DNA of 64,000 nt from Trichaptum fuscoviolaceum. Lineage: Eukaryota > Basidiomycota > Agaricomycetes > Hymenochaetales > Trichaptaceae. Positions 1 through 64,000 of the stretch are shown one piece after another (position 1 is the stretch's first letter; every line of letters begins with the position of its first letter). Both the position numbers and the translations under genes were made by a program. The stretch covers positions 806,001 through 870,000 of the forward strand of contig CAJSYZ010000005.1 in the NCBI GenBank assembly GCA_910574455.1, in the 5' to 3' direction. The notes beneath the pieces were generated by a model that saw only the letters and a program-made list of their open reading frames with translations, did not search any database and was not told the origin of the DNA.

Positions 1-14
1 TATACTATGTCTAG

Positions 15-935
15 CCTGCACCCACCGGCCTCGAGGGAATGCCGGAGTACAGCAAGTCTCTCGGTTGTCTTGACGCGAAGCACTTCTACCAAGACAGTGA
101 CAAGGGCACCTTTTATACCATCACACCGAGCGAAAATGGAGTTGACCATGAACTGTACGTCGACGGCGGCGCAGTCGGTACCATTATCATCGCACCGAGT
201 AGCACTGCACAAGATACGACCATCAAAGTCCTTGCGCGCGTCAGCTCGAGCGACGCCTCACTTCTCTCCAAGTTGCAAATCGCCACGCCTGGTTCGTCCA
301 TCCCGAAGCCATTCCGAATTCGCAGCGACAGCTATTTCGCACTCACATCGCCGGACAAGTCCGAGCTTGTTGCGGGGACGTGTATGCGTTATGACCTTAC
401 CATCTACATACCGCCGACTCTGCGAGGCTTGACAATCTCAGCGCTTTCCGTCGCGCAAGTCAAATTCTCCGATGACTTCATCGCGGACCCGCGTGAGCTG
501 GGGTCGCTGAAGGTGAAGCTGTCGGACATCGACGAGCGCAATATGTTCCTCCCAACCGACCGTCTCGCTGCAGATAACACGAATATCGACCTAAGCGGTG
601 GCTACATCGTGGGCGACATCGCGCTCGCGAACAGCACAGAAGTCAAGACTTCTTTCAGCTCTGCAGTGACGAAGCTGACCGTCAAGACAACCGCATATAA
701 CATCCATGCACCGGGTAGCGAGCAGTCTGAGCGTGGAGCAACAGCGTACCTCAACACGATAACAGGCTCGGGCCGGTCGAATTTCATCTTCGAGAACACC
801 GTCAGTCGTCCCATCCGTAGTGACCACGGTACACGAGGATGGGGAGACTTGTACCTTACTTACAGAAAGGCGAATTTCAACGGCAAGATTGATCTCAACG
901 CAAAATCGTTCACTGCGCCGTGTCGGGGACCCTAA
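15..935 (+). CDS. Last exon of beta-rich membrane protein, unit A copy (5' part off window)
   Basis: This exon encodes about 306 residues ending in a stop at 935. It is the same exon as 37015-37935 in the complete unit B gene, with an identical acceptor (ctag before position 15). The two exons show no difference until position 638; a few substitutions follow, some of them amino-acid changes (V/I, S/N, N/D, R/K). The product has alternating hydrophobic and Ser/Thr residues, typical of a beta-sandwich or beta-helix ectodomain like adhesin-type domains of fungal cell-surface proteins. I do not recognise a named family with certainty. The cytoplasmic and membrane-spanning exons would lie to the left of the window. 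It could be functional, since no break is visible in the exon. Confidence 0.75.
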   Translation, partial: PAPTGLEGMPEYSKSLGCLDAKHFYQDSDKGTFYTITPSENGVDHELYVDGGAVGTIIIAPSSTAQDTTIKVLARVSSSDASLLSKLQIATPGSSIPKPFRIRSDSYFALTSPDKSELVAGTCMRYDLTIYIPPTLRGLTISALSVAQVKFSDDFIADPRELGSLKVKLSDIDERNMFLPTDRLAADNTNIDLSGGYIVGDIALANSTEVKTSFSSAVTKLTVKTTAYNIHAPGSEQSERGATAYLNTITGSGRSNFIFENTVSRPIRSDHGTRGWGDLYLTYRKANFNGKIDLNAKSFTAPCRGP

Positions 936-960
936 ACAACAACTACTGACATTTTTTTTA

Positions 961-1623
961 GCAAAACGTTAATCATTACCAATATGACTCTCCAATTGTG
1001 CACCGGGGACTCGTCATCGAGGATGAAGATCCTGATGACTTCCCTGCGCAGCCTACCCCTCCCCCTCGGAATGCTCGAGCTACTATTTCAGGTCTTCCCA
1101 CTCCAAGTACACAAACACCTACGCAACATTCTGCTGCAGCTCCTCCTATGCGTGCGCCACATGGATCCGATGCACCCTCAGACCTTTCTCTTGCCACTGA
1201 CTCGAGCGGGCATCACGTTCCCGTTATCTTTTCTGATGCAGAAACCCGCAATCCTTTCCGACCGGATTTATTCCCGACGAGTCCATTTGGAACACCAATC
1301 AAAGAACGCCCTCTGCCACAACAAGACGAAGAGCACGTTTTGTACCGGAATCCACTTGGTAGTGCGGAGAGGTCGAGGTAGCGAGTTCAGCAGCACAACT
1401 GTCGGCGACAGAGAATCGAGTTGGGCTCGTGAGTGTCATCATTTCGCTTTTGACACATCTCTGACATATGCTTGCAAGTTCCGGCAATACCACTTGAAAT
1501 GAGAGACGGCGAAATAAGTTGGGGTGCGCAACCAGGTGAGTATTTGCACTACCAATACGACTCTCCAATTGTGCACCGGGGGCGTCGAAGACGAATGCAG
1601 GGTTGGCTATCGTCTACATGGTA
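961..1623 (+). other. Possible further coding exons downstream of the membrane protein, unresolved
   Basis: After a short gap with an acceptor-like tttttttag at 952-960, a reading frame opens (about 961-1381) rich in Pro, Ser, Asp and Glu, including IEDEDPDDFPAQPTPPP. A second segment, 1496-1623, reads MRDGEISWGAQPGEY and then YDSPIVHRG before a stop and a GTAAGT-like donor. The string encoding YDSPIVHRG occurs twice, near 981-1013 and 1555-1584. A splice from about 1428 to 1482 would join frames. I could not connect these exons to the membrane-protein exon with canonical sites in one frame, so they may be a decayed extension or a separate small gene. The same arrangement is kept in unit B (37960-38623). 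Confidence 0.3.
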
Positions 1624-2089
1624 AGTGAATGGCTCTGATAGAGTGGTACCGAATAGCTGGTAAGTGTTTCCAACCCCCTTCCGTTATCTCACACCGGTAC
1701 ACTTATATCCGGTAACTTCACCAACTACGTAGGCAATGACTTCTCTATCTTGACTCCTGTATTTTGAATTAGAACTGCAATAGACGGATTTGGTCTTTCG
1801 CCGAACTTGCGCGACCTATGGCATCTCTACTGCAACAAGGTGCCGAGTCAGCGACACCAAGACCTCAGATAGCTTCTGCGCCTCGCACTATGTCAATCTC
1901 TCACTGGTGACAATACCAACTCGCGAGCACTAGTTCTAGTTCGCGTACCATCTTCGCGGGCGCGCTCTCATCGAACGGAAACCTCACGCGCGTCAGCCAG
2001 TGAGTCAATGGCTCTCGAAAACAAACTAGATCTCTAGTTTGCGTTCTTGCTTCTCGCAGACCCCACTTGAAGCCAAACCGCGGGCCCGA

Positions 2090-2680
2090 ACAAGTGGGCC
2101 CCGTAGCAAACCGAATAAGTGTCCGTCTGCACAGCGACAGCGACACTGCTGTGCCTAGCGGCTTCGAGGCCTTCGTCGTGAAGGACCTTAAGCACACCTA
2201 AAAGCCTAACGGACTCGGAGACGAACGCAAGACGGTGTGTTCTCACTGGCGCTTACCCAGCGCCTACGAGCCCGGGAGCTCCAGCTCTCGAGGAGCACGG
2301 TGTGCTCCAAGCAGAGCACCGGAATTAAGACAGAGTATGCAGGCTGTCATGTCGTCAACAAAATACTCTCATCCGAGGGACGAGGGGACGCGACTCTAGC
2401 CCGAAGGTTGAATTCGAATATTCAACCATGAACGCCACATCTCGGTGAGAGGGTGTCCGGGTGATTACAGATACATTCAACCTCCTCAACGTAAGGTAAG
2501 TGCCTGTTTCATTACATCAATCTAATGGTGCATTTGCTACTAATGCTTGTGTTGAATATGATTCACGGACGTGCAGAGGCTAGTCCGTGAATGCTAGACT
2601 ACGATGTTCGACACCCGGTAACTTCACCAACTACATATCCGTAAGTTCCAACTTCATGGAGCTCCAGAATATGCATTAGA
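2090..2680 (+). repeat. Repeat core, block 1, with three conserved hairpins
   Basis: Hairpins: 2248-2264 (GGCGCT / AGCGCC, 5-nt loop), 2406-2427 (GGTTGAAT / ATTCAACC, 6-nt loop) and 2564-2589 (CACGGAC / GTCCGTG). Start-to-start spacing is 158 and 158 nt. A further GGAGCAC-GGT-GTGCTCC hairpin at about 2293-2309 is specific to this block. The strand is assigned only by convention. Confidence 0.6.
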
Positions 2681-4049
2681 GCGGTGCCGAATAGCTTAAT
2701 CTATGGGTAAGCTGATCATTGTATTTCCATAGACTTTCCATGAGTATTTCGAAACTCCTGCACTCCGAGTCGTAAAGGTATGTTCTTAGCTCATCATGTT
2801 TTGTCGGAGTGAAATTTCTTAATTCCGGACTTACAGTACCTGATCCAGATAAATAACTCTATCGAAAATGTTGTGCTATACTTCTGTATCTACGTTATAC
2901 ATATCTACAAATTTGCAGTGCAATGAATCTGACTTCGAAAGTGAGTTTGCCAGATTTGGGCGTTTGAGCTTTCGCGCGTCTTCAAGTTGCTCCTTGCGCG
3001 CCGACCACCATCATGGCTGCACCCATGACATGCATTCCATCCATTCAACACAAGTTACATTAGCTGAAAACGAGTGCACGTCTGAGTCCGAGAGCTGTTC
3101 AACATGTGAGAGAGCATGATAGGTTTTGGGTCCCGGTATGTTGTGCACTTTCTGTCTTACCCGTGCCAAGACTCAATCATCCTCTTCATACAGCAACACC
3201 ATATTCCTTCGCAGTCACCAGGCTTTACTTTTGCAAGCTGATAGAGATGAGCACTTGCGATAGCTCAGAATCCTGCGGCTTGAGGTCTTCAAAGGCGCTA
3301 GTTCTTGCTCGCGGCTCTGTTCAACCTTCTGCACCGCGTACTATGCGTCGATTCTGGTCTTCGGTAGCTCCAGCTTGCGGATTCTCATGATCCTGACCCC
3401 ATTTAACCTTCTGCGCCGCGTACTATGTCAGTCGAACGTCCTGAAGCTCTACGGTCTGCGCTTGCAGCGATGGGTTATGCACGGCCGGGCCTCCTCCGCG
3501 GGATGTGCGATGCGTGATCAGGACATGGCTGATGTTGATATTGTGCGGAAGCGAGCACTGGCAAGCTCTGGAGTGCTCGGGAGGTACTCCTTCTCAACGG
3601 GGAAGTCATCCTTCCAGGACGTTATTCTCTTAGAGGAGATACAAACACTTGGGACACCGTCATATTTGCGGGCGCTAGCTCTAGTTCGCGTCCTTACTGA
3701 CCTTCTCCGCTGCAGTTCAGCTTCCATCTGCGACACCAGGACCTCAGATACAGACCGTGAAACGCAATCTTGCAGGCGTTCTCTCCAATTCGGCCCGCAA
3801 TGGCGCCGTCTGCCCGCCAAATGCGACTGCATGAATGAAGACAAATGTCGATAACAATATACAAGGACGACATGCAGCAAAGTTCGACGTTGGCTTGAGT
3901 TTCTTTCCTGGGCTCGAAACCCATTGCGCAATCGAGTCCAACGCAAATCTCGGCCTCTGGCACTGTTCTCAAAGTCCTGACGCTAGTTCTAGTTCGCGTC
4001 CTTGCTTCTCGCAGTCCTCAATAGCTATTCTACGTCAGCTCAGCTTCTG

Positions 4050-4690
4050 TGAGCGAAACACGGGTCCGAACAAGTGGAAACCGAATAATATTGTTTGCGT
4101 CGAGGCGCTGACTAGGCGCCCGTCTGCACAGCGACAGCGACACCGTGACTGCTGTGCCTGGCAGCTTCGAGTCTTCGCCGTGAAGGATCTAGAACACGCC
4201 TAAAAGCCTAACGGAGACGGAGACGAACGCGGGCAAAGTGTGTTCTCGCTGGCGCTTACCCAGCGCCTACAAGGCTGAGAGCTTCAGCTCTTGAGGAGTG
4301 CCGTGTGCGCATCGCCCAGCGTCGGGATTAAGGCAGAGTGTGCCGACTGTCATGTCGTCAACAAAATACTCTCATCCGAGGGACGAGGAACACGACTCTG
4401 GCCCGAAGGTTGAATTCGAAGATTCAACCATGAACGCCACATCTCGGACAGAGGGTGTCCGGGAGATTTCAACGGTATTCGACCTCTTCTACGTAAGGTA
4501 AGCTCCAATGTAATCACACCATGCTAATGATGCCTTGATTTCGGATGTGCATGTTAAATTTGGTGTACGGACTTGCAATGGCTGGTCCGTGAATGCCAGA
4601 TTACAGTGTTCGACACCCAGTAACTCCACCAACTACATCCCGTAAGTTCCAACTTCATGGGGCTGTGAAACATGTATTTTGAGTGGTGCC
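4050..4690 (+). repeat. Repeat core, block 2, with three conserved hairpins
   Basis: Hairpins: 4251-4267, 4408-4429 (perfect 8-bp stem) and 4566-4591, spaced 157 and 158 nt apart. The outer base of the last hairpin is T facing G here (a G-U type pair) and C facing G in the unit B copy (near 41558). Confidence 0.6.
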
Positions 4691-4744
4691 GAACAGCATA
4701 TTCTATGGGTAAGCTGAGCCGAGTTCAGACATGTATGCATTTCC

Positions 4745-4860
4745 ATAGACTTTCCATGAGTGTTTCGAACCTCCTGTGCTCGTAAAGGTATGTTATTCCC
4801 TTTCGTGAATGCTTTGAACCTCCTGTAGTCATAAAGGTATGTTATTCCCTTAACTTAGCT
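4745..4860. repeat. 48-bp tandem repeat, direct orientation
   Basis: Two tandem copies of a segment containing CCTCCTG...TAAAGGTATGTTATTCC. The matching segment in block 3 (about 7527-7620) is the reverse complement. Confidence 0.6.
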
Positions 4861-6799
4861 GACTTTGGAACATCTACGACGCCTTCATACATTGAATCAA
4901 TGACACTGAGGTGCTTGATTCATTGTCGGAGTGAAATCTCTTAGTTCCGGTAGTACCGGTTCCGAATATCTATGTCTGAGAACGGACTTGTTCTTTGGAT
5001 TCTGTACTGGCTTCACATGTTAGAAATGTCGTGTTATTACTCTGTATATGGGATTAGAACTACATTGTATGTACAAAAAGGACGAATCTGACTTCAAAGG
5101 TGAGTTCACCTGATTTGGGCATTTGAAGCTTTCAAGTTCGCGCGTCTTGCTCAAACGAGCCTTGCGCGTCGACCACCACCATGGCTTCGCCCATGACATG
5201 CAAAACATTCATTCTGCATTAACTAGAGTCAAGCACACCTCTGTCGGAGAGAGCATGATAGGTTTTGGGTTCCGGTACGTGAGCATTATCTGTCTTACCT
5301 ATGTCAACAAGACTCAATTGCCGTTTTCAGCTCTATCTTGCCCACTTTCAGTCCTGCCTCGCCCTCAACCATATCTTCTGATGCGATAGGCCTAATCTTT
5401 GCAAGCTGATAGAGATGAGCACATCGCCTCTTCCGTGGCTCAGCATCAAGATACAGTCCCGGCGGCTTGAGTTCTTTGTCTGCGTCCGCGCGAGCGCTAG
5501 TTCCTTGTCTGCGTCCGCGCGAGCGCTGGTTCTTTGTCTGTGTTACTGTTCAACCTTCTGCTCCGCATACTATTGAAGCGATCTATGTACCGAATCAGCG
5601 ACACCAGGACCTCAGATCTAGCTCACGTCTAGGACACCCTCAAGTTGGCTGCACACTTCTGTGCTGTCCGCTCGCAATCTGCTTTTAGTTATACCGCATT
5701 TACTGTTTCTTCCGTACTTTGTCTGAAATAGGAGCTTGCAGCGATGGGTTATGCACCGATGAGGGCTCGCGTGATCAGGATGTTGAAGTTAACTGGAACC
5801 GAGCAAGCTCTAGCTCTGCATTCGGTCGAAATCCAGTTGATCCCCGTCATCCTTGCAGGCGCTAGTTCTTGTTCGCGTCCTTACAGCCCGTCTCTGCTGC
5901 AGTTCAATCTTCAGTTTTGCGACGCCAGGACCTCAGATACAGACTGTACCATGGTCAGCCAACGCAATCTTGCAGGCACTGGTCCTAGTTCGCTTTGTTC
6001 TCCCTCTGCACCGCGTACTACTATGGTAATTCGCCCGAAGCAGGCTTCGGACGACTAGTTGAGCAGTTCTTGCTTGCGCACTTTCAGCCAGCCCGAAATC
6101 AACCTTGGCGTCATCTCAGGCACAGGTGACACACAGGCACGAAGTCGCCCGCGCCCTGTGTTCTCCGCGGCGTTGCAAGCTGTGCGGTGAAGGTAGCTCA
6201 GACAATGACGGGTATCTCATTGCGGGCAAGGAAAGTGTCAATAGCGGTGAGCCTCAGCGACGTCACACTAGCCCAATCATCATTTCTTAACTGTGCATTA
6301 GCGTATGAGCTCACTCTCGTGCAGGGTTTCAGAATCGAACAGAGGACATTCCATGGTCTATTTGCAGAGAGGGTGTGTATCTTTTCGGGTGCAAATGCTC
6401 ATAGTTGCATTGCAGGTATGGGCGCGTTTGCGGAGAAAAGAAAGCGCAATCTGTGCGGAAGCCCTACACATTGGAACTGCAAGGCTGAATGATTGATCGA
6501 GGAGGCTCTGCGCTTAGCAGATGTGTCGAGTTCTTGATGTCACTATCCTTTGAATGCTGAGAACATGGCGCGAAGATCGTCCATTCAGGCATGTTTACGG
6601 GGTTCAAATTCTCTCCCCGTCAGAGCGCCCTGCAAGTGCGCAAGCGCGTGTCCCGTCTACTTAGGGTCAAGACCATCTGCCAATGGCAAGCAAGGACGAT
6701 GCACAGCAAGCAAACTATGGAAGGTCAATTTCCTGATTGTCCTATCCCAGTCTCTCCATGTTCTGGCACCAGGACTTCAATTACCAGCTCACCGCGTGT

Positions 6800-7440
6800 C
6801 CGAACAAGCGGCCCCGTAGCAAACCGAACAACTTTGAAAGCCTGCGAAGCGCCAAATAGACGCCCATCTGCGCAGCGAAGATGCTCACTGGCGGGCGTGC
6901 CTGGCAGCTCCGAGCCCTTCGCCGTCACGGTGCTTAAACACAGCTTAAAGGCTAACGGAGACGGAGATGGACGCAGGTAAGTGCGTTCTCGCTGGCGCTT
7001 AACCAGCGCCTGCGACACTGAGAGCTTCAGCTAGCCCGTTCCTTCGACGACCACTGCGTGCTTTGCGCCTAGCGTCGGAACTAAGACAGTGTAGGTAGGC
7101 TGTCATGTCATCATTGACATTCTCTCGTCCGAGGGACGCGTATGTGGCCCGAATGTTGAATTCGAAGATTCAACCACGAACGCCACATCTCGGGCAGAGA
7201 GCATCCGGTCGACTGCAGCACTACTCGACCTCCTTGACGTAAGGTAAGTCCCTGTTTGATTACACCATTCTAATGGTGCAGCTGCTACTGATATGTATGT
7301 TTAAATTGATGCACGGACTTGCAAAGGCTGGTCCGTGAATGTTAGAATACAATGCTCGACACCCGGTAACTTCACCAACTACATCCCCGTAAGTTCTAAC
7401 TTCATGGAACTCTAGAACATGCATTAGAGCGGTGCCGAAT
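6800..7440 (+). repeat. Repeat core, block 3, with three conserved hairpins
   Basis: Hairpins: 6994-7010, 7155-7174 (7-bp stem) and 7312-7337, spaced 161 and 157 nt apart. The stems persist although the surrounding sequence differs from blocks 1 and 2. Confidence 0.6.
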
Positions 7441-7526
7441 AGCATATACTATGGGTAAGCTGAGCCGAATTCTCAAGCAGACCTCGGTGTTGTCGATCTA
7501 GCGTATGTAGGCACTAGAATGAGAAA

Positions 7527-7620
7527 TAACATACCTTTACGACTGCAGGAGGTTCGAAACACATGTGAACGAAAGGTAATAACATACCTATATGAGCACA
7601 GGAGGTTCGAAACACTCACA
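7527..7620. repeat. Locally inverted segment in block 3
   Basis: Two copies of AATAACATACCT...GGAGGTTCGAAAC, the reverse complement of the segment at 4750-4850. The same inversion is present in unit B near 44465-44555, so it predates the tandem duplication. Confidence 0.6.
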
Positions 7621-8887
7621 TAGCTTCATAGAAAGATACATGACCCCGCTGAAATGACATATCTTAAGTCCGGTCACTTCAACAACTATTAGGGAATTAT
7701 TTCTCCAAATTCTCTACCAGCTTCACATCTATGGTGCTGTACTTATTTATTTTAGTTTCGATCTACTCAGTGCGATGAAGAGAGGCTGGGATTCAATGGT
7801 GAAAACTGAGATGCCCTGATTTAGGCTTTGAGCTTTTGCGCGTCTTGCGCAACCTTTCTTGCACGCCGACCACGACCATGGCTACACCATGATATGCAAT
7901 TCATCCATTTTACCCATCGCCACCCATCTTATACATTGATCCTATCTATGTCAAGACTCAGTTCACCTCACCGGACCATCTCACCGAGTTTGCAAGTTGA
8001 TAGAGATGAGCACTTTTCATGGTGCAGTTTTCACGGCGCCCACACCCCGAATCTGCGTTCAAGCTATTCACGCATCATGCCAGCAACACCAGGACCTCAG
8101 ATAGTATTCGGGCTCTGGTTCCGACTTGTTTTGCGCCGTTTGCCAACTTGCGCCAACTGGGGCTTGCGTGATCAGGACATGGCTGATGTTACTGTCTGCG
8201 CAGTTGAATCCACACTTGAACTTGCAGCAAATGTCGGATGTGTGCCGTCACTCTTGCAGGCGCTAGTTCTGGTTCACAATCGTAGTTCAAATTCCAGAAT
8301 CATCTCTGTGTCTCGGAGTTTAATTCACTGTTTTGGATCCTACTACGCATGGTGCGTCATATCTGCCTTTCCCGCTTGCGCACCCAGCTTTGCGTTCCGT
8401 AGACATGCCTGAATGGACGATCTTTGCGATATCAACATAGAGACCTCGTTCTTGCGAGCATCCTTGCTTCCGCTTGGGTTCCCGGGTATTCCAAGTCCCG
8501 CATGCAAGGGAATCCTATTCCCTTTCTCTACTACTGACATCTTCGTGACACCGTGATACTTGTTTTATCTATCTATAGCACCAAGATAAGTAGATCGCTT
8601 GCACACTTGCCTGTACCGAATAGAATAACAGCAAACATATTGTGCTGTTTGGGAGCTCACTGGCAGGCTCTGCATATACAGATGTTCAAGTGCTCTGTGA
8701 TTTGAGCTTGTCTTCACTGTATAAAATATACATTGTTTCTATTCTATATCTAATGAGAGCTGGCGAGTGGGCCTTCGTGCACAGTGCACATACGACAGAA
8801 ATAGCACTACTCGGAGATCAAGTCTTGTAGCGAGTAGAATACTGTTGTGTTGTTCAGGAGCTCTGCATGTGCAACATTGGACTCAAC

Positions 8888-8889
8888 TG
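8888..8889. repeat. Target-site duplication TG, left of element 1
   Basis: TG precedes CATCAGGG. Another TG (34230-34231) follows CCCTGATG. The unit B empty site has a single TG (45825-45826) between the same flanks. Confidence 0.85.
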
Positions 8890-8918
8890 CATCAGGGAAT
8901 CTTCTTTTTCACTTAAGG
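8890..8918. repeat. Left terminal inverted repeat, element 1
   Basis: It begins CATCAGGGAATCTTCTTTTT and pairs with the complement of 34201-34229 with a few mismatches over about 29 bp. Confidence 0.85.
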
Positions 8919-9493
8919 TTACTTAAACGGTCTGAAATTTACTGAAGCCCTGGGAAGTGAAATTCTACTGATTTACTGATTTCAGGCATGTGGTTTCATT
9001 ATTCAGGAAGGGGCCTGCTGAAATCAGTGCCGTCGACTTAAATCAGTACTTCAGGCATTCAGTCTTCAGCATTCAAGCATATCAGAAGTTTTTTTCTGGC
9101 ATTCGAATTGCAGTGCTCAAGTGTATAAGTTTGTAAGGGGTTCAAGTAGTTCATTCCATAAGTAATTCATCATTTAATCATATAAGCAGACTTTTTTGTC
9201 TGTCGGTTTGCAGTACTCAAGCGTGTAAGTGCGTAAGAGGTTCCAGAATTACTTCATTTCCACAAGTAATTTAAGACAATAAGTAGAAATCAGTGCATCA
9301 GTGTCACGGTCCCTCAGTAGCTACACCACGGCATCCTGAACCAGATTGTATTTTGCCACTTCTGCCTCGCTGGCAGGCTGTTCCTCGGCATATTCAGAGA
9401 ACGAATGCCACTGCAAGTTGATGGTAGTAAGAGCTTGAATACAGTGGCGGGGTGATGGGTCAAAGCCGAAGCTCACCAGAGATCGACCTGCTC
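8919..9493. repeat. Left subterminal region, element 1
   Basis: No coding gene is seen. It holds repeated CTGATTTCAG / CTGAAATCAG-like and TTCAGGCATTCAG-like motifs (8970-9070) and two related stretches with AGTACTCAAGCGTGTAAGT-like sequence (about 9110 and 9210). Such subterminal repeats are typical transposase-binding regions of CACTA-like elements. The same ACTGA/TTTCAG motifs recur near the right end (34080-34180). Confidence 0.65.
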
Positions 9494-12400
9494 TTAAAAG
9501 TCTGCGCCGTCCGTAGCCGAATCCCATAATGAACCCTCGTCCTCCTCGCGATCGCCCTCACCTTCCCAGTCCTCTCTGCCTGCGTCATTCTCCTCGCCCT
9601 CAAAACCTCCACTGCGTCCATAACCCACGCTGAAATTCTCGTCCGCATCCTTGTTCTCATCCTGATCCTGATCCTTGTCCTCCTCCTGATCCTTGTCCTC
9701 GACCTCGTCTCCCTCGCCAAGCACACTCTCGTCCTCCATATCGTCTTCCCTATCCTTGAAATCCTCGACTTCTTCGCCGTCATTATCCTTATCCTCCTTG
9801 CACTTACTACTTCTAGTAGCGCCCTCGCCATATGTATACTCGCCGCTCGCATCCGCGTCTCCAACGTCAAGATACAGGGAGAAATCCCTGCCAGTGACAC
9901 CCGATCCAACAAGTTCGGTGTTCTTTCCCGCACTAAAATCTTCAATGGAATTGTAAGCTGCTAGGCGGGATCGGACCTTCTCCCAGTTTGATTCAGTAAA
10001 AAACGAGGAATTCGACAATAAGTTAACATAGTCGTCCGTATGAGGCTGCCACAGAGCACTGGTGAAGTACCACTCAGCGCCACCAAACTCTTCTTTGATC
10101 TTTTGCAACCGGGCCACTTGCTTGTCGATTGCAACCTTGACCTGTTCATGAGAAATTCAGCGAATAAAGCCACTATAAGAACTGAAGTAGATAGATACCG
10201 CGGTTGCCGCAAGAGCGAGGGCACCGATAGGCTTTCCTATTGTGTTTTTATCCAGTACTTTATGCCGACCCAGGGCCAAGACTAGGTGTACGGACAACAC
10301 TGAGATTACAAGATCAGAGCAGAACAACCCTTGCTTCTGTACTTTCAGAGTCAATGCAGGGATACGAAGGGTGACATGGGGCAAATTTTTACATACCTTA
10401 TCCATACTATGCCAGCTTTCCCAGAGGAATGGTTCAGCTTTCTTCTTGTCGACCATCGTCTGCAACATCTTCACAATTTCTTCGGTCTCCACCGACTTAG
10501 AACGCTCGTTGCCGACGAAACTCGAAATTGATTGTTCGGCTTTCTCGAACAATTTCTTGCGCCAACTATCAGAGCATCTCTGGGCTGCCTACAGGGCAGA
10601 TCATACTTGATTCAAAATGGCCGATGAAAGACAATAAGGGATGACTCAACTAAAGAACAGATGTCGGCCAATTGCGTGTCGTAACTAAGTTCGACAGAAT
10701 CAAACACCTTCCCCCACAAGGCTCCGATGGACTTATTGTCCGGGTTTTGCCATGGAGTTGTGGACTTTCCAACTGCGCGATACAGCGAAGGCAGAAGAAT
10801 GTGAGTCCAGCCTGCCTGAGTTCCGGGAGGGAGACACTGATTCGTTGCCCTTTTTTTGCCGGGAGCGCGGGATCCCCTCCCTTCCGATACTATTTCTATC
10901 CTTGTCCTCAAGCCCTACAGATGTCTGCATTTCTGCAAGTTAGTGGATGTATATCATAGACATGATTTGATTAACGCACAGAGCTAGTAGTCCGAGAGAC
11001 TTTGCGATGACCAAGATGAGCCTTGGTTGCGAGCACTTCGGGTTCAGGACTGATGGATACTGTCGTCATCGCAGGTGATTGTGCTCGTGGTGTTAGCGAC
11101 ACCTCACAACCACTTGCCTGTTAAAGGAGCCTTGAATTAGTACACGAATCAATTGCAGCAATTAGCTCACACTTGCAATATGTTGCGCATGAGCCGCCAG
11201 AGACCTCTTCAAATTGCGAATAGAAGTAGAAGATTTCATCTGTAGCAATTAGAGGAATTGTTACCAAGAAAAGCTCGAAGAGAATTGAATACCAGTATAT
11301 CAGCCTGAGAATGACTGTCTTGCAGTTTACTCTTGTTACTAGTAGTGAGGTTCAAATCCTTGTTGCTTAATCAGAAATGATATGAAATGGAGATTAGAAG
11401 GATTAACACTAACTGTCGAGGCAGCCTGTGATGACGGCTTCTTCATATACACGTTCATGCTAGTCTGTTTTAGATAGTAAGGAAGTGATCTGAATATTGG
11501 GTGGAAATGCAAGAATTACCACGGCATGCGAGTTAGAGTCCGGCGGTGACTTCCTCTTCTTATTATTCGCGATCATGCTGTCCTACAATAAGCAAAGCTT
11601 AGTAGACGACCAGATCCTTGCCAAAGAAAGGGGTGCAGAAAGTTGTCCTATTGAGTGTCGATGCCTACACATACCTGCATCTGCAGATACAACGCCGGCG
11701 ATTGCTCTCTATGTCCATCGACAGTAATACCCTCCTGACGAGATGACAGGTGAGTAGTGAGGGGGTAAAAGCAGAATAAACTTACCGTTACATCAAGCTG
11801 GGAGTTGGCGATTCTCTGCATTTTCGCGCCCTATTCAGAGTACGGTTTGGTAAGTAATGAATAAAGATATGTCGACGCCGAAGGACACAAGAAAGTCCGG
11901 CACCAGATCCATGCTTTGATGTGAAACACTCACCTGAACGGCCGATTGTCTCCTGATATTCTTCTTCTCCAGAGCACAAAGAAGGAAGGATAAGTAGCGC
12001 GAACGAAGCAAGACATTATGATGCCACTTACCAACGTTGTAGGAGCCTGCAAGTCGGAGAGAGTGTCGCGGGATAGCTTCCTTTTCTTCGATTTATTGCT
12101 GGCTCCATCCTGATACGATACAGAAACATTGTTAATTAGCCATCGTTGTGCATGGGACTCCACCGATGCATAGTCTCTGTGAATCGAACGATTTCTTTGA
12201 ACTTTAAGCGGCACTCACATTGGCTTGGGGCGGTATTGTAAGTCTCCTCGCGTCCTAATTAAACGCACAATCAAAATATTAAGATTTCATCTGCCAGTCT
12301 AATGAATGCTTTAACCAACTCACATTATCAGTGTCGGAGTCAACAAGATGTGCCGTCTGTCGCTCGCTCGCAAAGCTATTCTTTACACCTTGAAAACTCG

Positions 12401-13864
12401 TGAGGGTTACTGTCTCTCCTTCATCCTCCCAAGGACTAAAGTTTGCATCCTCTTGCACCGAGGCGGGGAGCCTAAATTTTCCTTGTGTCAGCCAGGCTCA
12501 CAACTTGAAACAAAGATAAGGATGTGAGCATTATAAGTGAAGAAGCTGCAATGTTCGGGTTCATGATGATCTTGAAGAAGTGTGGCACGGCGGTGACCCG
12601 CCGGGCCGCCACGGTCGCTGCCACTGGCAGTGTCACTGGCGCACGCGTGGCACGCTCAAACTGCCACTGGCAGTGGCGGGCGCATTCAAGCTATCAGTAC
12701 TAGTACTACTAGTAGTAGTAGTAAGTAGTACTACAATGATAAGCTTCAAGTAGCTGAGTTTAAATCAAGTTCACACTTACTATCAACTTGAATTTGTTTG
12801 AATTTGAAACTCATCTTTCGTACTATGATGCGAACGGTTGAGTAGTACGACTTCAAACTCACAAGTCAATATCTTCTACTATCTTCCTTGCGATCTCAGG
12901 ATTTCTGCCCTCTCCGCCGAAGAAAGTGGATCCATCTGTGTAGCGAAGTGCCCTGACAGGTCGCTTTGTCTTATCGTTCCGTTTCGACGTATTGGGCGAG
13001 TCTATCATGTCTGTATCCTCACCAGAAAGACTGCTGTCCTGTCCTGCAAGCGTACTATGATAGCCAGTGCCTCCTATGATACGACTTGAAGCCTTTGCGC
13101 CCTGCACACAAGTACGGAAAGGAAGTGCACCTCTGGTGTCCTTTTTCCTCGCCTTTTTTGCGCGCTCTCTATCTGGTCCATCGGAATTGGCTGCATCATA
13201 ACGTGAGTCAATATGTTCATCTTTCAAAACCTAAAGTCGTAAAGGTAATGCAACTTACGAACATAAAAGTTTGCATTGCCTTCAGCTTCACAAAAGCTGT
13301 CTTTTTCCTCGTTCGTTGAACCTGCAATGCCAATATCTGGTAACTCGACTGTCGCTGTCTTGAAGATAAGGACTCACTAGCTTCAGGAGTGTCTTTCGGT
13401 TTTTTTAGCCCTCGTTTGTCAGTGCCAGCCAGCTTAGGTGCAGTTGAGCCCATCTGGGTGCGAATGTCAAGAGCCTTCGACAAATTCTTCTCAAGCTCCA
13501 TCGTCTCCAGTATTGCTGTTTCCTGTTGCTCTGCTGCAGCTCTCTTTTTGCGTACCTTCTCAGATGCCTCTTGTTCTTTTGCTGCCCGTTTCTGTTCCGC
13601 ATCAAGTTTTCTCTTCTCTCTCGCATCCGCGGCTTGTTGAGCCGCAGCTTCGCGCAGAGCTGCCCGTTCTTCCTTCTGTTTTTCCTTCTCCTCCTTTTCC
13701 CTCAATGCCTCACCACGCTTTGAGGCCTGCTCTTCTCTCCTTCTCTCCTTCTCTTCTTTCTCCCTCAATACCTCCTCTTTCGTTCGACGTGTTCTGAGTT
13801 TATTGACTATGGCTCCCGGGTGCTGATTGCTATTCTTAGCCCGCGTTTGTCTTCGAGTTGACAT
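9494..13864 (-). CDS. Many-exon coiled-coil/acidic-tail accessory protein, element 1
   Basis: The start is set at 13864 (MSTRRQTRAK) because element 2 has the same start at 61677 with the same AAACACTGCACAA leader. Exon 1 (to about 13380) encodes a highly charged Lys/Glu/Arg/Ala coiled coil of about 150 residues. Exons near 13227-12859 (..LPFRT.., SLSGEDTDMIDSP), 12470-12325 (SPWEDEGET, QTAHLVDSD) and about 12115-12020 match element 2. Several tiny exons and introns follow. The last exons, about 10560-10400 (KAEQSISSFVGNE) and 10144-9494, give a Trp-containing segment and then a very acidic Asp/Glu/Lys tail. It is divergent from the transposase. The function is unknown, perhaps DNA or partner binding. 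Exon joins in 10600-12850 are not fully resolved, and the stop could lie further left (open frame to 9321). Confidence 0.6.
12480..12858. repeat. Palindromic-motif cluster within an intron of the coiled-coil gene
   Basis: Contains GCCACTGGCAGTGGC (12663-12677, 7+G+7 palindrome), CACTGGCAGTG-like copies and TACTACTAGTAGTA runs. The matching intron of element 2 (62688-62940) lacks this cluster. Confidence 0.6.
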
Positions 13865-14341
13865 TCTTGTGCAGTGTTTCAAGTCGAGGCACGCTGACAG
13901 GTGCTATGAGTTTCGATGGTGAATCGAGTTGGCAAAGGTGCAAGTTGTAGTTGAAGTTGGAGATGAGGGCGCCTATTCAAGGAAAATTTACGCCCACTTG
14001 CACTTGCTGGCACTGGCAGTGCCAGTGATTGGCAGCCTTCAAGTTAGGCTGACTCGGAATGAGCCTGACTCAGACTCGGACTTGGACACTCGGATACTCA
14101 GGCTAGCTCTATTACTAGTACTATCACAGTGCTACTGGTACTAGTACTACTCACTGGCACTTGCAGGCTCACTGGCAGGCTGGCGGCGGTGCCACTGAGT
14201 CACTGACAGCCTGAGGCTGTGGCTACTCAGGCTACCGGTACTACTACTAGTAGTACTACTAACTTCAAGTTGTTACTACGCGGGCGTCACCGCTGAGCGT
14301 GCCATTCAACTTTAAATTCAGCGTTCAATTTACTGGAACTA
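13865..14341. promoter_or_regulatory. Bidirectional promoter region, element 1
   Basis: Lies between the divergent coiled-coil gene and the transposase. GAAAATTTACGCCC at 13982-13995 is the complement of GGGCGTAAATTTTC at 61569-61582 in the element 2 promoter, with the same orientation and a similar distance (about 100-120 nt) to the coiled-coil start. The rest is filled with motif palindromes, for example CACTGGCAGTG at 14011-14021 and ACAGCCTGAGGCTGT at 14206-14220. Confidence 0.55.
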
Positions 14342-17300
14342 ATGCCGGTAACTCGGCGAAGGCCCAAACCCGTTCATCTTACAGATATCTTCCCCCCGAC
14401 TATTCGATGCACCTTCTCCTTCTGCAGCAGGAGGTTCAAGAATCAATCCGCAAGGACAAGACATGAATATTCAGCTCACCCGTCATCATTTGCAACAAGA
14501 CCTGCTGCTTGTGGTTACGACTTGGATTCCTCACCCAAGCGACCCGCACGACCTTCGACACCTCAAGCTCTTCCCGGCTCTCCTGAACTTCCAACAGACT
14601 TGGAGGGCCATCATGAAGATGAAAGTGGCTGCAACTCTTCAAGTTACGACTACGACATTTCTATACTCACACAGGATATCTCGATGCTTAGCATAGGCCG
14701 AGACGAGCTGCTTCAAGATTTAGACGGTCCTGATTGCCTGTCCCATGCTGACACTGGAGATGACGAACTTGAAGACCAAGACCTATCTTCTGCTGATCTG
14801 GACTCCGACATTGGAGATTATGAAGAGAACAATGATAACTTAAAGGTGTATCACAGATATTTAAATGGTGCGCGCTAAGTATGATGTCCCCAGTTTACTT
14901 TAGCATTCTGACACCAAATATCGTGCAGCCACTCCATGCGATGAAGAAGGGAACTTCTTAGAAAAGGAAGAACCGCCCGTTTCACGGAACGAACCTGCGT
15001 CAAATGACTGGTTTCCCTATTCGTGCCGAGCAGATTTCGAGCTCGCAGATTTTCTCTATCGCGAAGAGCAAATGTCTGCTGGCAACATAACAAAGCTTCT
15101 CGGAATTATGAAGGCTTATCAACTAATTCAGTCCACGGAGAACGCAAAATCTATTAGATATCCCGAATTGGACGCGACAGATCCCAATGATGACTCAAGT
15201 CTGGATACAGCTGGTGCACTGCTCGATGGAGATGCACAAAATTTGTACAAGATCATTGACACTACAAAAGTCGGTGATGTATCTTGGAAATCCTTCAGTA
15301 ACTTCTACACTAACGACAATGGCCAAAAAGCGACAAACGAGAACATCGAGTCATGGAAGAGGAAAGAATATGATGTATGGTATCGGGATCCTTTGGAAGT
15401 AATCCGAAATTTGGTGGATAACCCGGCTTTAGAAGGCGAATTTGACTTTGTCCCGTTTCGTGAATTTCAGACAAAGGAGGACACCAATAATATCAATGAC
15501 AAAGAACGAGTTTTCAGAAATTACATGTCCGGGAATTTTGCTTGGGAACAGGCTGTAAGTCATGACTCATTAACTCGCACAGATACTTATTATCCTTGAC
15601 TTAGAACAAGATCTACGCAGAAGATAAAGCAGTCCATGGATCTATGTTCGTCCCGGTCATTTTAGGGAGCGATAAGACAACGGTTTCTGTTGGAACTGGC
15701 AATAATGAATACTATCCTTTGTATCTCTCGATTGGGAATGTATCAAACAAGGCCCGGCGGTCCCAGAAACTGAATACAGTCCAGCTCATAGCATTTCTGG
15801 CAATACCAAAGAGTATGTGTTAATAGTGATCTATTCAATTGACTTCTGATGCTTTGCAGCTGAGCGGCAATACGAAAAGTCAGATGACTTCCGGCACTTT
15901 CGACATCAGATCTTTCATTCGTCTATATCGAGGATCTTAATCTCGCTGAAATCCGCAATGATCATGAACACTCAGAAAACCATTCTCCGGTGCCCTGATG
16001 GTCACTTGCGTAGGTCGGTTTTCGGACTCGGCTCATATATAGCCGATTATCCGGAACAGGTCAGCCTTTGCGCCATATGTACTGGATGGTGCTGCAAGTA
16101 AGTACTACCGCCCTCAGGCTTTCCTGAAATCAAGCTCTGTGGTGATGACTTACTTTCGACATTATAGATGCACAGCGCCTCACAAGGACCTCGATAATCC
16201 GGAATTTGTATCAATTCCTCGAACAAAAGAGCTGCACGAACGATTGATAGAACAGGTAGACGCCAACAACATGAATAAAGCAACAATTCGGAAAGAGTAC
16301 GGATTCCACCAGGACATTGTGGTACGTGCTTCAAATTATTCATTGGATGCGTATATTGCAACTGATACGTTGCTCCGTAGCCTTTCACCAATGACATTCC
16401 ACGCGCAGATATATGCGATCTCATATCTCCGGACCTGCTGCACCAAATCATCAAAGGCGTGTTCAAGGATCATCTTGTCGAGTGGATATGCCAGAGCTTG
16501 ACCACGTCAGAGCTGGATATTGTGGATAAAAGGTGATTTTTTTCGCAAGTTGTTTAATGTAAATACCATTGCTAACATCCGCGTAGAATCAGAGTTGCTG
16601 CTCCTTTTCCTGGACTTCGCAGATTCCCCGAAGGCCGAGGCTTCAAGCAATGGACAGGCAATGATTCTAAGGCACTTATGAAAGTATGTGACCTTTTTAT
16701 CTTGTTCGAGGCAGTGGTTTGCTGATATTTGATGCAATTTGCTTAGGTGTATCTTCCGGCTATCGTGGGCATTGCACACGATGATATGATTCGCACATTA
16801 ATGTGCATTTCTAGACTTCTGTTACCTTGTGCGTCGGTACACGATTACAGCCTCAACTCTTGATCAAATCAAAGCCTCTTTGGATCACTTTCACCGTTAT
16901 CGGCAAATATTCATAGCTAAGGGCATCCGGGATAACTTTTCACTACCACGACAGCATGCTATGGTCCATTATCCAACATTGATCCCTCTGTTTGCTGCAC
17001 CGAGCGGGCTGTGTTCATCGATTACAGAGAATAAACATATTTATGCGGTCAAAGAAACGTGGCGACGCTCGAACAGAAATGATCCCTTGGGCCAGATGAT
17101 CACAGCAAACCAACGACTCAGCAAACTTATTGCATCGAGGTCAGACTTCAAACGGCGTGGAATGCTAGACGATACGCTATCCGAGGCTACGTGGAAAGTT
17201 TTGCGAGATGTTCTGCGGAAGAATATGTCAGAGCCGGAGGAGGATGATGCTGAGAGGATCCCGAATCAGAGGGAGCAGTTGCAGTGTATTGGTGTGGCAG

Positions 17301-18422
17301 GAGCAGCCAATGATACAGATGATTTCTTCGATGGCACTGTGGGTAATCAAGGGCACAACGAAATTGCTGACCTGGATGATTTCAGCACTTCATCAGTGGA
17401 AGGACTGCAAAGTAGTGTTGTTCTTCATGATGTGGAAAATACAGAACATCGGTTTTGCTTAGGTGGTAGAAGTGATCCTTCGAGCTTGATGTTAATGGCT
17501 TCGAAACAACGTCAGTAACACGAGCTTCAAATTGTGGCGCTGGATATCTGACTTATTCGTTGCTATCCTTACAGAGTCCAGTAAGCTGTACCCCAAACAG
17601 CTCAACGCTCTTGCGGCGATAAAAGGCCATCCGGAACTCCGACAGCTCCGACGACTCATCAAAATATACTTATTCTGCAAGTACGAAAGGTGCAACTTGA
17701 ACGAATTAGGATACTATGACCTCGGAAGCGCTTCTGAAAGCCTGATAGCCGAACAACAGTTTGCACTGGACATGGGCAATGACATTGCCATCTTCCATTC
17801 AGCTACCGCGTATTTCGCCTACCGCGGCGAATCAATTCCTATAGAGCAAGCAATGAGGGAGGTGATCAGGTCCAATCCCTCTTGGCGCGGAAAACCACGA
17901 CGTGATGTCGTTCTTGTCCAAGTTAGTTCTCGCAAAAAGGGGTTTGCAGGGATGCGAATTGCTCGGGTTATGCTTCTTTTCTCCTTCACCGCCAATGGAG
18001 AACGTCAGGAATGCGCCCTTGTCCAGTTTTTCAAGAACGTTGGAGACTCACCTGACAGAAAAACAAGAATGTGGATAGTCGAGCCAGAGTATGAGTCAGA
18101 GACCTCTACCGCGTGCCAGCGTAGTACTATTGGAAGTTGCCGTCAACCGCTGACTCGGACTCGCCGGAGTGACCTGAATGACACCTCCGACTCGGAGTCA
18201 GGCTACCCCCGTCACGGTGACTCAAAAACTCCAAAGTTATCCGTGATAGCTCTAGGGAGTATCTTCCGTTTAGCTCACCTCCTTGGGGTTCCAGAGGGTG
18301 ATGAATGTCCTCCGAAGTCATTGACACCTGAGGAGTCCCTGGACTTTTACAATAGATTCTATGTTAACCGATTTGCTGACATGCACATGCATGAAACATT
18401 GTACGAAAGTAGGCAACAATAA
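14342..18422 (+). pseudogene. Plavaka-type transposase, element 1, frameshifted in exon 8
   Basis: Nine exons: 14342-14867, 14929-15554, 15605-15812, 15860-16097, 16168-16321, 16381-16532, 16587-16683, 16747-17510, 17575-18422. Internal exons 2-7 match element 2 in length exactly. The N-terminus has a C2H2 finger (C-x4-C...H-x4-H, within IRCTFSFCSRRF). Core motifs are RADFELADFLYREEQMSAG, VILGSDKT (candidate catalytic Asp), RCPDGHLRRSVFGLGSYIA, RFPEGRGFKQWTGNDSKAL and LPRQHAMVHYP, all typical of Plavaka transposases. An extra T near 16802 shifts the frame relative to element 2; translation then stops near 16863, so about the last third is lost. The frame is open again downstream. Exon 9 contains motif palindromes (18189-18199, 18211-18221). 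It presumably acts in the nucleus, if active. Confidence 0.85.
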
Positions 18423-19192
18423 AGATAAACCCTCATTTAGCTCACAAAGTACCTTGAAACTTATGAAGTAAGGATATAACATTTAAATGTTCAGTGACGG
18501 ATTATGGTACTAGCTATACTAGAATTGTAGTGTTACTAGTCGGTGCATCTTAGACTTCAAGTTCAAGTTGGATCATGTCGGATGCCACTGTCAGTGGCAG
18601 TGGTCAAAATTTCCCACTGCTGCAGTGCACTGGCAGCCTCAGGCTGAGTACTACTACTACTGGTACTAGTACTACTAGTATGAACATAGAAAACTTCAAG
18701 TAAAAAGTGTACAATAACATGGAACTTGCCAACAACTGGAAATGAACCAATAACCTGCCTCAGGCTGCTACTACTACTAGTACTACTTCAAGTTCTAATT
18801 TAACCATCTTGAAGTTGAAGTTCAAGTTGAACACAGACTACTAGTAGTACTAGTCACGGTAGTACTATCAACTTGAAGCATATGCTATGAATAAATAAAT
18901 AATTTTTTTGCAGTATATAGTAGTAATCAAGAAAACGATGTCACATAGTTGCTACTAGTACTAACTACCAATAGTGCAGCATAGTGCGAGAGGAGCTTTA
19001 AGTTAAACTTGAAAAGGGAGTAAGCACTGGCATAGAATGAGTAGTACTAGTACAATCCGAGTCCTTGACTTTTGTCATAAACATAGTAAAACGAAATAAA
19101 AATTTAACACGGCCACAACTTAAACTTGAATCGCGCGCTGGTGAACCCTAGAACACTTCGTGTCGGGGAATGGTCCAATATGCAACCGCCAG
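18423..19192. repeat. Gene-free convergent spacer rich in palindromic motifs
   Basis: Contains CACTG/CAGTG, TACTACTAGTA, TTCAAGTT and CAGCCTCAGGCTG repeats between the convergent ends of the transposase and the following gene. No coding potential is seen. Confidence 0.6.
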
Positions 19193-21017
19193 TTACATCG
19201 CCGAGCTCATATTGACATCCGAGTCGGTGTCCGTGATGGGATCCAATTTGTCGAGAAGAGCAAATAGGATTCCATAATCTGTTAAATAAAATGGACCATA
19301 ATTACGAAGTAAATCGTTGACTGTCTTCAGGAGTAAAGAGTCAAAAATTTGCTCTGCCGGAATAAGGGCATGATCGATGTGTTCCATATCTTCGTGGAGA
19401 AATTCGGCGGCCCTGTCGAGTCTTTCCTTGTCTATATCTTTGCGATCAGCATCGTCAAATTGCCTAATGGCTCGAGTCACTTCGATAATGCCCAGCCTAG
19501 CAAAGTCCATCTCCCTGGAGAAGCGCTGCATTGCACCATCATTCATGAGCAACAGATCCAGAAGCGAATCATCACAGAGGATGATTAAACATTTCCTGAT
19601 CCAGTTGAACCTGCGCAGAACAACCGAATAATTTCCGTATTCGCGCTGGATTTGTCGATTATTCTCCAATGAGGACGTTCCACCATCAGCCGAGTCGACG
19701 CCAAGAATATCCATTGACTTCTGAATGAGTCGATGAAAGTCAGCTAGAGCAGCTTCTCCACCGGCACGTTCAAGTTCACGTTTCCATCGACGCCGAGCCT
19801 CTCGTGCTGTTCCGGATTGAAAGACAGTCGGAGTCGCCTGAGTCGCAGAACAATTGACTTCTGCTTCTGAGAGTTGACCAACGGGCGACTTTGGCAATTG
19901 TTCCGCACGGCATTTGTCTAGGAAGACGATCCAATCCTTGCACTCGTTATATGACCAAATAAGTAGGGGGAGAAAGAACTTGAGCGCAAGCCTTGGGTTT
20001 CGGGGCCTGCTTGTAGAGCCTTTAAGATTCACGCCCACGACTGGGTAAAGTGCTTCAATTGAGCAGAGAGTTCACGACGAACATTTTCCTCGAGCTTTGT
20101 GCCTTTGATGTCGATCCTTATGGCAGAAAAGACAGATTTTGTCTGTATCAATCGATTGCCGGCCTCCTCATCCTCAAATTTACGTTGCCAACGCACGATT
20201 GCATGGTGTGAATGATATCGGGCGACTAAGCAAGACAAGAAATTATCCCAGATGACGTCCCCAGTGAAAACATTGATGAGTTTCCCTGACGGGAAAAAGC
20301 CGGGAAGAACAGATATGAACGCCGTGGCGACAGCAAGTCTTGATTCCTCCACACGCTTGCGGATAAGCAGCTCAAGTGGCTCCTCGGGCTATAGCGCATT
20401 ACCATAAGAACAAGCGGTTAGAGACGTGCATTCAAGCTTTTGATTTAATTTGCAGCTTACCGTATAACGCATCAGGATAGCTAGTTCTTCACCTAGCTTG
20501 AAGATCATGTCCGTGTACTGGTATGTACTGATCCGAAACTGGTCTAGCATCACAGCCGTCTTCCTCTGCAGAGCCTGTGCTTCCCTAACCCGGTTACTGA
20601 TATACTGATTTGACGTATCAAAGTACCTCCCCAGCCGATCAGCCAGAACAAGTGTTTCCTTGAAATCGTTCGACGAAAACCCGAAGCGATTTGCATGCTC
20701 TAGCTTGGACTCTAAGCTTTTGGTGATTGACTGGACCACCGTGCTATCGATATATGCTCCCGAGCGATAACCAAAGGGTAGGTCCTCTGACAAGTCATTG
20801 AAGATAAGCCAAACCACACACTGAAATATAGATAATATGTGGTCCTACCGAACTTAACCTCTACAGGATTTGTATACACTTCGTATTCGCTCTCGTCTTC
20901 GATGATCGCGGACTTTGAGCTGTGAGTGTTGAGACCAAAGCTGGATTCTGAACCGTCCTCGTCCTCGTCTGTGTCCAAGCAAGAGCTTGGAGTATCCCCG
21001 AGATCAGAACTTGACAT
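19193..21017 (-). CDS. Unrecognised accessory family protein 1, element 1 (possible frameshift)
   Basis: Exon 1 is 21017-20859 (acidic, Ser-rich), exon 2 is 20820-20461 and exon 3 starts at 20388; introns keep frame. The exon 3 frame stops at 20029, but an overlapping frame from 20038 continues to 19193. The two together give about 570 residues, so there is either a 1-nt indel near 20030 or two overlapping genes. The second part has KFFLPLLIWSYNECKDWIV, which resembles FRFFLPYFQLHYNALYDFIV of the element 2 gene at 54541 and FRFFLVRFYLIFEFHRRLYV of the gene at 22966. Another shared segment is CLIILCDDSLLDLLLMN / LQIVLNEDLFYTVMGN. It is convergent with the transposase, as is its positional counterpart in element 2. 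The function is unknown and it is probably alpha-helical. Confidence 0.55.
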
Positions 21018-22965
21018 TTTGGAGATTTGATAGTGACTGAACGAAGAGCCTGAGCTACTTCAAGTTGGCAGTGCAGTGAGTACTACTACTAGGAATACTA
21101 GTAGTAGTAGTAGTATGCCTGAGAGGAAAGTAATGGCAAGGGTTATTCAAACGGTGAGTGAAGTTGGAATGAAGGTCAAGTGTCGCCACCGTGGCATGCC
21201 ACCGGCAGCCTGAGTAGTACTAGTAGTAGTAGGCTATTACTAGTACTAGTAGTAGCCTGAGTGAGCCACTGGCAGTGAGTGCCACTGGCAGTGAGCCTGA
21301 GGGGCAACTTCAAGTTATTACTAATACTACAGTAGTAGAAAACGGGCCGAGCTTCGCCGGCAAGTCCCTTACTCCGAGTCCGAGTCCCCCATTTGTCAAC
21401 TTGAAGACGTTCGCACGGGAGGCAGATTTCCCTGAGCGTTATCACGCAATTCCGGAACGCAGTGCCCTTCCTCCCAGAACTAGTAGCCTCACTGCCACTG
21501 GCACTGCAGTGGCAGCCTCAGGCTCAGGCTGAGCCTGAGTCACGGTATCACTGCCAGTGGCGCCACTGGATGAAGGATTTAGGACACCCGAAATTGAAAC
21601 CCATAAGACCCCGCTTGGCACTCAGGCTGGCAAGCATTTAGGGAGGTTGAAGCCACCCGTCCACCGCCGGCCTTGAGCAGAAGTTCTGCCGGTCCATGGA
21701 GACCCGCGGTATAACTTACCTTTGAACTTGAAGGTAAGGTATCAGGGTGTACTTATGATATCTTACCTGATACTACTACTAGTACGGTAAGCAAGGCAGG
21801 CATTTAGGACGACTGTCCTAGACACGGACCATCTGGCAGACCCTTCCCCTCTGCTAGATCCTGGAAATTTAGGGCCCGGGCAAGACGGAGAGTTTGGCTC
21901 CGAGCCGTGCCGTTTAGTACTAGTACTACATACTACTTGTAGGACGAAAAAGCCGTTCTAAATCCTTAGTACGGGAAGCATAGCCTGAGTATGGTGGCTT
22001 CCGACTCAGCCTGAGCCGCAGGCTGCGTCACTACTCTAGTGGATGCCTTCCCGTAAGAATTTAGGACGGCGGAGGCTGTCCTAAATCTTTGAAACTCCGT
22101 CAGGTACAGGTTTAGGACAGCCATCCTAAACCGTAAGCAACATCTAGGACGGGTCCTAAATTCCTTTCCGGTTGCCACGGTGAGGTCTGCCGGATTATTT
22201 TCATAGATAAAATTGCTTAAAATGGAAGCGGGTGCGTCACATAATCTTCACTTCTACTAAATATGGTATGTGAGAACGCTGCTGTAATGTTTAGAGCCCT
22301 TCCTTGATCTCAGTAATTTAGGACGACCGACGTCGACCGGAAAGTTGGCTCCGTTCCCGGATAATATTCGGAAGAGGATTTAGGATAAGAATCGTCGTCC
22401 TAAATCCTTACGGGAAGGCATCCAGTACCATCATAATGATGATCACGGTGCCTCCGCATCATCATGCCGTGAAACACAAACAAGTATAGTACTACTATAG
22501 TACTATCCGGCGAGGACTCGGACTCCGAAGCGAACTGCGGCGGCCGAGCTGTCAAGTTGCTGAGATCATCAACTTCAAATTCGACTAGTAAGTACTAGTA
22601 GTAGTAGTAGTAGTACTAGTAGTTACGGTAGTAGTACTACTCGCAGCGGGTGCACTCATGCTCAGCTGCTGTGGCACTGCCAGTGCCAGTGAGGCTGGGA
22701 AGTCCTACTACTAGTAGTAGTAGTATCACTGGCATAGTAGTACTAGCCTGAGTACTTAAATTTAAATATAGTACTACTCTTCACGGCACTCCGTCAGCCT
22801 GAGTCACGGTGTGGCCTGCTGGCAGCGGTAGTATCCGACTTCCATCAACTTCTTCAAGTTCACGTTCCGACGGTGAATAGCTTTTAGTTGCCACTGGCAG
22901 CGGACCCCATCATGATCCCCCCCACATCATCTTGAAGCCAGCAACTCAACGACTATCCCTTCAGA
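21018..22965. repeat. 1.9-kb spacer between divergent accessory genes, dense in palindromes
   Basis: No gene is seen. Examples of motifs are CACTGGCAGTG at 21267-21277 and 21283-21293, and CTACTACTAGTAGTAG at 22705-22720. It includes a separate cluster of ATTTAGGAC/GTCCTAAAT repeats at 21573-22409. It probably contains the promoters of both accessory genes. Confidence 0.6.
21573..22409. repeat. Cluster bounded by AAGGATTTAGGAC inverted repeats
   Basis: AAGGATTTAGGAC at 21573-21585 and its exact complement at 22397-22409 bound about 840 bp. Inside are further ATTTAGGAC and GTCCTAAAT copies in hairpin-like pairs (about 21810, 21940, 22063, 22107, 22150). It could be a nested non-autonomous insertion; no coding frame is present. 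Confidence 0.45.
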
Positions 22966-25900
22966 ATGTCTGTTGTCCCTCACGCTAACATGCCAGTGCT
23001 ACCTGAGCCTCCCAATCCAATCCAAATCAGGCTGCTACTGGGTCCAGATGATGCCAGACGAGCTGGTATGTAGTACATGTCTCAAAAACTAGTATTAGTA
23101 GTAATTTCAATTCTTTCACAAAAAGTCCAAACAGGACTAGTTTCTTCCGGCGAAAATGGAGCCCATCCGTGGCCCGAGCTTATAAAGACGCGGTCAGACA
23201 TGGTGAAATGGATTGAATTTCTCATTCAGTTGGTACAGCGAGATGACAGTGGCAAATCAGCAATCAAGTAAGTGTCATTCATGTTGCCAGCCTTCAAAGT
23301 ATGTGACCAGGACATTCTCTTGACAGCCTGCCAGTGAATGGGCCCGGCGTCTCCATGTCCGACTCGGAGTCTCTTGCAAGTGCAGGGCCCGGGTTGAGGT
23401 CACAATCGGAGTTTGAGGTCGGACTAGGAGTTGGCAGTGGCAATTTGACGTCTGCCACTGAGGCGGAACCAGACACATCCAATTTGGAATTGTGAGTAGT
23501 GTTGCCAGCCTGAGCTTAATTGCATCTTGATGACATTCCATTCTACTGTCAGCGAGGCCGCCAGTGCCGGTGCCACTGGCAGTGGGGTGGCAAAACCTGG
23601 GTCGGACGTGGACTCCAAGCCGTCAAACAGTGTCGAAGACTTGAAAACGAACCTGTGAGTGACATTGCCAGTCTGTGTAGATTGCTTCTTATCTCTTTCC
23701 TATACCCAACTAGCGACTTGTCAGTCACCATGCTCAATGGGATAGGGGGCGACTTGGACAAAGCGGGCAAGGAATGGACGGACATTGGAGGAAAGCTGGT
23801 CGAGACTGCCAAAGTTCTCAACCAGGTGATAACAAAACTCAAGCATGGAGCGGCAGCTCGGGCGGCGAATCCTGATGAAAAACAGAAAGTGGATGAACGG
23901 CTGGATCGGGCGATGCGGAATGTTGGATCTCAAGATCTTGAGAAAAAAAGGGAAGATCTGAAAGCCACGAAAAAAAAGGCGGCCAAATCGGAGAACACGG
24001 ATTACTCGGAGACAATAAAGACCTTGGAGGAGAAAGTCGATTCTCTCTCCAACGAGATACAACATATAAAGGACCAGGCAACCCTGAATTACCCGATGCT
24101 TGCGAGGGCTGCAGCTGAGGAGGGCATCCATGCGCTACACTCCGTCATGGCAGCTAATGTTAGCAAAAGGCTTGACAGTCAATTTGATATGATTCAAAGC
24201 ACCACCGACAAGGTGCATCAAATGAACGAAAAGCTGGCTCGTTTGGAGACATTGGATGCTGAACGGAAGGCGGACCAGACATTGGATGCTGAACGGAAGG
24301 CGGACCGCTCCAAAGACGACCTTTTGACGCGGACTATAGCATCGTTCGCTGTCATGATACGCGAGCTTCAAATCATTGCCGTAGCAGCTGAATCGGTAAG
24401 TCATCTTGAAAGCTATTGCAAAACAAATTAAACTCATGAGTTCTCACATAGAGCGAAGCGGCAGCTTGTAGTATTAAACTACGACACGTCTTCGAGGACG
24501 CCAGGAACATTCTTTATATGGCTTTTGCCATTGTTTTCCCAAACAAATTCAAGATCGAATCGGTTGCCCCTTTTGACATTACTGGTGATGGCGGTGTCAA
24601 GACAGCGGGGCTCATCAGAGGTGTAAACGAGCTTTACGCTGAGTTCACTGCCCAACCAACCATGCGCCGGGACGGAAAGGTTCCCATTGCAAGGCATCTG
24701 TTTGATGACCTGCTCACCGCTTTACCTGAAAGCCTCATATCCTCAGAGGAAGCACGCTACGAAGAGTGGTTAGCAGGGATTGAAGACAAGTTAGCAGACT
24801 TCCGCGAGGAGGATACGACATACAAGGACGCGGATAAGGCGAAAAGCAAAGCAATGGCGAGGGTGGAGACGACAAATGACCCAAAGTGTGGTGACAAAGA
24901 GAAGGGCCGGGCCTCCAAGACGCTGAAGGAAGCCGAAAAGAGGCTGGAGAGCTTGGTAGAGGACGCGAGAGCAAAGCTTAAATCCAAATACCCCTTCACA
25001 AACTCCTGGCAGCCGTCGCCTGACGCAAAACCCATCGAAAAGTTCCGTTTCTTTCTTGTGCGCTTCTATCTTATCTTCGAATTCCATCGAAGGTTGTATG
25101 TCATCCTCAATCGCAAGCTGAAGAAGTTGGATTCACAACAGCCAGCCACCACACTTGACGAGCAGGAGTCCACATGGGATGCCAGCATAGATGACTTTAC
25201 GTGCAAACCGTTCCCAAATCTTGATCCATCAGAAGAGGGTGTCCTCGATCTGAAGGACCTGCCTAAGTTCTATTTCGAGGAATTCTTTGCAAAGATGGCC
25301 GAAGAGGGCGACATCGAATACTATGGCTCTGAGGACATACCCCATGCGTCGGCCAAAGGTTTTCCTCCAAAAGCTCTCCCAGCTGATATACAGCGCAGTT
25401 TTGAGGAAGTCTCAGCTTCTTTCGACCAATTATCCTTGAACACACTAGCGGAAGTTGTCAAGCAGGCGAATCTCACGGAAGTCCCGGTGCCAGTGCGAAA
25501 GTGGCCGGAAAATGACGAAGACCGAAAAAAATTATCGAAGATCCTGCATCTGGAGAAGCGGCGAAATACGCACAGGGAGAAAGCTGTTATCCTTTCCAAC
25601 GCGATGCAGATGATTACGTCTTCTGAACATGTCGTTTTTGAGGTGATGAACGAGACTCCACTCAGGCAACATTTGAATAAACTTATCCACGACCGACATT
25701 ATTATGGTGACGACGAATCTCTCTTCAAATTCATAGAAAACGCACCATCCGTACTGCACCTGACAGCGGGGGAACCACTCTTTACCTATGAACAGCAGGA
25801 CGTGCTTAAAAGGATATGCAAGATAGTGGGGAACCATGGCCCTTATGGTCGGGCACCTCAGTCTTATTTGGCTCTGCGCATGGACTGGGCAAAGGAAGTG

Positions 25901-25981
25901 CGTGAGCAAACACGGAAGCCTCCTAGTTTCCAAGGAAGGATTTGTGAATCCTTCCAATCCTCATTACAAAGAGCCATTTGA
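22966..25981 (+). CDS. Unrecognised accessory family protein 2 (906 aa), element 1
   Basis: Six exons keep frame: 22966-23065, 23126-23267, 23327-23491, 23553-23654, 23714-24395, 24452-25981. Residues about 75-175 are low-complexity (Ser/Gly/Glu), encoded partly by the palindromic motifs. Residues about 200-390 form a coiled coil with a 10-residue tandem repeat (LDAERKADQT, 30-bp repeat at 24249-24308). The C-terminal 500 residues are helical and share FRFFLVRF-type and other segments with the genes at 19193-21017 and 54541-56988. No known domain is recognised. It lies on the transposase strand and has no counterpart at this position and orientation in element 2, suggesting a duplicate within element 1 or loss from element 2. 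Confidence 0.65.
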
Positions 25982-27040
25982 GTTTCGGATTACCGGCGAA
26001 GGCGTATCTCGACTCAAATCTTTGACGCCCTTGTCCTAGTATACTACTACCCGTAGTATATGGTCACGGTATAAACTTCGTCGAGTCTATCTGTCTTCCT
26101 GATAAACAATGATGTTTCGACTTTGTCTTTCCGATAATAGTAAACAATGATGTGTCGTCTTTTTCTTGAATAAAACGCCTATGTCTTGCTTGATTGTGTG
26201 ATGATATGACCTTCAACTTGAAGATATTTTGTAAATACTGATCACCACATCTCATACGATGCAGCGCATCCCCAGGCTGCCAGGAGTATCTACTAGCCTA
26301 CTAGTACTCGTACTAGTAGTACCCGAAGGCTTGTTTGTGTTGTGCTTCTACTTTAACATTCAAGTTTCGGGGACATACACCGTGTTAAAGTTCCTCTGGC
26401 TCAAGTTGCCTTCAACATCACTACTTCATCCCTTCAATGTTCCGGGGAGCAAGATGAAGAGGACATGGACGGCAAATTCTTCTGCCAGTGATGTCTGAGT
26501 CGGAGTCACTCAGGCTCACTGCCACTCAGGCTGCCAGTGCCAGTGGCACGCCGGTCACTGGCACGGTGACTTCAAGTTCAACTTGAAGTTGTGGCACTCA
26601 CTACTAAGGCTGGCAGGCTGGCACTCAGTTGTCGACTTCAACTTCAAGTTGTTGCTACCACAGGCATAGTACTTGGTGGACATTGAAGATGCTCAACACT
26701 GGCCGTAGTCACCATGCCATACAACCAGGCTCGTTAACAGAGAACTTCCTCAGGTTGTCTTACGTCCTGGTGTATTTTCTGTTTAACACTACGTTCTGCT
26801 CTCCAGGATTACATCTTGGCCCGCACCCTCCACTATTGATCGCATCCTACGCAATTATCGGAAAAAGGAACAGCCGCTGCCGTAGGATGTACAGTTGAGT
26901 TGACACGGGATCATCTTACACACTGGCACTGGCAGCCTAGGGCAGGAACCACCTTACAGACACACTTTAACCAATCATCCAAGATGAGTAAGCTCTATAA
27001 TATCGTTGATGGCCTCAAGTGACTTTTCAGTAGCGAACTG
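25982..27040. repeat. Spacer with palindromic motifs at the left edge of the shared module
   Basis: Motifs include CAACTTGAAGTTG at 26579-26591 and CACTGCCAGTG / GTCACTGGCACGGTGAC-like sequence at 26520-26570. A short open frame (26259-26498) has no supporting features. Confidence 0.5.
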
Positions 27041-27308
27041 ACGTAGTCATGGCCTCCTCCTCAACTACCACTGTATCCCAACGCCCAAGTCACCGCAGAT
27101 TCTCTTCTTCACTTTTCTACCAATTTTCAACATCGAATTCCTCCTGCACGTCCCGATTCTCTCCCAACACCATGCGGGACCTTGTACAACTCTGATAACC
27201 TCTTTCTTCCGCCGCGCATCTGCCGACTCGCGCTTTGCCTGTCTCGGCACGCTCAAATTGTTCTATCGGTTTCAACGCCTCGCGCAGCTCGCGTAAAACG
27301 TCTGCGCC

Positions 27309-27815
27309 TTACTTTGTTAGCTCCCTGTGGGTCGACGCGTTTCTACTCGTGCGCCGCTCTAGGCTCGTATGGAAACCAAGGGGGTAGGAGTTCGACCGCT
27401 TTTGCAGAGGAACGAAACCACTGCCGTCTACGCAATTTACTGCGCCCACAGCAGGCGCCCCAATTCTTGACCCAGGATTCTCTCGCAGATTTATGCCGAC
27501 GCGTATCCCCCCACCGACTAAAGCAATGGCGAGCACACATGCGCACGCGTCCACCTCCACAGTTGACAACACAAACTTCTTCAGCGATTTGTGATGGTAG
27601 AGTGGTTACATCCGTAACCATATATCATGAGTGAACCTTCTCCGAGGGACAGGGCTATGCCAGAGAGCTCATCGTCAGTGGTGGCTGATGACCAGCTCAG
27701 AGAGCAGGACATTAAAACTGGTTGCTGCACTTGCATCCGAGGTCCGCTCCTCTCAGGTTTTGAATTGCGAGACGCATCACCGACGTTTCGGATGTGCAAA
27801 GAGGCAAGTTACTGA
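27309..27815. other. Unrecognised coding remnants in shared module
   Basis: On the minus strand a frame reads LAIALVGGGIRVGINL and then FVPLQKRSNSYPLGF (27572-27309). Its copy in element 2 is broken into two frames. On the plus strand a short frame begins MSEPSPRDRAMPESSSS at 27627 and has a divergent copy at 52804. Neither is recognised; both look like decayed fragments. Confidence 0.3.
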
Positions 27816-27941
27816 ACCGGCCCTCACAGGCACGAGGAGAGGATGTATGCGTGCAGTAATCAGTGAGCGAAAGCTACTACTGTACTTCTCGAGTAAGTTG
27901 TTCTTTTAATTTTTGAATCATAATACTCACGGGCTTCTTCA

Positions 27942-28205
27942 GCTTTGGAGCATCGGCACGGGGAATGTCTATACGTTCTCCGAGAACATCTGCATAAGAT
28001 TTACGCCGAAAATTATATTGTCTTCTTTTCTTGGGGTGGGGGTAGGGGGATTGGACACATCCGTTCGCGTATGGAATCTGCAAATGGGTATGATTTTCTT
28101 CACATTCCTGTATCCCCGACTCATCAGTGACAACTTTCCAGTATGACTCCAACTTTCTTGTCACCGGAAGGAACGATGGCCGCGTCAGCTTCTTCTCGTT
28201 CCATC
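27942..28205 (+). pseudogene. WD40-repeat fragment, decayed
   Basis: WD40-like pieces occur in alternating frames: LWSIGTG at about 27942, LYVLREHLHKIYAE, GGLDTSVRVWNLQMG at about 28045-28090 and YDSNFLVTGRNDGRV at about 28140-28185. The order resembles repeats of F-box/WD40 (Cdc4-like) proteins, but at least one frameshift and no continuous frame show it is a remnant. The element 2 copy (about 52500-52240) is likewise broken. Confidence 0.55.
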
Positions 28206-28408
28206 GTTCCTCTTTTCCTCGACCATCTCAAGCTCAACAATAAGCGGCCACAGGACTCGCGCTGAGCAGTCAGTCGGGACGAGTCTCTATCCCTACCGTC
28301 TACTCTCACTTCAGGGATCCCTGCTCAATCGACATCTAATCCTAAGTTCGCCTGGCCTGAGCGGCGTAAAGAGCCCAAAAACATGGGAAGGATGCTGGAG
28401 AGGGAAGG

Positions 28409-28852
28409 TTGCGAAGTTGCGCGGTCGGATTCGTATATACGGGGCTATGTATCACCGGGCAGTTTGATGCATCCCAATATTCCGCTTGCATGCACAAAGG
28501 TCGACAAAGCGACTCACAACTCAATTTGCAAATGCCGCAAAGGGAAAAATATAACTGCATTTTCGACATCATCCAAGTTGTTGTCAACTTGTCGTGTTCC
28601 CATTCCTTGCCAAACACCTCTGCCCCGCCACCATTGCCGCCTAAACGGAGAACACTCGGTTTCAATGTGCAGTATGAGTCCATCATCGGCCGACAGCGCA
28701 ATTCCCTCAGCTCCGAGGACGAGAAACGCGCCTTCATGCAAATTACTCCTTCCGAAGCGGGTTGGGATGCATTCAAGTTGGCCCATTTCCCATTTTGGCA
28801 CGGTTCTAGTTCAAGTTTCGGGTTGTGTACAGGGATGACTGTTGTATGGTGA
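28409..28852 (+). other. Unrecognised conserved open frame in shared module
   Basis: A 147-codon frame includes TLGFNVQYESIIGRQRNSLS and FMQITPSEAGWDAFKLAHFP; the element 2 copy keeps these segments (51933-51526). It may be an exon of a decayed gene. No domain is recognised. Confidence 0.3.
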
Positions 28853-29203
28853 GTTACTCATGGCTTTCTTCGAAATCCTTCTAGAGCTGATGGAGCAGCT
28901 TCTTGTGCAGTGGGTTGTATCCTCCCGACTTCTTCGGAGTTAACATGACTCATTTTCTTGTTCGTTTGTGCTTAAAATGAAAAGAAGCCTTATAATCAAG
29001 TCATCCGGAAGAAATCATTTGTCATCTCCTACTATCAGTTCAACTTGCGGTTTATCCGAGTCATAGTACAAAGCACTAATAGCTCCCTCTCTCTTTCTAG
29101 AAGAATGGGAAATCAGAAAACTGACTTCAACTACTTTGTATAAGTGTGAAGTGGGAGCGGGTATTGTCCCCAAGATCATCATCAAGCCATTCCACCGTGA
29201 ATC

Positions 29204-30245
29204 ATGTTCTCAAATCTTCGTACTATCCTTCTCATCCTCCTCTCCCTTGATTACGCACGCCTGCACCTCCGCACCGTCCTCCGCTTTCAGCTCGTTCAAC
29301 GGTGGACAGCAAGGGCTCAAACGAAGGTACTTGTTTCATTCATATCAAGATCTGTACACTGACTTGTTGCTAGATACACAAGAAACTGCAAACGTTTCTT
29401 GATCTTCTCGGGGTACCACCAACACCTCTCTCCGAATTACATCAATATAGGCTCCATAATATAGTTCCGATACAGTGTCGCACGGGCTTGGATGTGGACA
29501 ATGCAGTGACTGCAATATATGCATCATTGCCACAGGTACCAGCTAGTAGATTTGTCTCGATCGACATCGAGTGGGCAAGTGGCGGAGAAGGGCCCAATCA
29601 TCGCGTGGACCTCATCCAACTCGCAGTTCAACACCACATTTATCTAGTCAGGACGCATACTCTTACTGACCTTCCCCCTACGTTGGCGCAACTCCTTGGG
29701 GATGGTACAGTCATGAAAATTTCCGCAGGAATCAACGGTATGAATAACTTATCTTTTCTCCTGCGAGGTGGCCTAACAGAAGAAATGGCAGGTGACGCAG
29801 TGCGTATAAAGCGCAAGTTTCGCACCTCTGTGCGCTCCTGTGTCGATCTGACAGATTGGGCACGCGTTGTCTACCCGGAAGTCTGGCCCAAAAACCCGAC
29901 CTGGTCCCAACTGCTCTTAAACCCTCGTCTCTGGTTCCAGCATCCGACTCCGACTGTCAAGCTCGAAAAAATAGTGGGAGAAGTATTGAGGCTGAACGTC
30001 AAGAAGAGTAGTGAGGTCACAATGAGTGACTGGGCAGCTGACGAGCTATCAGCGGCACAAAAAGAGTGTAAGTTATCATTCTGTTGTTCAAGATCAACCA
30101 TCTTCAAGTTCTCACTTGCATGATCTGCTGTACTGGAATACTAGATGCAGCTATTGACGTTCACAGCACGTTTGCTGTAGCTTTGGCCCTGAGCCAAAGC
30201 CACTCACCCTTACCGGATAAGTACATCAAGAACTTCGAGGCTTGA
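29204..30245 (+). CDS. DEDD-type 3'-5' exonuclease-like protein (305 aa), element 1
   Basis: Exons 29204-29326, 29374-30067 and 30145-30245 join in frame (918 nt). The last junction creates the YAAID motif, which supports the model. Motif I is FVSIDIEWASGG (Asp and Glu of the DxE pair), followed by VDLIQLAV. Motif III is YAAIDVHSTFAVAL (Y-x3-D). The overall plan resembles the WRN/RNase D exonuclease family. Motif II reads SAGINGMNNLSFLL, where family members usually have an Asp, so activity is uncertain. The N-terminus (MFSNLRTILLILLSL) is hydrophobic. Both element copies are open with the same exon lengths, suggesting selection or recent common origin. It may be a captured host gene kept as cargo. 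Confidence 0.8.
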
Positions 30246-30463
30246 TCTAGTAGGCTGAGGCCCACCAGTAGCAGGTTTGACCAAATGTGCTTGAGTTATC
30301 GAGTAAATTGTTGTGCGCATGCTCTTGTCTTTCAAAGTTGCCAGGAGATTCATGATTAAAATTTATTATTGAATTGCCTTTTTTTCCCGAATGATCACCG
30401 TAGTCTGAGGTATCAAAGTGGTTTGGAAGATGTCGCCAATGGTGTCTGTCTGCTGTTCGGATT

Positions 30464-31690
30464 GCTTGCCATGATGATGCTTCCAGTGGAGCTTTAAATC
30501 TAAAATTGGAACTTGAAGAGTTCAAGTTCAAGTTGCCACCGTGACTCGGACTGCACTTGCACTTGAACTTGAACTTGAACTTTTTACCACTGCGTCCCCT
30601 CAACGACACAGTGTACGTTCTCCAGTCTTGTTATGAGCACTTCTCCGCCATCCCCCACCCATTCCATAAGACCACTTATTGGCCTGAACAAGTTATGTTT
30701 TATCCTACCCTCAAGCTTGTATTGAACTCGCCTAGACTTCAACATTTCCGAATGAACCAAAAAACGATAGTGTACGTCTGAGAACGTGCTTCTTGCTTGA
30801 TCTTATCACTCACATTTGTCTTTAGTACCTGGAGAGGAGAAGGTGGGCGGCCTTGTTATAGTGAGAGGAGCTCCGACGTGCACGCTGAAGCGAGCATCTT
30901 CTACCTTTCGAACGACACCCGCTGAGGATAGGCCGATACATGTTGCATCACCAACTGTTGTGATCTTCATCAAAAATTAGTAACAATCCTTCGTCTTCAA
31001 CTAGAGTCGACACCGCCTTATAGGAAAGGAAGGGCAAGGGCCGTCCGCTGACGATTGAAGAGGTGGCAGAGGACGCTATTGATGAGGGGGCAGATGAACT
31101 ACACGACCGATCCCGCGCCAGCCTTGCGCATGTGTCCTTGGATGCCCCTCGCTTCACATATCAGTTTCCTGCGCCGAAACCGCCATTGCAACGTAGTAAA
31201 TCTCGCGTCCGTCAATTGCAGGCTGACGGCCCCGGCCCCGGCCTCGGAACACCACCTCATACCGTCTTGCGAGACACCTTCATACCTCTAGTTGAATGTG
31301 ATACACCTCCGATAGTGAAAAACGCGATGACGCGAGGCGAACATCTTTCCATGAAACAGCTGCCAGCATCTCCCGGCCAATCTCTAGCAAGTCGCCGGAA
31401 GGTAGCGTGAACCTAGGCGCTACATCTAGTTCACAAGCATCGGACTACGGTGGCGAACATCTATGAGGGCATGCGAGGGAAGAGAATAAGCGCAACCTTT
31501 GAAGCCTCTGGAACTATAAGTACGGACTTCTCTTCTTGCTATTATATTACTAGGCTTATACTGGTTTATTCATCAGCGAAACCACATGCGTCTATTTCGG
31601 ATACTTTGCTCTTCAAACATATCATATCAACACAGATCTAACCGAAGCTAAATGTGTTAGACAATTATTGATCTGGACAACTTCGCGGGG
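30464..31690. other. Module joint and unrecognised fragment
   Basis: 30505-30590 is a (TTCAAG)n / (CTTGAA)n and GTGACTCGGACT motif array separating the shared module from the next fragment. An open frame at 31045-31410 reads RPLTIEEVAEDAIDEGADEL and then AHVSLDAPRFTYQFPAP; it looks like real coding sequence of an unrecognised gene but has no clear start. The remainder shows nothing. Confidence 0.35.
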
Positions 31691-31739
31691 CGATGGAGCT
31701 CGAGACTGTGACTACTAGTACAGCAAATGGGCGGTCAAC

Positions 31740-33590
31740 CTATGCTGCGCTTTTGTCTTGGAGAGAATTGTCTCACTTTTCTTTGACGCAGGTGAACTTT
31801 CAAGTGCGTACCATTGTTGTCGCGACTACGACCGTCGCTCGTGGCGACTTGACGCAGGAGATCGTGGGCGTGTCTGTTCAGGGTGATATTCTGGACTTGG
31901 CCATCAATGGCATGGTTGACCAGTTGGCTCTCTTCACTGCGGGGGTGACCAAAGTCGCGCGGGAAGTCAGAACGAAAAAACTCGGTGTTCAAGCTGAAAT
32001 CGAGAATGTTCATGTCACAGCAAAAAATCACGTATGTTTATTTCACTAGCATTCCGCTGAATTGTGTAGTGTGGTTTTTACTGAACGCACTCCGAATAGA
32101 ATGGCTGTTGACACCATGGCCGGAAACTTGACGACCGAAGTGCGTGGTTTCGCGCAGATCAGTACTGCAGCTACTAGTATAAACGGCGACTTCACGTGTT
32201 TCATCACCGTCAAAGGCTCAGGCGAGATGGAATCCTTTGAGACTCATCAAATCAATTAAATTGTGCACTACTTGCGCGAGTCGATTTAGAAGAACGCCGC
32301 CGCTCGTGAAGCTGCCGAACTTGCCAGTCGCTCCAAGTTGGAGTTCTTGGCGAACACGTCTCATGAGATTCGACCCCTATGAACGGTATCATTGGCATGA
32401 AAGAGTTTACGCTGGATAGCAATTTGAATAAGAGTCAGCGCGAGAGTCTTCTGCTGGTGCATAGTTTGGCTCGGAGTCTGCTATTGATTAATGTCGATAT
32501 TTTGGATATCTCGAAGAGTAAGCTAATCCGCCGCCGATGCTTCCGAATTCAGTTGCTAATATTTCGATTAATTACTACGTTCGAAGCAGGCAGGATGACG
32601 ATAGAGCAAGTTTGGTATTCACTGAGACACACGGTTTTCGGTAACCTCAAGACTCTCGTTGTACGACCATCGCAAAACAACCTCGACCTCACATATGATT
32701 TTACCCAGACATTCCTGATCAGCTCATCGGTGACTCGCTGCATCTGCGCCAGGTCATTACGAACATTGTCGGCAACGCTATCAAGTTCACCTCGAGCAAG
32801 GTCGTGTGGAACGGACATGCTGCGCTGTCGTGCCGTCTGGTTGGCATCAAGGACTCGATGGTGAAGGTAGAGTTCTGTCTCACGGATACGGTATCGGTAT
32901 TACGAAAGGTACAGTGAACTTGATCTGTGGTACGTTCGTGCGAGGGGATGGATCAACCACTCGAGTGAGCTCTTCTCGAATAGTCATTTGTTCCGGCCTG
33001 TAGTGGTCTTACTTTCTTAAATCTAGGACTACGGTGGTGCTGTCCTTGGTCAATCAGTATCGAAGTGAGTTGTGTCGCTGATGAATAAGACGATGTGAGT
33101 TGAGAGCGAGCTGGGCAAGGGAAGTTCACGACCACCTCCTAAATCAGCCAGTTGTCCACCGAGAACGTACTTTCGATGATCCAGGCATTCGCGAAGCAGA
33201 AAATCCGGCTTGCCAATACGCTGGACGACCGAACAGGTGTAGTGATGCGTATCACAAAGCTTATTCTGAAGCCTTACGACGTGAGCGAAGTTGCAGATAA
33301 TGAGTGTTGCCTACATATCGATGGGATACTTGTTGATTCGCTGACGGCCGTAAGTCATCTTGTTAAAGTGCATTCGAGCTACAGTATAAAGCCTTACTCA
33401 AACACTTTTCGGATGATCCAGAAGGAACAAACCAGGAGTATGAACACTTGCGATATATACCGATCGTTCTGGCGTCAGACCAAAACTCCCTATTGAACAA
33501 ACAACTTCCAGACCGAGATCTACCCCCACTTCCCACCGGAGGCAATCTGCTTCTCAAGGATGTAGAAGCAGAGCTAGATTGATAGGTTGC
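31740..33590 (+). pseudogene. Group III hybrid histidine kinase fragment, decayed
   Basis: Pieces in order: HAMP repeats ([34 protein letters not shown]), the H-box region ([11 protein letters not shown], candidate His codon 32362-32364), [20 protein letters not shown], and an N-box-like segment (about 32742-32790, read in another frame). Distal kinase pieces follow to about 33580. One nucleotide is missing just after the H-box, and several further frameshifts and stops occur. Introns are retained, so it is a captured genomic fragment rather than a cDNA copy. The family (Nik1/Os-1-like) senses osmotic stress in fungi; this copy cannot encode a working kinase. Confidence 0.8.
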
Positions 33591-34200
33591 GGTGACGAGA
33601 ATTGACACGAGCGGCTACGGCGGACCATTCAAGGTGGAGGGTAATTCAAGAACATGGACCTTGAGGGAAAATGATCAGAACGTGCGCAATCGGACAAGAG
33701 AGAAATTGCTTTCGGAACAGATTGAAAATAGTATGTCCGAGTCCACCGAAAACCCGTAGTAAGAACTCTGGAATTTATGTTTGACAATTGTTTCAGGCGT
33801 CAGGAAGAATATGCCACTTGGGCGGAAGTCGGACAATTCTCGAAGCGCACAAGGCAAATGTGCTTGAGTCGCTCAGCCAACAACGAAAAGCATGAACATC
33901 CTTATCAGCGAAGGCGAGAGGAAAGCAGCGCGCAGCCTACAATACTGGCGTACTGAATTACTGGTGTACTGATTTGTACTTACTATGACATTTGAATTGT
34001 ACATGCTTGTACTTAGTCTTTACTTATGCTTGACTGACCTCCTGATGTACTGACGTACCGAGTGTGTCCTGAAAATTGGCTTATTTCAGTGTGTTCAGGC
34101 CATCAGTTGATTTCAGACAGGCATAGCAACATATCAGTAGATTTCAGACACGCATAGCAACCCTTCAGTCCATTTAAGGCAGCGTCAGGACGCGTCAGTC
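33591..34200. repeat. Right subterminal region, element 1
   Basis: No gene is seen. 33950-34180 has repeated ATCAGTTGATTTCAGACAGG / ATCAGTAGATTTCAGACACG-like units. It is clearly related to the complement of 46528-46720 at the left end of element 2. Confidence 0.65.
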
Positions 34201-34229
34201 GCCTTAAGCAAAAAGTAGTTTCCCTGATG
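34201..34229. repeat. Right terminal inverted repeat, element 1
   Basis: It ends AAGTAGTTTCCCTGATG. Its complement matches the left ends of element 1 (8890) and, more closely, element 2 (46499). Confidence 0.85.
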
Positions 34230-34231
34230 TG
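34230..34231. repeat. Target-site duplication TG, right of element 1
   Basis: Second TG copy, followed by TAGTCCTGTGTAG as in the empty site at 45827. Confidence 0.85.
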
Positions 34232-34866
34232 TAGTCCTGTGTAGTTGAGCTCAAATTCTCTTTTAATAATATTCTTTTCTCATTTACAAGGCAATATATA
34301 TATGTTTTGAAAGCGGGGGAGTGGCACATTCACGCACGGTGAAAGTGCAGTATGAACCAGAGACCCGAAGAGAGTGATTCTGCTCGGGTTGCTCATTCGG
34401 ATAGAATTCTGGGTTGAGGCGAACTGCGATAAGCAGAACATATATAAGGAGCCCAAATACACTGTGTTCCCCATGTCTATGGACTACCTACTCGCTGTCC
34501 CCGCATCGTCGAGCCTCCCCATCCGACTTGAAAGTTTGACGTGGTGTCTGCGGTAAGTCGATTCGCCTGTTAATTACTAGTTAGCGATTCTAACCCTACC
34601 TTTGTAGCGCCAGGTGATTGCGGACACCAAACCGCCGACTGTGCAGTTTGACGTGGTGACCGGCCTCGCGCAATGGTCGCCCATTTGCCGTCGAGCTTCG
34701 GTTTGACGTGGTAATGCACTTCGTAGATAGCAATACCTGTACATAGAGGGGGAGACTATTGTCAAATTTTTACTAAAGAGTAGACGGACGAAAAGGAGAA
34801 AGCCAAAATTCTGCCATTTTGTCGCGCCGTCCTAACCCTAATCCGAGAGGCAACCTGTGCCTGGAA
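34232..34866. repeat. Host segment continuing unit A (copy at 45827-46498)
   Basis: Gene-free. It includes three spaced GTTTGACGTGGT strings and a TATATAAGG at 34439-34447. Similarity with unit B ends exactly where element 2 begins. Confidence 0.75.
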
Positions 34867-34890
34867 TCCGTTCGTGTCCGTAAATCATTC
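34855..34890. repeat. 36-bp direct repeat, copy 1
   Basis: CTGTGCCTGGAATCC... is repeated at about 36294-36329, flanking the MYND pseudogene. Element 2's empty insertion site (AA, 34865-34866) lies inside this copy. Confidence 0.7.
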
Positions 34891-35155
34891 AAGTTGCCGA
34901 GTAGCAGATGCGACAGAACACAGTGACGTATCCCATACATCCTCGCTACTCTTTGAAAGCCTCCGCGTCGCCCACCACTCAGCTCGGCGCCTAACTTGCA
35001 ATCTCTTCACTTCTTGCTCAACGACTGTCTCAGAGTCAAGCGACATGGTAAGAGGTAACGTTTGACGCGTCCCAATTGAATGGGAAGACTCCGTTCGGAG
35101 TTCCAAACGCGTATAATTGAAGATCGCTCTTGAAGGCTGTGATGATTCGAGAAAA

Positions 35156-35926
35156 ATGTCTCTTCACCCATCCATCTCGGACGCGCAGCTTGCGGAGTCG
35201 GCGACAAATCGCAGCCAATGTGGAATCAGTGACCTGCAGGAAAGCAACTGTTACGGTGTGCAAGGTGTAAGGTATGTACCATCTTGCATCTCTAATTGAT
35301 ATACTTAAATCAATGATGTTGCTATGCGTGAACAGTGGACTCGTTATTGTGTGAGCTCCCAGCCTCTAAACTCCAAACTATTCTTTCTAACTTATCTCGT
35401 ACGGGAGACAGAGTGTGGAATGTCAGAAACAAGAGTGGCCGACGCACAAAATCAAATGCGATGTGAATGCGAATACCGCACGGGCACTCGCGGCCGATCC
35501 CTCTAAGCACCCAAACCTGCTGCCAGACTTCCGGGCCTGGCTTTCCACTGTCGTCCGGCCTATTGCCTGGTGCAGTCTTAATGCACGGAAGCCAAACCCA
35601 AACTTCGAGACCTCTCCAAGAAAGCGTTCCTCATCGAACTCACGCACGTCCCCAACGCGTCGACGCTGCGGGAGAAGTTTGTTCTGAAGGAATACTCTGT
35701 GCAGACGCGCGCGCTTGCGCAAGCTGCGGTCGCCAGCGACAAGAACATCGCGCATGAGTTTGAGAAGATGTCGGGCAAGACGAGTGTTGCTACGACGATC
35801 ATCAAGGCGGGCGCGTTGGTGAAAGTGATTGGCTTCGACGCATCAAACGAAGCGCTTGCTGCTCATGACCATAGTGACGAATGGAGACCAATACTTGATA
35901 AGGCTCTGCGAGGGGAATTGACTTAG
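35156..35926 (+). pseudogene. MYND zinc-finger protein pseudogene
   Basis: Predicted exons are 35156-35271, a 15-nt microexon 35336-35350 (WTRYC) and 35412-35926. Spliced, the finger reads RCARCK, WTRYC, then SVECQKQEWPTHKIKCD, giving the Cys/His pattern of MYND domains. The start frame (MSLHPSISDAQLAESATNRS) and the finger frame differ, with a stop between them, and a second shift occurs near 35590 before LIELTHVPNASTLREKFVL. The C-terminal frame is open to 35926. MYND domains mediate protein-protein contacts. It is part of the host duplication; the unit B copy should lie beyond element 2. Confidence 0.7.
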
Positions 35927-36293
35927 ATTTTGAACGCTCTACGCATGTCCATCCTCTCGAAAGGGTTTGGACAATAATGTGAAGTTCTTGTCCGATATAT
36001 TTCTGTCTTTTTGGTACGGTTTTGGAATTTGTTTTGTAAAGTTTTGTAGTCCTCCTTCAAGTTGCCGTTGATAACAGTAGACGTACTTCGTTTTTTTTAG
36101 TTGTTTGTGTAGTATGAAAGTAGCTTGAGAGTGCCAGTGATGTTATCCATCCGGTGACCCTGCCAGTGACTTAGAATGTTTGAATTCGTTCGCTTCCTCT
36201 TGCGCTCATCAAAACACAACGTTGCGCTTTGGTGCTCGTTGGAGACGATGGCGGGGGGCTGTGCATGAAAAGCAATTGAAAAAACTGAAGATC

Positions 36294-36329
36294 TGTGCCT
36301 GGAATCCGTTCGTGTCCGTAAATCATTGC
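36294..36329. repeat. 36-bp direct repeat, copy 2
   Basis: Second copy, upstream of the membrane protein gene. Confidence 0.7.
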
Positions 36330-36482
36330 CGAGTTGCGGCAACGGATGTGTATAATTATGCGTTATAGCAGATAAAGGCAACGTATCAAAGCCCTCACTG
36401 TCGTTCTCCTTCATTTTGCTCAACAGCCAACGTCTATCCGACCCTCGTCAATCATTATCCTACATTTACAAGACAGCAAAGC

Positions 36483-37935
36483 ATGCCCCCGCTTAGACTT
36501 CCAGGCGATGAAGGTGGAGGCTTCAAGATCTCGTTCTGGGGCTTGGTAGCCGCTACTATGGCTGCTTTGAAGCTCAAAGAGCACTATGATGACAACTGTG
36601 AGTTTTGTTTTTGATTGTGAACTCACCGTGTGTTCATGGCCGTTCCAGACCGCACAGTTCCCAGTGACTCTGAAGCAAATCCGCTCGCACCCCCGTCTTA
36701 CAGAGATGACGACGATGCCGACGCACAGAGTGCCATCGCGTTAGATACCACAATCCCAACACGCGCAAAAGTTAAGCGCAATCGGAGGAAATGTGTTTGC
36801 TGTGGCCTAAAGTACGTTCACAAATTGAGAGACCGCTGCGAATCTAACCGTTGGTATTACTTCAGCTGCACACTCTTCTGCAAGGCGCTCGGCATTGTCA
36901 CTCTCATTTTTGTCGTTTGGAACGGCTTCAAACTCATTAGATGGGCTATCACTGTCAGTGCATGATCTACCATCATTCAATAAACTCTAAATCTCATCAA
37001 TATACTATGTCTAGCCTGCACCCACCGGCCTCGAGGGAATGCCGGAGTACAGCAAGTCTCTCGGTTGTCTTGACGCGAAGCACTTCTACCAAGACAGTGA
37101 CAAGGGCACCTTTTATACCATCACACCGAGCGAAAATGGAGTTGACCATGAACTGTACGTCGACGGCGGCGCAGTCGGTACCATTATCATCGCACCGAGT
37201 AGCACTGCACAAGATACGACCATCAAAGTCCTTGCGCGCGTCAGCTCGAGCGACGCCTCACTTCTCTCCAAGTTGCAAATCGCCACGCCTGGTTCGTCCA
37301 TCCCGAAGCCATTCCGAATTCGCAGCGACAGCTATTTCGCACTCACATCGCCGGACAAGTCCGAGCTTGTTGCGGGGACGTGTATGCGTTATGACCTTAC
37401 CATCTACATACCGCCGACTCTGCGAGGCTTGACAATCTCAGCGCTTTCCGTCGCGCAAGTCAAATTCTCCGATGACTTCATCGCGGACCCGCGTGAGCTG
37501 GGGTCGCTGAAGGTGAAGCTGTCGGACATCGACGAGCGCAATATGTTCCTCCCAACCGACCGTCTCGCTGCAGATAACACGAATATCGACCTAAGCGGTG
37601 GCTACATCGTGGGCGACATCGCGCTCGCGAACAGCACGGAAATCAAGACTTCCTTCAGCTCTGCGGTCACGAAGCTGACCGTCAAGACAACCGCATACAA
37701 TATCCATGCACCTGGCAGTGAGCAGTCTGAGCGTGGAGCAACAGCGTACCTCAACACGATAACAGGCAACGGCCGGTCGGATTTCATCTTCGAGAACACC
37801 GTCAGTCGTCCCATCCGTAGTGACCACGGTACACGAGGATGGGGAGACTTGTACCTTACTTACAAAAAGGCGAATTTCAACGGCAAGATTGATCTCAACG
37901 CAAAATCGTTCACTGCGCCGTGTCGGGGACCCTAA
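36483..37935 (+). CDS. Single-pass membrane protein with beta-rich C-terminal domain (446 aa), unit B
   Basis: Exons 36483-36597, 36649-36953 and 37015-37935 join in frame (donor GTCAGT at 36954). The N-terminal region is cytosol-like, Pro/Asp-rich, with TVPSDSEANPLAPPSYRDDD. A basic Cys-containing stretch (KRNRRKCVCCGLKYVHKLRD) precedes a membrane segment (ALGIVTLIFVVWNGFKLI), followed by an extended Ser/Thr-rich beta-type domain to the end. The topology suggests a type II plasma-membrane protein with an outside C-terminus. The domain resembles fungal adhesin-like or DUF-type domains but the family was not identified. Its last exon is duplicated at 15-935. The complete structure suggests it is functional. 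Confidence 0.75.
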
Positions 37936-37959
37936 ACAACAACTACTGGCGTTTTTTTA

Positions 37960-38623
37960 GCAAAACGTTAATCACTACCAATATGACTCTCCAATTGTGC
38001 ACCGGGGACTCGTCATCGAGGATGAAGATCCTGATGACTTCCCTGCGCAGCCTACCCCTCCCCCTCGGAATGCTCGAGGTACTATTTCTGGTCTTCCCAC
38101 TCCAAGTACACAAACACCTACGCAACATTCTGCTGCAGCTCCTCCTATGCGTGCGCCACATGGATCCGATGCACCCTCAGACCTTTCTCTTGCCACTGAC
38201 TCGAGCGGGCATCACGTTCCCGTTATCTTTTCTGATGCAGAAACCCGCAATCCTTTCCGACCGGATTTATTCCCGACGAGTCCATTTGGAACACCAATCA
38301 AAGAACGCCCTCTGCCACAACAAGACGAAGAGCACGTTTTGTACCGGAATCCATTTGGCAGAGCGGAGAGGTCGAGGTAGCGAGTTCAGCAGCACAACTG
38401 TCGGCGACAGAGAATCGAGTTGGGCTCGTGAGTGTCATCATTTCGCTTTTGACACATCTCTGACATATGCTTGCAAGTTCCGGCAATACCACTTGAAATG
38501 AGAGACGGCGAAATTAGTTGGGGTGCCCAACCAGGTGAGTATTTGCACTACCAATACGACTCTCCAATTGTGCACCGGGGGCGTCGAAGACGAATGCAGG
38601 GTTGGCTATCGTCTACATGGTAA
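37960..38623 (+). other. Possible further coding exons after membrane protein, unit B
   Basis: Same two open segments as 961-1623 (IEDEDPDDFPAQPTPPP, and the repeated YDSPIVHRG). Substitutions leave both frames open. Linkage to the upstream gene is unresolved. Confidence 0.3.
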
Positions 38624-41600
38624 GTGAATGGCTCTGATAGAGTGGTACCGAATAGCTGGTAAGTGTTTCCAACCCCCTTCCGTTATCTCACACCGGTACA
38701 CTTATATCCGGTAACTTCACCAACTACGTAGGCAATAACTTCTCTATCTTGACTCCTGTATTTTGAATTAGAACTGCAATAGACGGATTTGAGCTTTCGC
38801 CGAACTTGCGCGACCTATGGCATCTCTACTGCAACAAGGTGCCGAGTCAGCGACACCAAGACCTCAGATAGCTTCTGCGCCTCGCACTATGTCAATCTCT
38901 CACTGGTGACAATACCAACTCGCGAGCACTAGTTCTAGTTCGCGTACCATCTTCGCGGGCGCGCTCTCATCGAACGGAAACCTCACGCGCGTCAGCCAGT
39001 GAGTCAATGGCTCTCGAAAACAAACTAGATCTCTAGTTTGCGTTCTTGCTTCTCGCAGACCCCACTTGAAGCCAAACCGCGGGCCCGAACAAGTGGGCCC
39101 CGTAGCAAACCGAATAGGTGTCCGTCTGCACAGCAACAGCGACACTGCCGCGGCTTCGAGGCCTTCGCCGTGAAGAGCCTCAAGCACACCTAAAAGCCTA
39201 ACGGACTCGGAGACGAACGCAAGACGGTGTGTTCTCACTGGCGCTTACCCAGCGCCTACGAGCCCGGGAGCTCCAGCTCTCGAGGAGCACGGTGTGCTCC
39301 AAGCAGAGCACCGGAATTAAGACAGAGTATGCAGGCTGTCATGTCGTCAACAAAATACTCTCATCCGAGGGACGAGGGGACGCGACTCTAGCCCGAAGGT
39401 TGAATTCGAATATTCAACCATGAACACCACATCTCGGTGAGAGGGTGTCCGGGTGATTACAGATACATTCAACCTCCTCAACGTAAGGTAAGTGCCTGTT
39501 TCATTACATCAATCTAATGGTGCATTTGCTACTAATGCTTGTGTAGAATATGATTCACGGACGTGCAGAGGCTAGTCCGTGAATGCTAGACTACGATGTT
39601 CGACACCCGGTAACTTCACCAACTACATCTCCGTAAGTTCCAACTTCATGGAGCTCCAGAACATGCATTAGAGCGGTGCCGAATAGCTTAATCTATGGGT
39701 AAGTTGATCATTGTATTTCCATAGACTTTCCATGAGTGTTTTGAACCTCCTGCACTCGTAAAGGTATCATGATGCTGAGATGTTTTGTCGGAGTGAAATT
39801 TCTTAATTCCGGACTTACAGTACCTGATCCAGATAGATAACTCTATCGAAAATGTTGTGCTATACTTCTGTATCTACGTTGTACATATCTACAAATTTGC
39901 AGTGCAATGAATCTGACTTCGAAAGTGAGTTTGCCAGATTTGGGCGTTTGAGCTTTCGCGCGTCTTCAAGTTGCTCCTTGCGCGCCGACCACCATCATGG
40001 CTGCACCCATGACATGCATTCCATCCATTCAACACAAACTACATTAGCTGAAAACGAGTGCACGTCTGAGTCTGAGAGCTGTTCAACATGTGAGAGAGCA
40101 TGATAGGTTTTGGGTCCCGGTATGTTGTGTACTTTCTGTCTTACCCGTGCCAAGACTCAATCGTCCTCTTCATACAGCAACACCATATTCCTTCGCAGTC
40201 ACCAGGCTTTACTTTTGCAAGCTGATAGAGATGAGCACTTGCGATAGCTCAGAATCCTGCGGCTTGAGGTCTTTAAAGGCGCTAGTTCTTGCTCGCGGCT
40301 CTGTTCAACCTTCTGCACCGCGTACTATGCGTCAATTCTGGTCTTCGGTAGCTCTAGCTTGCGGATTCTCATGATCCTGACCCCATTTAACCTTCTGCGC
40401 CGCGTACTATGTCAGTCGAACGTCCTGAGGCTCTACGGTCTGCGCTTGTAGCGATGGGTTATGCACGGCCGGGCCTCCTCCGCGGGATGTGCGATGCGTG
40501 ATCAGGACATGGCTGATGTTTTGATATTGTGCGGAAGCGAGCACTGGCAAGCTCTGGAGTGCTCGGGAGGTACTCCTGCTCAATCTCAACGGGGAAGTCA
40601 TCCTTCCAGGACGATTTTCTCTTAGAGGAGATACAAACACTTGGGACACCGTCATATTTGCGGGTGCTAGCTCTAGTTCGCGTCCTTACTGACCTTCTCC
40701 GCTGCAGTTCAAATTCCATCTGCGACACCAGGACCTCAGATACAGACCGTGAAACGCAATCTTGCAGGTGTTCTCTCCAATTCGGCCCGCAATGGCGCCG
40801 TCTGCCCGCCAAATGCGACTGCATGAATGAAATCAAATGTCGATAACAATATACAAGGACGACATGCAGCAAAGTTCGACGTTGGCTTGAGTTTCTTTCC
40901 TGGGCTCGAAACCCATTGCGCAATCGAGTCCAACGCAAATCTCGGCCTCTGGCACTGTTCTCAAAGTCCTGACGCTAGTTCTAGTTCGCGTCCTTGCTTC
41001 TCGCAGTCCTCAATAGCTATTCTACGTCAGCTCAGCTTCTGTGAGCGAAACACGGGTCCGAACAAGTGGAAACCGAATAATATTGTTTGCGTCGAGGCGC
41101 TGACTAGGCGCCCGTCTGCACAGCGACAGCGACACTGCTGTGCCTGCCAGTGGCAGCTTCGAGTCTTCGCCGTGAAGGATCTAGAACACGCCTAAAAGCC
41201 TAACGGAGACGGAGACGAACGCGGGCAAAGTATGTTCTCGCTGGCGCTTATCCAGCGCCTACAAGGCTGAGAGCTTCAGCTCTCGAGGAGTGCCGTGTGC
41301 GCATCGCCCAGTGTCGGGATTAAGGCAGAGTGTGCCAACTGTCATGTCGTCAGCAAAATACTCTCATCTGAGGGACGAGGGACACGACTCTGGCCCGAAG
41401 GTTGAATTCGAAGATTCAACCATGAACGCCACATCTCGGACAGAGGGTGTCCGGGCGATTTCAACGGTATTCGACCTCCTCTACGTAAGGTAAGCTCCAA
41501 TGTAATCACACCATGCTAATGATGTCTTGATTTCGGATGTGCATGTTAAATTTGGTGCACGGACTTGCAATGGCTGGTCCGTGAATGCCAGATTACAGTG

Positions 41601-44600
41601 TTCGACACCCAGTAACTCCACCAACTACATCCCGTAAGTTCCAACTTCATGGGGCTGTGAAACATGTATTTTGAGTGGTGCCGAACAGCATATTCTATGG
41701 GTAAGCTGAGCCGAGTTCAGACATGTATGCATTTCCATAGACTTTCCATGAGTGTTTCGAACCTCCTGTGCTCGTAAAGGTATGTTATTCCCTTTTGTGA
41801 ATGCTTTGAACCTTCTGCAGTCATGAAGGTATGTTATTCCCTTAACTTAGCTGACTATGGAACATCTACGACGCCTTCATACATTGAATCAATGACACTG
41901 AGGTGCTTGATTCATTGTCAGAGTGAAATCTCTTAGTTCCGGTAGTACTGGTTCCGAATATCTATGTCTGAGAACGGACTTGTTCTTTGAATTCTGTATT
42001 GGCTTCATGTCGTGTTATTACTCTGTATCTGGGATTAGAACTACATTGTATGTACAAAAAGGACGAATCTGACTTCAAAGGTGAGTTCACCTGATTTGGG
42101 CATTTGAAGCTTTCAAGTTCGCGCGTCTTGCTCAAACGAGCCTTGCGCGTCGACCACCACCATGGCTTCGCCCATGACATGCAAAACATTCATTCTGCAT
42201 TAACTAGAGTCAAGCACACCTCTGTCGGAGAGAGCATGATAGGTTTTGGGTTCCGGTACGTGAGCATTATCTGTCTTACCTATGTCAACAAGACTCAATT
42301 GTCGTTTTCAGCTCTATCTTGCCCACTTTCAGTCCCGCCTCGCCCTCAACCATATCTTCTGATGCGATAGGCCTAATCTATGCAAGCTGATAGAGATGAG
42401 CACATCGCCTCTTCCGTGGCTCAGCATCAAGATACAGTCCCGGCGGCTTGAGTTCTTTGTCTGCGTCCGCGCGAGCGCTAGTTCTTTGTCTGTGTTACTG
42501 TTCAACCTTCTGCTCCGCATACTATTGAAGCGATCTATGTACCGAATCAGCGACACCAGGACCTCAGATCTAGCTCACGTCTAGGACACCCTCAAGTTGG
42601 CTGCACACTTCTGCGCTGTCCTCTCGCAATCTGCTTTTAGTTATACCGCATTTACTGTTTCTTCCGTACTTTGTCTGAAATAGGAGCTTGCAGCGATGGG
42701 TTATGCACCGATGAGGGCTCGCGTGATCGGGATGTTGAAGTTAACTGGAACCGAGCAAGCTCTAGCTCTGCATTCGGTCGAAATCCAGTTGATCCCCGTC
42801 ATCCTCGCAGGCGCTAGTTCTTGTTCGCGTCCTTACAGCCCGTCTCTGCTGCAGTTCAATCTCCAGTTTTGCGACGCCAGGACCTCAGATACAGACTGTA
42901 CCATGGTCAGCCAACGCAATCTTGCAGGCACTGGTCCTAGTTCGCTTTGTTCTCCCTCTGCACCGCGTACTACTATGGTAATTCGCCCGAAGCAGGCTTC
43001 GGACGACTAGTTGAGCAGTTCTTGCTTGCGCACTTTCAGCCAGCCCGAAATCAACCTTGGCGTCATCTCAGGCACAGGTGACACACAGGCACGAAGTCGC
43101 CCGCGCCCTGTGTTCTCCGTGGCGTTGCAAGCTGTGCGGTGAAGGTAGCTCAGACAATGACGGGTATCTCATTGCGGGCAAGGAAAGTATCAATAGCGGT
43201 GAGCCTCAGCGACGTCACACTAGCCCAATCATCATTTCTTAACTGTGCATTAGCGTATGAGCTCACTCTCATGCAGGGTTTCAGAATCGAACAGAGGACA
43301 TTCCATGGTCTATTTGCAGAGAGGGTGTGTATCTTTTCGGGTGCAAATGCTCATAGTTGCATTGCAGGTATGGGCGCGTTTGCGGAGAAAAGAAAGCGCA
43401 ATCTGTGCGGAAGCCCTACACATTGGAACTACTAGGCTGAATGATTGATCGAGGAGGATCTGCGCTTAGCAGATGTGTCGAGTTCTTGATGTCACTATCC
43501 TTTGAATGCTGAGAACATGGCGCGAAGATCGTCCATTCAGGCATGTTTACGGGGTTCAAATTCTCTCCCCGTCAGAGCGCCCTGCAAGTGCGCAAGCGCG
43601 TGTCCCGTCTACTTAGGGTCAAGACCATCTGCCAATGGCAAGCAAGGACGATGCACAGCAAGCAAACTATGGAAGGTCAATTTCCTGATTGTCCTATTCC
43701 AGTCTCTCCATGTTCTGGCACCAGGACTCCAATTACCAGCTCACCGCGTGTCCGAACAAGCGGCCCCGTAGCAAACCGAACAGCTTTGAAAGCCTGCGAA
43801 GCGCCAAATAGACGCCCATCTGCGCAGCGAAGATGCTCACTGGCGGGCGTACCTGGCAGCTCCGAGCCCTTCGCCGTCACGGTGCTTAAACACAGCTTAA
43901 AGGCTAACGGAGACGGAGATGGACGCAGGTAAGTGCGTTCTCGCTGGCGCTTAACCAGCGCCTGCGACACTGAGAGCTTCAGCTAGCCCGTTCCTTCGAC
44001 GACCACTGCGTGCTTTGCACCTAGCGTCGGAATTAAGACAGTGTAGGTAGGCGGTCATGTCATCATTGACATTCTCTCGTCCGAGGGACGCGTATGTGGC
44101 CCGAATGTTGAATTCGAAGATTCAACCACGAACGCCACATCTCGGGCAGAGAGCATCCGGTCGACTGCAGCACTACTCGACCTCCTTGACGTAAGGTAAG
44201 TCCCTGTTTGATTACACCATTCTAATGGTGCAGCTGCTACTGATATGTATGTTTAAATTGATGCACGGACTTGCGAAGGCTGGTCCGTGAATGTTAGAAT
44301 ACAATGCTCGACACCCGGTAACTTCACCAACTACATCCCCGTAAGTTCTAACTTCATGGAACTCTAGAACATGCATTAGAGCGGTGCCGAATAGCATATA
44401 CTATGGGTAAGCTGAGCCGAATTCTCAAGCAGACCTCGGTGTTGTAGGCACTAGAATGAGAAATAACATACCTTTACGACTGCAGGAGGTTCGAAACACA
44501 TGTGAACGAAAGGTAATAACATACCTATATGAGCACAGGAGGTTCGAAACACTCACATAGCTTCATAGAAAGATACATGACCCCGCTGAAATGACATATC

Positions 44601-45826
44601 TTAAGTCCGGTCACTTCACCAGCTATTAGGGAATTATTTCTCCATATTCTCTACCAGCTTCACATCTATGGTGCTGTACTTATTTATTTTAGTTTCGATC
44701 TACTCAGTGCAATGAAGAGAGGCTGGGATTCAATGGTGAAAACTGAGATGCCCTGATTTAGGCTTTGAGGTTTTGCGCGTCTTGCGCAACCTTTCTTGCA
44801 CGCCGACCACGACCATGGCTACACCATGATATGCAATTCATCCATTTTACCCATCGCCACCCATCTTATACATTGATCCTATCTATGTCAAGACTCAGTT
44901 CACCTCACCGGACCATCTCACCGAGTTTGCAAGTTGATAGAGATGAGCACTTTTCATGGTGCAGTTTTCACGGCGCCCACACCCCGAATCTGCGTTCAAG
45001 CTATTCACGCATCATGCCAGCAACACCAGGACCTCAGATAGTATTCGGGCTCTGGTTCTGACTTGTTTTGCGCCGTTTGCCAACTTGCGCCAACTGGGGC
45101 TTGCGTGATCAGGACATGGCTGATGTTACTGTCTGCGCAGTTGAATCCACACTTGAACTTGCAGCAAATGTCGGATGTGTGCCGTCACTCTTGCAGGCGC
45201 TAGTTCTAGTTCACAATCGTAGTTCAAATTCCAGAATCATCTCTGTGTCTCGGAGTTTAATTCACTGTTTTGGATCCTACTACGCATGGTGCGTCATATC
45301 TGCCTTTCCCGCTTGCGCACCCAGCTTTGCGTTCCGTAGACATGCCTGAATGGACGATCTTTGCGATATCAACATAGAGAACTCGTTCTTGTGAGCATCC
45401 TTGCTCCCGCTTGGGTTCCCGGGTATTCCAAGTCCCGCATGCAAGGGAATCCTATTCCCTTTCTCTACTACTGACATCTTCGTGACACCGTGATACTTGT
45501 TTTATCTATCTATAGCACCAAGATAAGTAGATCGCTTGCACACTTGCCTGTACCGAATAGAATAACAGCAAACATATTGTGCTGTTTGGGAGCTCACTGG
45601 CAGGCTCTGCATATACAGATGTTCAAGTGCTCTGTGATTCGAGCTTGTATTCACTGTATAAAATATACATTGTTTCTATCCTATATCTAATGAGAGCTGG
45701 CGAGCGGGCATTCGTGCACAGTGCACATACGACAGAAATAGCACTACTCGGAGATCAAGTCTTGTAGCGAGTAGAATACTGTTGTGTTGTTCAGGAGCTC
45801 TGCATGTGCAACATTGGACTCAACTG
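38624..45826. repeat. Degenerate repeat region of host unit B
   Basis: Unit B copy of 1625-8888 with the same three blocks and hairpins (cores about 39080-39680, 41040-41660 and 43755-44395). No gene is recognised. It ends at the TG (45825-45826) that is the empty site for element 1. Confidence 0.7.
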
Positions 45827-46498
45827 TAGTCCTGTGTAGTTGTGCTCAAAATCTGTCTTAAAACTTATGTATTCTTCTTTCATTGACAAGGCAATATATA
45901 TATGTTTTGAAAGCGGGGGAGCGGCACATTCACGCACGGTGAAAGTGCAGTATGAACCAGAGACCCGAAGAGAGAGATTCTGCTCGGGTTGCTCATTCGG
46001 ATAGAATTCTGGGTTGAGGCGAACTGCGATAAGCAGAACATATATAAGGAGCCCAAATACACTGTGTTCCCCATGTCTATGGACTACCTACTCGCTGTCC
46101 CCGCATCGTCGAGCCTCCCCATCCGACTTGAAAGTTTGACGTGGTGTCTGCGGTAAGTCGATTCGGCTGTTAATTACTAGTTAGCGATTCTAACCCTACC
46201 TTTGTAGTAGCGCCAGGTGATTGCGGACACCAAACCGCCGACTGTGCAGTTTGACGTGGTGACCGGCCTCGCGCAATGGTCGCCCATTTGCCGTCTTGCG
46301 ACGTGGTGACCGGCGCCTACGCCTTGAGAGTGACCGAGCTTCGAGATGCACTTCGTAGATAGCAATACCTGTACATAGAGGGGGAGACTATTGTCAATTT
46401 TTTACTAAAGAGTAGACGGACGAAAAGGAGAAAGCCAAAATTCTGCCATTTTGTCGCGCCGTCCTAACCCTAATCCGAGAGGCAACCTGTGCCTGGAA
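45827..46498. repeat. Host segment of unit B (copy of 34232-34866)
   Basis: Follows the empty site without interruption. It differs from unit A by small changes, including a replaced stretch near 46295-46345. It ends GCCTGGAA at the left end of element 2. Confidence 0.75.
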
Positions 46499-46545
46499 CA
46501 TCAGGGAAACTACTTTCTGCTTACGGCGACTGACGCGTCCTGATT
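46499..46545. repeat. Terminal inverted repeat, element 2
   Basis: Matches the complement of 34183-34229 of element 1, including GGCGACTGACGCGTCCTGA. Confidence 0.85.
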
Positions 46546-46828
46546 TGGCTGGCACCTGTCTGAAGGGTCGCTACTTCGTCTGAAAATACACTGATTGCCT
46601 TAACTCACTGAAATAAAGAGTGTTTCAGGATGCAAGCCATCTCTCAGTACATCAGAATGCAAGTCAGGATTTCAGTGCTCAAGTAACATGGGACTTGGAA
46701 AATTTTTACGATTTTTGTTACATCTAAACTTGATAACTGATAGGAAACCAGTTGAGAAAACTTGAAAGTGCGGCAATGCCAATTGCCTCTTCCTCCACCA
46801 TCCATGTTCAAATTAGACGGAAATCAAA
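46546..46828. repeat. Subterminal region, element 2
   Basis: TGTCTGAAGGGTCGCTACTT, ACTGAAATAA and similar motifs parallel the right subterminal region of element 1. No gene is seen. Confidence 0.6.
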
Positions 46829-49690
46829 CTGGGCTTGTGGACTGCCTTGCGTGCGGAGATTCCTAACGCGTCGGACGGAATCATCGACATCATTGTGAAC
46901 AACCCGCCTTCGCAGGACGGCACTTCGTTCACGAATGCACGCGACCATCTCCTTGTGCGCAAGGGCTCCGCGCGCAATCCTATGATCTTCCCCTCTGCGG
47001 ACTACGACAACGATGCGTTCGGCTTGGACTCGGGTTCTGGGAAGTACACGTTCACGCACCAGGCGCTGGGCGCAGATATGTTCAGGTTCTTGTGGAATTA
47101 TGGTCAAAACTGGACGACGTGGACGGCGTATGAGGATGTGACGAGCATAGATAAAAGCTTGTTTGACAATGATGAGAATTGGTGGGCGGGCGAGCATATT
47201 ATTGTGCAATGTAAGTGCTCTTACTCTTATACTAGTATGTGCTGTGATCTGCTAATCAATTTTGCAATAGGCTGGTCTGCTATTGCTGCATCATCCTATA
47301 CTGTTGTACATGCGAACAGGAACTATGCTCATCAGTGCCGTGTTCCTCAGTTCCTTGCTCGTGGTCCGTTCAATACCTGGGGTTTCCACAGAGGAGTGAG
47401 CTTCCAGATGGACAATACCGCCGACGGACGCTGGGAGCTCGAAATTATGAGTACATGGCCGACGTACCTACAGCTCAACGTTTTTGGCTTCGATGACTAC
47501 TTCTACGGTGACACGGACGGCAACGGCGTCATGACCGCCTCCCGCCCAACTTGGCTGCGCCCAACTACTTGAACGTCAGTGCTCCGCCGCACCCGCATCT
47601 CGCGTTGTACGCTGGTCGTAGATGACGCGACGATGCGGTGGAGCCTCGAGCCGCGTGGGGAGAGCACTGTGGGCGCTATCATGTACGCGCTGCTCCTGTC
47701 GATCCCGGTTGTCACTGGTACATTGGCAGTGGCGATCTTCATGTGGAGCTTCTACGGGATCAAGTACAACCAGTGGGGTCTCACGGAAAAGAAGCCGGAT
47801 CATTCGCACAATTTCCCCGTCATTGGCTCGCTGGGCTCGAAGTCTGCGCAAGACCTGCATGTGGCGCCGATGTCGGAGAAACACTCGAGCCATGGACACG
47901 CGCATACAGGCGACATCATTGGCTGGCCGGAAGACAAGAATAAGCGGAGGACCATGCTCATTGCGACTTTGGAGTACGAGATCATATTGGAAGTTGAAGG
48001 TCAAGATCGGTGGTCTTGGTGTGATTTGATGGGCAAGGCAATGTCGGATATCGACCTGATTTAGGTTGTACCAAAGGTTAAAGACATTGAGTACCCTGCT
48101 GGCGAACCTGCAGAACCTATCGAAGTCATTATCTTCGGCGACCCGTACCTTATCGAGGTTGAGACGCATGTCCTCGACAACATCACGTACATCGTCCTCG
48201 ACTTGCCTGTCTTCCGCGCACAAACAAAGGCGGACCCGTATCATGCGCGCATGACGATATCAGCTCAGCTATCTTCTACTCGACATGGAACCAGGCTATC
48301 GCAGCAACCGTTAGGTGCTACCCGCAGATTGATATCTACCACATTAATGACTACCACAGTGCGCTCGCACCTATCTATCTGCTCCCGAAGGTCCTCCCCA
48401 TCTGTCTGTCTCTCCACAATGCGGAGCTCCAGGGGTTGTGGCCACTCCGCACGAAGGAGGAGATGAAGGAAGTGTGCTCGGTGTTCAATATCAGCAAGGA
48501 GCACGTTCGTTCAGTTCGGAAACACGTTCAACTTGCTCCACGCCGCAGCATCCTTCATCAATGTGCACCAGAAATCGATCGGTGTCGCTGGTGTCTCTGA
48601 CAGTATGGTAAACGGTCGTGGGCGCGTTACCCGGCGCTTTGGACACTCAAGCATGTCGACTCGCTCCCGAATCCGGACCCAACGGTTATTGCTGCTTTGG
48701 ACGAACAGCCTGTTCAAATCAAGGACATTCAGATTGATGAGGAAGCAGAGGCGAAATGTACGGAGTTCAAGCAGCAGGCTCAGGAGTGGGCTGGTATTGC
48801 ACAGGATCCTTAGGCAGATCTATTCGTGTTCATTGGTTGTTGGTTGAAGCAAAAGGGTGTAGATCTTATTGCAGACATGATGCCTTCGCTGTAAGTTATT
48901 TCTTAATCCTATTTTGCTAAGTAAATGAATGTTTGCTCATTTATTAATGCCAGACTGGAAAAACACCCTTCGATTCAGTTGAATTGTGTCGGGCCTGTCA
49001 TTGACTTGTATGGACGTTTCGCTGCGGAGAAGCTTGCTCGTCTCATGGAGATGTACCCGAACCGAGTGTACTCAAAGCCAGAGTTCACTACTTCGCCTCC
49101 ATACGGTGGTCTCGGTCTCATGCCTGGTTGGGTAAGTTTGCATTCGTTTTTTCTAATGTTTTGCAATCTGACTTTGAACACAGTGGTTCCCTGTCGAATC
49201 GAGTTCAACAGCACACATGTTGTCCCAGCTTACGAAAACAATAAAAATGGCGCTTAAGTCTACGGAAGAAGAACATGCTATCTTGCGTGCTCGTTCGGCT
49301 GTTCAGCGTTTCCCGGTTGTTGAATGGCGTCAGCGCATGGGAGACTTCCACAAGCGTAGCATTAACTTTACTAGTCGTCAGATCGCGGGCTCTTTAGCAT
49401 GGAGACCTTCTGATGGTGAAGCTGAACATCGGGAAGAACCGACGCAACCCAACTGGGATACCCGAAGCACATACGACAGCCCACACAACTCGATCACTGG
49501 ATCTCCTGGAGCTTGGAGCCATTCGACACTCGTGCCTCTGGAGCAGCATCTGCTCCCTCCTCGCACTTTGAAATTAGAAAGGCGTGGTTCAGCAAGCTCT
49601 GATGTATCCGAAGGCGAGGACTACTTTGCGCGCGCGGAATGCGAGTACGGAAGGTTATTGCGAAGCCTGACGGGGACAAGCTGGCTCTGA
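46829..49690 (+). pseudogene. ags1: Cell-wall alpha-1,3-glucan synthase fragment, decayed
   Basis: Pieces in order: a segment between the amylase-like and synthase domains (IDIIVNNPPSQDGTSFTNAR, WNYGQNWTTWTAYEDVTSID, ARGPFNTWGFHRGVSFQMDN, GDTDGNGV); a membrane segment (IMYALLLSIPVVTGTLAVAI); the synthase (GT5-like) start (PEDKNKRRTMLIATLEYEI), IEYPAGEPAEPIEVIIFG, YHINDYHSALAPIYLLPK, LPSQ-like shifted pieces, [20 protein letters not shown]; and the linker [17 protein letters not shown] to WRPSDGEAEH. Several frameshifts (for example near 47530, 47990, 48270, 48520) break it. Sequence between SPPYG and GLGLMPGW (about 49100) is missing relative to the family and would include the conserved Glu-rich active-site region. 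Introns are retained. It is a captured host fragment next to the element terminus. Confidence 0.85.
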
Positions 49691-49960
49691 CACTGGACTA
49701 TATAATAAAATAATATAATGCATCAGAGCAGACAAATCTGCCACTGACATAGTACTACTATTGGAGGAAAAATAGTTGCTGCACCGCTTGGGTAAAATAT
49801 GTAGCTTGTGATTACTTAACGCCCAGAGGTGTTCGGGTATCGCCAGCAAAAAGCTGGCCCGTCCGGGCGTTATATTGAATTGTCTTGAAAACTTTGAAGT
49901 GTCCTGAAAAAGCACTAATAGTGGTGTTGAAAACTATTTAATCCATTGGGTTGCTCACAG
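49691..49960. other. Joint between captured fragment and shared module
   Basis: Gene-free. It holds a single CACTGACATAGTACTACTA-like motif stretch at 49741-49760. Confidence 0.4.
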
Positions 49961-50167
49961 CAGACAGACACCATTGGCGACATCTTCCAAACCACTTTGA
50001 TACCTCAGACTACGGTGATCATTCGGGAAAAAAAAGCAATTCAATAATAAATTTTAATCATGAATCTCCTGGCAACTTTGAAAGACAAGAGCATGTGCAC
50101 AACAATTTACTCGATAACTCAAGCACATTTGGTCAAACCTGCTACTGGTGGGCCTCAGCCTACTAGA

Positions 50168-51209
50168 TCAAGCCTCGAAGTTCTTGATGTACTTATCCGG
50201 TAAGGGTGGGTGGCTTTGGCTCAGGGCCAAAGCTACAGCAAACGTGCTGTGAACATCAATGGCAGCATCTAGTATTCCAGTACAGCAGATCATGCAAGTG
50301 AGAACTTGAAGATGGTTGATCTTGAGCAACAAAATGATAACTTACATTGTATTTGTGCCGCTGATAGCTCGTTAGCTGCCCAGTCACTCATCGTGACCTC
50401 ACTACTCTTCTTGACGTTCAGCCTCAATACTTCTCCCACTATTTTTTCGAGCTTGACAGTCGGAGTCGGATGCTGGAACCAGAGACGAGGGTTTAAGAGC
50501 AGTTGGGACCAGGTCGGGTTTTTGGGCCAGACTTCCGGGTAGACAACGCGCGCCCAATCTGTCAGATCGACACAGGAGCGCACAGAGGTGCAAAACTTGC
50601 GCTTTATACGCACTGCGTCACCTGCCATTTCTTCTGGTTGGCCACCTCGCAGGAGAAAAGATAAGTTATTCATACCGTTGATTCCAGCTGAAACTTTCAT
50701 GACTGTACCATCCCCAAGGAGTTGCGCCAACGTAGGAGGAAGGTCAGTAAGAGTATGCGTCCTGACCAGATAAACCTGGTTTTGAACTGCGAGTTGGATG
50801 AGGTCTACGCGATGATTGGACCCTTTTCCGCCACTTGCCCACTCGATGTCGATCGAGACAAATCTCCTAGCTGGTACCTGTGGCAAAGATGCATATATTG
50901 CAGTCATTGCGTTGTCCACATCCAAGCCCGTGCAACACTGTATCGGAACTATATTATGGGGCCTATATTCATCTAATTCGGAGAGAGGTGTTGGTGGTAC
51001 CCCGAGGAAATCAAGAAACGTTTGCAGTTTCTTGTGTATCTAGCAACAAGTCAGTGTACAGATCTTGATATGAATGAAACAAGTACCTTCGTTTGAGCCC
51101 TTGCTGTCCAGCGTTGAACGAGCTGAAAGCGGAGGACGGTGCGGAGGTGCAGGCGTGCGTAATCAAGGGAGAGGAGGATGAGAAGGATAGTACGAAGATT
51201 TGAGAACAT
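50168..51209 (-). CDS. DEDD-type 3'-5' exonuclease-like protein (305 aa), element 2
   Basis: Exons 51209-51087, 51039-50346 and 50268-50168 have lengths identical to element 1 (123, 694, 101 nt), and splicing again creates the YAAID motif. It keeps FVSIDIEWASGG and motif III. Motif II again lacks Asp (SAGINGMNNLSFLL). About 14 substitutions in roughly 200 residues separate the copies, several conservative, with no stop or frameshift. It is on the same strand as the element 2 transposase, as in element 1. Confidence 0.8.
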
Positions 51210-51525
51210 GATTCACGGTGGAATGGCTGGATGATGATCTTGGGGACGATACCCGCTCCCACTTCACACTTATACAAAGTAGTTGAAGTCAGTTTTCTGA
51301 TTTCCCATTCTTCTAGAAAGAGAGAGGGAGCTATTAGTGCTTTGTACTATGACTTGGATAAACCGCAAGTTGAACTGATAGGAGATAACAAATGATTTCT
51401 TCCGGATGACTTGATTATAAGGCTTCTTTTCATTTTAAGCACAAACGAACAAGAAAATGAGTCATGTTAACTCCGAAGAAGTCGGGAGGATACAACCCAC
51501 TGCACAAGAAGCTGCTCCATCAGCT

Positions 51526-51933
51526 CTAGAAGGATTTCGAAGAAAGCCACGAGTAACTCACCATACAACCAGTCATCCCTGTACTCAACCCGAAACTTGA
51601 ACTAGAACCGTGCCAAAATGGGAAATGGGCCAACTTGAACTTGAATGCATCCCAACCCGCTTCGGAAGGAGTAATTTGCATGAAGGCGCGTTTCTCGTCC
51701 TCGGAGCTGAGGGAATCGCGCTGTCGGCCGACGATCAACTCATACTGCACATTGAAACCGAGCGTTCTCCATTTAGGCGGCAATGGTGGCGGGGCAGAGG
51801 TGTTTGGCAAGGAATGGGGACACGACAACTTGGATGATGTCGAAAATGCAGTTATAATCATTCCCTTCGCTGCATTTGCAAATTGAGTTGTGAGTCGCGC
51901 TTTGTCGACGTCTGGTGGACTTTGTGCATGCAA
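51526..51933 (-). other. Unrecognised conserved open frame, element 2 copy
   Basis: Counterpart of 28409-28852. It keeps RTLGFNVQYELIVGRQRDSL and ITPSEAGWDAFKFKL. The upstream half is in a different frame from the element 1 copy, suggesting decay. Confidence 0.3.
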
Positions 51934-52239
51934 GCGGAATATTGGGACGCATCAAACTGCCCGGTGATACATAGCCCCGTATATACGAATCCGACCGCGC
52001 AACTTCGCAACTTTTCTCTCCTCACTGTTGTATGTGTTGAGAGAGCGTAGCTGTTCAGCATCCTTCCCATGTTTTTGGGCTCTTTCGCCGCTCAGGCCAG
52101 GCGAACTTAGGCTTAGATGTCGATTGAGCAGGGATCCCTGAGGTGAGTGTAGACGGTAGGGATAGAGACTCGTCCCCTGACTGCTCAGTGCAAGTCCTGT
52201 GGCCGCTTATTGTTGAGCTGGAGATGGTCGAGGAAAAGA

Positions 52240-52505
52240 GGAACGATGAAACGAGAAGAAGCTGACGCGGCCATCGTTCCTTCCGGTGACAAGAAAGTCG
52301 GAGTCGTACTGAAAAGTTGTCACTGACGAGTCGGGGATGAATGAATGTGAAGAGAATCATACCCATTTGCAGATTCCATACGCGAACGGATGTGTCCAAT
52401 CCCCCACGCCCAAGAAAAAAGACAATACAATTTTCGGCGTAAATCTTATGCAGATTTTCTCGGAGAACGTATGGACATTCCCCGTGCCGATGCTCCAAAG
52501 CTGAA
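52240..52505 (-). pseudogene. WD40-repeat fragment, element 2 copy
   Basis: Reads HRHGECPYVLRENLHKIYAE and GGLDTSVRVWNLQMG in separate frames, as in element 1 (27942-28205), with small deletions between them. Confidence 0.5.
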
Positions 52506-53235
52506 GAAGCCTGTGAGTATTATGATTCAAAAAATAAAAGAACAACTTACTCGAGAAGTACAGTAGAAGCTTTCGCTCACTGATTACCGCACGCACATCC
52601 CCTCCTGGTGCCTGTGAGCGCCGGTTCAGTAACTTGCCTCTTTGCACATTCCAAACGTCGGTGATGCGTCTCGCGATTCAAAACCTGGGAGGAACAGACC
52701 TCGGATGCAAGTGCAGCAACCAGTTTTAACGTCCTGCACTCATCAGCCACCACTGATGATGAGCTCTCTGGCGTAGCTCTATCCATTGGAGAAGGTTCAC
52801 TCATGATATATGGTGACGGATGTAATCACTCTACCATCACCAATTGCTGAAGGAATTCGTGTTGTCAACTGTGGAGGTAGACGTGTGCGCATGGCGCCCC
52901 AGTGTGCTCGCCATTGCTTTAGTCGGTAAGGGGATACGCGTCGGGATAAATTTGCGAGAGAAGCCTGGGGCAAGACTTGGGGCAACCACCTGCTGTGGGC
53001 GCAGTAAATTGCGTAGACGGTAGTGGTTTCGTGTCCTCTGCAAAAGCGGTCGAACTCCTACCCCCTGGGTTTCCATACGAGCCGTGCCGAACGAGCCGAA
53101 ACGCGTCGACCCACAGGGAGCTACAAAAGTATCGTGCAGACGTACGTGAGCTGCGCAAGGCGTTGAAACCGATAGAACAATTTGAGCATGCTGAGACAGG
53201 CAGAGTGAGTGAGTCGGCAGATGCGCGGCGGAAGA

Positions 53236-54540
53236 AAAAAGAGAGTATACACAGCAAACTCAACAGTGAAACGAAAGGCCTACTACCTCTTGTAGTAGTA
53301 ACCTCAGTTCTAGTTGGTGGCATTCACGAGTCGGGGCGTAGAGCAGTAGTAACTTGAAGCCTGTGAGACTCCGAGTCCAAGTCGGAGGAGGCTCGGCTCA
53401 GCTTCAACTTGAAGTTCTTGAATTGATGACGAGTCAACTTCAAGTTGAACTCTGACCCGACTCCGACTCAGCCTGAGGCTCCAACTTGAACTTGAACTTG
53501 AACTTGAACTTGAACTTGAAGTACCGCCGTCACGCCGGCCGGACAGCCTGAGTGCCACTCACCAGTGCTGGGCCAGCCTTCAAGCTCACTCAGGTCCGGT
53601 GTCCGGCCTTGAACTCAGGCTCGGACTCGGACTCGGACTCGGACTCGAACTCGGACTCGAACCGTATACTACTACTAGTAGTAGTAGTAAAGTTGAGATT
53701 GTGACAACTTGCCAGTCTGAGTGGACAGAACTGGAAGCTTAAGCTGCTTAAGACTGGATCATTCAGCTGCCAGTGGCTAGTAGTAGTACGGTACCCTGCC
53801 AGTGAGTACTAATAGTAGGTAGTAGTAGTCGCCAAACATCACTGGCATGCCAGTGGCATTCAAGTTCAATTTCAAGTTGAAGTTGTGGCGCGCGCAACTT
53901 GAATGCCAACTCCGAGTCGGATCATTCAGCCTGCCAGTGAGTTGCAGTGATCATGATGTCCGACTCCGACGGCCCGGGAGTCACGGCAGTAGTACGTGGC
54001 AGCCTGAGGTACTAGTAGCGTTTCCACTCCGAGCCGTCGGACTTTCAACTAGTTCAAGTTCAAGTTCCGAATTTAGTAGCCTGAGTACCCCATGCCCACA
54101 ACTTGACGTTGCACCCCAGTGAGCCTGAGCGACGTGTCGTGCCCGAGTCTAGTACTTAGGCTTGTTCTTCAACTTCACACATCAACAGCTTGAAGCCCTC
54201 TCATCCTGAAGTCCACCTGAATTTCATCCTACTTGTAGACTGCTGGCACTGGTGGTGAGTGAGCTTTCAGCCTTCTAGATCTACTTCATCCACTAACTGA
54301 GATCTTCAAGCTTGTACTTCTAGTACTACTAGTAGTAGCTCTACCGATTAGAACCACTCAGGCTACAGCCTCAGGCCGAGCGTGAGCCTGATCCGCTTCA
54401 AGTTCGCTACTACTACTTAGTACTACTACTCGCTACCGAACTTCCGCGTGAGGTAGTACCACTACTACCACTACCACTACTATTACTAATATTCGGCATC
54501 ACTACTCACGGCAAGCCTGAGACTCCTCCAGTTTGCAGTT
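53236..54540. repeat. 1.3-kb palindromic-motif array, element 2
   Basis: Contains AACTTGAAGTT at 53406-53416, AGCCTGAGGCT at 53470-53480, (CTTGAA)n at 53485-53520, (GGACTC)n at 53620-53660 and many TACTACTAGTAGTA-type copies (53670-54500). No gene is seen. It lies between the shared module and the accessory gene and probably includes that gene's promoter. Confidence 0.65.
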
Positions 54541-56988
54541 ATGCCATCATACAATAGTAACAAGCGTCAGCGCAGCCCGAAAAGTGAAGGTGAGCCTGAG
54601 TTTGAGTCGGACCCCTCGCCGGTTCTGACAATTATTTCGAAGAATCCGAATCCGAGTCGGAGCGCGTTTCTGTCGAGCGTCGTTCCAGTGGTAATCGGAA
54701 TGCCCATGAACGTCACTATTCACCGCCGTATTCACAGAAACACTCAGGCTGGCACAGGAAGGACAGAAGTAATAAACGGAGGAGGAACGATCATGAGTAC
54801 AGTCCCACGAGCACTCCGGGGCCGAGCCGTACTAGTACCAGCGCCAGTGGGCAATACCGAGACAGGACCAGCTCTTCATACCCTGTGGAGGCGTACCGCG
54901 ACTATAGAGGCAGCGCACAACACGTACACAACAGTTATAACCCGCGTGAAGAACTTGGAACATACTCTGGCGCCAATGGCTATCGAGGGGAGACTCAGAG
55001 GCGGGACGTCGCGCAGAACGATCCGACTATTCCAAATAAGAGGGTTCTTCAAATTAGCGTCCTCAACCCTTCAACCCCTTCACCTACTCCTCGGCCTCGA
55101 TTCACTGGCAGCCGCAGCCCACGTAGTACTCCAAATGACATGTTGTCGGATTTGCGTTCCTAAAGTGTCTGCTGCCCAAAAATCTATGCGCAGTTCGCCG
55201 GCAATTGGAGTATCGGATTCTCAAGTTGATAACGTCGATCCAAGCGAAGGTAACGCATTCTTCCTCCCTTTTCTATCATAGTCTGTGTCCAAAGCTAACC
55301 CTTCACTGGCACAGAAAACATCGAATCGGCTCACTTGATCCCAAAGAGTTCATCTCATTCGCCAACCCCCTCTGAGCTCGCGCCCTTATACGATCCAAAT
55401 GCAGGAGTCAAGCAGCTGCAGGACTTGACCAAGAAGCTGAAAAAATGGGAGGAATTTCATAAAAAGGATTCCAATGAATTGAGGGCTCGAGTTACGGATT
55501 TGGAGAAGAGGTTTGCCGTGATGGAAGGAGTCCAGAAGAACGTTGCAGATACTTTAAATGACGTATCAGCGTCAATCGATCTCGTGAAAGACAAAATGTC
55601 TGGGGTAAGTAACATGATCACATTTCTAAAAAGAGTGACATCTAAAAACATACCCTTGTTAGTCACGGCAAGCAGGCGACGCTGTAAGAATGAGGAAGCT
55701 TACAGATAATCTACTGACCTACCTCCGGGAAGGCTGTGCAATTGTCCTTGATTTCACTGGCGAGGAGATACTGAGAACCAAGTACTCACATAATTCTGTT
55801 CCCGGCACTCTCAATTACTTTGCCGCCAACTTTAAGACATTGTCTGTCGTCATGCATGAACACTTTAAACGATACCTTCGAGTTTACTTGCCACCTCCGA
55901 CTTCGAGTCGTTCCCCGGAACCGGAAGAAAAATCCTACACTGTGGTAAAAGACCCACCACATGTCAAATTTATCCTGAATCGTGAAGCTCGGCAACGTCA
56001 AAACCTGCCATTCGACGCATCTCAGGTGAACAAATTAACTGCTTTCCGGTTCTTTCTACCATATTTCCAGCTCCATTACAACGCACTTTACGATTTCATC
56101 GTAGAAATTGACAAACTCCTCCAACAATCGGCAGCTCTTCAGTTTAATTTCAAGCCCAATGCACAGGAAAGGCTCTACTCAATGACGGTGGACAACCCAG
56201 GAACTTTCGTAACGCCTGCGGTCCAACTGTTTGGGGGATTGCCTCAGGTACGCCCTCAGCCTGACGTTCACAAGCATCTAGTCTTTAAAGACTCGGAGAT
56301 TGGACGGAGACTGGCGCTCACACTTTGGGACAAGGTCCGCGCACTCCATAACGGTGAAGAAGTGCCGAACTTTGTTATGGCCGACGACCTTCGCATCAAA
56401 TCTGTTGAAGACATGAAAAGGACCTTGAAGGCCTTGGGGCCTAATCCCTCTTTCGCTGATTTTTTGAAGAAACTCGACTTACGAGATGTCCGTCGTTTGG
56501 AAAGGATTCAGCGGGAGTTGATACATGGTTTTAAAGTCGTCAAGAGGTGGTTGCAAATAGTCCTCAACGAGGATCTTTTCTACACAGTCATGGGTAACCA
56601 GCTATCCCGTTCAATCCGCCACGTAATGAACGATATCATACATGCTCGGGAGGAGAGGACTGACGCAGTCCTTGACTCTATTGAGAAGTTCACGGCTTAC
56701 GTAGACTTGAAGGATACCCGCAATAGTACCCGCTATGATAAATTTCAAGACCAACTGATAGCAACGGTGCTCGAGATATGTAACGATATACCACCCGGAG
56801 CGAGGGTTACGGCCGGGGCTTCGACTGCCAGGACGAGTTTATCACCGGGAGAGATCTACAACTCACAGTATCGCGATTATCTAAGCGAAGTGATGAACCG
56901 AAAGCCTGAGGATATTTGCACACCGATGTATCTTCCTAATGGCAAGCAGGAAGAAAGGACTTCTAATAGAAACAGTCACCACAACTAG
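54541..56988 (+). CDS. Unrecognised accessory family protein, element 2
   Basis: The N-terminal exons (from 54541, MPSYNSNKRQRSPKSE) lead, by a probable short intron (about 54590-54645), into an Arg/Ser/Tyr-rich disordered stretch to about 55160. A frame change there is unresolved (an intron or an indel). The next pieces end at about 55248 and resume at 55316 with ENIESAHLIPKSS, then a coiled coil (LTKKLKKWEEFHKKDSNELR). A phase-0 intron (GTAAGT at 55602) leads to 55662-56988, open to the stop. The C-terminal domain has FRFFLPYFQLHYNALYDFIV and LQIVLNEDLFYTVMGN, shared with both element 1 family genes. Position and orientation match the gene at 19193-21017 (convergent with the transposase). 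The function is unknown. Confidence 0.6.
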
Positions 56989-57437
56989 CTGTTGCGGGGC
57001 AGAGCTGGACTCGGAGGTGAAGCTATGACTTGGAGTTCCCATGTAATCTTTGCGCTATGCTAGTGTCTACAGTTTTTCCTTGTGTCGCTTTGTGATTTGC
57101 TGATAATAACATTGCCTTGACCAACCTGAATGAAATACTACTGCCATGATATCATTGCCAGTGTACCACTAGTAGTATACTGTACAACCTGAAAGCAAGC
57201 CAAGAACACCATAACTTGAAGTTGAAGTTAAAACAGTGTCATGGTACTACTAGTCTTTAAGAGCCAATGCTGCAATGCCAGTGTAGTACTACGTTACATA
57301 CGTAGTACTAAGGTCTGTTTCGTCTAGTACATCCTTTTGTTTCATTGCCATATCCGAGTCCTCACTCGTAAGTTTCAATATAGTACATTCAAGGTTGTGT
57401 ATGCTAATTGAAAAGCTTTACTTCAAGTTAGTAGTAA
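56989..57437. repeat. Convergent spacer with palindromic motifs, element 2
   Basis: CCACTAGTAGTATACTG, AACTTGAAGTTGAAGTT and TACTACTAGT copies lie between the stops of the accessory gene and the transposase; it probably holds both 3' ends. Confidence 0.55.
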
Positions 57438-60400
57438 TCATTGTCTAGTTTCGTACAATGTTTCGTGCATGTGCATGTCAGCAAATCTGTTAACGTAGAA
57501 TCTATCGTAAAAGTCCAGGGATTCCTCAGGTGTCAATGACTTCGGAGGAGATTCGTCACCCTTCGGGACCCCAAGGAGGTGAGCTAAACGAAAGATGTCC
57601 CCTATATCTATCACAGACAGCTTCGGAGCCTTGCAGTCACGGTGATAGTGATGTCTGCCACTGTCATTCACTCCGGGACAGCGTCCGACACAGGCGGTAG
57701 AGCTCTCCAACTCATATGCTGGTTCAACTATCCACATTCTTGTTTTCGGGTCGGGCGATTCTCCAACACGCTTGAAAAACTGGACGAGAGCGCATTCCTG
57801 ACGTTCCACTTTAACGGTGAATGAGAAAAAAAGTATAACCCTGGCAACTCTCATTCCTGCGAACCCCTGTTTGCGGGAACCACCTCGGACAAGAACTGCA
57901 TCTCGTCGAGGTTTTCCGCGCCAAGAGGGACTGGACCTGATCACCTCCCTCATTGCTTGTTCTATAGGGATCGATTCACCACGATACGCAAAGAACGCGG
58001 TGGCTGAATGGAAAATTGAAAAGTCATTGCTAATATCCAGTTTATAGTGTTCAAATCCGTTGTAGTTTAATTTGGCTTGCCTGCTACTACTAGTAGTAGC
58101 AGAACACTTTGAGTTGGTGTTACAACTTTCGTACTTGTTGAATAAGTGTTTCTTGATGAGTTGTCGGAGTTGTCGAAGTTCTGGATAGCCTTCTATTGCC
58201 GCGAGAGCATCGAGCTGTTTAGGGTACACTTTACTGGACTCTGCAAGGATAACAATAAACAAGTTGGATTTGCAGCACCAAAAGGATGTTTCACTAACGT
58301 TTTTTTGAAGCCATTAACGTAAAGCTCAAAGGGTCATTCTTGCCACCCAAGCGGAGCTGGCGTTCAGCATTTCCTACGCCATGAACCGCACCACGCTGTG
58401 GCTCATCTATTAAACTTTCGGAATCGTCCAAATCTGCAATTTCGTTGAGCTCTTGAATACCCACAATGGCATCGAAGAAGTCATCTGTATCATCAGCTTC
58501 ACCTACTACTAATACGTCACGTTGTTGCATCTGCTCTCCCCCACTGGCATCAGGGTCCCTCTCAGCGTCATCCGACTCTGACTCTGACGACATATTCTTG
58601 CGCAAAACATCTCGCAAAGCTCTCCACGAAGCCTCGGCTAACGTATCATCCAGCATTCCACGCCTTTTGAAGTCTGCCCTTGATGCAATAAGTTTACTGA
58701 GTCGTTGGTTTGCTGTGATCATCTGACCCAAGGGATCATTTTTGTTTGAGCGTCGCCATGTTTCCTTGACCGCGTAAATGTGCTTATTCTCTGTGATCGA
58801 TGAACATAGTCCACTCGGTGCAGCGAACAGAGGAATCATTGTAGGATAGTGGACCATGGCATGCTGTCGTGGTAGTGAGAAGTTGTCCCGGATACCCATA
58901 GCTATGAATATTTGCCGATATTGATGAAAGCAATCCAGAGAGGCTTTGATCTGATCAAGTGTTGAGGCTGTAATCGTGTACCGACGCACAAGATAACAGA
59001 AGTCGAGAAATGCACTCAATGCATGAATTATATCATCCTGCACAATGCCCACAATAGCCGGAAGATACACCTAAGCGGTTTACATCGACTACTATCAGCA
59101 AACGACCGCCTCGAACAAGAAGGAAAAATCACATACTTTCATAAGTGCCTTTGAATCATTGCCTGTCCATTGCTTGAAGCCTCGGCCTTCGGGGAATCTA
59201 CGTAGTCCAGGAAAAGGAGCAGCGACTCTGATTCTACGCGGAGGTCAGCGATAGTATTCATATTATACAAATTGTTTGAGAATGGCACCTTTTATCCACA
59301 ATATCCAGCTCTGTTGTGGTCAAGCTCTGGCATATCCACTCGACAAGATGATCCTTGAAAACACCTTTGATGATTTGGTGCAATAGGTCCGGAGAAATGA
59401 GATCGCATATATCTGCGCGCGGAAAGTCATTGGTGAAGGGCTACGGGAAAACATAGTTCTTAGAAGCGCATCCAATGGAGAATTTGGAGCACATACCACG
59501 ATATCTTGGTGGAACCCATACTCTTTGCGAATTGTTGCTCTGGTTAAGTTGTTGTCATTTACCTGCTCTATCAATCGTTCGTGTAGCTCTTTTGTTCGAG
59601 GATTTGATGCAAACTCCGGATTATCTAGGTCCTTGTGGGGAGCTGTGCATCTATATAGCCACCGTAAGCCATTTCCTCAGACTCCTATGCGATTTTGGAA
59701 AGGATGGTACTTACTTGCAGCACCATCCAGTGCATATTGCGCATAGACTCACCTGTTCCGGATAATCGGCTATATACGAGCCGAGTCCGAGAACCGACCT
59801 ACGCAAGTGACCATCAGGGCACCGGAGAATGGTCTGTTCATTGTTTATGGACATGGCGGTCTTCAGTGAACTCAAGATTCTCGATATAGATGAATGAAAA
59901 ATTTGATGTCTAAAGCGACGGAAGTCATCTGACTTTTCGTACTGTCGCTCAGCTGCAAAAAAGCGTCAAAACACAATTGAATGGCTCAGTTTTTGACACA
60001 CACTCTTTGGTATTGCTAAAAATGCTACAAGCTGGACTGTATTCAACTTTTGGGACCGCCGGGCCTTGTTTGATACATTTCCTATTGAGAGATATAACGG
60101 ATAATATTCGTTGTTGCCAGTTCCAACGGAAACTGTTGTCTTGTCGCTCCCCAAGATCACCGGAACGAACATAGATCCATGGACTGCTTTATCTTCGGCG
60201 TAGATCTTATTCTAAGTCAAGGATAATCAGTATGTTTCCTGCGAGTTCATGAGTCATGACCTACAGCCTGTTCCCAAGCAAAATTTCCGGACATGTAATT
60301 TCTGAACACTCGTTCTTTGTCATTGATGTCATCAGATTCCTCCTTTGGCTGATATTCACGAAATGGGACATAGTCGAATTCGCCTTCTAAAGCCGTATTA

Positions 60401-61442
60401 TCCACCAAATTTCGGATCACTTCCAAGGGATCCCGATACCATACATCATATCCTTTCCTCTTCCATGACTCGGTGTTCTCGTCTGTCGCTTTTTGGCCAT
60501 TGTTGTCCGTGTAGAAGTTACTAAAGGATTTCCAAGGCACATCACCAACTCTCGTAGCGTCAATGACATTGTACAACTTTTGTGCGTCTCCATCGAGTAG
60601 CGTACTAGTGGGATCCAGATCTGAGTCATCGTCGGGCTTAGTTACGTCCAACTCAGAATATCCGCCAGATTTCGCGTTCTTCACAGACTGAATTCGCTGG
60701 TAAGCCTTCATGATTCCGAGAAGCTTTGTTATATTACCAGCAGACATTTGCTCATCGCGATAAAGAAAGTCTGCGAGCTCAAAATCTGCTCGGCACGAAT
60801 AGGGAGACCAGTCATTTGGTGCAGGTTCATTTCGCGGAACAGGTGGTTCGTCGTTTTCTAAGTTGTTTCCTTCCGCATCACACGGGGTGGCTGCACGATG
60901 TTTTTCATCAGAGTGCTATCAAACCGAGGACAATATACTTGGTGCGCACCATTCATATATCTGTGATACACCTTTAGGTCACCATCACTCTCCTCATGAT
61001 CTCCAACGTCGAAGTCCAAATCTTCAGAGGATGCACTACGGCCACTGTCACTTCCGGTGCCAGAATGGGACAGAGAATCAGGTCTGTCTAGGTCTTGAAG
61101 CAGCTCGTCTCGGCCTATACTGAGCATCGAGATATCCTGTGTAAGCATGGAAATATCGTAATCGTAGGAGTCAGGGCCGCTCTCAAAATGACCCTCTGTT
61201 GGAAGTTCGGACGACCTCGGTAGAGGTTGAGGAGTTGGAGCTCGTGTGGGTCGAATAGGTGAAGGATCATAGTAGTCGTGACCACAGGCAGTAGATCTTG
61301 CCACGGATGACATCGGATGAGCTGAATATTCATGTCTTGCTCTTCCAGATTGACTCTTGAACGTCCTACTACAGCTGGGCAAGGTGCATCGAATAGTTGG
61401 TGGAAAATGAAGGGGATCGTGCTTTTTCCGTGTCGCTGGCAT
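57438..61442 (-). CDS. Plavaka-type transposase, element 2, intact (1,180 aa)
   Basis: Nine exons keep frame: 61442-60950, 60890-60265, 60211-60004, 59952-59715, 59650-59497, 59440-59289, 59233-59137, 59070-58299, 58240-57438 (3,543 nt). The start (MPATRKKHDP) precedes a C2H2 finger (IRCTLPSCSRTFKSQSGRARH). The core has FELADFLYRDEQMSAG, VILGSDKT followed by GNNEYYPLYLSIGN (Plavaka hallmark, candidate catalytic Asp), RCPDGHLRRSVLGLGSYIA, RFPEGRGFKQWTGNDSKAL, FLDFCYLVRR and LPRQHAMVHYPT. It cuts and joins element ends in the nucleus, by analogy with CACTA-like transposases. Exon 9 contains a 22-bp perfect palindrome (58081-58102) encoding a Ser/Thr-rich insert absent from element 1. It is the best candidate source of transposase for both elements. 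Confidence 0.9.
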
Positions 61443-61676
61443 CAATGTAACCTTCAGTAGTACATGTCGATGATTGGGACTCACAGCTGAGTGCCAGCAG
61501 GCTGGCAGTGAGTGAACTTGAACCTGAGTTAAAATTAGTCATAGAGTAGTCACGGTAGTACTAGTAGTGGGCGTAAATTTTCAACTTGTCTAAGATAGAC
61601 GCCCCCGCCTCCCTGATCTTGAACTAGCACCTTCGATCCATCTTATTATCACCCAAGTCTCAAAACACTGCACAAA
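61443..61676. promoter_or_regulatory. Bidirectional promoter region, element 2
   Basis: 235 bp between divergent starts. GGGCGTAAATTTTC at 61569-61582 is conserved with element 1. Motif pieces (GTGCCAGCAGGCTGGCAGTG, GTAGTCACGGTAGTACTAG) occur on the transposase side. The coiled-coil leader AAACACTGCACAA is shared with element 1. Confidence 0.55.
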
Positions 61677-64000
61677 ATGTCAACTCGAAGACAGACGAGG
61701 GCTAAGAACAATAACCAGCACCCCGGAGCAGTAGTTGACCAACTCAGAACAAGACGAACAAAGGAGGAGATATTGCGGGAGAAGGAAGAAAAAGACAAAA
61801 GGAAAGTACAGCAGGCAGCGAGGCGGGATGAGGCATTGAAGGAGAAGGAGGAGAAGGAAAAACAGAAGGAAGAACGGGCAGCTTTCCGCAGAGCTGCGGC
61901 CCAGCAAGTCGCGGTCGCGAAAGAGAGGAAAAAACTCGCTGCGGAGCAGAAACGGGCAGCAAAAGAACAAGAGGCAGCTGACAAGGTACGAAAGAAGGTG
62001 ACTGCAGCAGAAAACCAAGAAGCAGCGATGCTAGAGACCGTAGAAATTGAAAACAATTTGTCGAAGGCTCTTGAGACACGCACCCAGATGGGCTCAACAG
62101 TGCCTAAACTCGCTGGAAAACGTGGATGTAGGAAGCCGAAGGGCGAAGCTAGTAGTAAGTCTTCAACCTCAGATCAGTAATTACATAGCTTTGAACTGGC
62201 GTAAGCAGGCTCGAAGAACGATGTTAAAGACGTGTCGGGTTGTGAAGTTGAATACAACGAAGACTTAGACATTGGTGAGTTATACTGCCTATACATTTTC
62301 AGATGTTTTCGAAGCTTGGAGGTTGACTACTTTGACTCACAATATGAAGTGGCGAGTACGGATGCGTCAAACAGAAAGCCTGCAAAAAAGGCTAGGAAAG
62401 AAGATCCCAAAGGTGAACTTCCATTTCGCACCCGTGTGCAGACCGCAAAGACGTCGAGATCTGCCGCCACTCCAAGCAACATTTTCTTTCACGCACCTGC
62501 CGGACAGAACGAGAGCCTTTCTGGTGAAGAAACGGATATAATAGACTCGCCCGCTACGTCAAAGCGGGACGACAAGACAAAGCGACCTGCCAGGGCGCTT
62601 CGCAACACAGATGAATCCACTTTCATTGGTGAAGAGGATGGAGGACTTGAGGTGGCTGGGATAGACTCGAGAGGGATCAATTTGTGAGTTTAAATTTGAA
62701 ATCTTGCAATGCGTACGGGATCAATTTCTGGAATGCACGATGTAATGGTAAGTGTGAAGCTTGATTTAGACTCAGCTAAAGCTCATAGTTTGATCCACTG
62801 GCAACTAGATTACTAATGTTCATGCTAAAGAAGCGGATCATGACGCTCCGACAACGGGATCAAATTTCCTTCTACCTACAACGATGACACTCTCGTCTTT
62901 GTTACCATATTATGAGCTTCGCTGACGCCAAGCTACACTAGACACAGCATCTCATTGCAAGACAATGAAAACTTAAGTCCTTGGGAGGATGAAGGAGAAA
63001 CAATAACCCTCGCAAGCTATCATGGTGTAAAGAATAGCTCAATCAGCGTGCAACAGACAGCACATTTTGTCGATTCGGACACAAATATTGTGAGTTGACG
63101 GAACATTAGAATGGCAGATGCAGTCTGAATACCTTGCTTGTAGGGCGAAAGCGATCCGAGGAGGCTGACAAGGCCGGCTCAAGCTAGTGTGAGTGTGACT
63201 TATTACTGTTCGATTCACGTCAGTTACCCCATGACCGTTTGATCATATCCCTTCGTTATTATTTTTCTGCCAACTGTCGTGTAATGAACAGGATGGAGGT
63301 AGCAGCAACTTGAACTCAAAGAAAAGGAAGTTGCTGCGCGACACTCTCTCTCGGGTCGCAGGTTTCAACGGTAAGCGACGTCATATCATTCCTACCTTTT
63401 CCAATCTACTAACCAATCCCTTTCCGTACTTGAGGATAAGAACAACGAGACAAAACCAGGTGGACAGGTGAGTGCCAGACAGTGAAGCACAGTGATCCTC
63501 ATGCTACATCCTTCCTTCATTGCTTGCTGAATTGATCTTTGGACAGGATGCAAACAAGAGAACTGCCAATTCGCAGCTCAGCGCACCGGTAAGTCCCATC
63601 TTAATCCAGTTTCTCTCGTTTCCCCCTGATTTATGGTTGTAAGGTGCATTCACTAGCCTTGGAACCCCGTATACAGGTATGTGTGGGCGTCGATGCACCG
63701 TAGGCTCACTTCCGCTGTAGCAACTGTTCGTTCCCTTCCTCACATCGGGTTGATCACTAATTTGTGCCTATAAATAGGACATCATAGTCACAAAAAAACA
63801 GAAAGAGAAAGTCGCCACCGGACATCGACTCCCAGGTTGATGTGGTAATTCTTCCACCTTCACGTGTAATGGATTCCTTCATGTTTATGTTTACTTACTT
63901 TACACCATCTCAATAGGCTAGTAAGAGTGTCAAGGTCAAGAAGTCATTGTTGACTGGCATGGACACACAGGTCGGTGCCACAGTAAGTGTCAATTCTTTG
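61677..64000 (+). CDS. Many-exon coiled-coil accessory protein, element 2 (3' part off window)
   Basis: Exon 1 is 61677-62154 (MSTRRQTRAK, then a Lys/Glu/Ala coiled coil). From 62210 a frame runs to about 62685 (LPFRTRVQ, SLSGEETDIIDSP, TKRPARALRNTDESTF). Small exons follow, e.g. about 62945-63090 (SPWEDEGETITLASYHG, QQTAHFVDSD) and 63291-63370 (SKKRKLLRDTLS), each followed by GTGAGT/GTAAGC-type donors, and further short ones to the window end. Exon order and sequences match element 1's gene, which supports a real protein with conserved small exons. The acidic C-terminal tail should lie beyond 64000. Confidence 0.65.

Follow-up and report, generated by a model that had tools for sequence, protein, structure and literature searches.

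Palindromic 6-bp insertions in the Trichaptum fuscoviolaceum genome as probable excision scars of Plavaka transposons

Introduction

Scars left by transposons that close their flanks as hairpins have been described for the Ac/Ds (hAT) system, in which flank hairpins, P-nucleotide scars and microhomology in the joining step occur together and the scars are a mixture of two major and 26 other kinds (PMC5873905). RAG likewise makes a nick and then forms a hairpin on the flank (PMC11844651), and Plavaka transposases have C(2)C and H(3-4)H motifs in common with RAG1 and Transib (PMC12730594). The latter paper defines PlavakaB by the ends 5'-CATCA..TGATG-3' and a 2- or 3-bp target duplication; it seems to report no PlavakaB scar, and its main text contains neither the word footprint nor the word hairpin. 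In mPing, a Tourist element, microhomology derived from the target duplication guides repair (PMC4561436). Plavaka elements themselves are little studied.

Here we analyse a 64,000-nucleotide stretch of the basidiomycete Trichaptum fuscoviolaceum (contig CAJSYZ010000005.1, positions 806,001 to 870,000; the window), whose complete Plavaka element shares with PlavakaB the Plavaka domain, the CATCA..TGATG ends and a 2-bp duplication. The window is rich in an octameric word, d-C-d'-G-d, where d is a dinucleotide, d' its reverse complement, and C and G are fixed. We interpret these words as excision scars (footprints) of Plavaka transposons, formed via flank hairpins, and give this reading a probability of about 0.82.

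Results

A long repeat in the window (1-8889 and 37001-45826) loses its homology at 8889 and regains it at 34230, a break that locates the end of E1, a complete PlavakaB-type element with word-dense spacers, at 8890 (8890..34229, 25,340 bp, + strand). Its inverted ends begin with CATCAGGGAA, with CATCA..TGATG at 8890 and 34229; the left end is CATCAGGGAATCTTCTTTTTCACTTAAGG (8890..8918, +) and the right end, as reverse complement, CATCAGGGAAACTACTTTTTGCTTAAGG (34201..34229, −). A Plavaka domain (PF18759) lies within 15072-15599 (E 2.5e-24, above the cut-off). E1 is flanked by a TG target duplication (8888..8889 and 34230..34231), and homology comparison places the empty site, TG, at 45825..45826 in the paralogous repeat copy; the empty site exists in six copies on contig C5. 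Allowing up to two mismatches, the 20-bp E1 end occurs at 661 places in the genome, as against four for a reversed control. Another candidate end, CATCAGTGTCACGGT at 9296 (57 genome occurrences), was rejected as internal, because the 40 copies read still match one another to the left of it. The second element, E2 (49721..64000, − strand), runs past the window end and was recognized from its domain (PF18759 in 60247-60747, −; E 4.7e-23, above the cut-off) and from a terminus, CATCAGAGC, read from the sequence at 49721, where E2 probably starts. Both elements are therefore larger than the first-pass annotation had drawn them. Among 20 open reading frames, Pfam found Plavaka in two, along with one exonuclease match below the cut-off; matches to Stomagen, YdiH and ZW10_C2, also below it, were taken as chance.

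Plavaka here makes a 2-bp duplication on insertion, and the first base of the element is C and its last G. Matching 2-bp duplications flank all ten element end pairs read, and two empty sites were found besides that of E1. Across 63 independent sites (E1 plus 62 that were left of 70 once the right members of pairs and near-identical flanks were dropped), the duplicated dinucleotides are CA (18), TA (17), AA (13), AG (5), GA (4), AT (3), CG (2) and GC (1), with AC and CC at zero. Word frequencies fit this spectrum better than base composition does (log-likelihood −134.7 vs −146.8). The match between duplication and word classes is no more than moderate, in Plavaka DNA (Spearman 0.58, p 0.077) as in other DNA (0.32, p 0.36); measured against what the duplications predict, there are more AG and AC words and fewer isolated TA words, and a preference for C adjoining present insertions is absent beside the words. 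A word octamer lies within 60 bp of 18 of the 62 element ends, compared with 129 of 3320 random 60-mers (p 4e-11). Present Plavaka copies thus sit preferentially in word-rich DNA, partly at the same dinucleotides. No relatives were confirmed among 25 stretches of viral contigs.

The first-pass annotation had described a family of 11-bp palindromes, each with a 5-bp arm, one central G or C and the inverted arm. All six of its examples occur in the window when both strands are counted: TACTAGTAGTA at 21 places, CACTGGCAGTG at 8, AACTTGAAGTT at 7, AGCCTGAGGCT at 4, GACTCGGAGTC at 3 and GTCACGGTGAC only once, at 18211. Set against shuffled sequence and host DNA, as had been proposed there, such palindromes are enriched in the element stretches 12480-26980 and 53250-58110 (19.4 kb together), with 114 vs 20.0 ± 4.3 (maximum 30) across 50 dinucleotide shuffles, and the remaining 44.6 kb of the window contains 39 vs 47.9 ± 7.2 in shuffles, so there is no excess there. 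The shared geometry of the arms holds up; their supposed unrelatedness does not, since all fit d-S-d' (S = C or G). The element stretches hold 169 matches to the corresponding 11-mer grammar, dSd'SdSd', vs 0.7 in shuffles, and its controls there are nearly empty (two with A/T spacers, one with d' replaced by reversed d). Palindromes centred on the opposite S are about as common (TGCCACTGGCA 9, TTCAACTTGAA 6, TCCGACTCGGA 4, CTCAGCCTGAG 4), and nested d-C-d'-G-d words yield both kinds; we therefore dropped the 11-bp palindrome as the unit in favour of the octamer.

In 83.6 kb of Plavaka DNA, the octamer occurs 382 times vs 19.1 ± 4.5 in shuffles; examples of the word are AACTTGAA, GACTCGGA, CACTGGCA, AGCCTGAG, TACTAGTA and GTCACGGT. 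Controls with A/T spacers (21 and 20) or with reversed d (23) remain at background. When lengths of d from 1 to 5 were compared, the excess was confined to two bases, which rules out 1, 3, 4 and 5; we take the five cases in Plavaka DNA with a d of five bases to be nested runs. The words are not confined to elements, as had been thought, for 154 kb of other DNA from the same genome contains 103 octamers vs 41 in shuffles. This excess is a minimum because L006, L008, L012, L017 and L018, some with Plavaka homology and some with a high word count, were placed in neither set for the octamer and d-length counts. Plavaka DNA has raised counts of other orders of C and G as well (dGd'Cd 126, dCd'Cd 142, dCdGd 97), putatively for the most part as nested runs. 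Alternative scar forms are slightly up (dd'Gd 102 vs 75; dCd'd'Gd 5 vs 1.1), as is one +7 form in other DNA (22 vs 9.5); a +4 form was rejected on octamer-form counts against shuffles. In a 200-kb random sample, 7-mer counts are just mildly up and GTCACGG/ACCGTGA is not raised.

The words are densest in Plavaka elements. Within E1 they cluster at 12502..12792 (6 octamers), 14011..14271 (14), 18556..19225 (20), 21047..22015 (27), 22515..22998 (13), 26063..26650 (14) and 30510..30579 (7, of (AACTTG)n type), and within E2 at 53351..54837 (40, with (AACTTG)n and (CTCGGA)n arrays) and 56903..57643 (8).

Comparison of close copies shows the words to be exact 6-bp insertions at a dinucleotide, d becoming dCd'Gd. 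Where no more than one of 28 flank bases differs, eight of ten 6-bp indels have this form, and indels of 4 and 5 bp are absent and those of 7 and 8 bp occur once each; with looser flanks, the form accounts for 9 of 17 and 13 of 26. An alignment of five gene copies likewise shows several words as a 6-bp gain in a single copy or one pair. Individual cases on the + strand of the window are ACCGTGAC (4142..4149), which is bare AC in two other window copies; TGCCAGTG (41145..41152), bare TG in another; the double word AACTTGAACTTGAA (51632..51645), whose inverted copy near 28761 is one unit shorter; TACTAGTA (61559..61566), absent from L021 and L023; and the sole GTCACGGTGAC (18211..18221), for which aligned copies have TATCACCGTGAC, TACCACCGTGAC or TATCAGCGCAAC. 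These gains are palindromic additions between duplication copies, as a hairpin-type scar requires.

We also removed six bases from each of about 22,000 d NNNN d octamers, 502 of them words, and searched for the shortened sequence elsewhere. With matches within 100 bases excluded, 13 events remain, of which seven are words; the other six are a GA-type change present in two copies, two changes that fall within runs of TA, another inside a GC-rich tandem repeat of L006 and a last one between a pair of AACTTG runs. Before this exclusion, the counts were 17/502 for words, 15/194 for dGd'Cd, 7/428 for dCd'Cd or dGd'Gd, 0/315 for A/T spacers, 3/1161 for dCNNGd without d' and 117/21059 for the rest; we count this unfiltered result against the scar reading.

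Discussion

The form of the words suggests a specific route. On leaving, the transposase would nick each 5' end one base into the element, and the flanks would thus retain the terminal base of the element, a C at the left and a G at the right. From there, the free end would attack the opposite strand and close the flank as a hairpin reading d-C-d'. If the hairpins open two bases beyond the loop, the left end would finish with d' and the right end start with d', and these ends would always match because the same d stands on both flanks. Annealing over d' and sealing would give d C d' G d, a site longer by 6 bp with its reading frame intact. If elements came and went again and again at d or d' within an old scar, (dCd'G)n runs could build up, as could the 11-bp palindromes, and with the self-complementary d = TA the product would resemble TAC/TAG repeats. 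We infer excision, because none of the occupied and scar sites compared was seen in all three states, empty, occupied and scarred: three occupied sites have counterparts that are all empty (6, 40 and 12 places), one more has no scar counterpart (three weak matches being unrelated), and for two scar sites no occupied copy was found.

Ac/Ds is a close likeness: its donor sites acquire palindromic additions when flank hairpins are opened, as would happen here. In contrast to its mixed scars and longer duplications (PMC5873905), a single +6 form, dCd'Gd, dominates here, with others at or slightly above background, and has at its centre a base from the terminus of the element itself; such a single product is unusual, because known hairpin scars are mixed. 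Unlike in RAG/Transib and the P-nucleotides of V(D)J joining, the Plavaka nick would fall one base inside the element and leave C/G in the scar, and the joints here are uniform. As in mPing, the two duplication copies would guide repair, but mPing repair is precise (PMC4561436), whereas each repair here would add 6 bp.

We tentatively envision, as a possibility less likely than not to be right, that Plavaka excision is a programmed, frame-neutral +6 process whose scars supply fresh preferred targets, making a landing zone of the element's own. Each scar would add d and d' targets to DNA already favoured by the element and thereby invite further insertions; element spacers would grow through repeated landing and leaving, with jumps recorded base by base. 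If the main reading, that of excision scars, is right, the sequence by itself would reveal the Plavaka cut site, one base inside the end, and couple a RAG-like flank hairpin to one joining rule fixed by the 2-bp duplication. Apparent microsatellites and palindromes would become a countable excision log, a jump history still readable in the genome, with a prediction for every PlavakaB-bearing genome and with material for studying the evolution of insertions that preserve the reading frame.

A different transposon whose ends are C..G and whose duplications are 2 bp long, such as a short non-autonomous family mobilised by the Plavaka enzyme, could have left the scars in place of the large Plavaka elements, which we consider unlikely. 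The scars far outnumber full elements (210 octamers vs two elements in the window) and the dinucleotide match is imperfect, as such a source would explain; yet scars within a high-copy element multiply along with it, Plavaka ends, duplication length and insertion preference fit, and short elements with ends in close inverted pairs do not appear among 100 listed of the 661 end places.

Less probable still are selected binding sites of element-encoded proteins, with several related specificities in one symmetric geometry. The words are dense in spacers and the same ones recur in several Plavaka subfamilies, as binding sites might, but they lie also inside the transposase gene and in other DNA, and binding explains neither their gain by 6 bp in a single step nor the joint change of d and d'; about six proteins would be needed, because one could not make them covary. 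Subterminal transposase-binding repeats, as in CACTA, are concentrated near element ends, whereas words spread along the whole of E1, with internal-spacer peaks of 16 and 24 per kb and only two in the first kb and one in the last. The first-pass annotation had offered a generating mechanism or a set of binding sites: the former is supported, because the words arise as 6-bp insertions of a single form, and the latter is not needed. Both binding sites and microsatellites fit worse than Plavaka scars.

Slippage of hexamer and TAG/TAC repeats, already dismissed in the first-pass annotation, is the least credible source, for despite some head-to-tail arrays (AACTTG, 6.3 copies; CTCGGA, 6.7 copies) and two of eight closely matched gains that copy an existing unit, four of the eight start at a bare dinucleotide and two more insert letters not obtainable by copying a neighbour (both read by eye), and slippage leaves the invariant C and G, and d' too, unexplained. 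Contradicted for most gains, slippage may lengthen existing runs.

A dinucleotide-based word underlies the palindromes

The first-pass annotation had described 11-bp palindromes, with at least six different 5-bp arms around one central base, in two elements. This observation stands: all six 11-mers named are present in the window, and the 19.4 kb of two element stretches (12480–26980 and 53250–58110) contain 114 such palindromes versus 20 in shuffles, an approximately six-fold excess, with no excess (39 versus 48) in the remaining 44.6 kb of the window. The arms all fit one form, d S d', where d is a dinucleotide, d' its reverse complement and S is C or G (AA-C-TT, GA-C-TC, CA-C-TG, AG-C-CT, GT-C-AC and TA-C-TA), and palindromes with the other spacer at their centre are similarly frequent. 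The spacer pair C..G occurs 42 times for d = AA (versus 11–14 for the three other C/G pairs), 32 times for AG (3–5), 35 times for CA (10–16) and 19 times for GA (9 each); the pairs are nearly equal for TA, as expected of a self-complementary dinucleotide that occurs in runs. From these counts, the core word is d C d' G d.

Across 83.6 kb of Plavaka DNA, this octamer is found 382 times versus 19.1 in shuffles, whereas controls with A/T spacers (21 and 20) or reversed d (23) are not elevated. Other C/G orders are raised over about 20 (dGd'Cd 126, dCd'Cd 142, dCdGd 97), as nested runs would yield. Among alternative forms, +4 is at background and some +5, +7 and +8 forms lie slightly above it; enrichment is limited to a two-base d. 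In a 154-kb set of other genomic DNA, the corresponding counts are 103 versus 41 for the octamer, 66 versus 40 for dCdGd, and 46–52 versus 36–41 for dGd'Cd, dCd'Cd and the A/T forms.

Words arise as exact 6-bp gains

The transposase gene exists in several copies (82–92% pairwise identity), and a five-copy alignment reveals several words as exact 6-bp gains confined to one copy or one pair, for example GATGAC-GCTGAG versus GATGACGCTCAGGCTGAG. Pairwise indels whose flanks agree at 27 or more of 28 bases number 17, 4, 5, 0, 0, 10, 1, 1 and 2 for lengths 1–9. Eight of the ten 6-bp events convert d into dCd'Gd; a ninth (CACCTCAGGCTTCGG versus CACCTCCGG) shows that change together with one substitution; the tenth, GCTCAA, is of another kind. 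With looser flanks the fractions are 9/17 and 13/26. Read by eye, four of the eight strict gains start from a bare dinucleotide, two place letters into a word or TA run that copying of neighbours could not supply, and two copy an existing unit. When exact 6-bp removal was tested, words made up 7 of the 13 remaining non-local events. Two sites followed through this one genome each take two states, TGCCAGTG (60/93) or TG (32/93) at the first, where one further copy is a variant, and a short (62/88) or longer form (26/88; 24 exact, 2 variants) at the second. No site in this genome was observed in each of the three states empty, occupied and scarred.

E1 is a PlavakaB-type element with 2-bp duplications

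Homology between window positions 1–8889 and 37001–45826, a long repeat of 97.5% identity, stops at 8889 and resumes at 34230, delimiting element E1 (8890–34229), which starts CATCAGGGAATC, finishes TTCCCTGATG and contains a Plavaka domain. A TG borders E1 at each end; in the paralogous copy the TG occurs only once, at 45825–45826. These ends and the 2-bp duplication agree with the published description of PlavakaB (5'-CATCA..TGATG-3' ends, 2 or 3 bp duplications; PMC12730594). The 20-bp end has 661 genome matches at up to two mismatches, versus 4 for the reversed pattern. Among 100 of these 661 places, at least six further end pairs are spaced 25,336–25,371 bases apart, suggesting recent spread; all ten end pairs read carry matching 2-bp duplications, and two empty sites confirm the element length. 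The closest relatives of the transposase piece reach 74% identity; named ones, from the mushroom-forming fungi Stygiomarasmius, Sphagnurus, Mycena and Hydnomerulius, show 54–62% over about half of it (43–62% aligned), and the host would presumably belong to this group as well. The viral contigs searched yielded no confirmed relative.

On contig C5, six places between 755,977 and 851,836 have the junction sequence of the long repeat without an insertion, a pattern resembling a local segmental array. Separately, a nearly identical flank (..GAGTTCTCGCAC..) accompanies several E1-type ends (L100, L112, L117, L121, L125, L136, L137 and L141), as if a single composite insertion was itself multiplied.

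The word as a candidate excision footprint

An element with C..G ends and a 2-bp duplication would be expected to leave a scar d C .. G d; the words match this, with d' between. Duplications at 63 independent sites (CA/TG 18, TA 17, AA/TT 13, AG/CT 5, GA/TC 4, AT 3, CG 2, GC 1, AC/GT 0, CC/GG 0) roughly reproduce the originally noted arms and partly explain which dinucleotides are absent. Duplication and word classes agree imperfectly, with rho 0.58 (p 0.077) for Plavaka DNA and rho 0.32 (p 0.36) for other DNA: there are too many AG and AC words and too few isolated TA words, and present insertions have an adjacent C preference that was not seen next to words. An octamer lies within 60 bp of 18 of 62 element ends; for comparison, 129 of 3320 randomly drawn 60-mers contain one, as do 100 of 659 taken from the two window elements. 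Present insertions are thus located in word-rich DNA, which would explain why words are concentrated in Plavaka spacers with no need for selection on the words themselves.

We envision that the central d' marks a hairpin, since a flank end d-C joined to its opposite strand reads d-C-d'. A nick one base inside the element end would allow this joining; both flank hairpins, if opened two bases past the loop, would leave one side finishing in d' and the other beginning with it, and their annealing would give d C d' G d for any d. With an identical d on both flanks, the opened ends would always match, which would explain the dominance of one product. RAG is described as forming flank hairpins (PMC11844651), and RAG1 and Transib have motifs in common with Plavaka transposases (PMC12730594); in Ac/Ds scars, P-nucleotides and microhomology occur together but the products are mixed (PMC5873905), unlike the single dominant product here. 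Among the matches listed, a literature search returned no such scar for Plavaka, which is weak evidence of absence; the word "footprint" is absent from the main texts of PMC12730594, PMC9674265 and PMC8290104.

Other features of the elements

A 3.3-kb stretch (27203–30456 and 49957–53237) is inverted between E1 and E2, the second Plavaka element, at 92% identity, and recurs at L010, L012 and L020 elsewhere in the genome (65–69%). Its ORF 29488–30123 matches a 3'-5' exonuclease at 21.3 bits, under the Pfam cut-off of 23.6; such an element-borne putative nuclease might have a role in opening or trimming ends. Within E1, 31700–33900 looks by eye like a histidine kinase gene in pieces, as though it had been captured, and the one ORF tested there (32379–32864) has no Pfam match. 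An inverted repeat of another type than dCd'Gd also lies in E1 (22037–22427; 51-nt arms, 82% complementary), where the surrounding stretch contains several copies of ATTTAGGAC/GTCCTAAAT.
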